DNA of 64,000 nt from Aureococcus anophagefferens (taxonomy: Eukaryota; Sar; Pelagophyceae; Pelagomonadales; Pelagomonadaceae): assembly GCF_000186865.1 (NCBI RefSeq), contig NW_008705566.1, forward strand, positions 2,349,699 through 2,413,698, read 5' to 3'. The notes beneath the pieces were generated by a model. It made no database searches. It had not been told where the DNA came from and saw nothing but the letters and a program-made list of their open reading frames with translations. A program made the position numbers and the translations under genes. Within the stretch, counting starts at the first letter, position 1. Each line of letters starts with the position of its first letter. Below are positions 1-64,000 of the stretch, in pieces.

Positions 1-1
1 C

Positions 2-2776
2 GTCAAGCGGCCGGGCACGCCGTCCAAGGGCGCGGGCGACAAGAGCGACGACGAGCAGAAGGCCGAGGACGACGCGGCGGCCCGGGAGGCGGAGCGCGAG
101 CGCCTCGTCGAGGAGCGGAGGACGCGGGCCGCGGAGGAGAAGGCCCAGCGCGCGCGGCGGCAGGACGCGCTCCTCGCGCGGCGGCAGACCGCCGTCTTCG
201 GCCTCGCGCCGGCGCAGGCGCGGCCCACGAGCCCCGGGAGCGAGCAGCGCGAGGCGCCGGGCAAGCTCCCGCCGCGGCCGGGCACGCCGGGCACGGACAG
301 CGAGGACGAGCACCTCCGGGAGCAGATCGTCGACACGTCGAAGACGGAGACGCAGCACGTCGACGCGCTCGCGTCGAACGCGGGCCTGGCCATCGCGGGC
401 CAGCAGGGCCTCCTCGCCGCGTCGCGCGGCGAGCAGCGCCGCGGCGGCGGCCGCATGACCATGTTCGGCCGCAAGAAGCCCGACGAGGACGACGGCGGCG
501 GCGCGCCCATCGGGCGCCTGCGGCTGACGACGCGCGAGCTCATGTGCGCGCCGCCGTACCGCGCGTGGTACCGCCTCGAGGACGAGACGGGCCTGACGCA
601 CATGTGCGTCGCGCTCCTCGTGCGCTTCTGGGACCCCGTGCCCCGCGTGCCCGTCTTCAGCTTCATGGCGCGCGACGTCGCCAAGAAGGAGAAGGAGGCG
701 GAGAAGGAGCGCGCGCTCCTGTCGTCGAAGACGAAGCAGTTCCAGGAGGAGAAGCGGAAGCAGCGCGAGATCGCCAAGTCCATCGGGGCCCTGAGCCGCA
801 AGCTCGCGACGGAGTGCCTCAACCCGAAGCAGCGCAACACCTACTTCGGCAAGCTCCTCTTCATGCTCGGCTGCTCCGCGGGCGCGCGCGTCGCCAAGGC
901 GGGGTCGTCCAAGTCGAAGAAGGAGGTCAACGACGGCGAGACGAAGAAGAACCTCCAGGGCGCCATCGCGACGATGACCATCGACCGCATGGACCCGACG
1001 GAGGCCCAGCAGCGCATCCCCGTGCCCGAGCTCCTGAAGCGCAAGGCGGAGATGGTCCGCCAGGGCGTCCTCGAGGAGTGCGTCGCGAACCTCTGCAACC
1101 CGCGGACCCAGGAGAGCGCCGCGGCGCTCATCGCGGCCGTCGTCACGTTCCCGCGCGTCCTCATCGTCAACTCGTCCGATATCCACCGCTGCTCCGCGGC
1201 GCTCCAGGGCCTCGTGCGGGGCCTGGGCGTCCTCGACTTCATCGAGGAGGCCTGCGACGTCTACTGCGCGGAGATCCAGGGCGCCGGCGCGTCCGCCAAG
1301 GACGACGACAACGCCATCAGCGACGCGAGCCGCGCCGTCGCGCCCATGTCCGTCGCGGAGAAGGCGTGCGCCGCGGCCTTCGAGGGCGGCCGCTGCGCGC
1401 CCGCGCGGGCGCCGCCGGCGGCGACGGCCGGCGCGCTGCTCGCCGTCGTCTTCGGCGGCGCGCGGACCATGCTCGTCACGGAGATGAGCCAGCGGCCCTG
1501 CCTCTTCCCCGTGCTCGCGCGCGCGGTCCAGGAGAACGTGCCCTGCGCGAAGAAGTGCCTCGAGAACCTCAACTTCGCCATCCAGTTCCCGCCGAAGCTC
1601 GTGCACCAGTACCGGCGCTTCCGCGTGCTCGTGCCCTACCTCCACGACGAGTACTGGCGCTGCCCGTCGCTCGAGATGGAGATGGACGCGAACGAGGAGG
1701 AGATGCAGAACGCGTGCCGCGGCGCGCGGAAGCGCGCGCGCGCCGCGGAGCGGCACCGCCTCGCGACGGGCGCTTTCCCGCGGCGCGTGCGCGTGCCCGT
1801 GCGCGACACGCCCCTCAAGGTCGCCGACGCGTCGTCCGACTTCTCGACCAAGGTCACGGCCGCGGGGAGCCACGCGTTCTTCCTCGAGGACGCCGCGCGG
1901 CCGGACCTCGAGTTCGTCGCCGTCGCCTACGGCGAGATGCGCGAGGGCGCGCTCGAGGACCTGAGCGCGGAGATGGACGCCGCCGTGGGCAGCCCGCGGC
2001 CGGGCACGGGCGCGAAGCGGTCCAAGTCGCCGGGCACGCCGAAGCGCGGCAAGAGCCCCGAGCGCCCCAACAGCCGGCACCGCCACACGCCGAAGCGGCC
2101 CCTCACGCCCGAGGAGCGCCAGGCCAAGGCCGCGGAGCGCGCGCGGCTCCTCGAGGGCGGCACGCCCGCCGACGACGACGAGAAGCAGGAGGAGGACGTG
2201 CAGAAGAAGTTCGCCGCGTTCTTCCACCGCGACTCCGAGAGCGACGCGAACGAGTCGTCCGACGACGGCGGCTCCGACAGCGAGCTGTCCATGGAGGGCG
2301 CGGAGCAGAAGAAGCGCGCCAAGACGCCCAAGGCGCCCGAGGTCGAGGGCGCGGGCTCCGCGGGCCTCGCGGCCATCGGCCTCGGCAAGGCCTGGCGCCG
2401 CAAGTCCATGGTCAAGAGCCAGGCCGACGCCGACGCGCGCGCCAAGGCCGTGGGCGACGTCGCGGCGAACCCGCTCCAGCTCGAGTTCGTCGAGAAGGAG
2501 GAGGAGCCGCGCCGCGGCTCCGTCAAGGGCGCGTTCTCGGCGTTGGCCGGCGGCTCCAAGTGGAAGAACATGATCAAGCCGAAGAAGGCGGACCTGCCCG
2601 TGCCGGAGCCGGGCGACGGCGACGCGCCGCTCAACCCCCAGGTCGGCCGGCGCCGGTCCTTCGGCATGGCCGCGTCCGCGCGGTCGCTGGGGGCCATGAA
2701 GAAGCTCCGCGCGAAGATCAAGGGCGACGGCGGCGACGACGACGAGCCGCCGCCGTCGTCCGAGGAGGACGGGTAA
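2..2776 (+). CDS. Hypothetical charged, low-complexity protein (5' truncated)
   Basis: The frame is open from base 2 to the TAA at 2774-2776, so the window cuts the gene at its 5' end; the ATG at 455 is probably internal. The visible part has an acidic/basic N-terminal stretch rich in Pro-Gly-Thr-Pro, then a more ordered, helix-rich middle (about 650-1700) with Leu/Ala/Cys periodicity that could be armadillo/HEAT-like. The tail is disordered, with repeated SPGTPKRGKSPE-type motifs, Ser/Asp/Glu runs and Lys-rich patches. No catalytic motif is recognisable. Codon usage is strongly G/C-ending like the other genes here. A cytoskeletal or scaffolding role is only a guess. The reading frame is secure; the function is unknown. 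Confidence 0.75.
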   Translation, partial: VKRPGTPSKGAGDKSDDEQKAEDDAAAREAERERLVEERRTRAAEEKAQRARRQDALLARRQTAVFGLAPAQARPTSPGSEQREAPGKLPPRPGTPGTDSEDEHLREQIVDTSKTETQHVDALASNAGLAIAGQQGLLAASRGEQRRGGGRMTMFGRKKPDEDDGGGAPIGRLRLTTRELMCAPPYRAWYRLEDETGLTHMCVALLVRFWDPVPRVPVFSFMARDVAKKEKEAEKERALLSSKTKQFQEEKRKQREIAKSIGALSRKLATECLNPKQRNTYFGKLLFMLGCSAGARVAKAGSSKSKKEVNDGETKKNLQGAIATMTIDRMDPTEAQQRIPVPELLKRKAEMVRQGVLEECVANLCNPRTQESAAALIAAVVTFPRVLIVNSSDIHRCSAALQGLVRGLGVLDFIEEACDVYCAEIQGAGASAKDDDNAISDASRAVAPMSVAEKACAAAFEGGRCAPARAPPAATAGALLAVVFGGARTMLVTEMSQRPCLFPVLARAVQENVPCAKKCLENLNFAIQFPPKLVHQYRRFRVLVPYLHDEYWRCPSLEMEMDANEEEMQNACRGARKRARAAERHRLATGAFPRRVRVPVRDTPLKVADASSDFSTKVTAAGSHAFFLEDAARPDLEFVAVAYGEMREGALEDLSAEMDAAVGSPRPGTGAKRSKSPGTPKRGKSPERPNSRHRHTPKRPLTPEERQAKAAERARLLEGGTPADDDEKQEEDVQKKFAAFFHRDSESDANESSDDGGSDSELSMEGAEQKKRAKTPKAPEVEGAGSAGLAAIGLGKAWRRKSMVKSQADADARAKAVGDVAANPLQLEFVEKEEEPRRGSVKGAFSALAGGSKWKNMIKPKKADLPVPEPGDGDAPLNPQVGRRRSFGMAASARSLGAMKKLRAKIKGDGGDDDEPPPSSEEDG

Positions 2777-3063
2777 GCATGTGCACTCGAGCGTCGCGGC
2801 CTAGGCAGCGCCGCGTCTCCCCAAGAGCCCGCCCCCCGACGCGCGCGACGTCGTCGGCCGGGCCGAGGCCGCCCACGAGCTCCTTAAGCGCGAGCGCCGC
2901 GCCAGGGGGGGGGGGGGGGGCGACAGGGCGGCTCCGCGTCGACCGCCTCGACGCGCGCGCGGACGCCGAGCGCGACGCCGCGGCCCTCGCGCGACGGTTC
3001 GTCGAGGCGGAGGCTAACTGACGCGCCCGGGAACGTGGGAGAATCTTGATTAGGGCCCTACTC
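2777..3063. other. Intergenic, no gene seen
   Basis: This gap between convergent genes holds a run of 14 or so G at about 2907-2920. Both strands are only nominally open, as expected at this GC content. I see no convincing coding or RNA feature. Confidence 0.5.
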
Positions 3064-3680
3064 CTACTTCTTCGCGAGGCACTTCTCCTTGCTCTTCTTC
3101 CACTTGCAGCCCGCCCGTTTGCACTTGCTGGCTTTCTTCTGCTTCGCGCAGTCCGCACACTTCTCCTTCTTCGCGTTCCACGCGCAGCCGGCGGCCTTGG
3201 TGCACTTCTTTTCCTTCTTCTGCTTCTTGCAGGAAGTTCCCGAGGAGGCCATGCACTGCCCCCTCTTCCACTAGCAGCCGTCTGCCTTCTTGCAGGGCTT
3301 CCTCTCCGCGTTCGGGCGCCCTTCGTTCTTACACGCAGGTGCCGCAGGCCACGGGGCAGGCATCCTTCGCTTTGACCTTGTCGTCGCTCTTTCTGCTGCA
3401 GCGTGAGTCGGGCTTTTCGGCGACCCACCGGCAGTTGTTGCTGCTTTTCTTCGAGAACCAGGTCTCGTCGTCCTCGCAAGCGGGCTCGCACTCGCCGCAG
3501 GTCGCGGGGCAGGCCTCGCGCGCTCCGTCTTTGCCGTCGCAGCGGAACGTCTTCTCGGCGATCCACGCGCAGCCGCGGCCGTCCTTGCCGTCGTAGAGCC
3601 AGTCGTCGTCGTCCTCGCAGCGGGTCGCCGTCGGCGTGGTCGTCGGCGCGGGCGTCGGCTTTTTTTTTTTCTCTCGAGAC
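3064..3680 (-). pseudogene. Cys-rich ShKT-like repeat protein, 5' end missing, interrupted 3' part
   Basis: On the minus strand 3680-3329 encodes two related modules of the form C-x-DD-x-W ... GC-x-W-x-AEK ... RC ... ACP-x-(T/A)CG-x-C. These resemble the ShKT-type six-cysteine modules common in stramenopile secreted proteins. A Pro/Thr linker precedes them. The frame runs upstream to 3823, but there is no ATG, so the start or a first exon is missing. Downstream in another frame (3330-3064) lies a Lys/Cys-rich repeat of the type C-K-K-x-x-GC-x-W. Its first unit reads GC-stop-W, with TAG where the later units have an Ala or Lys codon. Either this is decay, or TAG is the 3' splice site of a short intron starting at GTGTAAG just after the last ShKT cysteine. 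ShKT names a fold here; no toxicity is implied. Confidence 0.45.
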
Positions 3681-3819
3681 AGGCCGACTAAATCATGTCT
3701 CCCCCACCCCCACCCCCCAAAAAACAGGAGGAAAGGGGGGAAGAGAGAGGATCCGCTTGACCCAGCTGGGGACGCCCCCTTTCGCGTCACGAGCTGAGCC
3801 GTGTGCAGGATTGGGCGGG

Positions 3820-4920
3820 TCACGCCCCTGAACCTACACGCTCGCTCGCGCGACTACAGGGGGGGGACCGCAAAAGCCGCACTTGATCTTCAAACTCGTC
3901 GTGCGGTATGCAGGAGAGCGAATGGAGAATCCTGGACCACCAGCTCGTGCGCCTGTACGCCCTCTCGACGCGCTCCCGCTCCGCTCGTATCTGCGTCTCC
4001 ATCTCACGTTGCCACTCCAACAGGCGATGGCGCTCGCGCTGTTGAGCCAATTCTTTGGTGAGATAGACATCCAGCTTTCTGGAGCTCTGGTGCACGCTCG
4101 ATCGCACGCGAGCCCTGCGCACGTGCTCACGAAGGACATTTGACGAGATCCTCGCGGCTCATGCCGCAGCGAGCGTGAGATGTGGCATAGAGAGGTTGTA
4201 TAGAACCATACAAGCCCATATTATTGTCGTACCAGAACGTCTCGGAGTCGCCGGCGCGGCACCGGGCCGACATTTTCGCCAGCCGCTCCGCGTCGCGCGC
4301 CGCCTTTTGCGTCGCGAGCTTCTCCCTCCGCGCCTTGCCGGGCTTGCTGTCCAGGCACCGGGGCGCCGTCGCCTCCTCGAGCGTCGGCGGGAGCTCGCCG
4401 AGCCAGATGAAGGGCCGCAGGCCCGCGTCCGACGCGTAGAGGAGCTTGTTGAGGAAGAGCGGCCAGAGGCGAAACAGGTAGTAGGGCCCGTTCGCGACCA
4501 TGAGGAGCGCGGGGGCGCCGTCCTGGGGCTTCGTCGCGGCGCCGGGCGCGTACTCGCAGACCGCGGGGCGGCGCAGGAAGCGGTCGTGGGCCCGCCGGTC
4601 GCGGTTGCGACGAACGTCGTGCCGTCGCCGAACGTGAAAACGAGCTCGGGGCCGCGGCCGCCGCGCGCCGCGTCCTTGACGTTGAGGCCGATGCGCCCGA
4701 CGTCGAAGGTGCAGCCCACGTCGATGGCGCCGAAGTCCTTCATCCAGTCGCAGTGGTCCGACCCGCAGCGCCCCACGGACCCGGCCCGCGCCCAGTCTTT
4801 CACGTAGTCGTCCATGGCGCCCGCGCTCCACGTCGGCTCGGAGGACGCCGCCGTCGGGGCACCCAGGAGGGCGACGACGAGGGGGAGCGACCATCGCCAT
4901 CGAGACGGACGCGGACGCAT
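3820..4920 (-). CDS. Secreted or lumenal protein of unknown function, one frameshift, probable short intron
   Basis: Translation from the ATG at 4920 begins with a clear signal peptide (Arg/Trp-rich n-region, then LPLVVALLGAPTAASS). A conserved-looking domain with paired Cys/Trp (CGSDHCDWMKDFG) follows. Near 4595 the frame slips by one base: the protein continues in another frame as HDRFLRRPAVCEYAPG and runs to a TGA at 4127. A GTGAGC donor (4130) and CTCCAG acceptor (4079) delimit a 52-nt intron. Splicing it would keep phase and add a charged coiled-coil exon (4078-3820, Gln/Arg/Glu-rich) ending at TGA 3820. I do not recognise the family. The frameshift may be a sequencing indel or real decay; the splice is inference. 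Confidence 0.5.
4079..4130 (-). other. Putative 52-nt GT-AG intron
   Basis: The donor GTGAGC and acceptor CTCCAG join two frames in phase on the minus strand and extend the preceding signal-peptide protein by an 86-residue coiled-coil exon. If it is not spliced, the protein stops at the TGA at 4127. Confidence 0.4.
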
Positions 4921-5265
4921 ATCGTTCGTCGATCGGGTCCGCGTGGCGACCACCGGTCTCCACCTGGAGGAGATCTACATGTACGATCGCCGATGTCGAA
5001 GTGGAGGACGCGACGATCGAGGCACCTCGAGACGCCTCTCGAGGTGTCGATCGTGAGGCGTATCGTGCTCTCGCTCCTCGCTCCGCTACGCTAGCCCTCC
5101 CCTTTGATCCTCCCTCCCTTCGATTCCTCCCTGCGCCGCGGCTAAGAGGACGCGACGGCCTCGCGACGCGCCTCGACGAGCTGGCGAACGAGCGGGCGCG
5201 CTGCGAGCGCGCGGTGCACGCGAAACCCCACGTCGACGCGCCGCGGACAACTCACAGAGTTCTCG
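4921..5265. other. Intergenic with a long inverted repeat
   Basis: No gene is supported here. The notable feature is an imperfect 16-18 bp inverted repeat at about 5018-5061 (arms CGATCGAGGCACCTCGAG and CTCGAGGTGTCGATCG, six-base loop) that could form a hairpin. The segment lies upstream of the start codon at 4920. Confidence 0.5.
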
Positions 5266-6480
5266 TTACTCGTCGTCCCCGATCCACCTGCCCGCGAAGT
5301 CGTTGTAGACCTCGCCGCGGCCCACGGGGAGCATGTCGCCGTCCGCGGGCTTGGACATCCAGAGCGTGAGCGCGCGGCGGTCGCGCTTCGCGGGCCGCAC
5401 GGTGTGGACGAGGCGCGAGTCGAAGACGACGACTGTGCCCGCCTCGGGCCAGACCTCGACGCGGCGGTGGCCGGCGAGCGCGGCTTCCAGATTCCGCTCG
5501 TCCGCGGGCGTCCACGCGCGGCCCGCCTGCCCGAGCAGCACTCGCTGCACGGCCGCGTCGTCCACGGAGTCCGGGTAGAGCTCGAGGGCGCCGCCGTCGG
5601 CCTCGTCCCAGTGCTCGTTGAGGTACAATATGGCCGTCACGTGCCGCCCGTTCTTCTTCGCCTTGCCGGGAGACGACGGCCCGTTGTCCGAGTGGAGCGT
5701 GTAGCCGCCCGAGCCGTCGACCTCGGGCCGGTACGTCGCCAGCTGGACGTGCCTCGTGACCGTGAGGGGCGCGTCGGCCGTCGCCGGCGCCGCCGGCGGC
5801 GCGGGGCCCCGGCATAGGAAGCCCGGCCCGTCGACGAAGTGGCCGTTGAGGTACGCCGCGACGGACTTGAGCGCCCCGACGGCGCCCGCGAAGGCCGGCG
5901 CCGCGGAGCCGTCGACCCAGTGGACGCGGTCCGTGCGCAGGTCGTGGCCCTGGCCCGTCAGGTTGCCCGCGCCCGCGGCCGCGGCGCCGGCCGCGGCCGC
6001 GCGCCACTCGGGCGCGGCGCCCCGCAGGATCGCGTAGCCGTCGCGGCGCAGCGCGCCGACGTCAAAGTCCCAGTGGTCGTCGGCGTAGGGCGTCGCCGCC
6101 TCGCGGAACTCGCCCCAGTAGCCCAGCGCCGTGGACGCGAAGAGCTCGACGGCGTCGACGGCGCCGCACTCCGCCAACCGCTGGCTCAGCCACGCGCACT
6201 CGTCGAGCGTCGGCGTCTCGAACTCCAAGACGCCGTCGATGAGCGCGCAGCTCCAGCCCAGGTCGTCGGCGGAGATGGCGGCGTCGCCCACGAGCCGGAA
6301 GCCGGGCGTCGTCTCCGCGGCCTTTTGGAGCATGGCCTGCGCTTCGACGCGCTGCGGGTCCACGCGGATGCCCAACTGGGAGTAGGGCGACAGCGCCTGC
6401 GTCGTCGCGAGGAGCAACAGGCAGAGGCGTTGTGCTGTCCGTCGACATGGTACGGCGCGAGAGTGACCACGAGCAGCCAT
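5266..6480 (-). CDS. Prolyl-4-hydroxylase-like 2OG-Fe(II) dioxygenase
   Basis: The protein has about 404 residues from the ATG at 6480, which gives an N-terminal hydrophobic leader (LCLLLLATTQALS) consistent with secretory or plastid entry. The C-terminal half has the jelly-roll signatures of 2-oxoglutarate/Fe(II) oxygenases: LHSDN (His-x-Asp iron ligands), then GGALELYP, VVVFDSRLVHTVRP (distal His ligand) and a downstream Arg (RRALTLWMSKP) that would bind 2-oxoglutarate. Known relatives hydroxylate prolines or other residues in the secretory pathway; the substrate cannot be read from sequence. The N-terminal 130 residues are not recognised. No intron is needed. Confidence 0.82.
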   Translation of the reverse strand: MAARGHSRAVPCRRTAQRLCLLLLATTQALSPYSQLGIRVDPQRVEAQAMLQKAAETTPGFRLVGDAAISADDLGWSCALIDGVLEFETPTLDECAWLSQRLAECGAVDAVELFASTALGYWGEFREAATPYADDHWDFDVGALRRDGYAILRGAAPEWRAAAAGAAAAGAGNLTGQGHDLRTDRVHWVDGSAAPAFAGAVGALKSVAAYLNGHFVDGPGFLCRGPAPPAAPATADAPLTVTRHVQLATYRPEVDGSGGYTLHSDNGPSSPGKAKKNGRHVTAILYLNEHWDEADGGALELYPDSVDDAAVQRVLLGQAGRAWTPADERNLEAALAGHRRVEVWPEAGTVVVFDSRLVHTVRPAKRDRRALTLWMSKPADGDMLPVGRGEVYNDFAGRWIGDDE

Positions 6481-6616
6481 CGTCACACGCCAACATGTGT
6501 GCAACTCGAAGTGCAACGAGGGCTGAGTGTGGTTGGCACGGATGTGGTTTTCGGGCCGGGGTCGTCCCCTGCACCTTGGACCAGTCGAGAGGCCTGTCTC
6601 ATGTTGTTCCTTAGAC

Positions 6617-9352
6617 TCAGGCGAGCTTGAGCGCCGCGGCCTGGAAGTTGATGTTCGGCGCGTCCGTCGACGGGAACGCGTCCGTCAGCGTCCAGGACGT
6701 CGCGAGCGTCCCGGTGAACTTGACCGTGAACGCGACGGTCTGGAGGCCGTCGGGCGCCGCCACGGGGATGGCCCTCGACTCGCCGCCGGCGGAGACCGTG
6801 AAGTCGGCGGCCGCGTAGTAGGCGCCCGCGAAGACCGTGAGCTCGCCGACGGAGCCCTCCGGCGCCGTCGCCTCGAGGCGCGCGAGGCTGCCCGCCGTCG
6901 CGAAGACGCCGTTTGTAGTATTTGCCGTTTTCTTCGTGGGCTCGCCGCCCGTCCAGGAGAAGGCCGACGGGTTGTTCGTGAACTGGCTCGTCGCCTCCCC
7001 CGAGACGTGCGTCAAGTTCGCGGTGGCCTTGGCCTTGCGGTCGCAGGCCGTGCCCGCGAGGCCGCAGTGGATCCAGGCCGCGGCGCCGTCGAAGTCGACG
7101 AAGGCCGCCGGCGGGTGGAGCCGCAGGCAGAGCGCGCCGGCGCCGGGGACGCAGTCCGCGGCGGCGCCCCGGTCGTCGGCGGGCGCCGCGCGCGCGCAGC
7201 GGAAGCCGATCGTCGAGGCGCGCTCGTAGGACGCGTCCATGAGGAAGTACTTGTTGTGCTGGTCGTTGCGGAGCGCCCGGGGGAAGTACCAGGTCGACGC
7301 CCCGGGCCGGTAGTTCGCCGAGCCCCGGAGGAGCGCGCCGCGGGTGTGGTCGTCGAAGAACTCGTCCGTGTACTGCCAGACGTTGCCCGCCATGTCCAGC
7401 ACGCCAAAGGGCGACGCGCCGGACGGGTACGCGTCGACGTCGCTCCGCGGCGGGCACGCCGCCGCGTCGTCGACGAGCGGCGGCCGCCGCGACGCGTCGT
7501 CCGCGTCGCCCCACGGGTACGCGCGGCCGTCGAGGCCCTGGGCCGCGTACTGCCACTCCGCGTCCGTCGGGAGCCGCTTCCCGCGATGCGCGCAGTAGGC
7601 GCGCGCCTCCTCGAGGCCCACGTGGACGACGGGCCGCTTCCCGGCGCCCGGCGGCGGCGCCGGCTTCGCGGACGCCGCGCGGTGGAACGCGCTGTCGTTG
7701 CGCGGGTGGGCCCACGTCCTGAGCCAGTTGTAGGCGTTCTCCGGGAGGTAGCCCGACTCGGCGAGGTAGACGTCGTAGTCCGCGTTCGTGACGGGGTACG
7801 TGTCCACGTCGAAGGCGTCGACGGTCACGAGCTGGTCGTGGCTCCGCGTCGGCGCGGGCTCCCAGGGGAACTGGACGTCGACGCCGTTCTGGTCCGGGAA
7901 GGCCTCGATCTGGACGCCCGCGACCCGGTAGCGGAAGACGGCGCTCGGCAAGCGCGTCATGCCCCGTTCTACGTCGTCCGTCGGCGTCGTCGCCGGCGTC
8001 GGCGCCCGCGTCTGCTTCGCGGCGACCCAGGACGCGCCGTAGTCGCCGAGCGGCCGCGTCGTCATCGCCGCCATCGTCGCGAGGAAGTCGCGGCCGTCGG
8101 CCTCGGTCGCCCAGACGCAGCCGAAGCCGCCGGCCTCGACGGCGACCTCGACGGCGCCGCCCTTCACGTCGAGCTCCGCGCCGCCGTAGCAGTCGTAGAC
8201 GCGGCCGCCCTCGGGGACCCGCCCCGAGACGTCGACGCGCGCCGTCGCGGCCGCCGCGCCGCGGCCGACCAGCGTCCAGAGGGCCTCCGTCGCCGTCGGC
8301 CAGAGGCTCGCGTAGACGCCCGCGCCGCCCACCGGCGCGTGCGGCACCCAGCCGGACGCCCAGGTCAGGTTCCGCGCGCCGAAGAAGCGGAGCATCGTCG
8401 CGACCCGGCGCAGCGCCTCGGCGTCGCGCGGCGTCAGGCCGTTCCAGACGCCCCAGACGTTCTCCCAGGCCTCGAAGCCGTCGGCGTTGAACCAGGCGAA
8501 CTGGAGGTCGTCCGCGTGGTCCTTGGCCCAGCGGTTGCACACGTGCGTCAGCCGCCGCCGGTCGAGCCACTTCCACCGATCGACCGGCGGCGCCTCGGGG
8601 CTCGGCTCGCCCATCGTCTGCGCCCAGTAGCCCCAGCCCAGCGTCCCCCACGCGAGCTCCGCGGCGTCGCCGCCGACCTCGGGCTCGATGGCGCCGGGGC
8701 GGCCGGCCTCGACGGACGCGTCGTAGAAGGCCTCGGGCACGGTCGTCATCGTGTCGCCGTTGAAGCCGTCGAAGCCCGTGTCGACGTCGAGCGCCGCGAG
8801 GATCGCCGCGTCGGACCGGCCGTAGGCGTCGCGCCGCGTGCCCGTGTCCCAGGGGTTGTAGGGCCACAGCGCGCGGACGCCGCGCGCGTGGAGCGCCGCG
8901 GAGACGTTCGCGAGCGCCGCGGCGCCGCCGGGCATCGCGAGCACGTAGTCGAACTGCGACCGCTCGTCGATGCCGATGTTCGTGTACGTCGGCCAGACGA
9001 GGGCGCTGTCGATGCCGCCGTACCGCGCCTCGAGGCCGTCGAGCCAGGCGTCGACGGTGTAGCCCCGCTTCGGGTCGTAGAAGCCGCGGTCGTAGGGGTG
9101 CATCTGCGGTTGCACGAACGACGTCCGCGTCCAGCGCAGCGCCTCCCACACCGTCGAGTTGCCGGGCCAGCCGACGGACGCGAGGCACGTCTCGCGGAAG
9201 GCGATCAAGGACGCGAGCCAGGCCGCGTGCGCCGACGCGTTCGCCGGCGCCGGCAGCAGCTCCGCCGTCGTCGGGTGCGGCAACAGGGTGCAGGGGTCGT
9301 CGGCGGCGGCGGCGACGGCCAAAATGGCCAGCACGGCTCCGCAGCGAGACAT
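6617..9352 (-). CDS. Secreted multidomain protein: barrel-like N-terminus plus FGE-sulfatase domain
   Basis: From the ATG at 9352 the protein begins with a signal peptide (CGAVLAILAVAAAADDP). Residues ~60-440 look like a TIM-barrel glycosidase-type domain (motifs PYNPWDTGTRRD, GFDGFNGDTM, FAWFNADGFEAWEN). From ~470 to 725 comes an FGE-sulfatase/SUMF1-type domain: FDVDTYPVTNADY, GKRLPTDAEWQYAAQG, YPWGD, FGVLDMAGNVWQYT, LRGSANYRPG, TIGFRCAR. True formylglycine-generating enzymes oxidise a sulfatase cysteine; many family members have other roles such as binding or protein modification. A C-terminal ~180-residue beta-rich region with Asn-x-Thr sites follows. The fusion suggests a secreted carbohydrate- or sulfate-related function (inference). 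An upstream in-frame ATG at 9463 is less likely to be the start. Confidence 0.8.
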   Translation of the reverse strand: MSRCGAVLAILAVAAAADDPCTLLPHPTTAELLPAPANASAHAAWLASLIAFRETCLASVGWPGNSTVWEALRWTRTSFVQPQMHPYDRGFYDPKRGYTVDAWLDGLEARYGGIDSALVWPTYTNIGIDERSQFDYVLAMPGGAAALANVSAALHARGVRALWPYNPWDTGTRRDAYGRSDAAILAALDVDTGFDGFNGDTMTTVPEAFYDASVEAGRPGAIEPEVGGDAAELAWGTLGWGYWAQTMGEPSPEAPPVDRWKWLDRRRLTHVCNRWAKDHADDLQFAWFNADGFEAWENVWGVWNGLTPRDAEALRRVATMLRFFGARNLTWASGWVPHAPVGGAGVYASLWPTATEALWTLVGRGAAAATARVDVSGRVPEGGRVYDCYGGAELDVKGGAVEVAVEAGGFGCVWATEADGRDFLATMAAMTTRPLGDYGASWVAAKQTRAPTPATTPTDDVERGMTRLPSAVFRYRVAGVQIEAFPDQNGVDVQFPWEPAPTRSHDQLVTVDAFDVDTYPVTNADYDVYLAESGYLPENAYNWLRTWAHPRNDSAFHRAASAKPAPPPGAGKRPVVHVGLEEARAYCAHRGKRLPTDAEWQYAAQGLDGRAYPWGDADDASRRPPLVDDAAACPPRSDVDAYPSGASPFGVLDMAGNVWQYTDEFFDDHTRGALLRGSANYRPGASTWYFPRALRNDQHNKYFLMDASYERASTIGFRCARAAPADDRGAAADCVPGAGALCLRLHPPAAFVDFDGAAAWIHCGLAGTACDRKAKATANLTHVSGEATSQFTNNPSAFSWTGGEPTKKTANTTNGVFATAGSLARLEATAPEGSVGELTVFAGAYYAAADFTVSAGGESRAIPVAAPDGLQTVAFTVKFTGTLATSWTLTDAFPSTDAPNINFQAAALKLA

Positions 9353-9656
9353 CAAAAAGGCGTATTCTTGACGCGAAGTATGGCGGCGCCGCTGCCCTGC
9401 CACAAGACAACACAAGAAGATGGCGAGCCCGACAATCAGCATCTCCGTCAACATGCACTTCAAGCAGCGACTGCCTCGCAGCTTCTACACGCCACTTCGT
9501 CCGACGCCTCGGTGGCAGATCCGCGCGCCGGGCTGGCCCTGCGCGCGGCCGCCGAACATGCGCCCCCGTGCCGCCGGAGTCGGTCCTAGGTCCCGCGGCG
9601 CGGGGGCAGGGGAGGCGGGGGTCGAAGTCGCGCGAAGGTCGGGGGGAGCGCCCGCC
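9353..9656. other. Intergenic, nothing recognised
   Basis: This spacer lies between two minus-strand genes, downstream of the EF-hand gene stop and upstream of the FGE-domain gene start. No supported gene, repeat or RNA was seen. Confidence 0.4.
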
Positions 9657-10383
9657 CTATGCCGCTGGGGCGGGCGCGGCGGCGTAGGCCGCGGCCTCCT
9701 CGGGCGCCGGCGCCGGGCCGTCGGCCTCGGGCGCGGCCTCGGGGAGGTCCGCGGGGAGGTCCTTGATGGACGCCTGGGACACGGGCCCCTTGCCCTGGCC
9801 GGAGACGAAGGACGTGAGGATGGGGTTGGCGACGATGGCCGACATGTACTGCTTGTAGGACAGGGAGCCCGTGCCGTCCGTGTCGTGCTCCTTGAAGATC
9901 GTATCCACCAGCTCCGTGCACTCCTCGGGGCTGAGCGTCGGGTCGCCGAAGAAGGACGCCGCGCTGTTGATGGCCGCGTATCTCGACCATGCCCGTCTTC
10001 TCGACGAGGCCCGTGCCGTTCGTGTCGTAGAGCGCGAAGGAGAAGTCGAGCTTCTCCTCCATGGGCCCGCTGAGCATGCTGCTGCAGACCGCGCAGAACT
10101 GGCTGAAGTTGACCTGGCCCGTCTCGACGCCGCTGTCCGTGAGGTCCATCTGCTTGAAGACGGCGGCGAGCAGCGTGCCGTCGCTCTCGTCGATGCCCAC
10201 GAAGGTCAGCGCCTCCTGGAAGTCCGCCAGGGTGATGGTGTAGGGGTTGCCCTCCTTGGCCGCCAGCTCCCGGAATTTCACGTGGAGCTTCGACAGCTCG
10301 CCCTTCTCGAAGTGCGTCTTTCTGCTCAGCGAGTAGAGCACCATCTGCCGCGCCCCGGGGGGGCGAGAGACGCCGCCGCCCAT
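9657..10383 (-). CDS. Myristoylatable EF-hand calcium sensor (calcineurin B/NCS-like), one frameshift
   Basis: The start ATG at 10383 gives MGGGVS, an N-myristoylation consensus. Helix-loop-helix pairs follow. Loop DTNGTGLVEKTG and loop DTDGTGSLSYKQ are good EF-hand loops, and an earlier degenerate one is DESDGTLLAAVF. The spacing resembles calcineurin-B or neuronal-calcium-sensor proteins. At about 9980 the frame slips: …GMVEI must join AAINSAASFFG, and a single extra base (GAGATACGCG where GAGATCGCG would read through) separates them. It may be an assembly error or a young mutation. The tail after the last EF-hand is Ala/Pro/Glu-rich and disordered. The start is 110 bp from the start of the divergent gene at 10494. 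Confidence 0.75.
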
Positions 10384-10493
10384 AGTTGCCTCGATGCGAG
10401 AGCGTTGGGCAGGCTTCAAGCGCTGATACGTGCCGCAACATTGCCGCAGTTGAAGGTTTGCTCGACTGCGTGCGGCCGAAGCGACGCTCTGCG

Positions 10494-11309
10494 ATGCTTC
10501 TCCTGGCGCTCGTGGCCGCAGCGAGCGGCTTCCAGTCGATTCGCAGCGTCCAGTCGCCTCGCAGCTTCCAGCTCCGGTCACAACCGAAACCGCAGAAGGA
10601 TGAAATCCAAGCCGAGCTGCGCCTACTCGCGGAGGAAATGGCGCAGCCGGCGGACGACGAGGCGCTCGCGCCCCCCCCGGTCGACCTGGCGTTCGCGCCG
10701 TTCTTCATGCGCGCCCTCTTGCCCTTGGCCTACCGAGGCCTCGCCGCGGCGGCGCTGGCCACCGCCTTCCGGCTCCCGCGGGCCGAAGGCGCCGCGCAGG
10801 TCGCCACGGCGCTCGCCGCGGTCGTCGACTTCGAGCCCACGGCGCAGCGCCAGCTGGCGTCCGCGGAGCGCGCGGCGGGCTGGGGCGGGGCCAACGGCGA
10901 CAGGTGGGCCCGCGTCGTGCGCGCGAAGATCGTCGGCCAGCTCGTCGGCCTCGCCGTCGCCGCGTCGGGCCGCGCGCTCGCGGGCGCCGCGGTGCTCGCC
11001 GCGGCCGACGTCCGCTTCTGGGCGTCCGGCGCCGGCGCGTGCCGCTTCGACGAGGACGGCGCGCCCGCGCCCGTCGCCGACGCCACGGCGCGCGGGCTCC
11101 TCGGCGTCAACGTCTTCCTCTGCGGCGCGGCGGCGCTCGCGAGCCTCGGCGTGCTCCGGCCGCTCGGCGCGGCGATCTACGCGTCGCTCGTGATGCTGCA
11201 GACCGTCGGCGACGAGATGACGCGACGGCGGAACCCGAAAGTCACGGCGACCTTCGACCTCGAGCAGGCCGTGAGGGACCTCCAAGTTCCGCCGTCGCCG
11301 CGCGCGTGA
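10494..11309 (+). CDS. Plastid-targeted integral membrane protein of unknown function
   Basis: The protein has 271 residues. It opens with MLLLALVAAASGFQ, a signal peptide with Phe just after the small-residue cleavage site, followed by a Ser/Arg-rich, acid-poor stretch. This is the bipartite pre-sequence typical of stramenopile plastid proteins. The mature part has about four hydrophobic segments (Ala/Leu-rich, around residues 75-95, 145-170, 195-215 and 220-240) and a short charged tail. No family is recognised. Envelope or thylakoid location is inference from the leader and membrane segments. Confidence 0.7.
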   Translation: MLLLALVAAASGFQSIRSVQSPRSFQLRSQPKPQKDEIQAELRLLAEEMAQPADDEALAPPPVDLAFAPFFMRALLPLAYRGLAAAALATAFRLPRAEGAAQVATALAAVVDFEPTAQRQLASAERAAGWGGANGDRWARVVRAKIVGQLVGLAVAASGRALAGAAVLAAADVRFWASGAGACRFDEDGAPAPVADATARGLLGVNVFLCGAAALASLGVLRPLGAAIYASLVMLQTVGDEMTRRRNPKVTATFDLEQAVRDLQVPPSPRA

Positions 11310-11594
11310 TCGCTAACATATCCGGAACCCTTCCAGAACCCTTCCGCGGACTCGAAACACCCCAAGTGCTCTACGATCTTGCGATTTCGATTCCCCCACT
11401 GCCCGATGGTCGAGTGAGCGCGCGTCCGAGGGAGGCACGCGCGGGGCGGACGTAGGATTCGGGCTTGTGCTCGTCGATCATAGTGATACGAAGTAACCCG
11501 GCGGGCGTGCGCACGAGTCAGATGTTAACTCAGTGAACGCGGCATCCGATCCTTGCCGGCGTAGCGCCACGCGCCACACCGGCCGGGTCTGGGC
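11310..11594. other. Intergenic between convergent genes
   Basis: GC content is lower than in the coding neighbours. I see no gene, and only short AT-richer patches that may be 3' processing regions. Confidence 0.4.
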
Positions 11595-12047
11595 TCATTG
11601 GCCCGCGGCTGGAGGCTCAGCAAGATACTGATCGTACGACTGCGTCACGCTTCGCGGATCATACACGTCGTGCTGCCTGGGCCGCGCGGCCACCGCCGCC
11701 TGTTGCGGCGGCTCCCACTGCGACTGGCCCGTCTGCTCGTTGACGTAGAAGGTCTCTCCGGAGGCCTCGTCGACGAGCGCGACCCAACCGCCCGGCATCG
11801 CTCCTGGAGGAGCGGCTCCTCCGACCTGAAAGCCAGGAGGAGGGTGCCACGACGACTCGCCCGTCTCGTCGTTGTAGTAGAAGATATCCCCGCTCGCCTG
11901 ATCCATCTGTTCGATCCAACCTTTCTGGATCACGAGCGCTCTTGCTCGCTGCACATGCCATGAACGCGACGTCGATCCGCGGGACGTCTGCGGCCGCAGC
12001 GCTGTCGCGACGACCAACGAACACATCGCGAACCTCGAGACGCGCAT
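11595..12047 (-). CDS. Small protein with two WW domains and a hydrophobic leader
   Basis: The ATG at 12047 starts a leader (FAMCSLVVATALRP) followed by two WW modules: GWIEQMDQASGDIFYYNDET…SSWHPP and GWVALVDEASGETFYVNEQT…SQWEPP. Each has the two Trp, the aromatic pair and the final Pro. WW domains bind proline-rich ligands. With a leader the protein is likely secretory or plastid-lumenal, which is unusual for WW proteins. The C-terminus is short and Gln/Pro/Tyr-rich. An upstream ATG in frame (12122) would add a sequence without leader character. Confidence 0.75.
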   Translation of the reverse strand: MRVSRFAMCSLVVATALRPQTSRGSTSRSWHVQRARALVIQKGWIEQMDQASGDIFYYNDETGESSWHPPPGFQVGGAAPPGAMPGGWVALVDEASGETFYVNEQTGQSQWEPPQQAAVAARPRQHDVYDPRSVTQSYDQYLAEPPAAGQ

Positions 12048-12152
12048 CGTGCCGACGACGACGCGGCGGGCGCAGCTCGTGACGGGGCTGAGGTGGGGCA
12101 AGGTTTTAGGGTTGAGGTGCAACTTTCACGCGGCCGCGAAAATATGTCGATG

Positions 12153-14068
12153 TTACCCGGTCATCACGGGCCGCAGGCGGGCCTTGGGCGTGGAGCCGAG
12201 GACGGGCCCGAGGGCCTCCTTCGGCTTCGGCGGCGGCGGCGACCCGAGCGCGGGCGGCGACCCGAGGGGCGCGAGCTTCAGGGGCGCGAGCTTGAGCGCC
12301 TTCGGCGGCGACCCGAGGGGCTGGAGCTTGCGGCCCAGGGCCGGCGGCGTCGCCGCCTTGCCCAGGGGCGCCAGCGTCGCGCCGGCCGCGAGGCGCCGCG
12401 ACGGCGTCGCGGCCGTCTCCGACTCCGGCTCGGGCTCCGCGGCGTCGTCCGGCGGCGCCCTCGCCGCGGCGGGCGGCGGCGCGGCGACGGGCGCGAGGGC
12501 CGCCGGCTCCGGCGCCTTGGCGGCGCCGTCCTCGCCGAGGAGGAGCGGCTCCGGCGCCTTGGCCTTGCGCGCCGCGAGCGCGGGCAGCGCCTCGGGCGCC
12601 GGCGCGTCGAGGGCGCGCGGCGGCGGCGCCTCGGCCGCCGCGGCCGCGGGCTTGGGCACGGGCGCGAGCGGCGCCGCGTCCGCGGCGCGCGGCCGCGCGG
12701 GCTTCGGCGCGGCGCCCGGCCGCCCGCCGACGTGGGCGACGACGCAGGTCAGGTCGTCCGGCGAGAGCCGCGCGTCGAGGACGGCCTCCGCGGCCTTTGC
12801 GAGGACGAGGTGCGCGACGGTCCACGGGTCGTCCTGGCCCTCGCAGATGGTCGCGAAGGCGTCGCTTCGGAGCGCGTCGAAGACCGACTCCGACGCCAGG
12901 ATGAGGAACTCGTCGCCGGGGCCGAACTCGTGCTCGACGACGGACGGCTCCGCGACGACGCCGAGCCTCTTCGCCGCCGGGTCGCCGAGGCACCTGGGCG
13001 GCAAAAGGGTGATTCAACGTCGCTTCAACGTGAGTGTGCCGCGCGCGCGCGTTCCGAGAAAAAAGCATCCACGCTTCGAGACCGTTCCGAGAGATGATCG
13101 CTCGTCCAAAAATTAGCCGACGAGTGGAAAACGGCCGAGATAGGAGCCTTTGAAGTTGGGAATTTCGCTTTCTTTTGCTGCCCTGCGAGGCACCGCGCGA
13201 AGGAGTAGCCGGGCAGCGTGGACCCCTCCTCCGCCGCGTAGAGCCGCGGCCGCCGGTCGCCGCCGTCGCCCGCCTCGAGCACGCCCAGGAGCGCCTCGTC
13301 GGAGCCGAACGCGCCTGGCGCCGCGCGCCGCTCCGCCGCCGCGCAGACGACGGCGCCCGCCGCGCGCGCGCGGTCCGCCTCCGCGGCGACGCTCAGCACG
13401 TGGCGCGGCGCGAGCTCGCGCGCGTGGCAGCCCTGGCGGTCCTTCGTGACCAAGACGACGCCGCAGGTGCCCAGGAGCGCGCAGTACGCGCGGTCGCCGC
13501 TCAGGAGCGCGGCCGCCGCGGAGCACCCGCTCCGCGCGCCGCAGACGCGCGCCTCGTCGAGGGCGCCGTCGAGCGCGGCGAAGGCGTTGGCCAGGGCCGC
13601 CGGCGGCGTCGCGTAGGGCGCGGACATGGCCCGCCGGACCAGGTGCTCCATGCGGTCGCGCGCGAATTTCGCGCACTGCTCGCCCTGGGGGCCGTGGCCC
13701 TCGCAGAGCGCGGCCCAGGCCGCGCGGTCGCCGGAGCCGTCGGGCGCCTTGGCCGACGACGACGCGTTGACGACGAAGGTCGACCGGCAGGGCGCCCGGC
13801 CGGGCGCGAGCGACCGCAGCGTCAGCGCGCCGACGGCGCAGGGCCGCCCCGCGACCGCGGGCGTCGGCGTCGCGCCCAGGCCCAGGAGGCTCTCGCGCAC
13901 CTGCGCCGGCGCGAGGCCCGCCTTGGCGCAGAGCTCGACGGCGAAGGACTTCTTGAAGAACGACTCCCCGAGCGCGAGGCGGCCGTGGGGCAGCCCCGTG
14001 CTCTCGCCCTTGCGGGAGACGGCGTCCTTCGCGGAGCTCCGGTGGCCCTTGGAGAGGCCGCCGCCCAT
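12153..14068 (-). CDS. PP2C-fold protein lacking metal-binding Asp residues (probable pseudophosphatase)
   Basis: Exons are 14068-13194 and 12993-12153 (571 residues). The N-terminus MGGGLS fits myristoylation. PP2C landmarks are present but altered: LCEGHGPQGEQCAKF stands where active enzymes have DGHG; LGTCGVVLVTKD stands where GD(S/T)RA is expected; ASESVFDAL replaces ASDG(L/V)WD; only SPDDLTCVVAHV keeps the final Asp. Loss of several Mn/Mg ligands predicts no phosphatase activity. The C-terminal ~200 residues are Ala/Pro-rich repeats (APLGSPPALG type). The frame is broken by one 200-nt introner intron. Removing it joins …FAR to CLGDP exactly and restores the expected strand-loop of the fold. 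Confidence 0.85.
12994..13185 (+). mobile_element. Introner element (copy 1) forming an intron in the PP2C-like gene
   Basis: The 192-bp element starts CTGGGCGGCAAAAG and ends CTTTTGCTGCCCTG, imperfect inverted repeats. It is flanked by a perfect 8-bp duplication CGAGGCAC at 12986-12993 and 13186-13193. Read along the host gene (minus strand) the intron is 13193-12994: donor GT lies in the upstream duplication (GTGCCTCG) and acceptor AG is the last two bases of the element. Splicing leaves one duplication copy and the original reading frame. The internal core (CGTCCAAAAATTAGCCGA) is shared with the other copies; it lies antisense to the host gene. No coding capacity. Confidence 0.93.
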
Positions 14069-14364
14069 GGTCGAAGAGGGGCGGCCAACGGCGCGGGCGG
14101 ACCCGCGCCCGGGTGGGGGCTTCCGAGAGCTCGGGCCGCTTAAACCGGCGCACCGGAGAGGGCGCAAGGCGACGCTGCTTTACATGGGGGAGTCGTCCAT
14201 CTAAAACTCCCCCAACATCGGCTTCAACAACATCGCGTCGACAAAAGTGCTACCCAAGAGGCTGCCAGGCCGCTCCACGCGCAGCTTGCAGTGAGCTGCG
14301 AGCGGAGGTCCACCGGACTCACTCAAATTCCCCCTCGTGAGCTCCGAGCGGACGTTCGCTGGAC
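14069..14364. other. Intergenic with duplicated gene 3' end
   Basis: The space lies upstream of the PP2C-like gene and downstream of the glycosyltransferase gene. Apart from the 46-bp tandem repeat annotated separately, no gene or RNA is seen. Confidence 0.4.
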
Positions 14365-14382
14365 TCACTTAAATTCCCCTTC
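14291..14382. repeat. 46-bp tandem duplication spanning a stop codon
   Basis: Two ~46-bp copies (14291-14336 and 14337-14382) both start GTGAGCT(G/C)CGAGCGGA and contain GGACTCACT(C/T)AAATTCCCC. The second contains the last codons and TGA of the minus-strand glycosyltransferase. The first is a duplicate lying just beyond the stop and would read GEFE-stop. Confidence 0.85.
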
Positions 14383-16044
14383 TTCGTACCGCGCCTTGCG
14401 CGCCAGGGACACGTACGAGCTGAGCTCCGTGTCGAAGGCGCGGGCCCGGCGCATGTCGCGGATCGTGGCGCCGATGGGCGTCTCGAAGGTCGCGTCGAGG
14501 TCCGACAGCGGGAACGTCTCGTGCTTGGCGACGACGGACGAGTTGTTGTTGTGGAGCACGTGGAGCACGACGGAGTCGTCCGGGTCGTCGCGGTAGGCGA
14601 CGACGGGCACGCGCGCCGCGAGCAGCTCCATGACGAAGTCGTAGTCCTCGCCGAGGTACGTCGGCGGGAACGGGTGGCGCAGCGCGACGGCCCGGTCGAA
14701 GGCGAAGGAGAAGCCGTAGCCCCACTTGCGCGAGTGCCAGCCCGCGGCCGTGTAGTTGGCGCAGTAGCCCGTCGTCTTGTCCCGCTCGTTGTCGTACCAG
14801 TGGAGGAGCTTCGCGTCGTCCGCGTCGGGCTTGGCCGCGCGCGCGGCGTCGAACCACTTCCACGCGCTGAGCTTGAAGAGCGCCGCGCCGGCGCCGCGCA
14901 TCGCGCTCAGCACGCGCTCGACGTACCGGGGCGTGTAGACGTCGTCGTCGTCGAACTGGACGACGACCGCGCCCCGCGCTCGCCGGACGAGCTCGTTGCG
15001 CTTCGCGCCCGTCGCGTCGTCGTCGTAGGCGCCGGTGGGGCGGTGCGCGTAGCGCACGCGCGCGTCCGCCGTTGCCGCGGGGTCGCCGGAGAAGAAGGGC
15101 GACGGCGCGGCGCCCGTGTCGAGGACGACGAGCTCGAGCCGCGCGTGCGTCTGCGCCGCGAAGCACGCGTAGAGCATGCCGTGGAAGGCCGACCGCCGGC
15201 CCGTCGTCGGCACGACGACGCTCACGAGCACGGCCGCCTCCTCGGCGGCCGCGGCCGCGGCGCCGCGCTCGCGGCTCGACCGCGGCAGCGTCGCCGCCGC
15301 GCCGTCGAGGCGCGCGGCGGCCGTCGTGTTCTCCGCGACGTAGCGCCGCACGCCCGCGTCGCCGAGGGCGACGTCGTTCTGCACGTAGAGGTCCAGCAGG
15401 AACACCTCCTCCTCGCGCGTCTCGTCGTACGCCGCGCCGCACGTCTCGGGGTAGTCCGCCGCGAGCCGCTCGAGCTCCCGCGCGTACTTCTCCTTCTTCG
15501 TCGGCCGCCGCTTCGCGCCGCGGCCCACGGCGCCCTTGAGGCCCATCTTCTTCTTCCCGGGCTGCGGCGGCGCCGAGGCGCGCGGCCGCGGCGCGGCGGC
15601 CGGCGGCGGCGCGGTCGCCGGCGCCGGAGGCGGAGCGGCGATGGCCGGCGCCGGAGGCGAAGCATCGACGCGCGGATCGTTCATGGCCGGCGCCGGAGGC
15701 AGAGGATCGACGACCGGCGCCGGCGGATCGGCCGGCGCCGCCGCGACCTCCTCGGCCAACGGCGCCGCGGCCTCCTCGGCCGGCGCGGCCTCTTCTTCGG
15801 CCGGCGCCGCGAGCACGACGCGCACGGCCTGCCCGTCGAGCGCCGCCGCCGCGCCGTCGAGGTCGACGGCGGCGCCGTCGAGGTGCTCGAGGCGCACGGG
15901 CTGCGGCCGGCCGGTCTTCTTCGCGAGCCACTTCTCGTATTTGCTCGACACGGCGCCCATGGACAGGCTGCCTTTCACCGTGAGCTTCAGCGCTTCGCGC
16001 TCACCGCTCACGACCGTGATCGACACCTTCGCCGCCGCGGCCAT
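14365..16044 (-). CDS. Family-2 (GT-A) glycosyltransferase with a disordered N-terminus
   Basis: The protein has about 559 residues from the ATG at 16044. Residues 1-75 look like a small ubiquitin- or RUN-like beta domain (SITVVSGEREALKLTVKG). A long Ala/Pro/Glu linker follows. From ~285 on it is a GT-A glycosyltransferase: VSVVVPTTGR at the nucleotide-binding start, then QFDDDDVYTPRYVERVL with the DxD metal motif, and GYGFSFAFDRAVALRHPFPPTYLGEDYDF with an acidic catalytic-base candidate (ED). There is no signal peptide, so it is probably cytosolic or Golgi-facing by another route. The donor sugar and acceptor are unknown. Its last codons are tandemly duplicated downstream. Confidence 0.8.
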   Translation of the reverse strand: MAAAAKVSITVVSGEREALKLTVKGSLSMGAVSSKYEKWLAKKTGRPQPVRLEHLDGAAVDLDGAAAALDGQAVRVVLAAPAEEEAAPAEEAAAPLAEEVAAAPADPPAPVVDPLPPAPAMNDPRVDASPPAPAIAAPPPAPATAPPPAAAPRPRASAPPQPGKKKMGLKGAVGRGAKRRPTKKEKYARELERLAADYPETCGAAYDETREEEVFLLDLYVQNDVALGDAGVRRYVAENTTAAARLDGAAATLPRSSRERGAAAAAAEEAAVLVSVVVPTTGRRSAFHGMLYACFAAQTHARLELVVLDTGAAPSPFFSGDPAATADARVRYAHRPTGAYDDDATGAKRNELVRRARGAVVVQFDDDDVYTPRYVERVLSAMRGAGAALFKLSAWKWFDAARAAKPDADDAKLLHWYDNERDKTTGYCANYTAAGWHSRKWGYGFSFAFDRAVALRHPFPPTYLGEDYDFVMELLAARVPVVAYRDDPDDSVVLHVLHNNNSSVVAKHETFPLSDLDATFETPIGATIRDMRRARAFDTELSSYVSLARKARYEEGEFK

Positions 16045-16111
16045 CGTCCCAAGGCGACCACCAGAGATGGGCTGCTTTAAGTTGAAGGACAACTAAATTA
16101 GAGAAGCCGCG

Positions 16112-17506
16112 CTAGCCCGACGGCCCCTGGCGCGTCATCTTGATGTGCATCTTCTTCGCGTCCTCGATGCGTTTCTCGTCGTCGCACATGTCCTCGTAGG
16201 CGACCTTCTCGCCCGGGAAGACCTCGGGCTCGCCCCTGGCGCGGCGCTTCTCGTTGTCCAACGCCACGGCGATGGCGTCGTCGGCGAGCTGCTGCTCCTC
16301 CTCCCGCCAGGCCTCGAGATCCCCTTCCCGGACGATGCGCTTGAGGATGTCCTCGGGCGCCTCGTCCATGAGCGGGTCCCGCGGCGGGAAGAAGTCGACG
16401 GCGACGGCCTTCTTCTCCAGGCCCGGCGGCACGGGCTTGCGCCCGATGACGACGACGATGTCGCAGAGCACGGGCGCGCCGCCGTCGAAGAGGGCCTGGG
16501 CCTTGGCCGCGAGGCCCCGCGTCACCGCGGCCCACTGCGGCTTCGAGAGCGCCCTCTCGAGCTCGACGCTCGAGAGCTGGCTCTTGAGCCAGGACTCGGC
16601 GAAGGTGTCGCCCGCGGGGCGCATGCCGCCGATGCCCCGGGGCCAGGCGCAGGGCACGTGCCAGCTCGCGACGTCGACGAAGCCCGCGGCCTTGGCGCGG
16701 CGCCGCAGCGCGCCGTCGTCCTGGCCGAGGTGGAACTGGCTCCGCACGGGCGGCGCGTCCGACGGCGGCGGCGTCGGGATCGTCCCCGCGGCCCGGAGCT
16801 CCGCGAGGACGTCGTCGAGCAGCGTGAAGAGCGGCGACTTGGCGCGCTCGCCCCAGACCGTGAAGCCCACGGCGCCGCCGGGCGCGCAGCACCGGAAGAA
16901 CTCCGCGAGGGCCCGGTCCGGGTCGGGCACGATGTGGATGCAGAGGTTCGACAGGATGCGGTCGAAGCGGTCCGTCCAGATGTCCTTGAGCGCCTGCGCG
17001 TCGCCCACCGACAATATACATCCCGCCTGCGCGGACCGGTCGCCCGCGAGCTCGATCATCTTCGGCGAGAAGTCGACGGCGCGGAACCCCGCGGCGTAGG
17101 CCGACTCCGTGCGGATGTTCCGCAGGTGCCAGCCCGCGCCGCAGCCGACCTCGAGCACGCCCATGGACCGGTCGAGCTCGAGCGCGGACACCATGGCCTG
17201 GTGCGCCGGGGAGGACCAGAGGCGGAAGTTGTGGGCGTAGAGGGCGCTGAAGGCGTCCCAGCGCTTCTGGATGTTCTCGTTCTTCGGGGCGGCGGGCGCC
17301 GGCGTCGCCTCGCCGTCGTCGACGCGGGGCGTCGGCGGCGCCTTGGCCTCGTCGCGCGGCGGCAGCGCCAGGCCCGGCGCCCGCCCGCGCGCGCTCGGCA
17401 GCGCGAGCGACGGCATCTTCTTGGCCTCGGACCGCGGCGGCAACGCGAGCGGCGCCACGGCCGTCAACGGGTCCGGCCGCGGCGAGGCGTCGTCGTCGTC
17501 CTTCAT
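16112..17506 (-). CDS. Class I SAM-dependent methyltransferase
   Basis: The ATG at 17506 opens a disordered Pro/Ala N-terminus of ~85 residues. A Rossmann methyltransferase domain follows: VLEVGCGAGWHLRNI (motif I, SAM binding, about residue 117), FRAVDFSPKMIELA, ILSVGDAQAL and DRILSNLCIHIVPDPDRALAEFFRCCAPGG. The layout matches methyltransferase-11/ubiE-like enzymes. The substrate is unknown. The C-terminal ~110 residues are charged and helical (EKRRARGEPEVFPGEKVAYE). The start is 82 bp from the divergent gene at 17589, so the two probably share a promoter region. Confidence 0.82.
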   Translation of the reverse strand: MKDDDDASPRPDPLTAVAPLALPPRSEAKKMPSLALPSARGRAPGLALPPRDEAKAPPTPRVDDGEATPAPAAPKNENIQKRWDAFSALYAHNFRLWSSPAHQAMVSALELDRSMGVLEVGCGAGWHLRNIRTESAYAAGFRAVDFSPKMIELAGDRSAQAGCILSVGDAQALKDIWTDRFDRILSNLCIHIVPDPDRALAEFFRCCAPGGAVGFTVWGERAKSPLFTLLDDVLAELRAAGTIPTPPPSDAPPVRSQFHLGQDDGALRRRAKAAGFVDVASWHVPCAWPRGIGGMRPAGDTFAESWLKSQLSSVELERALSKPQWAAVTRGLAAKAQALFDGGAPVLCDIVVVIGRKPVPPGLEKKAVAVDFFPPRDPLMDEAPEDILKRIVREGDLEAWREEEQQLADDAIAVALDNEKRRARGEPEVFPGEKVAYEDMCDDEKRIEDAKKMHIKMTRQGPSG

Positions 17507-17588
17507 AATACGAGTTCTTTCGCGAGCGCGCTTTAAAAGAGCGGCAAGAATCTTGTGTTTTCTACGTTTCCCGAGATAAATTTGGGCT

Positions 17589-20405
17589 ATGATGACACGG
17601 TCTCGGGCCGCAATGGGGCTCCCGCTGCCCCGCGGCGCGAGGCTCGCCGTGCTCCTCATGGCGCTCGTGCCCGCCGTCGTGCCCGAGGAGACGGCGCCGT
17701 CGGCGGCGCCGACGGAGCTGCCGGACAACGCGACGGCGGCGCCGACGCTGGCGCCGACGCTGACGCCCTACCCGACGCCCGTGAGCCTGGCGCCGACGAC
17801 GTGGAAGGACTGGTTCCGGAACCACAGGCCGACGCGGTCGCCGACGGTGTCGCCCGCGCCGTCGCTGCTGCCGAGCCCGCTGCCGACGCCCATGCCGAGC
17901 GTGCTGCCGTCGCCCGCGCCGACGATGGCGCCCGTGCACACGCACGCCGCGCGCAACGAGAGCGACCTGCGGGACATCATCGCGAACGACCACGACGTCG
18001 ACATCGTCGAGGACATCTTCCTCGAGAATACGGTCATTACCGTCGACTACGGCGGCCAGATCGGCTCGACGGACGGCGTCAAGCTCAGCGGCAACGGCAC
18101 GGTGCAGATCCTCGTCGTCACGGGCACGGGCGGCCGCGTCGAGGAGGACCGGCGGCGCCTCGAGGAGGACGGCGAGCTGCCCTACGCGTCGGCGCCGACG
18201 TCGGAGCTCACGCTCTACAACCTCGAGCTCGAGGGCGGCTACGGCGAGGGCCGGGGCTGGAAAAGAGCGCGACATTCCCAAGGCTCCTATCTCGGCCGTT
18301 TTCCACTCGTTTTGGCTGATTTTTGGACGAGCGATCATCTCTCGGAACGGTCTCGAAGCGTGGATGCTTCATTTGGAACGCGCGCGCGAGGAACGCTCAC
18401 GTTGAAGCGACGTCGAATCTCTCGTTTCCCGCCCAGGCAAGGGCGGCGCGGTCCTCGTGCGGTGGCCCGCGGCTTTGGTCGTCACGGACTGCACGTTCAC
18501 GGCCAACGCGGCGCCCTGGAACGCGACGGCGGGTTTGGACCACCTGCACTACTCGTCGGGCGGCGCCATCTACGTCGACCGCACGACGGCGCTCGTCTAC
18601 TACTCGCTCTTCCGCGAGAACACGGCCGCGGGCCACGGTGGCGCGATCGCGCTCGTCGGCGACGGCCGCGACACGTCCTACCTGCGCGTCCAGAGCTGCA
18701 AGTTCAACGAGAACGAGGGCCGCCTGGCCTCGGCGATCTACGTCTACCACGGCGACTCGTACTTCAAGTCGAACAAGGTCTACGAGGACCGGATCCCGCA
18801 GACGTTCGCGCTCGGCTTCAACGCGACGGCCTACGGCTGCCACAACGACGAGCTGAACATCACGGCGGGCGAGGAGGCCTTCGCCTACTGCGACGCGGAC
18901 TCGAGCAGCGGCATCAACGTCGTCGAGGCGCTCATCGCGCTCATCGCGATCGTCGTCGGCTGCGTGCTCGGCGGCGCGCTCTGCTGGTTCGTCGCCGCGC
19001 CGAAGTCACATCTCCAACTCGACTTCAATGCGAGCGTACGCGACAGTTTCGACGCAAAGTCTTCGGCCCTGCTTGAGAAGCTCAACGAGAGCGATCGATT
19101 CGTCCAAAAGTCGGCCGAATCAACTTCGATGTGACCGAGCTCGAGAAGTTTGGTCGGGACCGCCCAGACCAATTCGGCGCAGGTTCATCGCGCACCTCGT
19201 CTACGGGTACTGCGTCCTGGGCTGGAAGTGCCCGGACCTGGGCGCCATCGGGGGCACGATCTACTTCGACGAGCGGCGGGGCCAGTGCTTCTGCGGCGTC
19301 TTCTTCGTGACGACGTTCTCGTTCATGTCGATGATCTTCGCGTACCTGCCAGGGCAGGGAAATTGTGATTCAAGTTCGCTTCAACGTGAGTGTGCCGCGC
19401 GCGTGCGTTCCGGAAAAAGCATCCACGCGTCGAGAGCGCTCCCAGAGATGATCGCTCGTCCAAAAATTAGCCGAAACGAGTGGAAAACGAACGACCGAGA
19501 TACGAGCCTCCAAAGTTGGGAATTTCGCACTCTTTTCCTGCCCAGGTACCTCGCGGGCCAGACGGACCCGGAGCTCGTGTCCGTCTTCGGCTTCGCGCGC
19601 CTCCAGTCGACGGACGCGCTGACCTACCTCGTCGTCGGGCTGAGCGGCTACGTCGTCGTCGCGGACGTCCTCGCGGACGACGACGCGGGCGTCGCGGACG
19701 ACTCGCTCACGGGCACGAAGGACTACGTCGCCTTCGAGGTCGGCGAGGTCGACGACGACGCGGCGGGGTCGGCCTACGACTGGGTCAACGCCTGCGGCGA
19801 CGCCGGGGCCCTGGCCCAGGGCGCCATCTACCCCATCGTCTTCGTCAAGTTCGTCGCGTGCTTCGTGCTCTACAAGCGCGTCCGCGCCCGCGCGGGTTTT
19901 CGACGCGCGCGCGGTTTCGCGAGAGGTGTTTCGCTCAGGGTCGAGAGCTCGAGGAGAGACAAGCGCTCGCCACATCGACGTCGATTCGACCGCGCTCGAG
20001 AGTCGAAGTTTCCCCCAAAACCCGAATTCCCCGCAGGTGGACACGGAGGCCGACTCCTGGGTCTGGAAGTTCGTGGGCATCGGCGTCGAGCTGTATTCGA
20101 CGCTGCAGATCCTGGGCATGCTGCTGAACTTCTCGCTGAACTGCCTCATGGAGCTGCCGACGGGCGAGTTCTACATTCCCGTGGACGCGGACGACGCCGC
20201 GGCCGTCAACGTGCTCGACGACGCGGCGGCGGAGGCCTACGCCTACGCCGTCGACGACCCGGGCGAGTCCTACCCCGTCAACTTCAACACGCCCTACACG
20301 TCCTTCTTCTGCACCATGCTCAGCGGCCTCGCGTCCATGTTCGTCGCCTACGTCCACTTCCGCACGCCGACCTGGAACTCCGAGCTCTTCGAGCGCGACT
20401 GGTGA
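17589..20405 (+). CDS. Beta-helix surface protein with C-terminal membrane segments; five exons
   Basis: Exons 17589-18243, 18437-18986, 19183-19341, 19546-19879 and 20037-20405 give an uninterrupted 688-residue protein. It has a signal peptide (ARLAVLLMALVPAVVPE) and a Thr/Pro-rich stalk (APTLAPTLTPYPTPVSLAPT). A right-handed beta-helix-like region follows, with Gly-Gly-Ala-Ile repeats (SSGGAIYVDRT, GHGGAIALVG) and N-glycosylation sites, as in POMP/pectin-lyase-like proteins. Then come at least four hydrophobic segments (e.g. VVEALIALIAIVVGCVLGGALCW, split by an intron). It is probably an exposed cell-surface or vacuolar protein. Three of its four introns are introner copies and the fourth may be a decayed one. 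No enzymatic residues are recognised. Confidence 0.85.
18252..18436 (-). mobile_element. Introner element (copy 2)
   Basis: The 185-bp element has ends CGGGGCTGGAAAAGAG and CTCGTTTCCCGCCCAG, which are inverted repeats with three mismatches. The 8-bp flanks are GCGAGGGC (18244-18251) and GCAAGGGC (18437-18444). The intron is 18244-18436 with a GC donor in the upstream flank and AG at the element end. Joining …GGYG to KGGAVLV keeps frame. The core is in reverse orientation to the host gene. Confidence 0.92.
18995..19182 (+). mobile_element. Introner element (copy 3), variant termini
   Basis: The 188-bp element starts CCGCGCCGAAGT and ends AATTCGGCGCAG (inverted repeats). Flanks are GTTCGTCG (18987-18994) and GTTCATCG (19183-19190). 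The intron is 18987-19182, GT-AG. Splicing joins …GGALCW to FIAHLVYGY, inside a membrane segment, in frame. The core (GTCCAAAAGTCGGCCGAATC) is related to that of copies 1, 2, 4 and 6, but the termini differ. Same orientation as the gene. Confidence 0.92.
19350..19545 (+). mobile_element. Introner element (copy 4)
   Basis: The 196-bp element starts CAGGGCAGGGAAAT and ends CTCTTTTCCTGCCCAG. Flanks are GTACCTGC (19342-19349) and GTACCTCG (19546-19553), six of eight bases matching. The intron is 19342-19545, GT-AG, and joins …SMIFA to YLAGQTDPE in frame. It has the same termini as copies 1 and 2 but sits in the opposite orientation relative to its host gene, showing that either end can supply the acceptor. 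Confidence 0.92.
19880..20036 (+). other. 157-nt GT-AG intron, possibly a decayed introner
   Basis: Donor GTCCGCGC and acceptor CCCCGCAG join …FVLYKR to VDTEADSW in phase. The element-like part starts CCGCG and ends CGCAG. Only four of eight flank bases match (GTCCGCGC against GTGGACAC), and the core is not clearly recognisable, so an introner origin is uncertain. Confidence 0.7.
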
Positions 20406-20643
20406 GGGAACGGATTAAGTGTGGGAATTCGCCCGGGCGCCCCGGGGGTGTGCCAGTGGTCAGTCTATGTTTTTAGTTTTGGTATAAACAGGCGAAGGGT
20501 TCGCGCCGGCGCGGCGCGGCGCCCCGGGGGGCGGCGCGCGCGACGCGGCGCGCGGTGTTTTGCGGGTGCGAACGGGGGCCGCCGGGGTCGGCGGCGCCGT
20601 CGAGCTTGGAGGTGGGCGGGGGCTCGGGAACCGGCCCGCCGCC

Positions 20644-23220
<2,577 letters not shown>

Positions 23221-23322
23221 CGTGCACCGAAAGTGCTCTCCGAAGCACGATGGGCTGCATCTCTATGGGTTGCTCTCCGAGGCGATGATGCGAGGCTGCG
23301 GCGCCGCGGCGCATGCGGCGTG

Positions 23323-24636
23323 ATGATGCGCGGGTCGCTGCTGGTCGCCGCCGCGGTCGCCGCCGCCGCGTCGTCGTCGTCGTCGTCGTGGCTCGACGGC
23401 CACAAGGCCCTCGTCCGCGGCCGCACGCGCGGCGCCTGGGCGGCCCTGCTGGCGAACTACAGCGCGGTCCAGCGCGCGCAGCGGCGCCGCGACGACGGAC
23501 GCTACGTCGTCGCCTTCGCCGACAACTACGGCCTCGGCAACCGCGTGGACACCGTCGTGTCGAGCCTCGCGCTCGCGATGCGGACCGGCCGCGCGCTCGC
23601 CGTGCGGTGGCCCCGCCAGGACTGCTCGAAGCACCTCGGCCACAACAAGCCCGACTGCGCGTTTCGGCGGCGTCCGAACTCGCGAGAGAGAACAATCTCG
23701 CCTCCCTCGAGACGCCGCCGATCGCGCGCCGTCTCAGGCGACCCGACGGGCATCCAGGACCTCTTCGAGCGGAACGGCCTCGTGGACTGGTCCCTGCCCG
23801 CGGACTCGCGCGTGCGCGACGCGGTGCGCAAGTGCCAGGAGGACGTCTTCCGGCGCCCCGGGCGCAAGGGCCTGAAGCGCTGGGCCATCAGCGACCCCCG
23901 CGACGCGAAGACGGCCGCCGGGTTCCGCGACGTCGGCGCCGACTGGCGCGCCAAGGATCCCGTGCTCTGCGCCTTCGGGTACTACTGGTGGGGCTGGGCG
24001 CCCGCGTGCGGCCTCGCCGCGCCGGAGCCGTCGCCCTGGGCGCGCTTCGGCGCGCTCCAGGACCTGCTCCTCACGCCCGTCAAGGCCGTCGCCGACGCCG
24101 TGGAGAGCGCGCTCGGCGGCGAAGCCTGCGACGTCGGCGTGCACCTGCGGAAGGCGGACGTCGAGGTCGGCCGCCGCGGGACGCGCGCGCAGGACAAGTG
24201 GGTCAAGCGCGTCCGCGACGCCGCGGCCGCGCGGCGCGCCGCGACGAACGCGACGCCCCGCGTCTTCGTCGCCGCGGACCCGCAGTCCGCGAAGACGAAG
24301 CGCCTCCTCCGCGGCGCCGCGCGATCGCTCGGCGTCGCCTTCCTCGGCGGCGACGGCGGCGCGGCGACGCGGTCCACGGTCGACGGCATCCGCGACGCCC
24401 TCGCGGAGAACTACGTCCTCGCGTCCTGCGCGGAGCTCCTCCCGCGCGAGGTCGGGTCCTCGACGTTCCACGACGTCGCCGCCGCGCGCGCGGCCTTCGA
24501 GCGCGGCTGGGACGCGAACCGCGTGTCCGCGTTCGTCGAGGGGACGAAGGACCGCCACCCCATCTTCGGGCCGGCCTTCTGCGCGGCGCTGGACGGGGGC
24601 GACTGGGGGACGAAGAAAGGTAAGAAGGGGGCGTGA
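23323..24636 (+). CDS. Fucosyltransferase-like (GT-B) type II membrane protein
   Basis: The protein has about 437 residues unspliced. The N-terminal hydrophobic stretch (SLLVAAAVAAAASSSSSSW) looks like a signal anchor. The motif DNYGLGNRVDTVVSSLALAMRTGRALAVRW is the N-terminal signature of plant xyloglucan-fucosyltransferase/NodZ-type folds. VGVHLRKADVEVG matches the nucleotide-sugar-binding HxRxxD-like motif, and a C-terminal SSTFHDVAAAR fits the same family. It would act in Golgi glycan or wall polysaccharide synthesis. An 81-nt segment (23657-23737) reads through in frame but is low in family character and has GC-AG ends; I infer it is an intron. A second in-frame ATG lies at 23326. Confidence 0.75.
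   Translation: MMRGSLLVAAAVAAAASSSSSSWLDGHKALVRGRTRGAWAALLANYSAVQRAQRRRDDGRYVVAFADNYGLGNRVDTVVSSLALAMRTGRALAVRWPRQDCSKHLGHNKPDCAFRRRPNSRERTISPPSRRRRSRAVSGDPTGIQDLFERNGLVDWSLPADSRVRDAVRKCQEDVFRRPGRKGLKRWAISDPRDAKTAAGFRDVGADWRAKDPVLCAFGYYWWGWAPACGLAAPEPSPWARFGALQDLLLTPVKAVADAVESALGGEACDVGVHLRKADVEVGRRGTRAQDKWVKRVRDAAAARRAATNATPRVFVAADPQSAKTKRLLRGAARSLGVAFLGGDGGAATRSTVDGIRDALAENYVLASCAELLPREVGSSTFHDVAAARAAFERGWDANRVSAFVEGTKDRHPIFGPAFCAALDGGDWGTKKGKKGA
23657..23737 (+). other. Putative 81-nt GC-AG intron with perfect 11-bp inverted repeat
   Basis: GCGCGTTT … GTCTCAG is flanked by coding sequence typical of the family. Inside, TCGGCGGCGTC (23664-23674) and GACGCCGCCGA (23711-23721) form a perfect inverted repeat. 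Its length is a multiple of three with no stop, so retained and spliced forms would both be translatable. Confidence 0.5.
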
Positions 24637-24788
24637 GGCTGCTGCACCTCGCCTCGTCGTCCGCGTCGCCCCAGGCCGGGCCGGCGGCGGCCCCGGCCAA
24701 TCGCGTCCGTTACGGGTCCTCTGCAGCGCTTCGGCCTCCACGCGTCCACACCAGAGGCGAATCGCCGCGAGCTTCGGCCAGCGCACCA

Positions 24789-27288
24789 ATGAAGCTCAGC
24801 ATCCTCAAGCTCGTCGCGCTCGTCTTCGGCGCCGTCGCGTCGCTCGGCACCGTCGCCTATGCCGAGGACGCCGGCGCGGCGCCCGAGACCTTTGAGTTCC
24901 AGGCGCGCGCCGGCGTCCCGTGGATCCGCCGCTCGCCGACCGCGCGCGCCGCCGCCGCGCCGTCGCGCCGGGGCGCGCGAGGCCTCTCCGGGCGCGCCGC
25001 GAGGCCAGAACGCCGCCCGGACGCGCGCGCGCGCCGCGAGCGCCCTCCGAAAGAGCCCCCGGACCGACGCTCGACCCCCGCCGTAGGCCGAGGTGAACCG
25101 GCTCATGGACATCATCATCAACTCGCTCTACAAGAACAAGGAGATCTTCCTCCGCGAGGTCATCTCCAACGGCTCGGACGCGCTGGACAAGATCCGCTTC
25201 CTCGCGGTGTCGGACGCGGCCGCGCTCGACACGAAGAAGGAGCTCGAGATCCGCATCTCGTTCGACAAGGACGCGCGGACGCTGACGATCCAGGACAGCG
25301 GCGTGGGCATGACCAAGGCGGACCTCGTCGCGAACCTGGGCACGGTCGCCAAGTCCGGCACGACGAACTTCGTCGAGGCCATGTCCGGCGACGCGTCGGG
25401 CGACCTGTCGCTCATCGGCCAGTTCGGCGTCGGCTTCTACTCCGTCTACCTCGTCGCGGACCGCGTGCGCGTGCGGTCCAAGCACAACGACGACGACCAG
25501 CACGTCTGGGAGTCCGCCGCGGACAGCTCCTTCACGGTCTGGCAGGACCCGCTCGGCGACACGCTCGGCCGCGGCACGGAGATCAAGCTCTTCCTCAAGG
25601 AGGACGCGGGCGAGTTCCTCGACCAGGACCGCCTCGAGGAGCTCGTCTTGCGCTACTCCGAGTTCATCACCTTCCCCATCTACCTCTACAAGTCGAAGAC
25701 GGAGACCGTCGAGGTCGACGACGACGAGGACGAGGACGAGGAGGACCTGGACGAGGAGGAGGAGGAGGAGTCGGAGGAGGACCTCGAGGACGACGAGTAC
25801 GAGGAGGAGGAGGACGACGAGCCGCGCACGACGACGGTGACGAACTGGGACTGGCACCAGGTCAACTCCGAGAGCGCGATCTGGAGCCGCGACGCGTCCG
25901 ACGTCGACGACGAGGAGTACCGGTCCTTCTACAAGACGCTGAGCAAGGACACGGCGGACCCGACGACGTGGATCCACTTCAAGGCCGAGGGCGAGGTCGA
26001 GTTCAAGTCCATCCTCTTCGTCCCGGGCCAGGTGCCCTTCGACATGTACGACTCGTACCACACCAAGTCCGCGCAGCTCCGCCTCTACGTGCGCAAGGTG
26101 CTGATCACGGACGAGTTCGAGGATCTCGTGCCCCGCTACCTCAACTTCCTCCGCGGCGTCGTCGACAGCGACGACCTGCCGCTCAACGTGTCGCGCGAGA
26201 CGCTCCAGCAGCACAAGGTGCTCAAGGTCATGGGCAAGAAGCTCGTGCGCAAGGCGTTGGAGATGCTCCGGAAGCTCAGCCAGCTCAAGGAGAAGGGCGA
26301 CGACGACGAGGACGAGGACGACGAGGAGTCCGAGGACGCCGACGAGTCCGAGGATGACGACGAGGACCCCTACATTGGCTTCTGGTCGAAATTCGGCAAG
26401 AACATCAAGCTCGGCATCATCGAGGACTCCGCGAACCGGTCCAAGCTCACGAAGCTGTTGCGCTACAAGTCGAACAAGAGCGGCGAGGGCTACGTGTCCC
26501 TCGAGGAGTACGTCGAGAACATGAAGGACTGGCAGAAGGCCATCTACTACATCGCGGGCGAGTCCGTCGCGGCCGTCGAGGAGTCGCCCTTCCTCGAGAA
26601 GTGCAAGGCCAAGGACCTGGAGGTGCTGTACTTGGTGGACCCCATCGACGAGTACGCCATCCAGCACGTCACGGAGTTCGACGGCAAGAAGCTCCAGTCC
26701 GTGACGAAGGAGGGCCTCAAGTTCGGCGACGAAAACGAGGACGTGGAGAAGAAGCGCATGCAGCTCTACAAGGAGACCTTCAAGCCCCTCACGGACTACC
26801 TCAAGGCGCTCTACGGCGACGCCGTCGTCAAGGTGTCCGTGTCGCGCCGCGTCGAGACGACGCCGACGGTCATCGTCACGTCGCAGTACGGCAACAGCGC
26901 GAACATGGAGCGCATCATGCGCGCCCAGGCCTTCTCGGAGAAGCAGGCCATGGGCCAGATGTCGTCGCAGAAGACGATGGAGATCAACCCGCGCCACCCC
27001 ATCATCGCCAAGCTCAAGGAGCTCGTCGCCGCGGAGAAGGACGACGAGTACACGTCGGACCTGAGCTGGCTCCTCCTCGACAACGCGCTCATGCAGTCGG
27101 GCTTCGAGGCCTCGGACGTCGCGGCCTTCAGCGAGCGCGCGCTCCGCATCCTCAAATCCGGCCTCTCCGTCGAGTCCATGGACCTCCTCCCGGAGATCGA
27201 GGTCCCGGACGAGCCCGAGGAGGAGGAGGAGGAGGAGGACGCCGTCGACCTCGACGACTTCGAGGACGCGGGCGAGGGCGAGCTCTAG
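24789..27288 (+). CDS. HSP90B1: Endoplasmin/GRP94, ER-lumenal HSP90 chaperone
   Basis: Exons 24789-24902 and 25087-27288 give 771 residues. The signal peptide ([20 protein letters not shown]) leads to [20 protein letters not shown], the start of the HSP90 GHKL ATPase. The signatures [19 protein letters not shown] and [16 protein letters not shown] are intact. An acidic linker (25720-25830) is followed by [11 protein letters not shown]…IW, diagnostic of the GRP94 branch. [20 protein letters not shown] marks the middle domain and [10 protein letters not shown] the C-terminal dimer domain. The protein ends …DAGEGEL; the final EL resembles a weakened KDEL retrieval signal. It folds secretory and membrane proteins. 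A 184-nt GC-AG intron separates the leader exon. Confidence 0.95.
24903..25086 (+). other. 184-nt GC-AG intron in the GRP94 gene
   Basis: CAG|GCGCGC … CCGTAG|GCCGAG; joining FQ to AEVNRLMD gives the conserved HSP90 sequence. No introner core, inverted terminal repeat or flanking duplication is seen. Confidence 0.85.
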
Positions 27289-27369
27289 GGCGCGACCGGA
27301 CCATCCCCGCCGCCGGGCCTTCGCCGCCGCGGCCGCCCCGCCCTTTAAACTGACACCCCACCACCGCTC

Positions 27370-29998
27370 CTAGATGACGGGCAGGTCGACGACGCAGCCG
27401 AGCGGGGACGCCTGGAGGAACGCGGCGCTGACCTGGCCCTCGGTCGCGGCGTCCGCCGCCCGCGTCGCCCGGAGCGCGACGCCGCCCGAGTCGGGCACGT
27501 AGAGGGCGGCGCCCGTCGCGCCCTTCTTTCGCGCGAGGAACGGCGGCGCGGCGAGCGGCGTCGCGAACGTCGCGTGGGTGAAGGCAAAGTCCTCGCGCTG
27601 GTACCACGACGCCAGCGCGCAGGCGTCCGCGCGGCCGTGCGCGATGGGCAGCACGAGCGTCTTCAGGTAGTGGGGCGCGACGACGTCGTCGTCGCGGAGG
27701 CGGACCAAGACGTCGCCCCGCGCGCGGTCCCGGACCGCGGCGGACCCGTCGCCGCGCGCCGCGACGACCCGCACCTTCTTCCGGGGCACGTCGCTCGCAA
27801 CCCGGCGGGGCTTGCGCCGCATCTCCTTGACGACGACGGTGGACGGGGCCACGGACGTGCCGGCGACGGTCGAGAAGTCGTCGTAGAGCTCGGGCCGGAC
27901 GTTGACGTCGTCGCGGTGGAGGAGCGCGTTTGCGCGCGCCTGCTCCTCGTCCTCCTCCTCGTCGTCGTCGCCCTCCTCGACGAGTTCGAGGAAGTCGTCC
28001 TCGACGACGAGCTCGCGCCAGAGCTCGTCGTCGTCGTCGTAGCGGAGCACGAGCAAGTCGACGAGCCGCGCGTCGTAGTCGAGCGCCGAGAAGACGCGGA
28101 AGGCGTTCGTCACGCCCGCGGGCGTCGTCCGTTTGGCGTCGACGACCACGGTCACCTTGGGCCAGGCCACGCTCCCGGCGGGCTTGTGGTCGTCGCTGAT
28201 CATCGTCTTCGGCGGCGCGAGCGCGTCGCGCGCGCGGTTCCTGCGGGTTTTGACGCGGTCGACGCGGTCGCGGAACTCGTCGCGGTTCGGCGCGCGGCGC
28301 CACCAGGCGAGCGCGCCCTCGCAGTCCGCGACGGCGACGAGCGCGTCGCCGAGCTCGAGGTCGCAGGCGCCGCGGTTGCCTAAAAGCGTCGCGAGCGCCG
28401 CGGCCCAGCGCTGGCCCTTGGTGAGGCCCTCGGGGAACGCGGACGCGTCCTCGACGGGGCACGCGGCCCGGCGGCAGCAGGCCAGCGCGTCGTCGTAGAG
28501 CGCTCGCGCGTCCGCCATGCCGTCGCGCTTCGACGCTTTGTCGCGGCTCCGCTGGGCGCTCGAGAAGCGCCGCGAGCCCCGGGTCTTGTGGTCGACCCAC
28601 TCCTCGCCTGTGTGCAAATCAACCAGTGAGCTGGGACGTCGGGGCCAAACTTTGAAATTCTCTAGCTTGGTCAAATCGACGTCGATTCGGCTGACTTTTG
28701 GACGAATCGATTGCTCTCATCGAGTTCTCGAAGCACAGCGGAAGTGCTCGTGTCAAAACATTCGAATACGCTCACATTGAAGTCGAGTTGAATATTTGAT
28801 TTGCACACAGCTCCTCGCTCGGCTTGCCCTCGCCGCGGTCGATCGCGCGGAGCTTCACCTTCTTCGGCGCGGCCTTGGGCGCGCGGAAGAACTCGGGCTT
28901 GTCGGCGTCCCTGATGGCGCCGGACTCCCACTTGGCCTGGAAGTCCATGGCGCCGTTCACGGGCGCCCACCTGGGCACGCGCTTGCGGCGCTCGTTGACG
29001 GCGACGAGCGGGTCGAGCATGCGGTCGAGGTACGCGCCTCCGTCCACGGGGAAGATGTTCGGCGTCCCGTAGGCGCCGACCTTTCTCAGGTAGGCCCGCG
29101 CGTCGTAGCCCACGGTCGCCGCGGCGGGGTCCACGAGCACGGGCCTCCCGCGGCCGCCGCAATTGCCCAAAACGCACGCGTACGTGTGGCACGCGACGAC
29201 AAACCAGTCGACGCGCGGCGCCGCGGCCCGGAGCAGCGTCGCGGCGACCATGGCGGAGACGCGGCTGTGGCCGAGCATCCAGAAGTTGTCCGCGTCGTCG
29301 CGCTTCGCGGGCCAGCCGAGGTCGATGCGCTGGAAGCCCATCTCGCGGGGCACGAGCAAATCCGCGTCGTAGTCGTCGTCCGCGGCGCTCACGTCGAGCG
29401 ACACGCAGCGCTTGATGTCGTTTCGCACGGCGGGCAGGTGGGTCGCTGCCCGCAGAGACACGCCCGCGCGCGGCGGCGCGGGCGCGGCGCCGGGGTTGCG
29501 CTCGCGGAGGAGCGAGACGGCCGCGGGGCGGTCCGCGGCTTTGAGGAACGCGACGACGGCGCCGAAGTTCGCCTCGGACGCCGGCGATCCGCCGAGCGCG
29601 TCGGCGACCGTCGCGCCGTTGACCGCGACGAGGAAGTCGCCGGGTCGGATGTCGCCGTCGTCCGCCGCGCCGCAGACGACCGCGGCGCCCCCGAGCGGCG
29701 CGAGCTCCACTCCCAAAGCCCCGTCGACGGTCACCTCGACGGCCTCGTAGTCCGCCTCGAGCGGGCGGCCCAGGGCCGCGTGGAGGTCCTCCGCGTCCCA
29801 GACCTCGCGCAGGTCCAGCGCCTCGACGCCGCCGACGAGCTCCTCGAGGACCCGGGCCTTGCCGTAGGAGCTCAGGCTGTGCGGCTGGTCCTTGTCCTCC
29901 GCCCCGTCGAGCTGCGCGAGGTAGTCCAGCCGGTCCCGCAGGGTCTCGAACTCGAGCGTTGTGTTTGGCGCCTCTGTTGCAGCGGCGAGCTCGGCCAT
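27370..29998 (-). CDS. Multidomain protein with PDZ-like, TPR-like and glycosyltransferase-like parts
   Basis: Exons 29998-28819 and 28607-27370 give 805 residues. Residues ~75-170 resemble a PDZ domain (DGALGVELAPLGG…DIRPGDFLVAVNGATVADAL). A middle region with many Trp, His and Cys (GWPAKRDDADNFWMLGHSRV, VACHTYACVLG) is not recognised. After the splice, DGMADARALYDDALACCRRA … LLGNRGACDLELGDALVAVADCEGAL is TPR-like, and RGDVLVRLRDDDVVAPHYLKTLV resembles the DxD region of family-2 glycosyltransferases. An introner splits the gene between KPS and EEWVDHK. No signal peptide. The start codon is 58 bp from the divergent gene at 30057. The enzymatic role is uncertain. Confidence 0.75.
28608..28810 (-). 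mobile_element. Introner element (copy 5), perfect 15-bp terminal repeats
   Basis: The 203-bp element ends in perfect inverted repeats CTGTGTGCAAATCAA. The 8-bp flanks CTCCTCGC (28600-28607 and 28811-28818) are identical. On the host (minus) strand the intron is 28818-28608: the GC donor comes from the flank (GCGAGGAG) and AG from the element end. Splicing rejoins KPS|EEWVDHK. Identical flanks and perfect termini suggest a young insertion. It has the same length as copy 8. Confidence 0.95.
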
Positions 29999-30056
29999 TT
30001 GCGACGTCGAAAGGCGACTTCGGGCAGCCTCCGGAGAGCCTGTCGTCCATGGATCC

Positions 30057-31572
30057 ATGGTTGAGGTCGATATTGACCAAAACCCGCCCGCGATGTCGAT
30101 GGCTGATGACGCAGAGGCTGCCCCGGCCGAGCCGGAGACCGTGGGCTCGCGGGCGGAGCCGACGCGGAAGCTGAAGCGCGCCTGCGTGCTGCTCCTCGGG
30201 TCCCACGGCGACTGCCTGCCCTTCCTCGACCTCCTGGAGAATATTAGGGACTTCATGACGCCGTGCCTCTTCTGCAGCGAGGAGCAGGTGGAACTGGTCG
30301 AGAGCCGCGGCTTCGAGGCCGTGCCCTGGATGTCCATCGCGCAGTTCAACCGCGAGAAGCCCGACGTCTGGCGCCACCTCGGCATGCCGTTCGTCAAGGT
30401 CTGGTTTTCTTTCTTCTGCCAGCGCGACGTGATCTCGTCGATGACGGCCAAGGTCATCGCCGCCCACGAGAAAGAGCCCTTCGATCTCTTCTTCTCGCCG
30501 GGGAACGCGGACTTCATCGCGCGCGGGCCGGCGCCCGACGGACGTCCGCGCGGCGCGCGGCGACGGCCCCGTCCGCAGGTACCTGCTCCACGACAAGATC
30601 CCCGTGCCCTACGTGCGCCTCGACGTCGTCGAGTTCACGCCGAACCCGCACGCGCACCCCATCGTCGACGTGCGCTTCGTGCCGTCGTTCCTCATGCCCG
30701 TCGTCTGGCGCGCGTTCTACGCGTCCGTCCACGGCGTCGTCATGGACAGCGGCTACGCCGAGGCCTGCGAGGCCCACGGGCGGAAGGTGTTGACGGCCGG
30801 CGAGATGTACGCGAAGCAGCTCAACACGCCCACGGTCATCGGCAACGACTTCTCCGCCGCGCGCGTGGACCGCGGCATCGCCGAGGGCGGCGTCTGCAGT
30901 TTGGGCGGCGCCTTCGAGGACCTGGGCACGCCGACCTACGGCGCGCACGTGCTCTTCACGCCGCGCTGGACTTATAGGCCCGTGGAGGTGCCGTCGGACG
31001 CGCAGCGAGAAGCGGTAGACGCCTTCCTCGCGGAGCAGGGCGCCGCGGGCCTCGTGTGCTTCGGGTCCATGGTCCTCGTCGAGGAGACGGTCGCGGCGCT
31101 GCTGGCGTGGATCGAAAACTTCGACGGCGCGGTGATCGTCATGCGGGGCACGTCGAAGCTCGAGAACAATCTGATCGCCGCGCTCGAGGAGCGGAAGCTG
31201 CCCCGCGTCTTCCTCCTCCTCGAGGACTGCCCCCACGCGTGGCTCTTCCCCAAGTGCTCCTGGCTAATGTGCCACGGCGGCATCGGCACGACGACGCTCG
31301 CGCTGCGCTGCAAGCTCCCGACGCTCGTCGTGCCCTGCGTCGCGGACCAGGAGCAGACGATGAACGACCTCGTGAACCGGGGCCTCTCCGTGCGCATGCC
31401 TGCGAGCACGAAGGTCACGGCGCCCATGCTCGACTACGGCGTCACGGCGCTACAGCGCGACCACGCGGCCAACTGGAAGGCGCTCCCCGACGAGCCCGAG
31501 GTCGACTACAGCGCCATCGAGGCCTTCGTCACCAAGCACACGGCCACGGGGCGCTACGAGGGGCTGCACTAG
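30057..31572 (+). CDS. Sterol/lipid UDP-glucosyltransferase-like protein (GT1/GT28), one frameshift
   Basis: The ATG at 30057 leads to LLLGSHGDCLPFLDLLENI, the N-terminal GT-B motif. The C-terminal half has the nucleotide-sugar signature CHGGIGTTTLALRCKLPTLVVPCVADQEQTMNDLV (His, Gly-Gly, Thr and the acidic DQ pair), typical of sterol 3-beta-glucosyltransferases. Near 30540 the reading frame shifts by one base between …ADFIARGPAPDG and …RGDGPVRRYLLHDKIPVPYVRLD; total length is 3n+1, so one base is extra or two are missing. No GT/GC-AG intron gives the correct phase. It may be an assembly indel. It would glycosylate sterols or other lipids on cytosolic membrane faces. Confidence 0.75.
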
Positions 31573-31750
31573 GGCGGGGATATTAAAGGTCCAGAGCGTC
31601 CCCCTCCCAGTGCCCGCGTCTGCCCAAGGTAGGCGCGTAGGCGGGGTGTGTCGCATAGTGCGCTAGAGAGGCTCTAGAGAGAGAGAGAGAGCGCCCGGTC
31701 GATCGCCGACGGCCGGGTCAAAATCTCCACACCGGGACGGGCTGTCGACA
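31573..31750. other. Short spacer with GA microsatellite
   Basis: A (GA)n run lies at about 31676-31692. Base composition is less GC-rich than in the genes on the left. Nothing else is recognised. Confidence 0.5.
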
Positions 31751-32716
31751 ATGGACGGCCCGCCGGATGAGGCAACGACCGCTGAGCTGCAGGCAGCGCT
31801 CGCACATGTTCAATCGGCTGTTGCGAACCTGGACATCGACAACGGGGCGCCGCCCCCGGTCTTCCGGCCACTTTCGGCTCTGTTGGGGCCGGTTCTCCAA
31901 GGACTGAGCAGCGCCGCATTGGTACGCCTCGCCGATGATATCGGGACCGGACAGCGTGGCGCCTCGTCTTACGTCGTGAGCATGATCAAAGAGGCGAGTG
32001 AAAGCGGCCCCGTTCTGATCGACCGAGTTGTGGATTTGCTCGCGGCTGTGGACGTCGACGCCGAGGACGAAGCAGGTCACACATTACTCTGCGCGGCCTG
32101 CCAGATGAACGCCGAGTACGCCGTGCGGATACTGGTCGAGCGCATCGGCGCGGGCCCCGACCTCTCTGACGAGCGCAACAAACGGCCCCTCGATTTTGCG
32201 GCGAGTCACTCGAATCTCGAAATCGCGAAGATCCTGATCGCGGCGGGCGCTGAGGTGACGCCTCAGGTCGTTCTGGTTGCCTGCGCGAGGGGTCATGTCA
32301 ATTTCATGCGATGGCTGTTAAGCCAAGGCCATTGCGATGTGCCCCTCGAGCCAACAGGGCGAGAGCTGCTGAAAAGTGTCGCGGGGCTCGGGCTCGCTTT
32401 TGAGGACGGCGGAGAGACCGTCGAAAAGTGGCAGTGGCGGGCGGAAAAGGGCCTGACATTTCTTCTCCATGTCCAAGCCGCGGGCTCCTACGCGAACTAC
32501 TTCGCGGAACCGCGCTACGAGCTCGTCCTCCTGCGCGCGCTGTGCTCCTCCGGCCGCGCGAAGTCGCACCACGAGCAGCCGTGGAAAGCAACGTCTGACT
32601 CTTCCTTCTTCAAGGAACACTACTACCTCGCCACGCGCCTCTTCGGCGCGGGCCAAGAACAGGAGCTCCCGCTCGGCTGCTTCGAGAACGTCCTGGACTT
32701 CTGGTGGCAGGGCTAG
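31751..32716 (+). CDS. Ankyrin-repeat protein
   Basis: The protein has 321 residues. A helical N-terminus of ~110 residues precedes about three ankyrin units: DEAGHTLLCAACQMNAEYAVRILVERIGAG, NKRPLDFAASHSNLEIAKILIAAGAEV and TPQVVLVACARGHVNFMRWLLSQGHC, which match the TPLHxAA…G…LL pattern. A C-terminal region with many aromatic residues (SYANYFAEPRYELVLLRAL) may be an extra helical domain. No signal peptide. Codon use is less extreme in GC than the flanking genes, which could mean weaker expression or a different origin. The binding partner is unknown. Confidence 0.8.
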   Translation: MDGPPDEATTAELQAALAHVQSAVANLDIDNGAPPPVFRPLSALLGPVLQGLSSAALVRLADDIGTGQRGASSYVVSMIKEASESGPVLIDRVVDLLAAVDVDAEDEAGHTLLCAACQMNAEYAVRILVERIGAGPDLSDERNKRPLDFAASHSNLEIAKILIAAGAEVTPQVVLVACARGHVNFMRWLLSQGHCDVPLEPTGRELLKSVAGLGLAFEDGGETVEKWQWRAEKGLTFLLHVQAAGSYANYFAEPRYELVLLRALCSSGRAKSHHEQPWKATSDSSFFKEHYYLATRLFGAGQEQELPLGCFENVLDFWWQG

Positions 32717-32767
32717 CATTAGACATGCCGCCCGCGCTACTAGTAGCAGCTTAACCACGCGCCGCGC

Positions 32768-34582
32768 TCACGTGATGACGGAGGGGCTCTCCCGGCCGCT
32801 GAAGGCGACGAGGTCCGCGACCTTCTTGCCCGCGTCGGCGAGGTCGCCGAGCGCGTCGGCGGCGACGAGGTCGAGGTCGGCCTCGGACGGCTCCGGGAGG
32901 GGCTTCTCGACGTAGACGCGGATCGTCGCGCCCGCGGAGCCCGTGCCCGAGAGGCGGAAGACGCAGCGGCCGCCGCCGTCGAAGGAGAGGATCATGCCCT
33001 GGTTCGTCGTCTCGCTGTTGTCCAGCGGGTCGACGAAGGAGAAGGACTCGACGCCCTCGAGACCCGGGTCCAGCGCCGCGAGGTCCGATTTCGCCGCGCC
33101 GCAGAGCTCGCCGAGCCGCGCCATCATCGCGTTCGCGCCCTCGGACGCGCACTCGTCGTAGTCGTGGCGGCAGTAGAGGTCGCGGCCGTAGGTGCGCCAG
33201 TGGGCCTTGACGACGTCGGCGACGCCGACGAGTTTCTCCGAGCCCGCGTTCGCGTCCGCGAGCACGCTCATCCACGCGAGCGCGGCCCACAGGCCGTCCT
33301 TCTCGCGGACGTGGTCCGCGCCCGTGCCGAAGGACTCCTCGCCGCAGAGGAAGGGCTGCTTGAGCTCCATGAGATTGCCGAAGAACTTCCAGCCCGTGGG
33401 CGTCTCGAAGCACTCGATGCCCTGCTTCGCCGCGACGCGGTCGAGCGCGCGCGACGTCGGCATCGACCGCGCGCACGCCGCGAGGCCGCCGCGGTCCGCG
33501 AACCACTTGACCGATTTGGCGTTCGCCGCGAGGACCGCCAGCGAATCGGAGGGCGACACGAAGAAGGCGTCGCCGACGATCATGTTGCGGTCGCCGTCGC
33601 CGTCGAACGCGACGCCGAAGTCGACGCGTCGTTCGGGCCGGTCCTTCATCGGCGATCCGTCGGGCTCGAGGCCCACGCGTCTCACGAGCTCGTCGGCCCA
33701 CTTGAGGTTCGGGTCCGGGTGGGCGCCGCCGAAGTCGGGCCGCGGGTCGCAGCGGTAGAGCATGGCCGGGTCGACGCCGAGCTCGTCGACGAAGACGCGT
33801 TTCGCCGCGGGGCCCGCGGCGCCGTGCATGGCGTCGAGGAAGAGGTTCGGCTTCTTTTCCGCAATGAACGCCTTGAGCTTGTCGAAATCGAAGCACTCCT
33901 TGAGCGCCGCGACGTAGGCGTCGCTCGACTCGACGACCTCGACCTGCGTGTCGCCGACGGCGAAGGCGCCCGGCGCCGCGAGGTCGACGTCCGGCGCGTC
34001 CGCGGCGTTGAAGCTCTCCAGCGTCGACGACGCCTCGAAGACGGCCTCCGTGAGGAACTCCTTGGCGGGGGCGCCGTCGGGGCCCGTGTTGAACTTGACG
34101 CCGAAGTCGCCGTCGGGCCCGCCGGGGTTGTGGCTCGCCGTGAGCAGGATCGCGCCGTCCGCGCCGAGGCGCCGCACGAGCGCCGACGCCGCGGGCGTGC
34201 TCAGCACGCCGCCGACAGGCACGACGACCCTGGCGACGCCGTTGCCCGCGAGCACGCGGAGGATGCGCTGCAGCGCGGCGTCGTTGAAGTAGCGGCCGTC
34301 GCCGCCGAGCACGAGCGTGCCGCCGCCGGGAGCCGGGAAGCCGCCGACGGACCGCCAGCCCTCGACGATGGCCTGCGCGAAGTTCTCCACGTAGTTCGGC
34401 GTCTCGACCCAGACGCTCGTGCGCTTCCGCAGGCCCGACGTGCCGGGCCGCATGCCCTCGATGGGCGCCGTCGCCACGGCGCCGCCGCCGACGCGCACGC
34501 GCAGGGCGCTGCGGCCGGCGCGGCGGCCCAGCGGCGAGCTGAACGCGGCGACGGCGTGCAGGAGGAGGAGCGGGCGGAGCAT
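32768..34582 (-). CDS. PGM: Phosphoglucomutase, plastid-type leader
   Basis: The protein has 604 residues and interconverts glucose-1-phosphate and glucose-6-phosphate. TASHNPGG (about residue 147) carries the phosphoserine, AFDGDGDRNMIVG (about 326) the metal-binding loop, GEESFGTGADHVREKDG (about 415) the sugar-binding loop, and FRLSGTGSAGATIR the phosphate-binding loop: all four active-site elements are intact. The leader LLLLHAVAAFSSPLG fits a stramenopile plastid or secretory signal with Phe after the cleavage site, then a basic transit-like stretch. Plastid location is inferred. An in-frame upstream ATG-less extension exists but lacks leader character. Confidence 0.95.
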   Translation of the reverse strand: MLRPLLLLHAVAAFSSPLGRRAGRSALRVRVGGGAVATAPIEGMRPGTSGLRKRTSVWVETPNYVENFAQAIVEGWRSVGGFPAPGGGTLVLGGDGRYFNDAALQRILRVLAGNGVARVVVPVGGVLSTPAASALVRRLGADGAILLTASHNPGGPDGDFGVKFNTGPDGAPAKEFLTEAVFEASSTLESFNAADAPDVDLAAPGAFAVGDTQVEVVESSDAYVAALKECFDFDKLKAFIAEKKPNLFLDAMHGAAGPAAKRVFVDELGVDPAMLYRCDPRPDFGGAHPDPNLKWADELVRRVGLEPDGSPMKDRPERRVDFGVAFDGDGDRNMIVGDAFFVSPSDSLAVLAANAKSVKWFADRGGLAACARSMPTSRALDRVAAKQGIECFETPTGWKFFGNLMELKQPFLCGEESFGTGADHVREKDGLWAALAWMSVLADANAGSEKLVGVADVVKAHWRTYGRDLYCRHDYDECASEGANAMMARLGELCGAAKSDLAALDPGLEGVESFSFVDPLDNSETTNQGMILSFDGGGRCVFRLSGTGSAGATIRVYVEKPLPEPSEADLDLVAADALGDLADAGKKVADLVAFSGRESPSVIT

Positions 34583-35345
34583 GGCTGCGGTTGCGACGGC
34601 CGCCGTGCGAGGTGGAGCGCTCGAGCCGGGTGGTAGCAGTCGGTGCGGGCCCAGCGCGTCACAAAGAGATCGCGCAGAGCCGTCAACATTCAATGTTGCA
34701 CTCACGGAGCACTGCCAAAGCTCGTAGCTCGGCAGCCCAATCAAACGAGCTCTCCCAAAAGATTACAAGCTCGGGGCGCCGATCGACGAAGCTCGGGGCG
34801 CGACCGTTTGCTAGCGCCAAGTCCGCCGCGTCCGCGACCGCGACCGGCCCCGGACCGCGGCGATGGACGGCCGCGCCGCCCGCGCGCCGCCCGCCGGGCG
34901 CGGGCGCGTCGTCGACGCGGCGCCCGCGGCGCGCCGCGTCGACGGGACGCGCGTCTCGCCGAGGGGCTGCCCCAACTGCCCCAACGGCGACCTCGGGCGA
35001 CGGCGACGGCCCGAAGGCGCGGCGCGCGTCGCCGCGGCCCGGCGCTCGCGGCGCGTCCCCCGCGCGCCGCGCGCCGGGACCCGGATCGCATCGTCGAGGC
35101 GGCCGACCGGACCGGACCGTCGCGCGGGGCTCGGCCTCGGGGCGACCCCCGGCGCGAAGCGCCGGAAGAAAATTTTGCGCACGCGCCGGACGCCCCGCGC
35201 GTCTGGGTCTCGCCGCGAGCTCACGCAGCCCGTCGGATGACCGGTTACGGGCCGCGGACCGTCGCGCCACGGCGTCGTCCCCTCGGCGCGCCCGTGCAAC
35301 CGTAAAACGGTTGTACTTTCGGACCGACGCGGGCAACAGCCCGCG

Positions 35346-35545
35346 GTCGAAGGCAACCACGCGGAGGACAAGGAGTCCATCGACATGCAGCTCGTGGACG
35401 TCGTCCGCGAGGAGTCCTAGCACCTCGACTACCTCCGGGCCTTCCGCGGGCCTCCGGCTCGCGCGCCGACCGTGCCCGAGGACTTCGAGACGGCCGCGTC
35501 CACGACTACAACCTCGACGAGTGCCCACGGGACTCGGAGCGATGG
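35346..35545 (+). pseudogene. Decayed coding fragment
   Basis: In one frame the sequence reads VEGNHAEDKESIDMQLVDVV, then REES, a TAG stop, and HLDYLRAFRGPPARAPTVPE continuing as DFETAA; after a one-base shift it continues VHDYNLDECPRDSERW. The amino-acid content is far more protein-like than the surroundings, and it is broken by one stop and one frameshift. The family is not recognised. Confidence 0.45.
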
Positions 35546-36239
35546 ACTCCACGCACGCGACGGCCGGCGGGCGGCGGGAGATCGACGAAGATCCCGCCGT
35601 CGGCGTCGGCGTCGTCCCCTCGAACGTCTTCGAGACCGTCGCGCTGCTCGGCCGCGCGAAGCGCGGAGGAAAATTTTCCGCATCGCCGCCGCCACCTCGA
35701 TGCTCGTGACGTGTCGCCCGGCCTCGGCGACTCGACTATCAGCGCGGAGTCTTCCTGGCTGCTACGCGGGCCGTTGCCCGGGGTGCGAAGCTCTGATCAC
35801 GCCGCACCGCGCGAAGCGCGGAGCCTCTGCCACCGCGCTGGTGCTGCCCCGGCGCCTGACTTGCCCCGGCGCCTGACTTGACCGCAGCGACGAGGGCCAT
35901 CGATGCCGCGGACGCGTCGCCCAGCTCGGTGGGTCGTCTGCGGAGCGGACCCGCGACCTGCCGAGGCGCGCTCGCCGGCGCTGTCGTGCTGCCGGCGCTG
36001 GGTCCCGAACCGGCCGCCTGCCCGAGCTCGCCCCGCCTCGCCATCCTCGCATTGCCCGACCCGCGGCCTGACATTCCCGTGGCGCGGGGCCGTCGCCTCC
36101 GCCGCGCCGGTCCCCCGCCCCGGTCTTCCCCGCCCGGCCCCCCCCGCCCCGGTCTTCCCTGCCCGGGGCTCCGGCCCCGGTCCTCGGGCTGGCTCGGGGC
36201 CTCTGGCTCGGGGCCTCCGGCCCCGGCCTCCGAGCGCCT

Positions 36240-36312
36240 CCGGCGCTCGGGGCTGCGCCCCGAGCTTCGGGGCTGCGCCCCGAGCTTCGGGGCTACCGCC
36301 CCGAGCTTGTAA
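36240..36312. repeat. Short palindromic tandem repeat (GGGGCTnCGCCCCGAGCTT type)
   Basis: Three to four units of about 21 bp, each with self-complementary GGGGC…GCCCC ends, lie 50-120 bp upstream of the myosin start. Related units occur at 34767-34800, just beyond the other end of the gap. Confidence 0.8.
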
Positions 36313-36362
36313 TTTTTCGCGCGGAGCCATCCCATCGTCGCGCGCGACGCGCACGCCGCCGC

Positions 36363-39300
36363 ATGGCGACAGCGCCGCCGCCGCCGCCGCGCTACATGGA
36401 GCGGCGGCAGACCGACGACGGGCCGCGCACGCCGAAGCGGCGCTTCCAGCGCTACAGCGCCATGCCGCCGCCGAAGCCGCAGCGCGAGGAGGGCCGGGCC
36501 CTGAGCCGCGTGGACCTGGCCCACATCGAGGTCAAGTGCGTCTACTTCGTGCCGCACCCGAAGCGCGTCTGGGTGAAGGTGCTCGTGCTGGCCCTCGACA
36601 AGAGCCGCTGCCGCGTGCGCGACCTCGAGGACGGCGCGGAGCTCGACCTCGAGCCCGCGCTCATCCCGTTCCTGCCGGTCAACGAGCACACGGCCGAGGA
36701 CATGACGACGCTCTACCACCTCCACGACCCGGGCATCATCGAAAACCTGGAGCAGCGGAGCGACCTGCGGCAGCAGCGGCCCTACACGCGCATCGCGAAC
36801 GTTTTGATCGCCGTGAACCCGCTCCGGCCCGTGCCGGACCCCGACGAGGCCTCGTTCCGGGGCGGCGCGCTCTCCGACGCGCCGCCGCACCCCTGGGCCA
36901 TCGCCGAGACGGCCCTGCGGCAGATGGTGCTCGAGGAGCGCGCGGCGATCCGGGGCCGCGCGAACCAGTCCGTCGTCATCTCCGGCGAGTCCGGCGCGGG
37001 CAAAACGGAGACGGCGAAGATCGTGCTCGGCTACCTCTGCCGGCGCGTCGCGTCGGCGTCCTCCGGGCCGTCGGACCTCGACCGACGGTTGCTCGACTCG
37101 AACCCCATCCTCGAGGCCCTGGGCAACGCGCGGACGCTCCGCAACGACAACTCGAGCCGCTTCGGCAAGTTCTTGAAGCTCCAGTTTTCCCGCGCGACCG
37201 GCGCCGTCGCCCTCGCCGGGGCGACGGTGGAGACCTACCTCCTCGAGCGGAGCCGCGTCGTCGGCCAGACCGACGGCGAGCGCAACTACCACGCGCTCTA
37301 CCAATGGGTCGCGGGCGCGTCCGCGCTCGACGCGTCCAAGCTCAAGCTCCTCAAGAAACCGTCGGACTTCCGCTACCTCAGCGCGTCGTCCTGCGCGACC
37401 ATCGCCGGCGTCGACGACGCCGCGGCCCACGGCGCCACGGCGCGGGCCTTCGCCGCCGTCGGCCTCGCGGAGCGCGACGCCGCGTCGCCCAAGAAGCGGG
37501 GCCGCGGCGCGTACTTCGACCTCGTCGGCCGCTGCCTCGGCGCCGCGCTCCACCTCGGCAACGTCACCTTCGATGGTCTGGAGACGGCCGAGAGCGGCGA
37601 CCGCGCGTCGGCCGTGTCGTCGCGCGATCACGCGGCGCGGCCCGCGCTCAACGCCGCGGTCCACTGCCTCGGCGGCGACGTCGCCGCCGACGCGCTCGAG
37701 GCGCTGCTCGTGCGGCGCACGATCGCGGCGCCGTCGACGCGGGGCCGGTCCCAGTCCTTCTACGTCAAGGAGCGCGACGCGGAGGCCGCGGCGCTCGCGC
37801 GCGACGCGGTCGCGAAGGACGTCTACGCGCGGTGCTTCGACGCCGTCGTCGCGGCGCTCGGCGCGTCCATGACCGCGGCGACGGACGCGGCCCTCGACTT
37901 CATCGGCGTGCTCGACATCTTCGGCTTCGAGGCGTTCGCGCGCAACGACCTCGAGCAGCTGCTCATCAACTTTGCGAACGAGTCGCTGCAGGCGACGTTC
38001 AACAAGGCCGTGCTCGTCGCCGAGCGGGACGTCTACGCCTTCGAGGGCATCGTCGTCGAGGAGACCGTCGCCGCGCCCGACGACACGGAGGCCTGCGTCG
38101 AGCTCATCGCCGCGCGGAGGCCCCCGAGCGTCTTCTCGATCCTCGACGACGCGTCGAAGCAGAGCCGGAGCGACGGCGCCTTCTGCCGCGACCTGCACGA
38201 GGCTTTGGCGGGCAAGACCTGCTTCGCGGCGCCCCACAAGAAGGACGTCAAGGACACGTTCGTCGTCGCGCACTACGCCGGGGCCGTGGCCTACACGACG
38301 GGCCGCTTCGTGTCGAAGAACTCGAACAAGGTCCCCGAGGGTCTGGGGGAGTTGCTGGAGGCGTCCGCGGCGTTCCGGGGCTTGGCGGCCTACGGCCGCG
38401 CGCCGGACCGCGCGGGCGACGACTCGCTGTCGCGGAATTTTGCGACGCAGATGCGCGAGCTCTGCGGTCTCCTCGACAGCACGACGTGCAGCTTCGTCCG
38501 TTGTTTAAAACCGAACCACAAGATGGCCGTCGGCGTCTTCGACCGCGCGTGCGTCGCGTCGCAGCTCCGGGCCCAGGGCATCCCCCAGACCTGCGACGTG
38601 CTCCGGTGCGGCATGCCGACGCGCGTCAACTTCGAGGCCATCGAGGCCAAGTACCGCGAGCCCGCGGCGAAGCTGGAACGAGAGGCCGCGGGCTTCGACG
38701 CGCTCGCGAGCTTGGACGCGCGCGGCTTCACGGCGGCCGTGCTCTGGGCGCTGTCCATCCCGCCGGCGTGCTACCGCATGGGCAGATCCAAGGTCTTCTT
38801 CCGCACGGGCGCCATCGCTCTATTGGACCGGCTCTACGCCGTGGACCTCGGGTCGCCCGACGGCCTGGCCTTCGCGGGGCGGCTCCGCTACTTCGCCTCC
38901 CGGCGGCGCTGGCGGTCCGCCCTGGCGAAAGTAACAACCGCGCGCGCGCTCCTGGACGCGTGGCGGAGCCGCGCGTCCGTGGCCCGCGTCGCGCGCTTCG
39001 TGCAGGCGCGGTACCGCTACTACGTGACCTTCGGGCGGGGCAAGCGGCGGCGGCGCGCGCGACGAATCTGGCGCCGCGCGCTCTGCAAGGTGCGGTGCCT
39101 GCGCGTGTTCCACGGCGAGTACGACCTGATCCGCGCCGCGCGGCTCGAGCGCGAGCGCGCGGAGCTCGAGGCCGCGGTCGCCGTCGAGGACGTCCGCGCG
39201 GTCGCGCGGCCCGCGTCGGAGATCGTCGCCGAGCGCATGACGCGGGGCGAGATCGGCGAAAAAAAGGGCCGGGCGCTCCTGGACAAGATCGAGGAGGAGC

Positions 39301-41618
39301 GCGCGGGCTTGGAGGAGGACGACGGCGCCTTCGCCGTGGGGGGCAACCCGCTCCACGGCCACGCGGGCGACGCGGAGCCGGGCGCGCCCGACCCGGCGAC
39401 GCCGCGCGTGCGCGCGTCCGTGGCGAACCTCGGCGGCGTGCGCGTCGACGACCTGCTCCGGGACGCGGGCGCGCTCGAGGACAGCGTCGGCGACGAGCGC
39501 GTCGCCGCGGACATCCGGCGGGCCATGGGCCGGCTCCAGCTCGCCAAGGGCGCGCTCACGCGCTGGCACCGCGTGCGCCTCTACCGCGCCGTGGAGCGCT
39601 GGCGCGACTTCAACGAGGCCGCCCTCTCGGCCAAGTTCGACGGCGTCCTCGAGGCGCGGCTCGCGCCGACGAGCCCGCGCGACGCGCGCGAGGTCAAGTC
39701 CTGGGTCGACCGCGACGTGCGCGCCAAGTCGGACGAGGGCATCGAGATGCGGGAGCGCGAGACGCGGGTCGGCGACGCCTGGTACAACGCGGACCTGCGG
39801 TCCGCGCTCCACAACCTGCGGGACGTGCTCGCGAAGGCGCCGAAGCTCGTAGCGAAGACCGAGGAGCTCGACGAGGCGGGCCTCGCGGCCTACCTCGCCC
39901 CCGACGCGCCGGAGCTCACGGACGACGAACTGGTGAACCAGATCTTCCGCCCCGCGGGCACCGGCGCGGCGCCGCGGCCGCGCGCCGCGGCCGTCGACGG
40001 GGCCCCCGCGGAGCCGCGGTCGCCGTCGACGCCGACGCGCAAAAAGTTCGTCCGGCGGCCGTCGAACTCCTTCGACAAGTCCATGGAGGTCGCGCGGCGC
40101 AACCTGTCGACGTCGTCCGAGCGGCGCCGGAGCCTCTCGGGGCTCGGCAAGGAGAACGCGGCCGGCGACGGCGACGACAAGGTCACGTCGCTGCAGCAGC
40201 AGATCGCGCTCCTCAAGAAGCAGCTCAACGCCGCGGGCGTCCAGGCCGTCGAGCTCGTGCCCCTCGCCGAGGCGCGCGAGAAGATGAACGCGGCCGTGAA
40301 GCGCCTCATGGACGGCGACATGGACGCGGAGAAGGACGTCGAGAAGTACGACCAGATCATCCGCATGCACCCGGACTACGAGAAGGAGGAGGCGGCCAAG
40401 GCCGAGCAGTGGGTCAAGGACACGAGGCCCGCGAACGAGGCCGCCCAGAACGCCATGCGCTGCCTCGTGCCGCCGGACGTGCGGTCCGCGTCGCTCGCGG
40501 ATTTGGGCGACAGCGGGTTGCCGCCGGGCGTCGTGCGACGACTGTGGACGAAGAAGGCGACGTGGCTCGTGCGCTTCCACCCGGAGGACACGGCGAAGCT
40601 CCACATCGCCGACCTCCTCTCCAAGTACAACAACCAGGGCCTCGACATCGTCGAGATGCGCGGCGTCTGGGCGTCGCTGCCGGACGTCTTCGACAACGAC
40701 GGCGACGGCAAGAAGGCCCAATGGAAGGCCAACTTCCGCACGAAGCTCATGGAGCTCGTCACGAAGGAGGGCCAGGGCCGGTTGTCGCGCAACGAGGCGC
40801 GGAACCCGGGCTACAAGGACCTGGAGCGGGACAAGCGCTACTTCGACCCGGACGCGCCGCTCGTGCGCGCGGGCATCATGAAGAGCAACCCCTACGCGGC
40901 CCAGGAGAAGCCCGTCATCAAGGTCGACGCGTCCGTCAAGCCCAGGGAGAAGCCCCGCGACGAGGCGCCGGTCAAGGCGGGGGACGTCGCCGCGTCGGGG
41001 ACGCTCGGCGACGGCGAAACGCTCGAGCCCCGCCAGACGTTCCTCGTGTTGGTCAACGGCGAGCTCCGCGCCTACGACAAGGAGTCGGACCTCAAGCTCG
41101 CGAAGCCGCCGGCGTTCGCCGTGCCCGTGCGCGGGCGGCGCTCCGACGCGGCGCTGGGGGAGTGCGACGGCGGCTTCGAGCTCGCCGCGGGCGCGCTGAA
41201 GCTGGCCTTCGCGGCCGCGGACGCGCCCGCGTGGAAGGCCGCCGTCGCCGCGGAGCTCGACTACGTCGACCCCAAGGCGAAGATGCGCGCGGAGCGCGAG
41301 GCGAAGCGCAAGGCCGACGAGGAACGGAAGCGCAAGGCCGAGGCCGAGGCCGCGGCGGCCGGCGGCGGCGGCAAGGGCGGCAAGATGAGCGGCGGGCTCA
41401 TGGCCGCGCTCGCGGGCCGCGGCGCCAAGGGCGGCGGCCGCGGCGGCCTCCTCGACGCCCTCGGCGGCCGCGGCAAGGGCCGCGCGCGCGGCGGCGCCGC
41501 CGGCGGGCTCATGGGCGCCATCGCCGCGCGCGGCCGCGGCGCCAAGGGCGGCCGCGCGCGCGGCGGCGGCGGGCTGATGGACGCCATCGCCGCGCGGGGG
41601 CGCGGTAAGGGGTCCTAG
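36363..41618 (+). CDS. Unconventional myosin heavy chain, 1751 residues, with PH-like tail and Gly/Arg repeats
   Basis: The motor domain spans ~90-820. It has GESGAGKTETAKIVLGYL (P-loop, ~207), NDNSSRFGKFLKLQF (switch I, ~261), LDIFGFEAFARNDLEQLLINFANE (switch II/relay, ~517) and CSFVRCLKPNHK (~717). These key nucleotide-sensing residues are intact, so it should be an active actin-based motor. Basic IQ-like helices follow (YRYYVTFGRGKRRRRARRIW). The tail has a coiled-coil part (DKVTSLQQQIALLKKQLN), an EF-like segment (DVFDNDGDGKKAQW) and a PH-like domain near 1555-1635 (RQTFLVLVNGELRAYDKES). Four C-terminal repeats of the type GG-L-(M/L)-x-A-(I/L) follow, ending in Arg/Lys/Gly. The whole gene is one exon. 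Confidence 0.95.
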   Translation: MATAPPPPPRYMERRQTDDGPRTPKRRFQRYSAMPPPKPQREEGRALSRVDLAHIEVKCVYFVPHPKRVWVKVLVLALDKSRCRVRDLEDGAELDLEPALIPFLPVNEHTAEDMTTLYHLHDPGIIENLEQRSDLRQQRPYTRIANVLIAVNPLRPVPDPDEASFRGGALSDAPPHPWAIAETALRQMVLEERAAIRGRANQSVVISGESGAGKTETAKIVLGYLCRRVASASSGPSDLDRRLLDSNPILEALGNARTLRNDNSSRFGKFLKLQFSRATGAVALAGATVETYLLERSRVVGQTDGERNYHALYQWVAGASALDASKLKLLKKPSDFRYLSASSCATIAGVDDAAAHGATARAFAAVGLAERDAASPKKRGRGAYFDLVGRCLGAALHLGNVTFDGLETAESGDRASAVSSRDHAARPALNAAVHCLGGDVAADALEALLVRRTIAAPSTRGRSQSFYVKERDAEAAALARDAVAKDVYARCFDAVVAALGASMTAATDAALDFIGVLDIFGFEAFARNDLEQLLINFANESLQATFNKAVLVAERDVYAFEGIVVEETVAAPDDTEACVELIAARRPPSVFSILDDASKQSRSDGAFCRDLHEALAGKTCFAAPHKKDVKDTFVVAHYAGAVAYTTGRFVSKNSNKVPEGLGELLEASAAFRGLAAYGRAPDRAGDDSLSRNFATQMRELCGLLDSTTCSFVRCLKPNHKMAVGVFDRACVASQLRAQGIPQTCDVLRCGMPTRVNFEAIEAKYREPAAKLEREAAGFDALASLDARGFTAAVLWALSIPPACYRMGRSKVFFRTGAIALLDRLYAVDLGSPDGLAFAGRLRYFASRRRWRSALAKVTTARALLDAWRSRASVARVARFVQARYRYYVTFGRGKRRRRARRIWRRALCKVRCLRVFHGEYDLIRAARLERERAELEAAVAVEDVRAVARPASEIVAERMTRGEIGEKKGRALLDKIEEERAGLEEDDGAFAVGGNPLHGHAGDAEPGAPDPATPRVRASVANLGGVRVDDLLRDAGALEDSVGDERVAADIRRAMGRLQLAKGALTRWHRVRLYRAVERWRDFNEAALSAKFDGVLEARLAPTSPRDAREVKSWVDRDVRAKSDEGIEMRERETRVGDAWYNADLRSALHNLRDVLAKAPKLVAKTEELDEAGLAAYLAPDAPELTDDELVNQIFRPAGTGAAPRPRAAAVDGAPAEPRSPSTPTRKKFVRRPSNSFDKSMEVARRNLSTSSERRRSLSGLGKENAAGDGDDKVTSLQQQIALLKKQLNAAGVQAVELVPLAEAREKMNAAVKRLMDGDMDAEKDVEKYDQIIRMHPDYEKEEAAKAEQWVKDTRPANEAAQNAMRCLVPPDVRSASLADLGDSGLPPGVVRRLWTKKATWLVRFHPEDTAKLHIADLLSKYNNQGLDIVEMRGVWASLPDVFDNDGDGKKAQWKANFRTKLMELVTKEGQGRLSRNEARNPGYKDLERDKRYFDPDAPLVRAGIMKSNPYAAQEKPVIKVDASVKPREKPRDEAPVKAGDVAASGTLGDGETLEPRQTFLVLVNGELRAYDKESDLKLAKPPAFAVPVRGRRSDAALGECDGGFELAAGALKLAFAAADAPAWKAAVAAELDYVDPKAKMRAEREAKRKADEERKRKAEAEAAAAGGGGKGGKMSGGLMAALAGRGAKGGGRGGLLDALGGRGKGRARGGAAGGLMGAIAARGRGAKGGRARGGGGLMDAIAARGRGKGS

Positions 41619-41662
41619 CGGCGGGTTGATGGACGCGATCGCCGCGCGGAAGGGGTCTAGCG
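41560..41662. repeat. Tandem duplication of the myosin 3' end including the stop region
   Basis: The block GGCGGGCTGATGGACGCC … AAGGGGTCCTAGC, which ends the myosin gene, is followed immediately by a second copy, GGCGGGTTGATGGACGCG … AAGGGGTCTAGC. The second copy has a six-base deletion and a one-base loss that puts its TAG out of frame. The second copy lies wholly after the stop codon. Confidence 0.8.
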
Positions 41663-41669
41663 ACGGTCG

Positions 41670-41775
41670 AGCTTACGCCCGCCGGAGCCGCCGGAGGCGG
41701 CGGAGCGCGTGGCGATCACCCCCTGGATAAGCGGCACTGTCATCCTTACGCCCGCCGGAGCCGTCGGAGCCGGCT
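41670..41775. repeat. Direct repeat of the 3' end of the spermidine-synthase-like gene
   Basis: CTTACGCCCGCCGGAGCCG occurs at about 41672 and 41744-41763, followed by similar CGGAGG/CGGAGC stretches. The right copy contains the TAA and last codons of the minus-strand gene; the left copy lies beyond the stop. Confidence 0.8.
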
Positions 41776-42735
41776 CCGCGGGTCGAAGGCCCACCCCTTC
41801 GCGCGCGCGACGCGCTCGGCGTTCGACGCGAGCGCGGCCGCGTCGGGCGCGGCCGCGTTTCGCGTCGCGAGGAGGACGCAGTTGCCCTGGTAGCGGACGT
41901 CGACCCGGGCCAGGTCCGGGAAGACGGCGCCGAAGTTCGCCGCGGCCTCGGCTAAAATCGCGTCCTCGCCGCCGCCGACGTGGAAGTTGGCGACGAAGGC
42001 CCCGCCGTCGGCGAGGGCGTCTCTGACGCCCGCCGCGAAGGCGACCGTCGCGAAGGCCGCGGGGACGCGGTTGTCGTCGTCGTAGACGTCGAGCGCGACC
42101 AGATCGTACGCGCCCGGCGCGAGTTCCCGATGCGCCGCGGCGTCGCCCAGGACGACGTCGACGCCGTTGAGGCCGAGGTGCGCCTCTGCCAAAGCCGCCG
42201 CGGATGCGTCGAGCTCGACGGCGACGCAGCGCGGTTTGTCCGCGCCCTCGCGCAGGAGCATGGGCAGCGTGCCCGCGCCGAGGCCGAGAAAGAGCGCGCT
42301 CGCCGGCGCGCGGCCCAGGGCCCCGACGGCCGCGGACGCCATGACTTTGACGTACTCGTTGGCGACGACGCCGTGCCGCGGCGCGCCCGCCGCCGCGTCC
42401 CAGGCCGTCGCGCTCTGCACGCTCCCGTGTCTCATTAGCACGCGCCACGCGCCGCCGCCGCGCGCCTCGACGCGCGTCGCGCCGTCCGCGCCCAGCGCCG
42501 TCGCCGGCCCGAGGGCCCACTCGTCGTAGACGCGCGTCCACCGCCCGGGGTCCGACGAGTCCCAGTCCGACGGCGCGCCGTCCTCGTCGAGCGCCGACAG
42601 CAGGAGCCCCGCGGCGGCGGCGGCGGCGACCGGCGCGGCGGCCAGCGCGAAGCGCGCGTCCAGGATCGCCGGGTCAAAGCCGTCTGTGCGCGGCAGGATG
42701 AGCGCGACGACGAGCGCGAGGCGCAGAGGTGCCAT
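41746..42735 (-). CDS. Spermidine-synthase-fold methyltransferase-like protein
   Basis: The protein has 329 residues from the ATG at 42735, with a leader (LRLALVVALILPRTDGF) that again has Phe near the cleavage site. The core has SALFLGLGAGTLPMLLRE (motif I), RCVAVELDASAAALAEAHLGL (acidic nucleotide-binding residue), VVLGDAAAHR and YDLVALDVYDDD, typical of the polyamine-synthase/SAM fold. The residues for putrescine binding are not obvious, so it may be a methyltransferase-like relative and not a true spermidine synthase. It lies 90 bp downstream of a co-oriented cupin gene. Its last ~20 bp are repeated 76 bp further downstream. Confidence 0.75.
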   Translation of the reverse strand: MAPLRLALVVALILPRTDGFDPAILDARFALAAAPVAAAAAAGLLLSALDEDGAPSDWDSSDPGRWTRVYDEWALGPATALGADGATRVEARGGGAWRVLMRHGSVQSATAWDAAAGAPRHGVVANEYVKVMASAAVGALGRAPASALFLGLGAGTLPMLLREGADKPRCVAVELDASAAALAEAHLGLNGVDVVLGDAAAHRELAPGAYDLVALDVYDDDNRVPAAFATVAFAAGVRDALADGGAFVANFHVGGGEDAILAEAAANFGAVFPDLARVDVRYQGNCVLLATRNAAAPDAAALASNAERVARAKGWAFDPRSRLRRLRRA

Positions 42736-42824
42736 GCAAATTGCCGCGCGCGAGCTAGAGCTAGACATGCTCATGGCTCGAGCCCTCGACGGCAAGGTGA
42801 AGTACAAGGTGGGTTCAACAAGCA

Positions 42825-43535
42825 TTACGAGGCATTATCAAAGCCCGAGCGGTCCGTGGGCTCGCCGTCGGCGCAGAACCAGTAGCGGCCGTAGAGGTCG
42901 CCGCTCCAGAAGTAGACGCAGAGCATGTCCTCGTCCGCGCCCGTGCGGACCGCGTGGGGCGTGCCGCTCGGGTGGTGCAGGTAGCCGCAGCGCGGCACGG
43001 CGAAGGCGCCGGGCTCCGAGACGTCCGGTTGCACGGACCACATTGACGTCGCCCTCCCTAACACGACCATGAAGAGCTCCGAGGCGTCGTGGCAGTGCGG
43101 CGGATACGACGACCCGCGCCGCATCCACATGAGCCCCGCGAAGATCTTCGCGCTCTCGACGATGGCGCCGTGCCGGCGGTCGCCGACGAGCATGGCGCTC
43201 CGCATCGCGCCGGGCCCCAGGATCTTCGCGTAGCTCGGCGACAGGCCCTTGGGCTCCTTCCACGGCAGCGCCGCGAGGTCGCAGCGGGATAAAGCGCTGG
43301 CGACGCGTCCGGCCGCCGCGTCAACCGCGGGCTCCCGGAGCTTCGCGTCGAGGCCCGGCGGCGGCGCGACGCGCTGGCCGTAGGGGTCCGTCCAGGCGGG
43401 CACGGCCTCGTCGCGGTCGCGCGCGTCGACGACGGCGCGCAGCACGGCGCCGTTGTTTCGTACGCGCACGTCGTCGCTGGCCGCCCAGCACTCGGCGACG
43501 GCGAGCATGGCGTCCACCGCGGCCGCGGCGTCCAT
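42825..43535 (-). CDS. Cupin protein resembling DMSP lyases of the DddL/DddQ/DddW type
   Basis: The protein has 236 residues from the ATG at 43535. The C-terminal half has SSYPPHCHDASELFMVVLGRA (metal-binding His-x-His…Glu), a Trp in SMWSVQP, then HHPSGTPHAVRTG with a second His cluster, and CVYFWSGDLYGRYWF. This order and the W-SGD-L ending match cupin DMSP lyases, which cleave dimethylsulfoniopropionate to dimethylsulfide and acrylate. Such cupins are mainly known from bacteria; the established algal DMSP lyase, Alma, belongs to another superfamily. The assignment rests on motifs only, and another cupin function is possible. Upstream in-frame sequence to 43628 might extend the N-terminus. 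No leader peptide. Confidence 0.6.
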   Translation of the reverse strand: MDAAAAVDAMLAVAECWAASDDVRVRNNGAVLRAVVDARDRDEAVPAWTDPYGQRVAPPPGLDAKLREPAVDAAAGRVASALSRCDLAALPWKEPKGLSPSYAKILGPGAMRSAMLVGDRRHGAIVESAKIFAGLMWMRRGSSYPPHCHDASELFMVVLGRATSMWSVQPDVSEPGAFAVPRCGYLHHPSGTPHAVRTGADEDMLCVYFWSGDLYGRYWFCADGEPTDRSGFDNAS

Positions 43536-43727
43536 AGTTGCAGCTTTCACGATCTCGAATCGCACGCTTGCGACATCGAGATCATCTGCGAGATCATATG
43601 TCGGGGCAGCCTCTCGTCGCCTCAACAAGCCAGACGATCACTTCACCTGCTGATGTTTGACCGCTTGCTGGCACCAGCGCATCGATCTGGGCCAGCACCA
43701 ATACCACCGCAGCGGCGCTCCGCCACG

Positions 43728-44720
43728 ATGGCCGGCTGCACGCACATGCTCCTCGTCGCTGCGACGGCGCAGGCGCTGTCGACGGCGACGACGACGGCGC
43801 CGGCGGCCAAGGCGCGGCTGCGCACGCTCTTCGCGCCCGTCGCCGACGCCGTGCTCTGCGACCCGGAGACGAAGGCGCCGCTGGAGAAGACGGTCAAGTT
43901 CGTCGGCGGCCCCGTGACGACCTACGCCTGCGGCGAGACGGGTACGGCCTACGGCGAGCGCCTCGGCACGTTCGTCGACCTCGTCGAGCCCAAGCGCGCG
44001 CGCACCGCGTCGGAGCTCGCGGACGAGCTCCGGTCCGCGGTCTTCCGGTCGAACGCGGAGCGCGTGCAGATGGACACGTTCCGCAACCCCTTCGTGTCCT
44101 TCCTCTACGAGCGCGGCTGGCGCGACTCGTTCAAGCGGTCCGGCTTCCCCGGCATCGACGAGGAGTTCGTCGAGGTCTGCGAGTGGTTCGAGCCCGCGGC
44201 GCTCGCGTCCGACGACCGGCCGTCCGTGGTGCTGGACCTGTCCTGCGGCACGGGCCTCATGGCGCGGCGCCTCGCGGGCGCGCGCGCGGCGTCGACGCGC
44301 CTCATCGCCGCGGACTACAGCGAGTCGATGCTCTTGGAGACGAAGCGGCGCTTCGTCGAGGCCGACGTGGACCTGGAGCTCTACCGCGTCGACGTCGCGA
44401 AGCTGCCCTTCCAGACCGGGTCCCTCGACGCCGTCCACGCGGGCGCCGCGCTCCACTGCTGGGTCGAGCTCGAGGCGGGCTTGGCGGAGATCGCGCGCGC
44501 GCTCAAGCCCGGCGGCCGGGCCTTCTTCACGACCTTCCTCGTCGGCGCCATGGGCACGAACCGCGTCCCGGAGCAGGTCCGCCGCCAGGGCTACCGCTTC
44601 TTCACCGTCGAGGAGCTCGAGACCCTCATGGCCGACGCGGGCTTCGGCGACGTCGACGTGCGCCGCGAGGACCCGGCCTGCGCCGTCATCAAGTGCACCA
44701 TGCCCGAGGAGGACGCGTAA
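43728..44720 (+). CDS. Plastid-type class I methyltransferase
   Basis: The protein has 330 residues with an N-terminal leader (MAGCTHMLLVAATAQALSTA). Motif I VVLDLSCGTGLMARRL (about residue 168), then LIAADYSESMLLETKRRF, VDVAKLPFQTGSLDAVHAGAALHCWVE and ALKPGGRAFFTTF. The phrase LPF…SLDAVHAGAALHCW is characteristic of plant and algal plastid-plastoglobule methyltransferases of the UbiE/MT-11 group. It may act on a prenyl-lipid or chlorophyll-related substrate, which cannot be fixed from sequence. The 5' end is 192 bp from the divergent cupin gene. Confidence 0.85.
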   Translation: MAGCTHMLLVAATAQALSTATTTAPAAKARLRTLFAPVADAVLCDPETKAPLEKTVKFVGGPVTTYACGETGTAYGERLGTFVDLVEPKRARTASELADELRSAVFRSNAERVQMDTFRNPFVSFLYERGWRDSFKRSGFPGIDEEFVEVCEWFEPAALASDDRPSVVLDLSCGTGLMARRLAGARAASTRLIAADYSESMLLETKRRFVEADVDLELYRVDVAKLPFQTGSLDAVHAGAALHCWVELEAGLAEIARALKPGGRAFFTTFLVGAMGTNRVPEQVRRQGYRFFTVEELETLMADAGFGDVDVRREDPACAVIKCTMPEEDA

Positions 44721-44930
44721 CATAACTGCCGGCGGGATATGTTAGCCGCCGCTTCAAATTAGGTCATGATCACGCCGCCGCCTTCACCGCGGTTCAATAG
44801 CGGTTCATGATCGCGCGCGCGTCGATGGCCCGCAGCGCCGCGGAGATGGCCGCGCCGGCGCCGCCGCGCGCCTCGCCGTCGCCGCGGAGGCCCCGCAACG
44901 CCTCGCCTGTAGGCACACGAAACCACAGAG
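44721..44930. other. Spacer between convergent genes
   Basis: It contains TAACATA … TATGTTA, an interrupted 7-bp inverted repeat at 44718-44744, directly at the methyltransferase stop. No gene seen. Confidence 0.5.
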
Positions 44931-47900
44931 CTACAGCGCCACGTCGCCGGGACCGCTGCTGTCCTCAGGGACGATGAGCGGGTCCGGCGTCGACGCGGCG
45001 GGGCTGAACCAGCGCGGCTCCTGCTGGGCTGGCGACGAGATGCGCTCGTGCACGTCGAAGTATTCCCGGCGCGGGTCGTCGTGTCGTGACGCGACGGGCG
45101 CGAGCTGTAGCTCTCCGGCGGAGTACTGCCGAGTTTCGACTGCCGCTGGCTTGGCCAGCAAGCGGCGCGCCGCGACGACGCAGCATCCGTGCGGCCGGCA
45201 GCAGCAGCGCGTCGCGAAGATCCGTGCGAGGTCGAACGCGGTGATCACAAAATTGATCACGCCCGTGACCTCGAGGCGCTCGCCGCGGTACACGGACGCG
45301 ACGACGAGCGCTAGCTCCAGGACCTCGCGGACGACGAGCGCCGCGAACGACACGCGCGCGATCTCCTTGCTCGGGAAGCCGTCGGCGGCCGCGATCCGGT
45401 TCGCGTTGTTCGTCTCGAGCGACCACGGCAGCAAGGGCATCAATTCCATTTCAAAGGGCACGAGGAGCTCGAAGCACGTGTGGACGTAGTACGCCTTGGC
45501 GTGCTCGTCCGCGTCGAGGTAGTAGCGGTCGCGGACGCACCTCGCGTAGTAGTAGGCAGAGCCGCCGACTGAGCCGCCGAGGAGCGCCGTCGCAGTCGCC
45601 GCCAGCGGCGTCCGGCCGCTCAGGTAGAGCTCGTGGAGAAAGAGGAAGCTCGAGCTCCACGAGAGCAGCGAGAGTGTGAGAATCAGCCGCTTCTGCCGCT
45701 CTCCCAGGAAGAGGCCCGCGCCGCCCTGGGCCACCTCGCCCGCGTCGGACGTGATGAGGTTGTAGATCGTGGCAACCATGAGGAGAATTGAGTAGGCCAC
45801 AAGATACCACTTGGCGCGCTTTCGCTTGACCATCTTCTCGAGGGCCTCCTCCGAGAAGAGCGGCGCCGCGCTCGTGGGGCGCGGCGTCGACGCGGGCGAC
45901 GGGGCGGGGGAGGTCGTCGGCGGTAGCGTCGGCGTGGGCGCCGGTGCTGCCGTCGGCGCGGCCGTCGGCTCGTACGTGCAGGCGGCGACTTCGTTGAGAT
46001 TGATCTCTCGATCTTCGCCCGGGAGCACAAGAGTCAAATACCGGCCATGGGCGCCACAGTGTACGAGCAAGGGGTCGACCTCCCGTTGGTTCGGCGCAGT
46101 CGCGTTGGCGCAAAGTGTGGCCGAGGATGAGAGCACATCGCGGGCACCAGAGCTCGGCAAAGACGCCGAAGTCTCGCCAACCCAGATCTCGAAGAAGTCG
46201 AGGCGGTCCCAACAGCAGTTTGCGCGATTGAATACGTATACTTCATCAACGCCGTACGATGCCCCGAAGTCGATCTGAAGCCACGCGTCCGTACCTTCGT
46301 TCGAGTGGCACCCGCCACCATAGCAGCTTTCGTGTGACGAATAGCTGTTATCGATGCAAAGCTCCGCTCCACAGCCCCAACCGATCGTGCTCATGGATGC
46401 GGAAACCCGCGGAATCTTTCGGCAACCCGCGTTGATTGGCAACCGCTCCAGTGTGGGGGCCGCGGTCGGCGGGAGACAGCTCGACGCGAACGTGATACCG
46501 CAATCTGCGACCGAGCAGCTACCGCCGATGCCGGGATCGGAAAACGAGAAGCACCAGCCGAGGTCCTGGTCGAAGGTAGTCGCTCCGTCGAACATGTTGA
46601 CCATGCTCGTGACGGACGACGTGTCCCAGGCGCCGATGTCTTGGTCGAACGCGGGATTCGTCCGGAACATGTTGACCATGCTCGTGACGGACGACGTGTC
46701 CCAGCCGCCGAGGTCCTGGTCGAAGGCGGAGGCCCGGTAGAACATCCCGCTCATGCCCGTCACGGCCGACGTGTCCCAGGCGCCGATGTCCTGGTCGAAG
46801 GCGTCAGCGTCGTTGAACATGCGGCTCATGTCCGTCACGGCCGACGTGTCCCAGGCGCCGATGTCCTGGTCGAAGGCGTTAGCGCTCAAGAACATGCTGA
46901 ACATGCTCGTCACGGACGACGTGTCCCAGGCGCCGATGTCCTGGTCGAAGACGTTAGCGTTGTAGAACATGGCTCTCATGTCCGTCACGGCCGACGTGTC
47001 CCAGGCGCCGATGTCCTGGTCGAAGGCCCAAGCACCGGAGAACATGGAGCTCATGTCCGTCACGGACGACGTGTTCCAGCCGCCGATGTTCTTGTTGAAG
47101 TTGTCAGCACGGACAAACATCGAACTCATGTCTGTCACGGACGACGTGTCCCAGGCGCCGATGTCGTCGTTGAACGTGGTGTAACGTGGATGAATAGAGA
47201 AGAGCCCCGACATGTCCGTCACGGCCGACGTGTCCCACGTCGAGATGTGGCCGTACGTCGTCGTCGCCGCGCTCGAATTCGCGAGCCATGCGTCGACGGC
47301 GGTCTCGAGCTCGCTCTTGTCCGCGAAGCTGTACGAGCAGGTCGACGAGAACGTGACGCCGCAGTCGGCGACCGTGCACCCGGCAGATGAGGCGAAGCCC
47401 GAAGTCGAGACACTGCACGAGAGGGACCAGCCGAGGTCCTGGTCGAAGGCGGAGGCGCCTTCGAACATGCTGTCCGTGCTCGTCACAGACGACGTGTCCC
47501 AGGCGCCGATGTCCTGGTTGAAGGCGTCATTGATGCGGAACATCTCGCTCATGCTCGTCACGGACGCCGTGTTCCAGGCGCCGATGTCCTGGTCGAAGGC
47601 GCCAGCGCTGCGAAACATCCAGCCCATGTCCGTCACGGACGACGTGTCCCAGGCGCCGATGTCCTGGTTGAAGACGTAAGCATTGGCGAACATCCCGTTC
47701 AAGTCCGCGACGGACGCCGTGTCCCAGCCGCCGATGTCCTGGTTGAAGGCGTAAGCATAGGCGATCATCCAGCTCATATCCGTCACGGACGACGTGTCCC
47801 AGCCGCCGATGTCCTGGTTGAAGGCGTAAGCGAAGGAGAACATGAAGTTCATGTCCGTCACGGCCGACGTGTCCCAGGCGCTGATGTCGTCGTCGAAGGA

Positions 47901-48275
47901 CTGCGCGTTCATGTTGTAATGCGTGCAACCAGCGTAGGCACAAAAGAGCTCCGACATGTCCGTCACGGTCGACGTGTCCCAGGTCGAGACGTGCCCGTAC
48001 GTCGTAGTCGCCGCGCTCGAATCCGCGAGCCATGCGTCGACGGCGGTCTCGAGGTCGGCCTTGTCCGCGAAGCTGTACGAGGTCTGGAGCCGCCTCTTCT
48101 TCGGCGCGCCGCCGTCCGCGGCGCGCTCGGCGGGCCGCTCGAAGGACGACGTCTCGAAGACGCCCGCCCGCCGCTCGTTCCGCGCCTCGCGCGCGTCCCG
48201 CAGCCCCGAGACCCCGCCCGAGATCGTCAGGAGCACGAGGCAGCAGCACATGATGCGATAGCATGACCCAACCAT
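44931..48275 (-). CDS. BspA/DUF285-repeat surface protein with discoidin-like and multi-pass membrane regions
   Basis: The protein has 1114 residues from the ATG at 48275 with a signal peptide (CCCLVLLTISGGVSG). Two blocks of BspA-type repeats follow, each unit like FNQDIGGWDTSSVTDMS plus a short variable part; each block starts with SYSFADK…ETAVDAWLA and ends with a Cys-rich cap (VADCGVTFSSTC). Next is a ~150-residue discoidin/F5-8C-like domain (DAWLQIDFGASYGVDEVYVFNR). A Pro/Thr stalk and five or more hydrophobic segments (VAYSILLMVATIYNLI, LALVVASVYRG) end in a cytosolic tail. It is probably a surface adhesion or recognition receptor. The strong 99-bp periodicity of the DNA comes from these repeats. 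Confidence 0.85.
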   Translation of the reverse strand: MVGSCYRIMCCCLVLLTISGGVSGLRDAREARNERRAGVFETSSFERPAERAADGGAPKKRRLQTSYSFADKADLETAVDAWLADSSAATTTYGHVSTWDTSTVTDMSELFCAYAGCTHYNMNAQSFDDDISAWDTSAVTDMNFMFSFAYAFNQDIGGWDTSSVTDMSWMIAYAYAFNQDIGGWDTASVADLNGMFANAYVFNQDIGAWDTSSVTDMGWMFRSAGAFDQDIGAWNTASVTSMSEMFRINDAFNQDIGAWDTSSVTSTDSMFEGASAFDQDLGWSLSCSVSTSGFASSAGCTVADCGVTFSSTCSYSFADKSELETAVDAWLANSSAATTTYGHISTWDTSAVTDMSGLFSIHPRYTTFNDDIGAWDTSSVTDMSSMFVRADNFNKNIGGWNTSSVTDMSSMFSGAWAFDQDIGAWDTSAVTDMRAMFYNANVFDQDIGAWDTSSVTSMFSMFLSANAFDQDIGAWDTSAVTDMSRMFNDADAFDQDIGAWDTSAVTGMSGMFYRASAFDQDLGGWDTSSVTSMVNMFRTNPAFDQDIGAWDTSSVTSMVNMFDGATTFDQDLGWCFSFSDPGIGGSCSVADCGITFASSCLPPTAAPTLERLPINAGCRKIPRVSASMSTIGWGCGAELCIDNSYSSHESCYGGGCHSNEGTDAWLQIDFGASYGVDEVYVFNRANCCWDRLDFFEIWVGETSASLPSSGARDVLSSSATLCANATAPNQREVDPLLVHCGAHGRYLTLVLPGEDREINLNEVAACTYEPTAAPTAAPAPTPTLPPTTSPAPSPASTPRPTSAAPLFSEEALEKMVKRKRAKWYLVAYSILLMVATIYNLITSDAGEVAQGGAGLFLGERQKRLILTLSLLSWSSSFLFLHELYLSGRTPLAATATALLGGSVGGSAYYYARCVRDRYYLDADEHAKAYYVHTCFELLVPFEMELMPLLPWSLETNNANRIAAADGFPSKEIARVSFAALVVREVLELALVVASVYRGERLEVTGVINFVITAFDLARIFATRCCCRPHGCCVVAARRLLAKPAAVETRQYSAGELQLAPVASRHDDPRREYFDVHERISSPAQQEPRWFSPAASTPDPLIVPEDSSGPGDVAL

Positions 48276-48498
48276 ACTGGACCAGAGATTTCTGACCCGC
48301 TCGGCGTCACGGGAGGTCAAAGGAGCTCGCGCGCCGCGCCCCGCGGAGCAGATCTCCGGCTGCCCCCCGCGGCGCGCAACCCGCGCCGGCTTAAAGGAAG
48401 GCTGGCACCACTCCTGCGTCGAGGAGTGCTGTAAAAAAAACGCGGAGGTTGAACGGCAAGTTACAGCATAATTCCGGGTGTCGTCGCCCCGGCGCGTG

Positions 48499-49188
48499 AT
48501 GGCTTTGTTCGCAGAGCTGCCGCGCATGACGCCACCGGTGCTGCCCGGCGCGTGGGCAGCGATGGCTCAGGGCGCCTCCCTACTTGCGATCTCCTACGCG
48601 AACGTCGTGCGCCACGACGCGTCCAGGATTCCGCCCGTGCCGGGCGTGCCCAAGAGCGCCTTCCTCACGGTGCACACGCTCGCCTGGGAGCTCGCCCACG
48701 CGAGCAGCTCGCTTTTGGCGACGCTCGGCCTCGCCCCCGCCTGGCTGGCGTCCTTCGCGCACGGCTGCGACGCCTTTGTGTGCGGCCTCGGCGGTCTGCT
48801 GTTCTGCGCGTACTACGGGCTCGTCCACGGCGAGATCGCGAGCGAGGCTGAGGCGCGCGGGACGCCGTCCTACCTTTTCGACAACCACATCATCCACGCG
48901 CCCACGATGCTCGTGCCCGTCGTCGTCGCGGCGGCCAAGGACCCGCGCGCGCTCGCCGCGAGGCCGGGGACCGCGGCCGTCGTCGCCGCGGCCGCGGCCT
49001 ACGGCGCGGCCTACGCGGCCCACGCGACGGCCTGCGCGGCGCGGTCCGCGCGGGCGCCCTACGCCTTCATGCGCCGCCTCGACGGCCCGGCGAAGCGCGT
49101 CGGCCTCTGGGGCGGCGGCGTGCTCTTCGCCGCGGTCCCCGCCGCGCTCGCCGCCGCGCGCCTCGTCGACCGCCTCGCCGCGCGATAG
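48499..49188 (+). CDS. Small multi-pass membrane protein
   Basis: The protein has 229 residues and about six Ala/Leu-rich hydrophobic segments with His in or near membranes (YLFDNHIIHAPTMLVPVVVA). The pattern recalls the AIG1/ADTRP (FAR-17a) lipid-hydrolase family, whose active residues include membrane His and Thr, but the match is loose. The start at 48499 is preferred; an in-frame upstream codon at 48478 is not an ATG. Divergent from the BspA-repeat gene 223 bp away. Confidence 0.6.
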   Translation: MALFAELPRMTPPVLPGAWAAMAQGASLLAISYANVVRHDASRIPPVPGVPKSAFLTVHTLAWELAHASSSLLATLGLAPAWLASFAHGCDAFVCGLGGLLFCAYYGLVHGEIASEAEARGTPSYLFDNHIIHAPTMLVPVVVAAAKDPRALAARPGTAAVVAAAAAYGAAYAAHATACAARSARAPYAFMRRLDGPAKRVGLWGGGVLFAAVPAALAAARLVDRLAAR

Positions 49189-49346
49189 TACGACGCTTTC
49201 GCTGGCGCGACCTGTGTCGCTTCCGGATGCGATGCTCTCTTCCATCTTAGTCCGTCGGCCCGCGGGCGCGCCTCGGGACGAGACGCTCGCGGCGCGGCGC
49301 GACGAGCGCGCTCGCGGCGCTCCGCGACGCTCGCGGCGCTCCGCGC

Positions 49347-49700
49347 CTAGAGCGGCTGGCAGGTGTACTCCTGCGTCTCGACGGAGGAGATGCCCTCGAT
49401 GGCCTTGAGCTTCGCGAGGATCTCGGGCGCGGGCGCGTAGTCCGCGGCCTTCCACGCGTCGTGGTCGGCGCAGGGCTGGTTGACGACGATCTTGAAGTCG
49501 TGGCAGCCGCCGCACATGACGCGCGTCACCTCGGCGCCGGGCAGCGCCTTGAGCGCCGGCAGGTACTCCTGCAGCAGCGCCTCCGCGGCCTTGAGGCTCG
49601 CCGAGTTCGCCGGGCCGCCGGACTCGTCGCCGGCGTACTTGCAGCGGAGCTCGTAGGCGACCTTGTCGAAGGACACGCCGCAGGGCTCGATGGTCGGCAT
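49347..49700 (-). CDS. Small conserved protein of unknown function
   Basis: The protein has 117 residues from the ATG at 49700. It reads as a compact alpha/beta domain: VSFDKVAYELRCKYAG, AEALLQEYLPALKALPG, VTRVMCGGCHDFKIVVNQP, then ILAKLKAIEGISSVETQEYTC. The CGGCHDFKIVV segment vaguely recalls the thioredoxin-like Rdx/SelW fold (GG-x-F-x-V-x-V), but no CxxC at the usual place is present. Cytosolic, no leader. Function unknown. Confidence 0.65.
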   Translation of the reverse strand: MPTIEPCGVSFDKVAYELRCKYAGDESGGPANSASLKAAEALLQEYLPALKALPGAEVTRVMCGGCHDFKIVVNQPCADHDAWKAADYAPAPEILAKLKAIEGISSVETQEYTCQPL

Positions 49701-49871
49701 GGTGCGGTAGCGGTGCTTTGCAAAGTAGTCGACTAGTGCTGATGCGGACTACGGTGGGGAGAGCGGCGAAATCCAGAGCTTGCTGCACGTCGTCGTCAAC
49801 TTGCCTTCAAGGACGCACCGGAATCCGCTCCGCTTACTTCCGAGAATTACGTGTTTTGGGGGGGGGCGTCA

Positions 49872-52868
49872 TCATGCTTGGCGGGGCTCGAGGGCGAGCG
49901 CGGCGTAGGCGCCCGGCGACGCCGGGCAGCCCGCGTCCGAGTCCGCGGAGAGCGTGAGCGCGCCGGGGTAGGCGTCGACGCAGGCGTCGATGCACTCGTG
50001 GCAGCCGTCGGCGCCCGACGCGGCGCCGCCGCGCGTGTAGTCGTAGTCCGGCGTGAGGCAGGACTTGAAGAGGTCCGGCGTGTTGAAGAGCGTCGCGAGG
50101 ACGGGCTGCGCGCAGGACCGGCGCTCGTCGGGTCCGAGGTCGAGGTCCGGGTCGTCGATCGCGTAGAAGCGGTCGACGACGCAGGCCTCGGAGCAGCTGA
50201 AGACGCCGCTGTAGGCCAGGTCCTTGCCGCGCATGGCCGCGTCCTCGTAGGTGCAGGTCTTCTTGAAGTGGTACGCGCAGTCGCCGCCGGCCGCGCAGGC
50301 GTCGCGCATCTCGTCGTAGCCGTCGACGGCGGGCCGGAGCGCCGCCAGATGGTCGTAGGTGAAGGTCGGGTCGAGGTGGTTGCTGTGGAGGCCGCCGTAC
50401 TGGCCCCGGTCCGTGAGGAGCATGCCGCCCCAGGGCTTGCCGCCCGTGTGGAAGCCCGCCTTGGCCTGGAGGAGCGCGGGGAAGAGCGTCGCGCCGTCCG
50501 GGTAGCAGAGCGCGTCGCCCGAGGTTTCCTGAACCTTGAGCTCGAGCACCTGGCTGCCGTCCTTGACGCGCTGCTTCGACGCGGGCGCCTGCTTCTCGAC
50601 GGCGCCCGACCGCGTCCGCAGATCCTTCTTCGCCTCCTGGACCGCCTCGAGGCCCCCGGAGAGGGCGGCGACGTAGACCGACGCGTCGTTGCGGCTGAGG
50701 CCGCCCTCGATCGGGATCTCGCCCGTCATGGACGCGCCCGCGACGCCCGGCGCGTCCGCGGAGGCCTTGCCCGCCGCGGCCTCGATGCTCTCGAGCGTGT
50801 CGCCGGGCTGGCGCGTGCGGTCGAAGTTCCCGGCGAAGAGGCCGGAGAAGTCCTCGTCGCAGTGCTCGAAGCGCAGGTGGTGGAAGACGAGGTTGTCCGC
50901 GCCCGCGTTCCGCGGGTCCGCGGCGTCGACGACGGCCTCGTTCGTCTTCGCGGCCGACGCGACGGTGCGGTCGACGTCGACGTAGAACGTCGAGTAGCGG
51001 AAGTGGCCCGCGCAGCAGTCCTCCGGGTCCTCGACCGTGCCCTGGCCGTCGCTGAAGCAGTCGCCGATCGCGGGGATGCACGCGTCCGAGGAGCCGTCGA
51101 CGGTCGCCCAGTCGTCCTCGTAGGAGAACGCGGGCATGAGCCGCTTGATCTGGTAGTAGCGCGCGAGCGTCGGGTGCACGAGAAAGAAGGACGGGTCCGT
51201 CGTGCCCGAGGCCTCGAGGTGCTCGCCCTTGAGGAACGTCGACGCGCAGACCGCGGCGCCGACGGCCGCGAAGCCCTCCGCGTCGAGCGCGGGCACGCTG
51301 TGGTCGCTCGGGCACTTGTAGTTGGACATGGACCAGAGGCCGATCTCCGCGAGGCGGGACGTCGGCAGCGCGTCGCAGTCGAGCTGGCAGGCCCGCAGGT
51401 CCTCGGACGTCGACACGGCCATCGGGTCGCACGCGGGCTTCATCTCGCTAAAGTAGTTGCGCCAGAGGTGGCGCTCGGCGACGGTCTGGTAGCAGGACGC
51501 CGCGCTGGACCCGACGGCGTCGTAGGCGTCGAGCATGGCCTGCGTCGACTCGACGTCTAAAATCGTGCCGCCGAGGACCTGGTGCACGTTCGCGTGCACG
51601 GTCATGTCCTCCAGGTGCGTCATGAAGTCGACGGCCGTCGCGTTGGGCAGCAGGAAGTCGTACAAATTCGTGCACGTCGGCCACGACTTCGCCGGCGACA
51701 GGCCCGCGTCGACGTCGTCCGCGTCGTACTTGAAGTTGACGCGCGTCACGTAGGGGCTCGGGTTGTTGTTCCACGGCGACCGGAGGAAGCCGTAGGAGTT
51801 GAGCGGGTAGGAGACCCCGCTCACGTCGTCGTAGCGCTTCACCGTCGCGTAGGCCCAGCGGCCGTCGCGGATGGCCCAGGCCTCGAAGCCCCGGCGGAAG
51901 AACTCGTCCGTGCTCAGGCCGTAGTGGGGGCCGACGACGACGGGCGCCTCCGCGTAGTTGAGGCTCCCGAACCAGTCCGCCGTCCACAGCGGCGTGTCCA
52001 GGGGCGACGAGATGACGCGGTCCTCGACGAGCTTCGACTCGATGGTCCAGTCCCAGTAGGGCGTCGAGATCGACGCGTCGACGGACTGGAGCGAGTCCAG
52101 GACCATCTCGTCGAGGCGGAGGTGCTGGGCTAAGAAGCCCGCGCCGTTGTGGAAGTGGTCGTTGTCGCGCAGGGCGCTGTTCGTCGCGTGGAGCGCCAGG
52201 AGCTCGTCGGAGCTCACGAAGCGCGCGTCGTACTTTTTCCGGCCCTCGTCGCCGTCGACGGTCCACATCAACGCGAGCGCGTCGAGCCACGTCGTCCGGT
52301 CGGCCTCGCTGAGGTCCCGGAGCTCGCGGCGCACGTAGCGCACGGCGACCGTGCCGCCGCCGGAGGCGGCGACGACGCCGTCGACGCTCACGGACGTGAC
52401 GCGGAGCGCGTAGTCGCCGACGGCGACGAGGACGAGGCCCTCGGCGCGCGGGCCGTAGTGGGTCGACACCTCGCGGTCCGGCGCCTCCAGGCTCCAGGCC
52501 ACGGTCTCCTGGGCCCGGTGGTCCACGGTCAGGGCCAGGGAGAAGGGCCTGAGGCAGTCGACGACCTGGAAGTCCGCGCCCTGCCACGGGTACTCGCGCG
52601 CGATGGCCCCGAGCCGCGCGGTGTACTCGTTCGCCGCCTCCCAGGCCAGGGCCGGCCGCGCCGCGAAGGCGGTCTGGGCGCGCGCCGGCGCCGGCGCGTC
52701 GCGGGCGCCCGCCAGGGCGACGACGGCGAGGGCGCAGAGGGCGCCGGCGGCGTAGCGCCGCGTTCTCGCGTGGGACGGCGCCGCGGCCGGCGACTGCGCG
52801 CCGTAGTCGGCGATGGGGCGCGAATCGTCGGCGAGCAGCGACGCCGCCTCCTCGCCGGCGGTGAACAT
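49872..52868 (-). CDS. Membrane-anchored tyrosinase (type-3 copper oxidase)
   Basis: The protein has about 998 residues from the ATG at 52868, with a cytosolic N-tail and one membrane anchor (YAAGALCALAVVALAG). CuA ligands: LLALHATN (~225), DNDHFHNGAGFLAQHLRLDE, then STPYWDWT. CuB ligands: DMTVHANVHQVLGG (~423) and TTDPSFFLVHPTLARYY (~565). All six His are present, so it should oxidise phenols or catechols to quinones. The ~400-residue C-terminal part is rich in Cys pairs and ends at TGA/TAG 49872; it is not recognised. In-frame sequence continues upstream to 53006 with a possible earlier ATG, so the N-terminus is uncertain. Confidence 0.88.
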   Translation of the reverse strand: MFTAGEEAASLLADDSRPIADYGAQSPAAAPSHARTRRYAAGALCALAVVALAGARDAPAPARAQTAFAARPALAWEAANEYTARLGAIAREYPWQGADFQVVDCLRPFSLALTVDHRAQETVAWSLEAPDREVSTHYGPRAEGLVLVAVGDYALRVTSVSVDGVVAASGGGTVAVRYVRRELRDLSEADRTTWLDALALMWTVDGDEGRKKYDARFVSSDELLALHATNSALRDNDHFHNGAGFLAQHLRLDEMVLDSLQSVDASISTPYWDWTIESKLVEDRVISSPLDTPLWTADWFGSLNYAEAPVVVGPHYGLSTDEFFRRGFEAWAIRDGRWAYATVKRYDDVSGVSYPLNSYGFLRSPWNNNPSPYVTRVNFKYDADDVDAGLSPAKSWPTCTNLYDFLLPNATAVDFMTHLEDMTVHANVHQVLGGTILDVESTQAMLDAYDAVGSSAASCYQTVAERHLWRNYFSEMKPACDPMAVSTSEDLRACQLDCDALPTSRLAEIGLWSMSNYKCPSDHSVPALDAEGFAAVGAAVCASTFLKGEHLEASGTTDPSFFLVHPTLARYYQIKRLMPAFSYEDDWATVDGSSDACIPAIGDCFSDGQGTVEDPEDCCAGHFRYSTFYVDVDRTVASAAKTNEAVVDAADPRNAGADNLVFHHLRFEHCDEDFSGLFAGNFDRTRQPGDTLESIEAAAGKASADAPGVAGASMTGEIPIEGGLSRNDASVYVAALSGGLEAVQEAKKDLRTRSGAVEKQAPASKQRVKDGSQVLELKVQETSGDALCYPDGATLFPALLQAKAGFHTGGKPWGGMLLTDRGQYGGLHSNHLDPTFTYDHLAALRPAVDGYDEMRDACAAGGDCAYHFKKTCTYEDAAMRGKDLAYSGVFSCSEACVVDRFYAIDDPDLDLGPDERRSCAQPVLATLFNTPDLFKSCLTPDYDYTRGGAASGADGCHECIDACVDAYPGALTLSADSDAGCPASPGAYAALALEPRQA

Positions 52869-53138
52869 GGCCGCGACGACGACCACGGCGCCGACGAGCT
52901 GTGTTCGAGTCGATGATGGGCAGCCCGATGGAATCCCTCCGAATTCGGATGTTTGACGGCATTCTAATGATTTCAGGTCGGGGTTTACTTCAAGTGACTT
53001 GGTCAACGAGCCAAAGGTCCAGAGGCAGCACCGAAGTCAGCACCGACTTACCCAGAGTATCTCTTATCGGCCGACGGTGACGCACGGATCGGACGCCGCC
53101 CGTGCCCCCCGCGACCGGTCCGACCCACGTCCGCACGC

Positions 53139-54068
53139 TTAGTCGCTCGGGATCGAGTCCGCCGGGTCGCCGTCGTCCTCGCCCGGCGGCGCGGACGCGA
53201 AGCGGTCCTCGTAGGGCTCGGGGACGGCGTCGTCGGCGTCGATCTGCGCGTCGGCCTTGACGAAGACGCGGAGCTCGCGGAGGAGCGGGTTCGTGCCCCG
53301 CGACACGCGGATCGTGTCGTCGCAGTAGGTCGTGTCGAAGAGGCCGCCGCCGAGGGCCGTCGCCGCGAGCGCCGCGTTGGCCGCGCGGACGGGCTCGGGC
53401 ACGTCGACCTCGCTGAACGTGGGCAGGAAGGTCGCGAAGAGCGGGCTCGCGGACTCGTCGAGGTCGCTGAGCGTGCGCTCGACGCGCTCGAGCGCGATCT
53501 TGAGGCGGTTCGTGCCCGCGGCGCGCCGCGGCCCGCCGTCGGAGCCGTCGCCCTCGACCGTGAACGCGTGGTCGAGCTCGAGGCGCACGGACGCCTTGGC
53601 GAGGGCCGCGATGGGCCCGCCGACGAGCGGCAGTTTCTCGAGGAGCTCGCCGCCGGGCACGTCGTCGCCGACCGGCCAGGGGTTGAGCGTCACGCAGTTG
53701 ACGACGCGGCGGTTCATGACGTCGATGCGCTGGACGACGTCGCGGCCCGCGAGCCGCCCCGCGGCCGACGGCGCCCAGTCCGGCGGCGGCGGCGGCGCGT
53801 TGTTCGTGTACTTGAGCGTCCACTCGCCGTCGATGAGCATGAGGTCGCGGGGGAACGACGGCAGGTCGTCCTTGGACGCCGCCTTCTCGAGGTTCGCCAC
53901 GGCCTCCTCGATGGACGACTGGCCGGCGACGGACGCCGTGAAGCGCTCGGGCACGGGGATCTCGCGGGCCAGCACCTGCAGCAGGTTCGTGCGCGCCGAG
54001 GCCGTGGGCCGCGCGCTCAGCGCCGCGGCGCCGGCCGCGAGGCAGGCGATCGCGACGAGCCGGAGCAT
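53139..54068 (-). CDS. Plastid lipid-associated protein (fibrillin/PAP)
   Basis: The protein has 309 residues. The leader LRLVAIACLAAGAAALSARPTAS fits a secretory-type plastid pre-sequence. DGEWTLKYTNN, GRDVVQRIDVMNRRVVNCVTLNPW and the C-terminal FDTTYCDDTIRVSRGTNPLLRELRVFVK (the DxxxRISRG…FV signature) define the PAP/fibrillin domain. Fibrillins sit at thylakoids and plastoglobules and bind lipids or carotenoids. The last 35 residues are acidic and disordered. Confidence 0.9.
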   Translation of the reverse strand: MLRLVAIACLAAGAAALSARPTASARTNLLQVLAREIPVPERFTASVAGQSSIEEAVANLEKAASKDDLPSFPRDLMLIDGEWTLKYTNNAPPPPPDWAPSAAGRLAGRDVVQRIDVMNRRVVNCVTLNPWPVGDDVPGGELLEKLPLVGGPIAALAKASVRLELDHAFTVEGDGSDGGPRRAAGTNRLKIALERVERTLSDLDESASPLFATFLPTFSEVDVPEPVRAANAALAATALGGGLFDTTYCDDTIRVSRGTNPLLRELRVFVKADAQIDADDAVPEPYEDRFASAPPGEDDGDPADSIPSD

Positions 54069-54250
54069 GGCTGTCGCAGCGCTCGATGCTCGAGCGGTGG
54101 CGCTCTCGACGGTGCTCGCGGTGGCGCTCTCGCAGGTGCTCCTCGAAGTGGAGATCCTGGCCGCCAGCGCAGGCGAGCGCGCCGCGATGGCCGCCAGTGG
54201 CGGCCTACCCTCGAGGCCTCGGCACTAGTGCTCGGTCACGCGAGCGCTCC

Positions 54251-55861
54251 TTACGCGACGCCCACGCGCCACCGGTCGCCGTAGGCGCGCCAGAGTTTTG
54301 GCCAGACGTCGGCGGCGCACTCGTCCCAGGGGAGGACGCCGGGCACGGGCCGGGCCCTGCCGCGGAGCGCGCCGCGGACGACGCGCCAGATGTCGCCGTC
54401 GTCGGCCTCGGTCCGCGCCGCGAGGCGCCGCGCGACGGCCCGCGGCACGAGGCTCGCCTGGACGTCGCGGCCGGGACCGCCGAAGACGCTCTTCCGGAAC
54501 TGCGCGAAGGCCGCCCGCTCCGCGTCGTCGGGCGGCGCCGCGGCCGCGGGCGCGAGGTCGAAACGCTTTCGCCGCGGCGCGTCCGCGGCCGCCGCCGCGT
54601 CGCGCCGCCGCCGCCGCTCCCAGGGCGTCGCGCGCTTCGGCGACGGCGGCGGCGCGTCCCGGCGGCCCGCGACGCAGGACCCGTAGGCCTCGGCGAACTC
54701 GGCGAAGGTCACGACGGGCCACGACGCGGCGATCGCGCGCCGCGCGAGCGCGTACCAGCGCAGCGTCGCGCACTTTCGCGCGGCGCGGCGCGCGAACGCG
54801 TTCGCCGCCGCGTCGCCCCACATCCGCGGATCCCGGTCGAGCGCCGCGGACACGGCCGTCGGCGCCGCGAGCTCCCGGAGGACCGCCCGCTCGCCGGCGC
54901 CCGCGAGCGCGCCGCGGCGGCCGCCCGCGACGTCCGCGGCGAGCTCCGACACCGACGGGCCGTTGCGCAGGAGCACCGCGAGCGCGCGCGTCGCCTCGAC
55001 GACGGACGCGAGGGGCTCGGCGCCGCGCGCGGGCGACGCGTCGCGCGCGGGCGAGGCGGCGTCTCGCGCGCGCGCCGTCGCTTCGTCCGCCGTCGCGTCG
55101 AGGGGCCACGCGACGCCGCGCGCGAGGAGCTCGCGGCGCCGCGCGCGGAGGAAGCCCGCGCGCGGATTCTCCTCGTCCTTGGACTCGTCGCCCTTGGACT
55201 CGTCCTTCGACTCGTCCTTGGACTCGGCGGCGGCGCGGCGGCGGCGCCGCCGCCGGGGCGCGGCGAAGAACGACGGCGCGCGCCGCGCGTCGCGCCGCGG
55301 CTCGTCCTTGGATTCGCCGCCGTCGCTCGCGTCGTCGTCGTCGTCGCGGGGCTCGTGCCAGCGGCACTCGCGCCAGGGCCGGTCCGCGTGCGCGCGCGCG
55401 GCGGCTCGGACGTCGCGCGCCCAGGACGCGCGCTTGTCGCCCGCGGAATGCTCCGATCGCGACAGGAAGTGGCGCCGCAACAGGCGCCACTCGTCCTCGT
55501 CCACGTCGCACAGCGCGCCGCGGGGCGCGGCGGCCGGCGGGTCCGCGGCCTCGCCGACGACCTCGGGGTGGCGCGACGCGGACGACGCGAGGCGCGCGCG
55601 GCAGCGCGCGCCGGCGCAGACGAGCTCCTTGTTCCGGAGCGCGGCCTCGACGGCCGCGGCGGCCGCGTTCGACGACCAGACGCTCAGGATCACGCTCGCG
55701 TAGGCCGTCGGCGCGCAGGCGACGCGCGTCGTCCCCAGCGGCGCGAGCAGGGCCGCGGCCTGCGACGCCAGCGACGATGCGACGGCGTCGCCGTCGGCGT
55801 CGCCGAGGATGGAGACGGCGAAGGTCAGCGCCGTCTCCGTCGACGTCCACGGCTCGAGCAT
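54251..55861 (-). CDS. Hypothetical Ala/Arg-rich protein
   Basis: The protein has 536 residues from the ATG at 55861. The N-terminal ~150 residues contain a CxxxC and WRLLRRHF stretch that looks folded. The middle is disordered, with repeats ESKDESKDESKGDESKDE and basic runs. The C-terminus is rich in Arg/Ala with Trp (WPKLWRAYGDRW). No family is recognised and coding status rests on the long open frame and amino-acid pattern; the antisense frames are also open here because of GC content. The start is 101 bp from the divergent cyclophilin-like gene. Confidence 0.55.
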   Translation of the reverse strand: MLEPWTSTETALTFAVSILGDADGDAVASSLASQAAALLAPLGTTRVACAPTAYASVILSVWSSNAAAAAVEAALRNKELVCAGARCRARLASSASRHPEVVGEAADPPAAAPRGALCDVDEDEWRLLRRHFLSRSEHSAGDKRASWARDVRAAARAHADRPWRECRWHEPRDDDDDASDGGESKDEPRRDARRAPSFFAAPRRRRRRRAAAESKDESKDESKGDESKDEENPRAGFLRARRRELLARGVAWPLDATADEATARARDAASPARDASPARGAEPLASVVEATRALAVLLRNGPSVSELAADVAGGRRGALAGAGERAVLRELAAPTAVSAALDRDPRMWGDAAANAFARRAARKCATLRWYALARRAIAASWPVVTFAEFAEAYGSCVAGRRDAPPPSPKRATPWERRRRRDAAAAADAPRRKRFDLAPAAAAPPDDAERAAFAQFRKSVFGGPGRDVQASLVPRAVARRLAARTEADDGDIWRVVRGALRGRARPVPGVLPWDECAADVWPKLWRAYGDRWRVGVA

Positions 55862-55962
55862 CGCGACGGGCTGCCCTTACATCGGCAAACGGATGTTCAA
55901 GATAGGTACTTCTTTGGCTTCACTTGGGCAGCCCACGCGATGGTGCCGTGATTTTGTTGGCC

Positions 55963-57045
55963 ATGGGCGCGGCCCGCCGGCGCAGCAGCGCGCTGCAAAA
56001 GAACATCATCCTATCGATGCTCGTCGCCGGCGTCTTCGTGCTCATGTGCCTGACGCACACGCATCTCGACCTCGACACGCCGGCGCGAGCGGCGCCGGCC
56101 GACGCCGCGCCACGCGCTGCGCCCGCGCCGCCCGCCGTCGTGGCAGCGCCGAGAGCCGCCGCAGCTGCAGCGGCTCCGGCAGCGCCTCGAGCCGCCCCAG
56201 CGCCCAGAGCCGCAACGCCACCGGTCGTCGCCGCGCCGCCGCCCGTCGTCGCCGCGACGCCTCGAGCCGCCGCGGCGCCCGGAGTCGCGATGCCGCACCC
56301 GGGCTGCGTGCCGTCGGTCGCCGTCGTGCCGCCCGCGGCGCCGCGGCGCCACATCGTGCCGCCGCCCGCCGGGCCGACGGCCCTGGTCTGCTGCGCGACG
56401 ACCAAGGGCCCGCTGTCCGTCGCCGTGCGGCCGCGGTGGGCGCCGCGCGGCGCGACGCGCTTCGTGGACATGGTCCGGTCGGGCCACTTCGACGACGGCG
56501 TGCCCATGATGCGCTGCCTCGCGAACTTTCTGTGCCAGTTCGGCCTCAGCGCGAACGCGTCGCGGAACCGGTGGCGGCCGTTCCCGGACGACCCGCCGTG
56601 GCTCCCGCACGGGCCCGACTACCGCGCGGACGCCTTCGGCAACCAGCGCTTCAAGACGGGCTACGTGGCCTACGCGGGCGCGGGCAAGGACTCGCGCGCG
56701 CAGCAGCTCATCGTCGGGAACCACGACGACTGCTGCCTCGCGGGCGGCCAGCCCTGGGAGACGCCCTTCGGGGAGCTCGTCGGCGCCGCGTCGTTCGACA
56801 CGCTCGCGCGCATCTACACGGGCTACGGCGAGAGCGGGCCGTCGCAGGGCCACCTGCGCGCCGAGGGCTGGACGCGCGACGACCCGGGCCGCTTCCCGCT
56901 CCTCGACCACATCTCGTCCTGCGCGGTCGTCGACGACGCGACGACGGCCTCGGACTGGCGGCCGTATCCGGGCAACTACCGCCACGCGACGTTCCGCGGC
57001 CGCGCGAGCGTCGCGGCGTACGTCGTCGAGGGCGCGCCGCCGTAA
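55963..57045 (+). CDS. Type II membrane protein with cyclophilin-like domain
   Basis: The protein has 360 residues from the ATG at 55963. A single anchor (IILSMLVAGVFVLMCLTH) is followed by a ~90-residue Ala/Pro linker. The domain TTKGPLSVAVRPRWAPRGATRFVDMVRSGHFDDGVPMMRCLANFLCQFG matches the start of cyclophilin-type peptidyl-prolyl isomerases (…G…RF…L…GFYD…FFRV…FxxQ-G). The active-site Arg appears retained (MMRCLANFLCQFG), but the later half is unusual. Related proteins in algae act in the secretory path. Isomerase activity is uncertain. Confidence 0.72.
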   Translation: MGAARRRSSALQKNIILSMLVAGVFVLMCLTHTHLDLDTPARAAPADAAPRAAPAPPAVVAAPRAAAAAAAPAAPRAAPAPRAATPPVVAAPPPVVAATPRAAAAPGVAMPHPGCVPSVAVVPPAAPRRHIVPPPAGPTALVCCATTKGPLSVAVRPRWAPRGATRFVDMVRSGHFDDGVPMMRCLANFLCQFGLSANASRNRWRPFPDDPPWLPHGPDYRADAFGNQRFKTGYVAYAGAGKDSRAQQLIVGNHDDCCLAGGQPWETPFGELVGAASFDTLARIYTGYGESGPSQGHLRAEGWTRDDPGRFPLLDHISSCAVVDDATTASDWRPYPGNYRHATFRGRASVAAYVVEGAPP

Positions 57046-57055
57046 AAAAACCGGT

Positions 57056-58432
57056 TTACGAGACGGGCGCGATGGCGCCGCAGGGCGGCCAGGGTTGGAC
57101 CGTCCCGATCTTCGCCGCGCCGGAGACGGCGGCGCACTCCCAGTCGCCCGTGCCGACGTGTACGTCCTCGAGGTAGACGCCGGCGATGGGCGCGCCGTCC
57201 TGGCCCGTGAGGCGCACGGCGTGCTGGGAGCAGGCCGCGTCGCGCGCGTCGATGCGCACGAAGGACACGTTCGCCGTCGCCGGCAGCGTCGCGTTCCAGG
57301 AGGCCGGGCACGACGGGTTCGGCGACTTGTAGTGGCCGTCGACGAGGATCGCGTCCTCCAAGGCCGCGCCGTCGGCGGTCATGTCCTCGAAGCGCACGTT
57401 GCGCACGTAGCCGCCTCGCGTCGGGCCCGTCTTGACGTGCGCGATGCCGTTGGCCTTGCCCAGGATGTTGACGCGCTGCACGAGCACGTCCTCGACGCCG
57501 CCGGACATCTCCGAGCCGATCGCGATGCCCGCCTTGGAGCCCGTGCAGTTGACGTCGCGGATCGTGATGTTCCTCGACGGCTTCCCGTAGGCGACGCCGA
57601 AGCAGTCCCAGCCGGACTTGATGGCGACGCAGTCGTCGCCGCCGACGTACGTGCTGTGTTCGACGAGCACGTCGCGCGCGCTGTCGGGGTCCCAGCCGTC
57701 GGTGTTGGGAGAGTTGTCCTTGGCGGAGATGTGGACGTTCCGCACGTGGACGCGCTCGCTGTCGTAAAAGTGGTTGTTCCAGAAGGGCGAGTCGCGCATG
57801 GACAGGTCGTAGATGCGGATGTCCTTCGAGTACATGAACTCGATGAGGTGCCCGCGCGTGACCGTCATCGAGTGGACCTGGTCCCACCAATACTGGCCGT
57901 TGCCGTCGAGGACGCTCGTGGGCCCCTCGCCCTGGATCGTGACGTCCTCGACGTGCTCGCCGTGGACGAGGGACGTGTAGCGCGGGCCCGGGTGGTCGCG
58001 GCCCTGGCCGTAGGACGGCGCGCCGGGAATCAGCGGCCACCGGGCCGCGTCCGCGACGCCGGCGACGGTCGCGTTCGCGGCGATGCGCAGCGTCGTGTGC
58101 GACGTCAGATTGATCGGCGCGATGAGGCAGCGCGCGCCGGGCGGGACCAGGATCGTCGTGTGCGCGTGGGCTCCGGCGTGGGCGAGCGCCGCCTCGAAGG
58201 CCGCCGTGTCCTCCGTCGCACCGTCGCAGCGGGCGCCGTAGCTGGCGACGGAGATGGTCTCTTTGGCGGTAGTGACGGCGGCGCGGGCGCCGTAGCTGGT
58301 CTCGGGTTTCGTGGCGGTGGTGACGGCGGCGCGGGCGCCGTAGCTGGCGACGGAGATGGTCTCCTTGGCGCTGGTGACGGCGGCGGTGGCCAGGAGAAGG
58401 AGCATTGAGTTCGGACCAAGGGCGTGAACCAT
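57056..58432 (-). CDS. GH28 polygalacturonase-like pectinase, secreted
   Basis: The protein has about 458 residues from the ATG at 58432 (alternative 58405), with a signal peptide (LLLLATAAVTSA). The parallel beta-helix hydrolase signatures are intact: SPNTDGWDPDSARDV (NTD), GGDDCVAIKSGWD (DD catalytic pair), GIAIGSEMSGGVEDV (usually GHG; here the His is replaced), and IAHVKTGPTRGGYVRNV (RIK-type). GH28 enzymes hydrolyse pectic or related uronic-acid polysaccharides. The N-terminal leader is followed by three copies of a SYGARAAVTTAKETISVA-type repeat. It ends only 11 bp from the stop of the convergent cyclophilin-like gene. Confidence 0.87.
   Translation of the reverse strand: MVHALGPNSMLLLLATAAVTSAKETISVASYGARAAVTTATKPETSYGARAAVTTAKETISVASYGARCDGATEDTAAFEAALAHAGAHAHTTILVPPGARCLIAPINLTSHTTLRIAANATVAGVADAARWPLIPGAPSYGQGRDHPGPRYTSLVHGEHVEDVTIQGEGPTSVLDGNGQYWWDQVHSMTVTRGHLIEFMYSKDIRIYDLSMRDSPFWNNHFYDSERVHVRNVHISAKDNSPNTDGWDPDSARDVLVEHSTYVGGDDCVAIKSGWDCFGVAYGKPSRNITIRDVNCTGSKAGIAIGSEMSGGVEDVLVQRVNILGKANGIAHVKTGPTRGGYVRNVRFEDMTADGAALEDAILVDGHYKSPNPSCPASWNATLPATANVSFVRIDARDAACSQHAVRLTGQDGAPIAGVYLEDVHVGTGDWECAAVSGAAKIGTVQPWPPCGAIAPVS
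58258..58372. repeat. Coding repeat in the GH28 N-terminus
   Basis: Blocks with GTGACGGCGGCGCGGGCGCC and CGTAGCTGG occur three times in about 115 bp. They encode repeated ASYGAR/VTTA units just after the signal peptide. Confidence 0.75.
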
Positions 58433-58471
58433 GCCACGAGCCTCCCAAGCGTCAAGACCCAGGATGTTGCA

Positions 58472-58511
58472 CGGCACGATCTGCTTGGCACGGCACGATC
58501 TGCTTGGCTGC
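58472..58511. promoter_or_regulatory. Tandem 18-bp repeat in a bidirectional intergenic region
   Basis: GGCACGATCTGCTTGGCA is repeated twice head to tail within the 92 bp between the GH28 start (58432) and the COG6 start (58525). A shared promoter role is inference from position only. Confidence 0.4.
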
Positions 58512-58524
58512 TCGCGAGGAGACA

Positions 58525-60686
58525 ATGCTCGAGCCCGACGTCGACGACGGGCCGACGGGCCCCGCGGCGGACCTGCTCCGGCGCAAGGTCAAGGAGACGC
58601 TCGAGCTCGACCTCGACGCGCCGGAGCTGCACGACGCGCTCGAGGTCGTGAGCGAGTTCTGGCAGGGCAACACGGCGGAGAACCGGCGGAACCTGCGGAG
58701 CGACCTCGAGCGGCGCACGGTGGAGCAGGCCGAGGCCTTCGTGGCGCACTACCGTCCCCTGCGCGACGCGCTCGCCGGGAGCGAGGCCATGGCCGCGGAG
58801 CTCGAGGCGCACGTCGCGGCGACGGCGAGGGAGCTGCGGGACCGCGAGGCCGAGAACCGGCGCGTCGTCGCGGCGCACGACGCCCTCGTCGCGGAGCGCG
58901 ACGCGCTCGCCGCGAAGCGCGAGGCGACGGTCGCGTTCCTCGCGCGGTTCCAGCTCGGCGAGCGCGAGCGCGACGCGCTCGCGGCCGGCGACTTCGCGCG
59001 GGCCGAGGACGCCGACGACTTCTTCGCCGCGCTGGCGCGCGCGGCCGGCGCGCTCGCGGACCTCGACCGCGCGCTCGCGGACGGCTCGCGGTGCTTCGCG
59101 GACGCCGTCGGCTGCGGCGAAACCGTGCGGCCGTCGGACGGCGTCGGCGCGGAGCTCCGGGACCTGCTCCGGGAGGCGACGGACGGGGCGCACGAGCGCC
59201 TGCTGGCCTTCGCGCTCCGCGCGCTCGGCGGCGACGCCACGACGGCCGCGGACGCGGCCGCCGCGGCCGCGGCGTGCGAGGCGGTCGCGCAGGACCCGGG
59301 GCAGGAAAAGGGTGATTCAACGTCGCTTCAACGTGAGTGTTCCGCGCGCGCGCGTTCCGGAAACAGCACCCACGCTTCGAGAGCGCTCCGAGAGATGATC
59401 GCTCGTCCAAAAATCAGCCGAAACGAGCGGAAAACGACCGAGATAGGAGCCTTTGAAGTTGGGAATTTCGCACCCTTTTGCTGCCCAGGCAAGACCCGCG
59501 GAGCGCTCCGCGGCGCGCGCTCGAGGCGCTCCGGCGATCGCCGGCCCTCGACGCGCGGTGCCGCGACGCCTGCGCGCCCGCGCGGCGCGAGCTCTGCAAG
59601 GCGCGGCTCCGCGACGCGCTCGGCGCCGCGTCGCCCGGCGGCGACCCGGAGCGCTACGCGGCGGACCGCGCGGACACCGACCGCCGGTTCGGAACGCTCG
59701 AGCTCGGTCGCATCGGAGTCGATTCGGCCGATGTTTGGACGGATCGATCGCTCTCGTCGAGTGCTCGACGGAGCGCCGAAGAGTCCGGTCCACCCCGTTC
59801 GCCGAAGAGTCCGGTCCACCCCGTTCGCCGACGCTCGCGGTGACGTCGGGTCGACGTTTCGATTCCCACGCAGGCGGCGGACGTGCTCGCGTGGACGCAC
59901 CAGGCCCTGGCGTCCGAGGGCGAGGTGCTCCGGGGCCTCTTCTTCTCCGACGCCGCCGGCGGCGACGGCGAGGCGGCGCTTCTAGCGGCCGTCGTCGAGG
60001 GCCTGGGCGAGCCGCTCGCCGCGCGGCTCCGGTCCGCGGTCGCCGCGCTCGGCGGCGACGTCGCGCGCGTCCACGGCGTCGCGCGGCTGCTGGCGTTCTA
60101 CGCGGCCACGTTCCGCGGGCGGCTCGGCGGCGACGCGCTGCCGGCGGCCGTCGCCGCCGTCGCCGACGAGGCGCGAACGGCGGCCGAAGCGGGGGCGAAG
60201 GCGCTCGGCGACGAGGTCCGCGCGTCCGACGTCCGGCGCTTCGGGCCGCGCGGCGACGCGGCGGCGCCCGCGGCGGCCGCGCTGCGCGCCGCGGGCGCCG
60301 TCCTCCGCGCGGACGCGGCGCGGCCCGACGGCGGCGACGACGGCGACTCCGCGGGCACGCTCCTCGCGCTCGTCCTCGACCCGGTGCTGCAGTCCGTCGA
60401 CGCGGCGCTGGACGCCGCGCCGCTCCGCGAGTTCGCGGGGCCGGCGACCGGCGCGGCGGCGGACGCCGTCGGCGCCGAGCCGCGCGGCGGCGCGCCGGGG
60501 TCGGCGGTGGACGCCGCCGCCTGGGCCGTCGACGCCTTCGGCTTCTGCGCGGCCGAGCTCGAGGCGCTGCCGCGGGGCGACGTCGTCGACGCGTACGCGG
60601 CGCGCTTCGCGCGGCGCGCGGCGGCCGCGCTCGCCACGCCCCCAGCAGGTGCGCGTGCTCCTGGACGTCGAGGGGTGAGGGCGTAA
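58525..60686 (+). CDS. COG6: COG6, subunit of the conserved oligomeric Golgi complex; three exons
   Basis: Exons 58525-59288, 59489-59657 and 59874-60686 give 581 residues. NRRNLRSDLERRTVEQAEAF and the following coiled coil, VAFLARFQLGERERDAL, and (across the second introner) ERYAADVLAWTHQALASEGEVLRGLF match the COG6 family. COG6 tethers vesicles recycling within the Golgi. Both introns are introner-type insertions with GC donors, and only when both are removed do the COG6 motifs connect. The C-terminus after residue ~560 is not family-like, and another splice near 60650 (…CCAGCAG|GTGCGC) is possible. Confidence 0.85.
59297..59488 (+). mobile_element. Introner element (copy 6)
   Basis: The 192-bp element has termini CGGGGCAGGAAAAGGG and CCCTTTTGCTGCCCAG. 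Flanks are GCAGGACC (59289-59296) and GCAAGACC (59489-59496). The intron is 59289-59488, GC-AG, and joins EAVA to QDPRSAP in frame. It has the same termini class and length as copy 1 and the same sense as its host gene. Confidence 0.93.
59666..59873 (-). mobile_element. Introner element (copy 7), diverged, with internal duplication
   Basis: The 208-bp element is flanked by GCGGCGGA (59658-59665 and 59874-59881; the match extends to nine bases). The intron is 59658-59873, GC-AG, and joins PERY to AADVLAWTHQ. The core GTCGATTCGGCCGATGTTTGG is the reverse of copy 3's. An internal direct repeat of GCCGAAGAGTCCGGTCCACC (twice, 59776-59826) lengthens it. The termini (CCGCGCGG / CCCACGCAG) are only partly complementary. 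Confidence 0.85.
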
Positions 60687-60889
60687 TACGCGCCTAGACG
60701 CGCGCAGCAACCCTGTAATTTTTCGACCTGTCCTCACTTCCCGCAAAGTTTTCAGAAGTGAGCCAACGACCTTCGGGCGCGGAGGCGGGACCCGACGACA
60801 ACCCAGCGCCGACGCCGCGCGCGGCGGCGCAAGAATCGAACACGCAGACGTACGACTTCACGTGAGAGCAATCGAGTGCGTGCGCGCTT

Positions 60890-61010
60890 CGTCGCGCACT
60901 CGCCGAGCGCACACGACCATCGAAACATCGGTTCGATGTGACGGAGCTCGAGAGGTTTCGACGTTCGGTCGGGCGTCCGGGCGCGAGCGCGTCGCTCCCG
61001 CCGCGCGTCC
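60890..61010 (+). mobile_element. Possible decayed introner
   Basis: TTCGATGTGACGGAGCTCGA at about 60938-60957, followed by GAGGTTT and CGGTCGGGCGTCC, matches the right half of copy 3 (TTCGATGTGACCGAGCTCGA … GGTCGGGACC). No clear terminal repeats or duplication are found, and it lies upstream of the ATG used for the channel gene, perhaps in a 5' intron. Confidence 0.4.
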
Positions 61011-61125
61011 GAGAGCGACGCCCGCGTCTCATCGCCGACCGTCCGCTCGCAGGCGACCGACCGCCATTTGCAAGAGCGAGGCCGTGCCACATCCGCCGGG
61101 CATCGCGACCCCCTACCTTCGTCAG

Positions 61126-64000
61126 ATGTGCCCATCGCCCTGCCTCGCGCCCGCCCCGATGACGAGCCCCGACGGCATGAAAGATGACTGCTTCGAGCCC
61201 GACTGCGGCTTGCGCGGCTACAAGTTCCTGAGCTACCGCCTCGCGCGGGAGGCCGTGCTCCGCGACCGGCCGGGCGTCGTCGCCAAGGACGGGTCGAAAA
61301 CGCCCTACGGCGTCTTCGCCGACTTTGGCTTCCACGGCGCGTCGTGGCTCGGCCGCCGCCGCGAGACGCGTCCGCTCGTGCGCTATGGCCTCGGCCAGCG
61401 TCGAGCGACAGGAGTGTTTTTTCGCGTGAATTTCGCCTGAAGATGTGAATCCGACCCCGTCGCGCTTGGTAGGCCTCGGCATCGACCTTTATTTTAAGAG
61501 CATGAAGGTCTGGCTGCTCGTCTTCTTCGCCGTCTCCGTGCTCTCGCTCGCGCCCCTCCTGGGCTACTGGCGCAACAGCGAGCTGACGGCGGCGCGGCGC
61601 GACGCGTCCGTCGAGGCGCGCGGGCCCTCGGCGGCGTTCTTCGCGCTCTCCGTGGGCTCGCTCGGCCAGTACGCGACCGTCTGCGGCAGCGCGGAGGACG
61701 GCGAGACCGTCGAGCTCAGCTGCCCGGCGCACTACGAGATCCAGGAGGTCTTCGCGCGCGGCGCGGCGTCCGAACGTCGACGTCTCTCGGGCTCGCTCTC
61801 CGCGCGATCTTCGCGTTCGAGTCCGGTCGCGCGTCGCGGCCGCTCGCGTCTCCAGCGCTCGCCGCAGGTACTACGGCGCGCCGGCGGGCGACTGCGCGTG
61901 CCCGGACGCGCAGACCGTGGACTCGCGCGGCGAGTGCCCCGGCGACATGACCCGCGCCATGGAGTGCGAGGGCGGCGACGCCTGCGTCAAGGGGACGACG
62001 GCGCTCGGCGACGCGTGCTGCGCCTTCTCCGCGACGCGCGGCCGCGCGGACTTCGACGGCGTCGACCCGGGGCCGGGGCCCGCGTCCTGCGCGTCGACGT
62101 CGGCGCAAATCGTCGCGCAGGGCGTCTGCCTGGGCCGGCGCGCGTGCGCGCTCGCGGCCGACGGCGACCGGATGTACAGTTGGGAGGACCGGGGCCGCTA
62201 CGCGTCCTGCGGGTCCGAGGACTTTCGCGCCGGCGCGGGGGGCTGCGCGGCGTCGCTCGGCGTCGGCGACTTCTCGGGCTGCGCGGAAACGCGGCGCCTC
62301 CTCGCCGTCGCCTACTGCGGCCGCGCGGAGCTCCGGACGTCGGCCGCGGGCACTACCCGGCTCGACACCTTCGGGTTCCGCTGCTCGCTCCTCGACGCGT
62401 TCTGCGCGTTGCTCGTGCTCGTCGCGTCGCGGTTCCTGCTGCGGACGCAGGAGCGCGCGGAGCGGACCTACGGCACCTACGTCTGCACGCCCGCGGATTA
62501 TACGGTGGCCGTCGACGGCGGCTCGCTGCCGACGGACTACGCGTCGCTCGAGGCCGCGGCGGCGTTGGTCGGCGACCACTTCGAGCGCGTGCTCGGCGCC
62601 CAGGCGCCGGTCATCGAGCCGGGGCCCGTGCGCGTCGCCGACGTCTGCTTCGCCATCGTGAGCGACCGGACGCTCGTCCGCGCGCTCGACGCGCGCGCCG
62701 CGGCCGCGCGGGCCCTCGACCGGTCCCGCGCGGCCGCGGACGTCCGGGAAGCGTTGAAGCGACCGACGGAGCAAGAGGACGAGCCCGCGGCGCTCCGCGA
62801 TGCGTTCGCGAAAGCGTCCGCGGCCGTGCAGGACCTCCTCGACGAGGGCAGCAAGGGCGCGGCGCGCGCGGCCGTCGCCTTCGTGACCTTCGAGACGGAG
62901 GAGGGCTTCCAGCGCTGCCTCCACGCGTACCCGCCGTCCCTGCGCCGCTGGCCGGGCTTCTTGCAGCCGCGGCGCCTGAAGCTCCAGGGCAAGGCCGTGC
63001 GCCTGAGCCGCGCGCGCGAGCCCCGGAAGCTCCGCTGGGAGAATCTCGGGCTGCCGCTCGGCGCCCAGGTCTGGCGGCGCGCGCTCAGCGCGCTCGCCGT
63101 GCTGCTCCTCCTGCTCGCGACGTCGGGCGTCGTCTTCTGGGCCCGCAAGTTCGAGCAGGGCATGGTCGCGCAGCACCCGGCGCGCGACTGCGGCGTGTTT
63201 CCGCGCGTCGTCTCCGACGGCGACGCGGCGTTCGCGTTCTCGCCCGCGGGCTCGGGGACGCTGACCATGGCCGACGTCGTCAAGGACGAGCGCTTCGAGG
63301 ACTACGGCCTCCCCGCGGGCGAGACGGGCAAGCTCGGCTGCTTCTGCGACGCCGTCGCGGCGGACGCGTCGCCGCGCGCGGCGACGCGCTACCGCTTCCG
63401 CGACCCGGAGACGCGCGGCGCGCTCGGGACGTGGTGCCGCGGCTACTACCGGGACGTCTGGCTCCTGCGCGTCGTCCGCGCGATCGCCGTCGCCTTCGTC
63501 GTCGCCGTCGAGGTCTCGCTCAAGGTCCTGGCCAAGTGGACGACGACGTTCGAGCGCCACCCGTCGACGGTCGACGCCTGTGTGGAAATCAAATCTTCAA
63601 ACCGACTTCAATGTGCGCGTAATCGAACGGTTTGGACCAGACTCTTCGGCTATGCTTCGAGAACTCGACAAGAGCAATCGATCCGTCCAAAAATCAGCCG
63701 AATCGACTTCGATTTGACCGAGCTAGAGAATTTCAAAGTTTGGTCGGGACGTCCCAAACCAGTGGTTGATTTCCACACAGGTCAACGCCGACTTCTCGAC
63801 GACGCTCAAGATCTTCGTGTCGTCGACGATCAACACGGGCCTGCTCGTGCTGCTCCTCAACGGCAACGTCGACGCCGTCGCGCCGCGCTTCGACGCCTAC
63901 GGCCTCGACGGAGACCTACGCGTCCGCGCGACGGACACCTACGGCCTCCTCGGCGGCGCCTACTACGACTTCACGGCGCCGTGGTACGCGTCCGTCGGCG
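61126..64000 (+). CDS. OSCA/TMEM63-like (CSC1-type) membrane channel, 3' truncated
   Basis: Exons 61126-61387, 61473-61755, 61868-63569 and 63781-beyond 64000. An N-terminal cytosolic motif (GLRGYKFLSYRLAREAVLRD) is followed by YGLGIDLYFKSMKVWLLVFFAVSVLSLAPLL, a first membrane helix typical of the family. A long Cys-rich extracellular loop follows, then a helix (LDAFCALLVLVASRFLL) and a cytosolic RRM-like domain with VAFVTFETEEGFQRCLHAY and LRWENLGLPLGAQVWRRALSALAVLL, as in OSCA proteins. Further helices continue to the window end. Relatives are mechanically or osmotically gated cation channels. The start ATG is uncertain because a possible decayed introner lies just upstream. Exon phases all agree. 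Confidence 0.72.
61388..61472 (+). mobile_element. Short duplication-flanked intron (85 nt)
   Basis: Perfect 8-bp flanks GCCTCGGC at 61388-61395 and 61473-61480; the insert is 77 bp (CAGCGTCGAG … CTTGGTAG). The GC donor lies in the first flank and AG ends the insert, exactly as in the introners, and splicing joins VRYG to LGIDLYF. The common core and clear terminal repeats are absent, so this may be an internally deleted introner or a different insertion type. Confidence 0.75.
61756..61867 (+). other. Intron, about 112 nt, donor ambiguous
   Basis: The acceptor CCGCAG|GTACTACG at 61867 is firm because the downstream frame changes there. Two donors fit the phase: GCGCGGCG at 61756 (GC) or GTCCGAAC at 61768 (GT). 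Confidence 0.7.
63578..63780 (+). mobile_element. Introner element (copy 8), perfect 15-bp terminal repeats
   Basis: The 203-bp element has perfect inverted ends CTGTGTGGAAATCAA. Flanks are GTCGACGC (63570-63577) and GTCAACGC (63781-63788). The intron is 63570-63780, GT-AG, and joins HPST to VNADFSTTLK in frame. It is the sister of copy 5: same length, same terminal class, same orientation relative to the gene. Confidence 0.94.

Follow-up and report, generated by a model that had tools for sequence, protein, structure and literature searches.

Introners in a 64-kb window of the Aureococcus anophagefferens genome and a broken terminal palindrome in one of their two types

Few sources of mass intron gain are as well supported as introners. 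Those of Aureococcus anophagefferens were reportedly described by Huff, Zilberman and Roy in Nature in 2016, and are said to have the anatomy of non-autonomous DNA transposons with a target-site duplication (TSD). By the same account one splice site is carried by the element, the other being co-opted from the duplicated target. PMC9481584 cites a length of about 210 bp for the A. anophagefferens introners, with which it compares the introns, likewise about 210 bp long, of Pelagomonas calceolata. For other species, Gozashti et al. (2022; PMC9860276) describe donors from TSDs, and GC donors making up 0-50% of a given family.

The window is the whole 64-kb stretch of DNA that was analysed (62% to 78% GC in 2-kb tiles). 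A sequence-only reading of it had pointed out eight repeats with a shared core, interpreted as introners. The core CGTCCAAAANTNRGCC is indeed found once in each of these repeats and nowhere else in the window when up to two mismatches are allowed, while 100 shuffles gave a mean of 0.41 and a maximum of 2. An independent search for the element ends arrived at the ends first given. All eight elements have C-N-G at both ends, terminal inverted repeats (TIRs) and 8-bp target duplications, and all end with AG in the sense of the host gene. The duplications had been claimed for every element and are present in all eight, but five of them are imperfect (Table 1). Read in the direction of the host gene, the duplication starts with GT or GC, and each predicted intron comprises one copy of the duplication and the element, from G[T/C] to AG. 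The ends of the element at 63578 are compatible with splicing in either sense, the coding strand there being the plus strand. The window also contains two arrays of a 75-nt tandem repeat at 46469-47941 (13 register copies of a 300-nt reference), which probably code for a repeat protein, and two 225-nt copies at 20969-21421 that are 96% identical and 228 nt apart.

Table 1. Introner elements, predicted introns and host reading frames in the window.
Feature	Position	Strand	Remarks
Introner type A, 192 nt	12994..13185	-	TSD 8/8, CGAGGCAC at 12986-12993 and 13186-13193
Predicted intron of 12994 element	12994-13193	-	Donor GT; in PP2C gene
Introner type A, 185 nt, core on minus strand	18252..18436	+	TSD 7/8
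Predicted intron of 18252 element	18244-18436	+	Donor GC
Introner B-like, 188 nt	18995..19182	+	TSD 7/8
Predicted intron of 18995 element	18987-19182	+	Donor GT
Introner type A, 196 nt	19350..19545	+	TSD 6/8
Predicted intron of 19350 element	19342-19545	+	Donor GT
Introner type B, 203 nt	28608..28810	-	TSD 8/8; palindromic TIR CTGTGTGCAAATCAA
Predicted intron of 28608 element	28608-28818	-	Donor GC
Introner type A, 192 nt	59297..59488	+	TSD 7/8; first of two in COG6
Predicted intron of 59297 element	59289-59488	+	Donor GC
Introner B-like, 208 nt, core on minus strand	59666..59873	+	TSD 8/8; second in COG6
Predicted intron of 59666 element	59658-59873	+	Donor GC
Introner type B, 203 nt	63578..63780	+	TSD 7/8; palindromic TIR CTGTGTGGAAATCAA
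Predicted intron of 63578 element	63570-63780	+	Donor GT
Host frame 1 (stop to stop), PP2C phosphatase	12156..14179	-	PF00481, E 2.3e-23
Host frame 2 (stop to stop), membrane protein	17580..20473	+	Three introners
Host frame 3 (stop to stop)	27373..30634	-	
Host frame 4 (stop to stop), COG6 of the conserved oligomeric Golgi complex	58378..60683	+	Two introners
Host frame 5	61587..63999	+	Runs past the window end

A whole-genome search with the core had been proposed as a check. In the 49.05-Mb assembly (86 contigs), in which the window lies at G000:C6:2349699-2413698, exact copies number 2,889, of which 1,455 are forward and 1,434 reverse; the reversed core, as a control, occurs once in each direction. 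The genome offers thousands of introner copies of graded age. A census covered the window, seven close relatives of the 12994 element (L002-L008), sixty loci of 901 bases from contig C1, and twenty 10-kb loci, of which four surround hAT matches and the other sixteen are again from C1. Contig C1, young type A copies and close relatives of 12994 are therefore over-represented in it. The census comprised 116 non-redundant cores; 104 were delimited, and four of the other 12 lie at the edge of a locus. The two copies of the duplication agree at 8/8 positions in 79 elements, at 7/8 in 19 and at 6/8 in six, which is at least 7/8 in 98 of the 104. In 100 of them a G[T/C] donor at one duplication end is combined with AG at the end of the element furthest from it. 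Three of the four that break this rule have 6/8 duplications and only 6-8 of 14 matching TIR positions, and are probably mis-delimited. The fourth, L054 (core at 493, minus strand), is a clear exception: this well-delimited type A copy has an 8/8 duplication, GGTGCGCG, and a TIR match of 12/14, and a G[T/C] oriented to serve as donor is missing from the duplication. Twenty extra copies were chosen by their similarity to the 63578 element; 15 could be delimited and five not, and the rule was found in 14 of the 15, the exception (L106) having poorly matching ends. Two further observations were set aside. The cores along contig C1 seemed strand-biased, with 74 forward and then 26 reverse among the matches listed, which was attributed to the listing. 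Three IMG/VR contigs with a longer core pattern were considered as viral carriers, but matched over only 19-43 bp and had no element ends, and the matches were ascribed to chance.

Very probably, the eight repeats are A. anophagefferens introners, that is, TIR elements mobilised in trans that carry their AG and obtain their donor from the duplicated target. Short non-coding TIR transposons would be moved by a cut-and-paste transposase making 8-bp target duplications. When one of them is inserted into an exon so that the duplicated 8 bp reads GT or GC at one end in the sense of the gene, the duplicate would become the splice donor and the AG at the end of the element the acceptor. Splicing, which like the transposase we infer from the DNA, would then remove the element together with one duplicate and leave the coding sequence unchanged. 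That the repeats are introners with DNA-transposon anatomy, as assumed from the start, is supported by the TIRs, the 8-bp duplications, the donor/acceptor rule and the restored frames described below. The elements had also been called a non-autonomous family. The basis for non-autonomy is their lack of coding capacity, and the family is refined here into at least two lineages with different end logic. Against the explanation as a whole count L054, which breaks the donor rule, the 12 cores that were not delimited, the bias of the sample, the two possible readings of the PP2C proteins at 12994 and the negative outcome of the search for an autonomous element, both given below.

Type A elements (58 sampled) are mostly 192 nt long and start with C[A/T]GGGCAG, while type B and B-like forms (42 sampled) are mostly 203 nt and start with CTGTGTG or variants of it. 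The types share their interior, the majority sequences being 59% identical over 180 aligned columns. A conserved core hairpin common to both was considered and dropped, as the stems, compared by eye, lie in different registers. The median divergence from the majority sequence is 5.4% for type A and 11.4% for type B, and a neighbour of at least 97% identity is found for 20 of 58 and 2 of 42 copies, respectively; the nearest neighbour of a sampled type A copy is up to 99.5% identical.

It is at their ends that the two types differ in logic. The A of the acceptor is TIR base 2, and in the splice sense it lies opposite base 2 of the 5' TIR. Among the type A copies this facing base is A in 43, G in 11, C in four and never T. 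The base-2 pair is thus broken in 58/58 copies, compared to 39 unpaired of 638 at positions 4-14 (p 7e-59). The corresponding figures for type B are 12/42 at base 2 and 42/462 at positions 4-14 (p 6e-4), positions 1 and 3 being omitted for both types since they are fixed by the delimiting rule. Genome-wide, 1,001 type A copies have otherwise consensus ends, copies with G or C at base 2 (15/58 in the sample) falling outside this count. Of these, 995 are asymmetric with one acceptor (508 + 487), six are palindromic and none lacks an acceptor at both ends. The corresponding 357 type B copies include 312 palindromic ones and 45 with another base at the 5' end. Having lost the palindrome at base 2, each type A copy has one acceptor end and is predicted to be spliced in one orientation only relative to the gene, while the mostly palindromic ends of type B would provide an acceptor at both ends and allow either orientation to be used. 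Indeed, type B relatives of up to 95% identity have predicted splice senses in opposite orientations. The nearest neighbour of a type B copy has the same sense label in 15 of 42 cases, with a shuffled mean of 15.7 ('both' counted as a third label), and sense is thus unrelated to descent. For the two end states of type A the nearest neighbour shares the state in 52 of 58 cases (shuffled mean 30.3, largest 45 in 2,000 shuffles), so these states are distinct lineages, and switching of the terminal base X by transposition was rejected as their main cause.

Folding predicts a probability of 0.57 that the acceptor AG of type A is unpaired as found, compared to 0.06 if the facing base is set to T, and the probability is higher as found in 55/58 copies, a rise that is partly trivial as the partner base has been removed. 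The predicted value is 0.07 for the 29 type B copies with T, while the 12 without T reach 0.43 against 0.28 if given T (p 0.09, not significant). The model suggests that the broken base-2 pair frees the acceptor from the TIR hairpin. Tentatively, the symmetry of the TIRs may be in conflict with splicing, the palindrome pairing the acceptor in a hairpin of the pre-mRNA. Type B would then have a buried acceptor but be bidirectional, type A would be exposed but one-way, and breaking the pair would have made the transposon a better intron maker. The directional type A lineage is the younger one and, among consensus-ended copies, the more numerous. An adaptive reading is plausible, but the same counts are expected from a single asymmetric master in which TIR recombination flipped the interior, giving both strand-committed lineages. 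We give this founder effect about an even chance of explaining the asymmetry. It is in line with the two type A states being separate lineages (52/58 against 30.3), and any element that retains one acceptor end can persist. Against it counts that base 2 is unpaired more often than positions 4-14 in type B as well (p 6e-4), even if mutation of T to C alone could raise that number. An adaptive asymmetry would mean that single-base changes turn a transposon into a better intron, and would predict a simple outcome for a minigene.

Whether such elements function as introns can be gauged from DNA, without RNA and in a manner transferable to other genomes, by comparing the donor sense to the coding strand, the frame before and after removal, and the intronic to the exonic copy of the duplication. 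A codon model was obtained by unsupervised training on the twenty 10-kb loci and the window, with none of the sixty short loci included. It was then used to score the flanks, joined to each other, of the 100 copies that follow the rule. In all 93 copies with a single possible splice sense this sense is that of the coding strand, the other seven being type B copies that allow either. The flanks are in frame in 99/100 cases after removal of the element compared to 11/100 if it is retained, and the joined flanks score above the shuffled 99% level in 100/100 cases compared to 85% of 478 tiles. Intron phase tracks the codon availability of GT and GC, and a GT donor in phase 1 is found in 1 of 45 GT copies (background share 0.003 of all GT plus GC). 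GC makes up 79% of GT plus GC on the coding strand, yet only 55/100 donors, so that GT is favoured about threefold. Among copies of the duplication that differ, there are 11 gains of G in the intronic one within donor positions +3 to +5, against a single loss (sign test p = 0.006), numbers that are small and refer to a range picked after the first cases had been viewed, with G at +4 not being a textbook donor base; the extra copies add two gains and no loss. This is a lead towards tuning of the co-opted donor after insertion.

The G[T/C] rule could also be a target preference of the transposase and not the result of unspliceable insertions being lost. The rule holds in 100/104 copies, and all 100 tested flanks look coding even if some 15% of tiles do not, which would fit such a preference. 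Still, as the sole cause it is unlikely, since the G[T/C] end of type A is always found together with the acceptor AG in a manner that matches the coding strand, and neither the preference for GT relative to its availability nor the G gained by the intronic duplicate would be expected. Target preference and loss of unspliceable insertions may act together.

Removal of the elements was said to restore coherent proteins. This was confirmed by Pfam for COG6 (COG6_N, E 2.3e-17; COG6_C, E 4.3e-15, the latter match spanning both junctions) and for PP2C (E 2.3e-23), while host frames 2, 3 and 5 had no Pfam match over the curated cut-off, and the label OSCA-like for the frame at 63578 found no support from Pfam or a PDB sequence search. 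For three host proteins the homologue with the best score bears the name A. anophagefferens, in accordance with the pelagophyte-like genome proposed at the outset. Junctions were compared with homologues for frames 1, 2 and 4, the elements at 28608 and 63578 lying outside these, and continuous homologues were found at 12994, 19350, 59297 and 59666. The PP2C junction falls in codon 292, where removal restores the sequence RCLGD. The same sequence is found in three A. anophagefferens protein entries, whose genes may either splice the intron out or simply be without the insertion.

For COG6, two environmental proteins with 44% identity, P0005 and P0006, run across both junctions without a break. 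P0002 (ENA, 98%, environmental) is continuous at 59297 and then runs into the 59666 intron, with one frame change relative to the window. It looks like the unspliced translation of a genomic sequence where the first site is empty and the second filled, and this one protein suggests an empty site in a relative. With the nearly identical type A neighbours, it is in line with the earlier view that the family is or was recently active. P0004, from strain JL720, contains translated type A sequence at 59297, showing that this strain carries the element. In the 18-20 kb gene, P0007 (JL720) agrees at 19350 and runs into the 18252 element; at 18995 it resumes directly after the acceptor, but from a donor further upstream, so that exon sequence is skipped. 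P0008 skips from before 18995 to past 19350, while P0009 and P0010 (37-39%) are continuous at 19350. At or near GC-donor sites, the gene models of P0001, P0004 and P0007 leave out exon sequence or translate an intron; those models of A. anophagefferens genes in the databases that were compared here cannot be relied on near introners.

Two of the frames depart from their homologues before the stop, 17580-20473 at about 20200, where P0007 continues with DTEADSW, and 58378-60683 at about 60600, where P0003 continues with GAALAREAAS. These departures suggest further introns without the core at both places. Among the A. anophagefferens records, P0008 and P0012 are found on a contig of 1,332,990 bases and P0007 and P0013 on one of 1,472,732 bases. 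Proteins of two window genes are each found on both contigs, and P0007 and P0008 are both named JL720. The strain could be heterozygous and the contigs its haplotigs, which would help in studying presence and absence of introners.

An RNA-based route, in which intron RNA reverse-splices into transcripts and is then copied back into DNA, has been proposed for fungal introner-like elements. The copies studied here act as introns by prediction, and nearly all those sampled lie in coding sequence in the splicing sense, as such a route would give. It is nevertheless highly improbable, since introners of that kind would lack TSDs and TIRs and keep a single orientation, while 8-bp duplications and TIRs are present here, and type B relatives of up to 95% identity in opposite orientations are not expected from copying of intron RNA. 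The elements might even be ordinary, unspliced repeats that disrupt genes, but the agreement in sense (93/93), the restored frame (99/100) and the COG6 and PP2C domains retained across the junctions leave next to no room for this.

The hAT elements have an 8-bp TSD, and in this the sampled introners match a hAT-derived MITE. The transposase families searched were hAT (PF05699), MULE, KDZ and PF13359, and in the part of the genome covered no autonomous element with introner TIRs was found. PF05699 gave four matches in the readable part of the genome. The 3-kb loci showed no similarity to introners, and the TIR motifs of types A and B were both missing from the four 10-kb loci around these matches, in which shorter and looser motifs do occur. 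One place (L012/L016, G000:C6:240586-240753) has a long open hAT-like transposase frame of 1217 aa, 724 aa of it from an ATG in L012, with no introner TIRs nearby; the 724-aa frame matched no Pfam family at 0.001. A repeat-rich 5.4-kb segment with a hAT-like match is 99% identical between contigs C1 and C13 (L017 306-5733 and L018 560-5988), and no element ends were seen in it. MULE gave no match, with controls matching in four genomes, while the zero matches for KDZ are a weak test as its controls likewise gave none. PF13359 (DDE_Tnp_4) had four matches at three places, in open frames (G000:C1:1844908-1845419, C6:2536846-2537241 and C34:12456-12965). The usual TSD of this family is 2-3 bp, which does not fit 8 bp, and it was rejected as the mobilising transposase.

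The closest known system is that of Huff and colleagues from 2016, with which the window elements probably share the species (going by the names of the host proteins), and with which they have in common the transposon anatomy, the TSD, the splice-site scheme and the length of about 210 bp. The features of those introners are found here as 2,889 copies, TSDs of at least 7/8 in 98/104 together with TIRs, and donor co-option in 100/104 copies and in 8/8 in the window. According to PMC9860276, the introners of Symbiodinium microadriaticum likewise have TIRs, a carried acceptor and a donor from the TSD, but their TSD is 4 bp and not 8 bp as in the window elements (Gozashti et al., 2022). Family 4 of an Aureococcus sp. 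TARA genome belongs to the same genus and has the same 8-bp TSD; as its Fig. 2F entry describes it, it brings along both splice sites, and the transcript is lengthened by 12 bp (PMC9860276), whereas the window introners have the donor in the TSD and add nothing. The Amoebophrya introners (PMC7789003) also have inverted repeats at the intron ends and a predicted hairpin joining the exon boundaries, but differ in having non-canonical splice motifs and direct repeats of 3-5 nt, compared to G[T/C]-AG and 8 bp here. An asymmetry that breaks the pairing of the acceptor is named in no title or abstract of the introner literature searched, a search to which the text of Huff et al. 2016 does not belong. 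The introner system is already known, and the asymmetry of the type A ends is possibly its new part.
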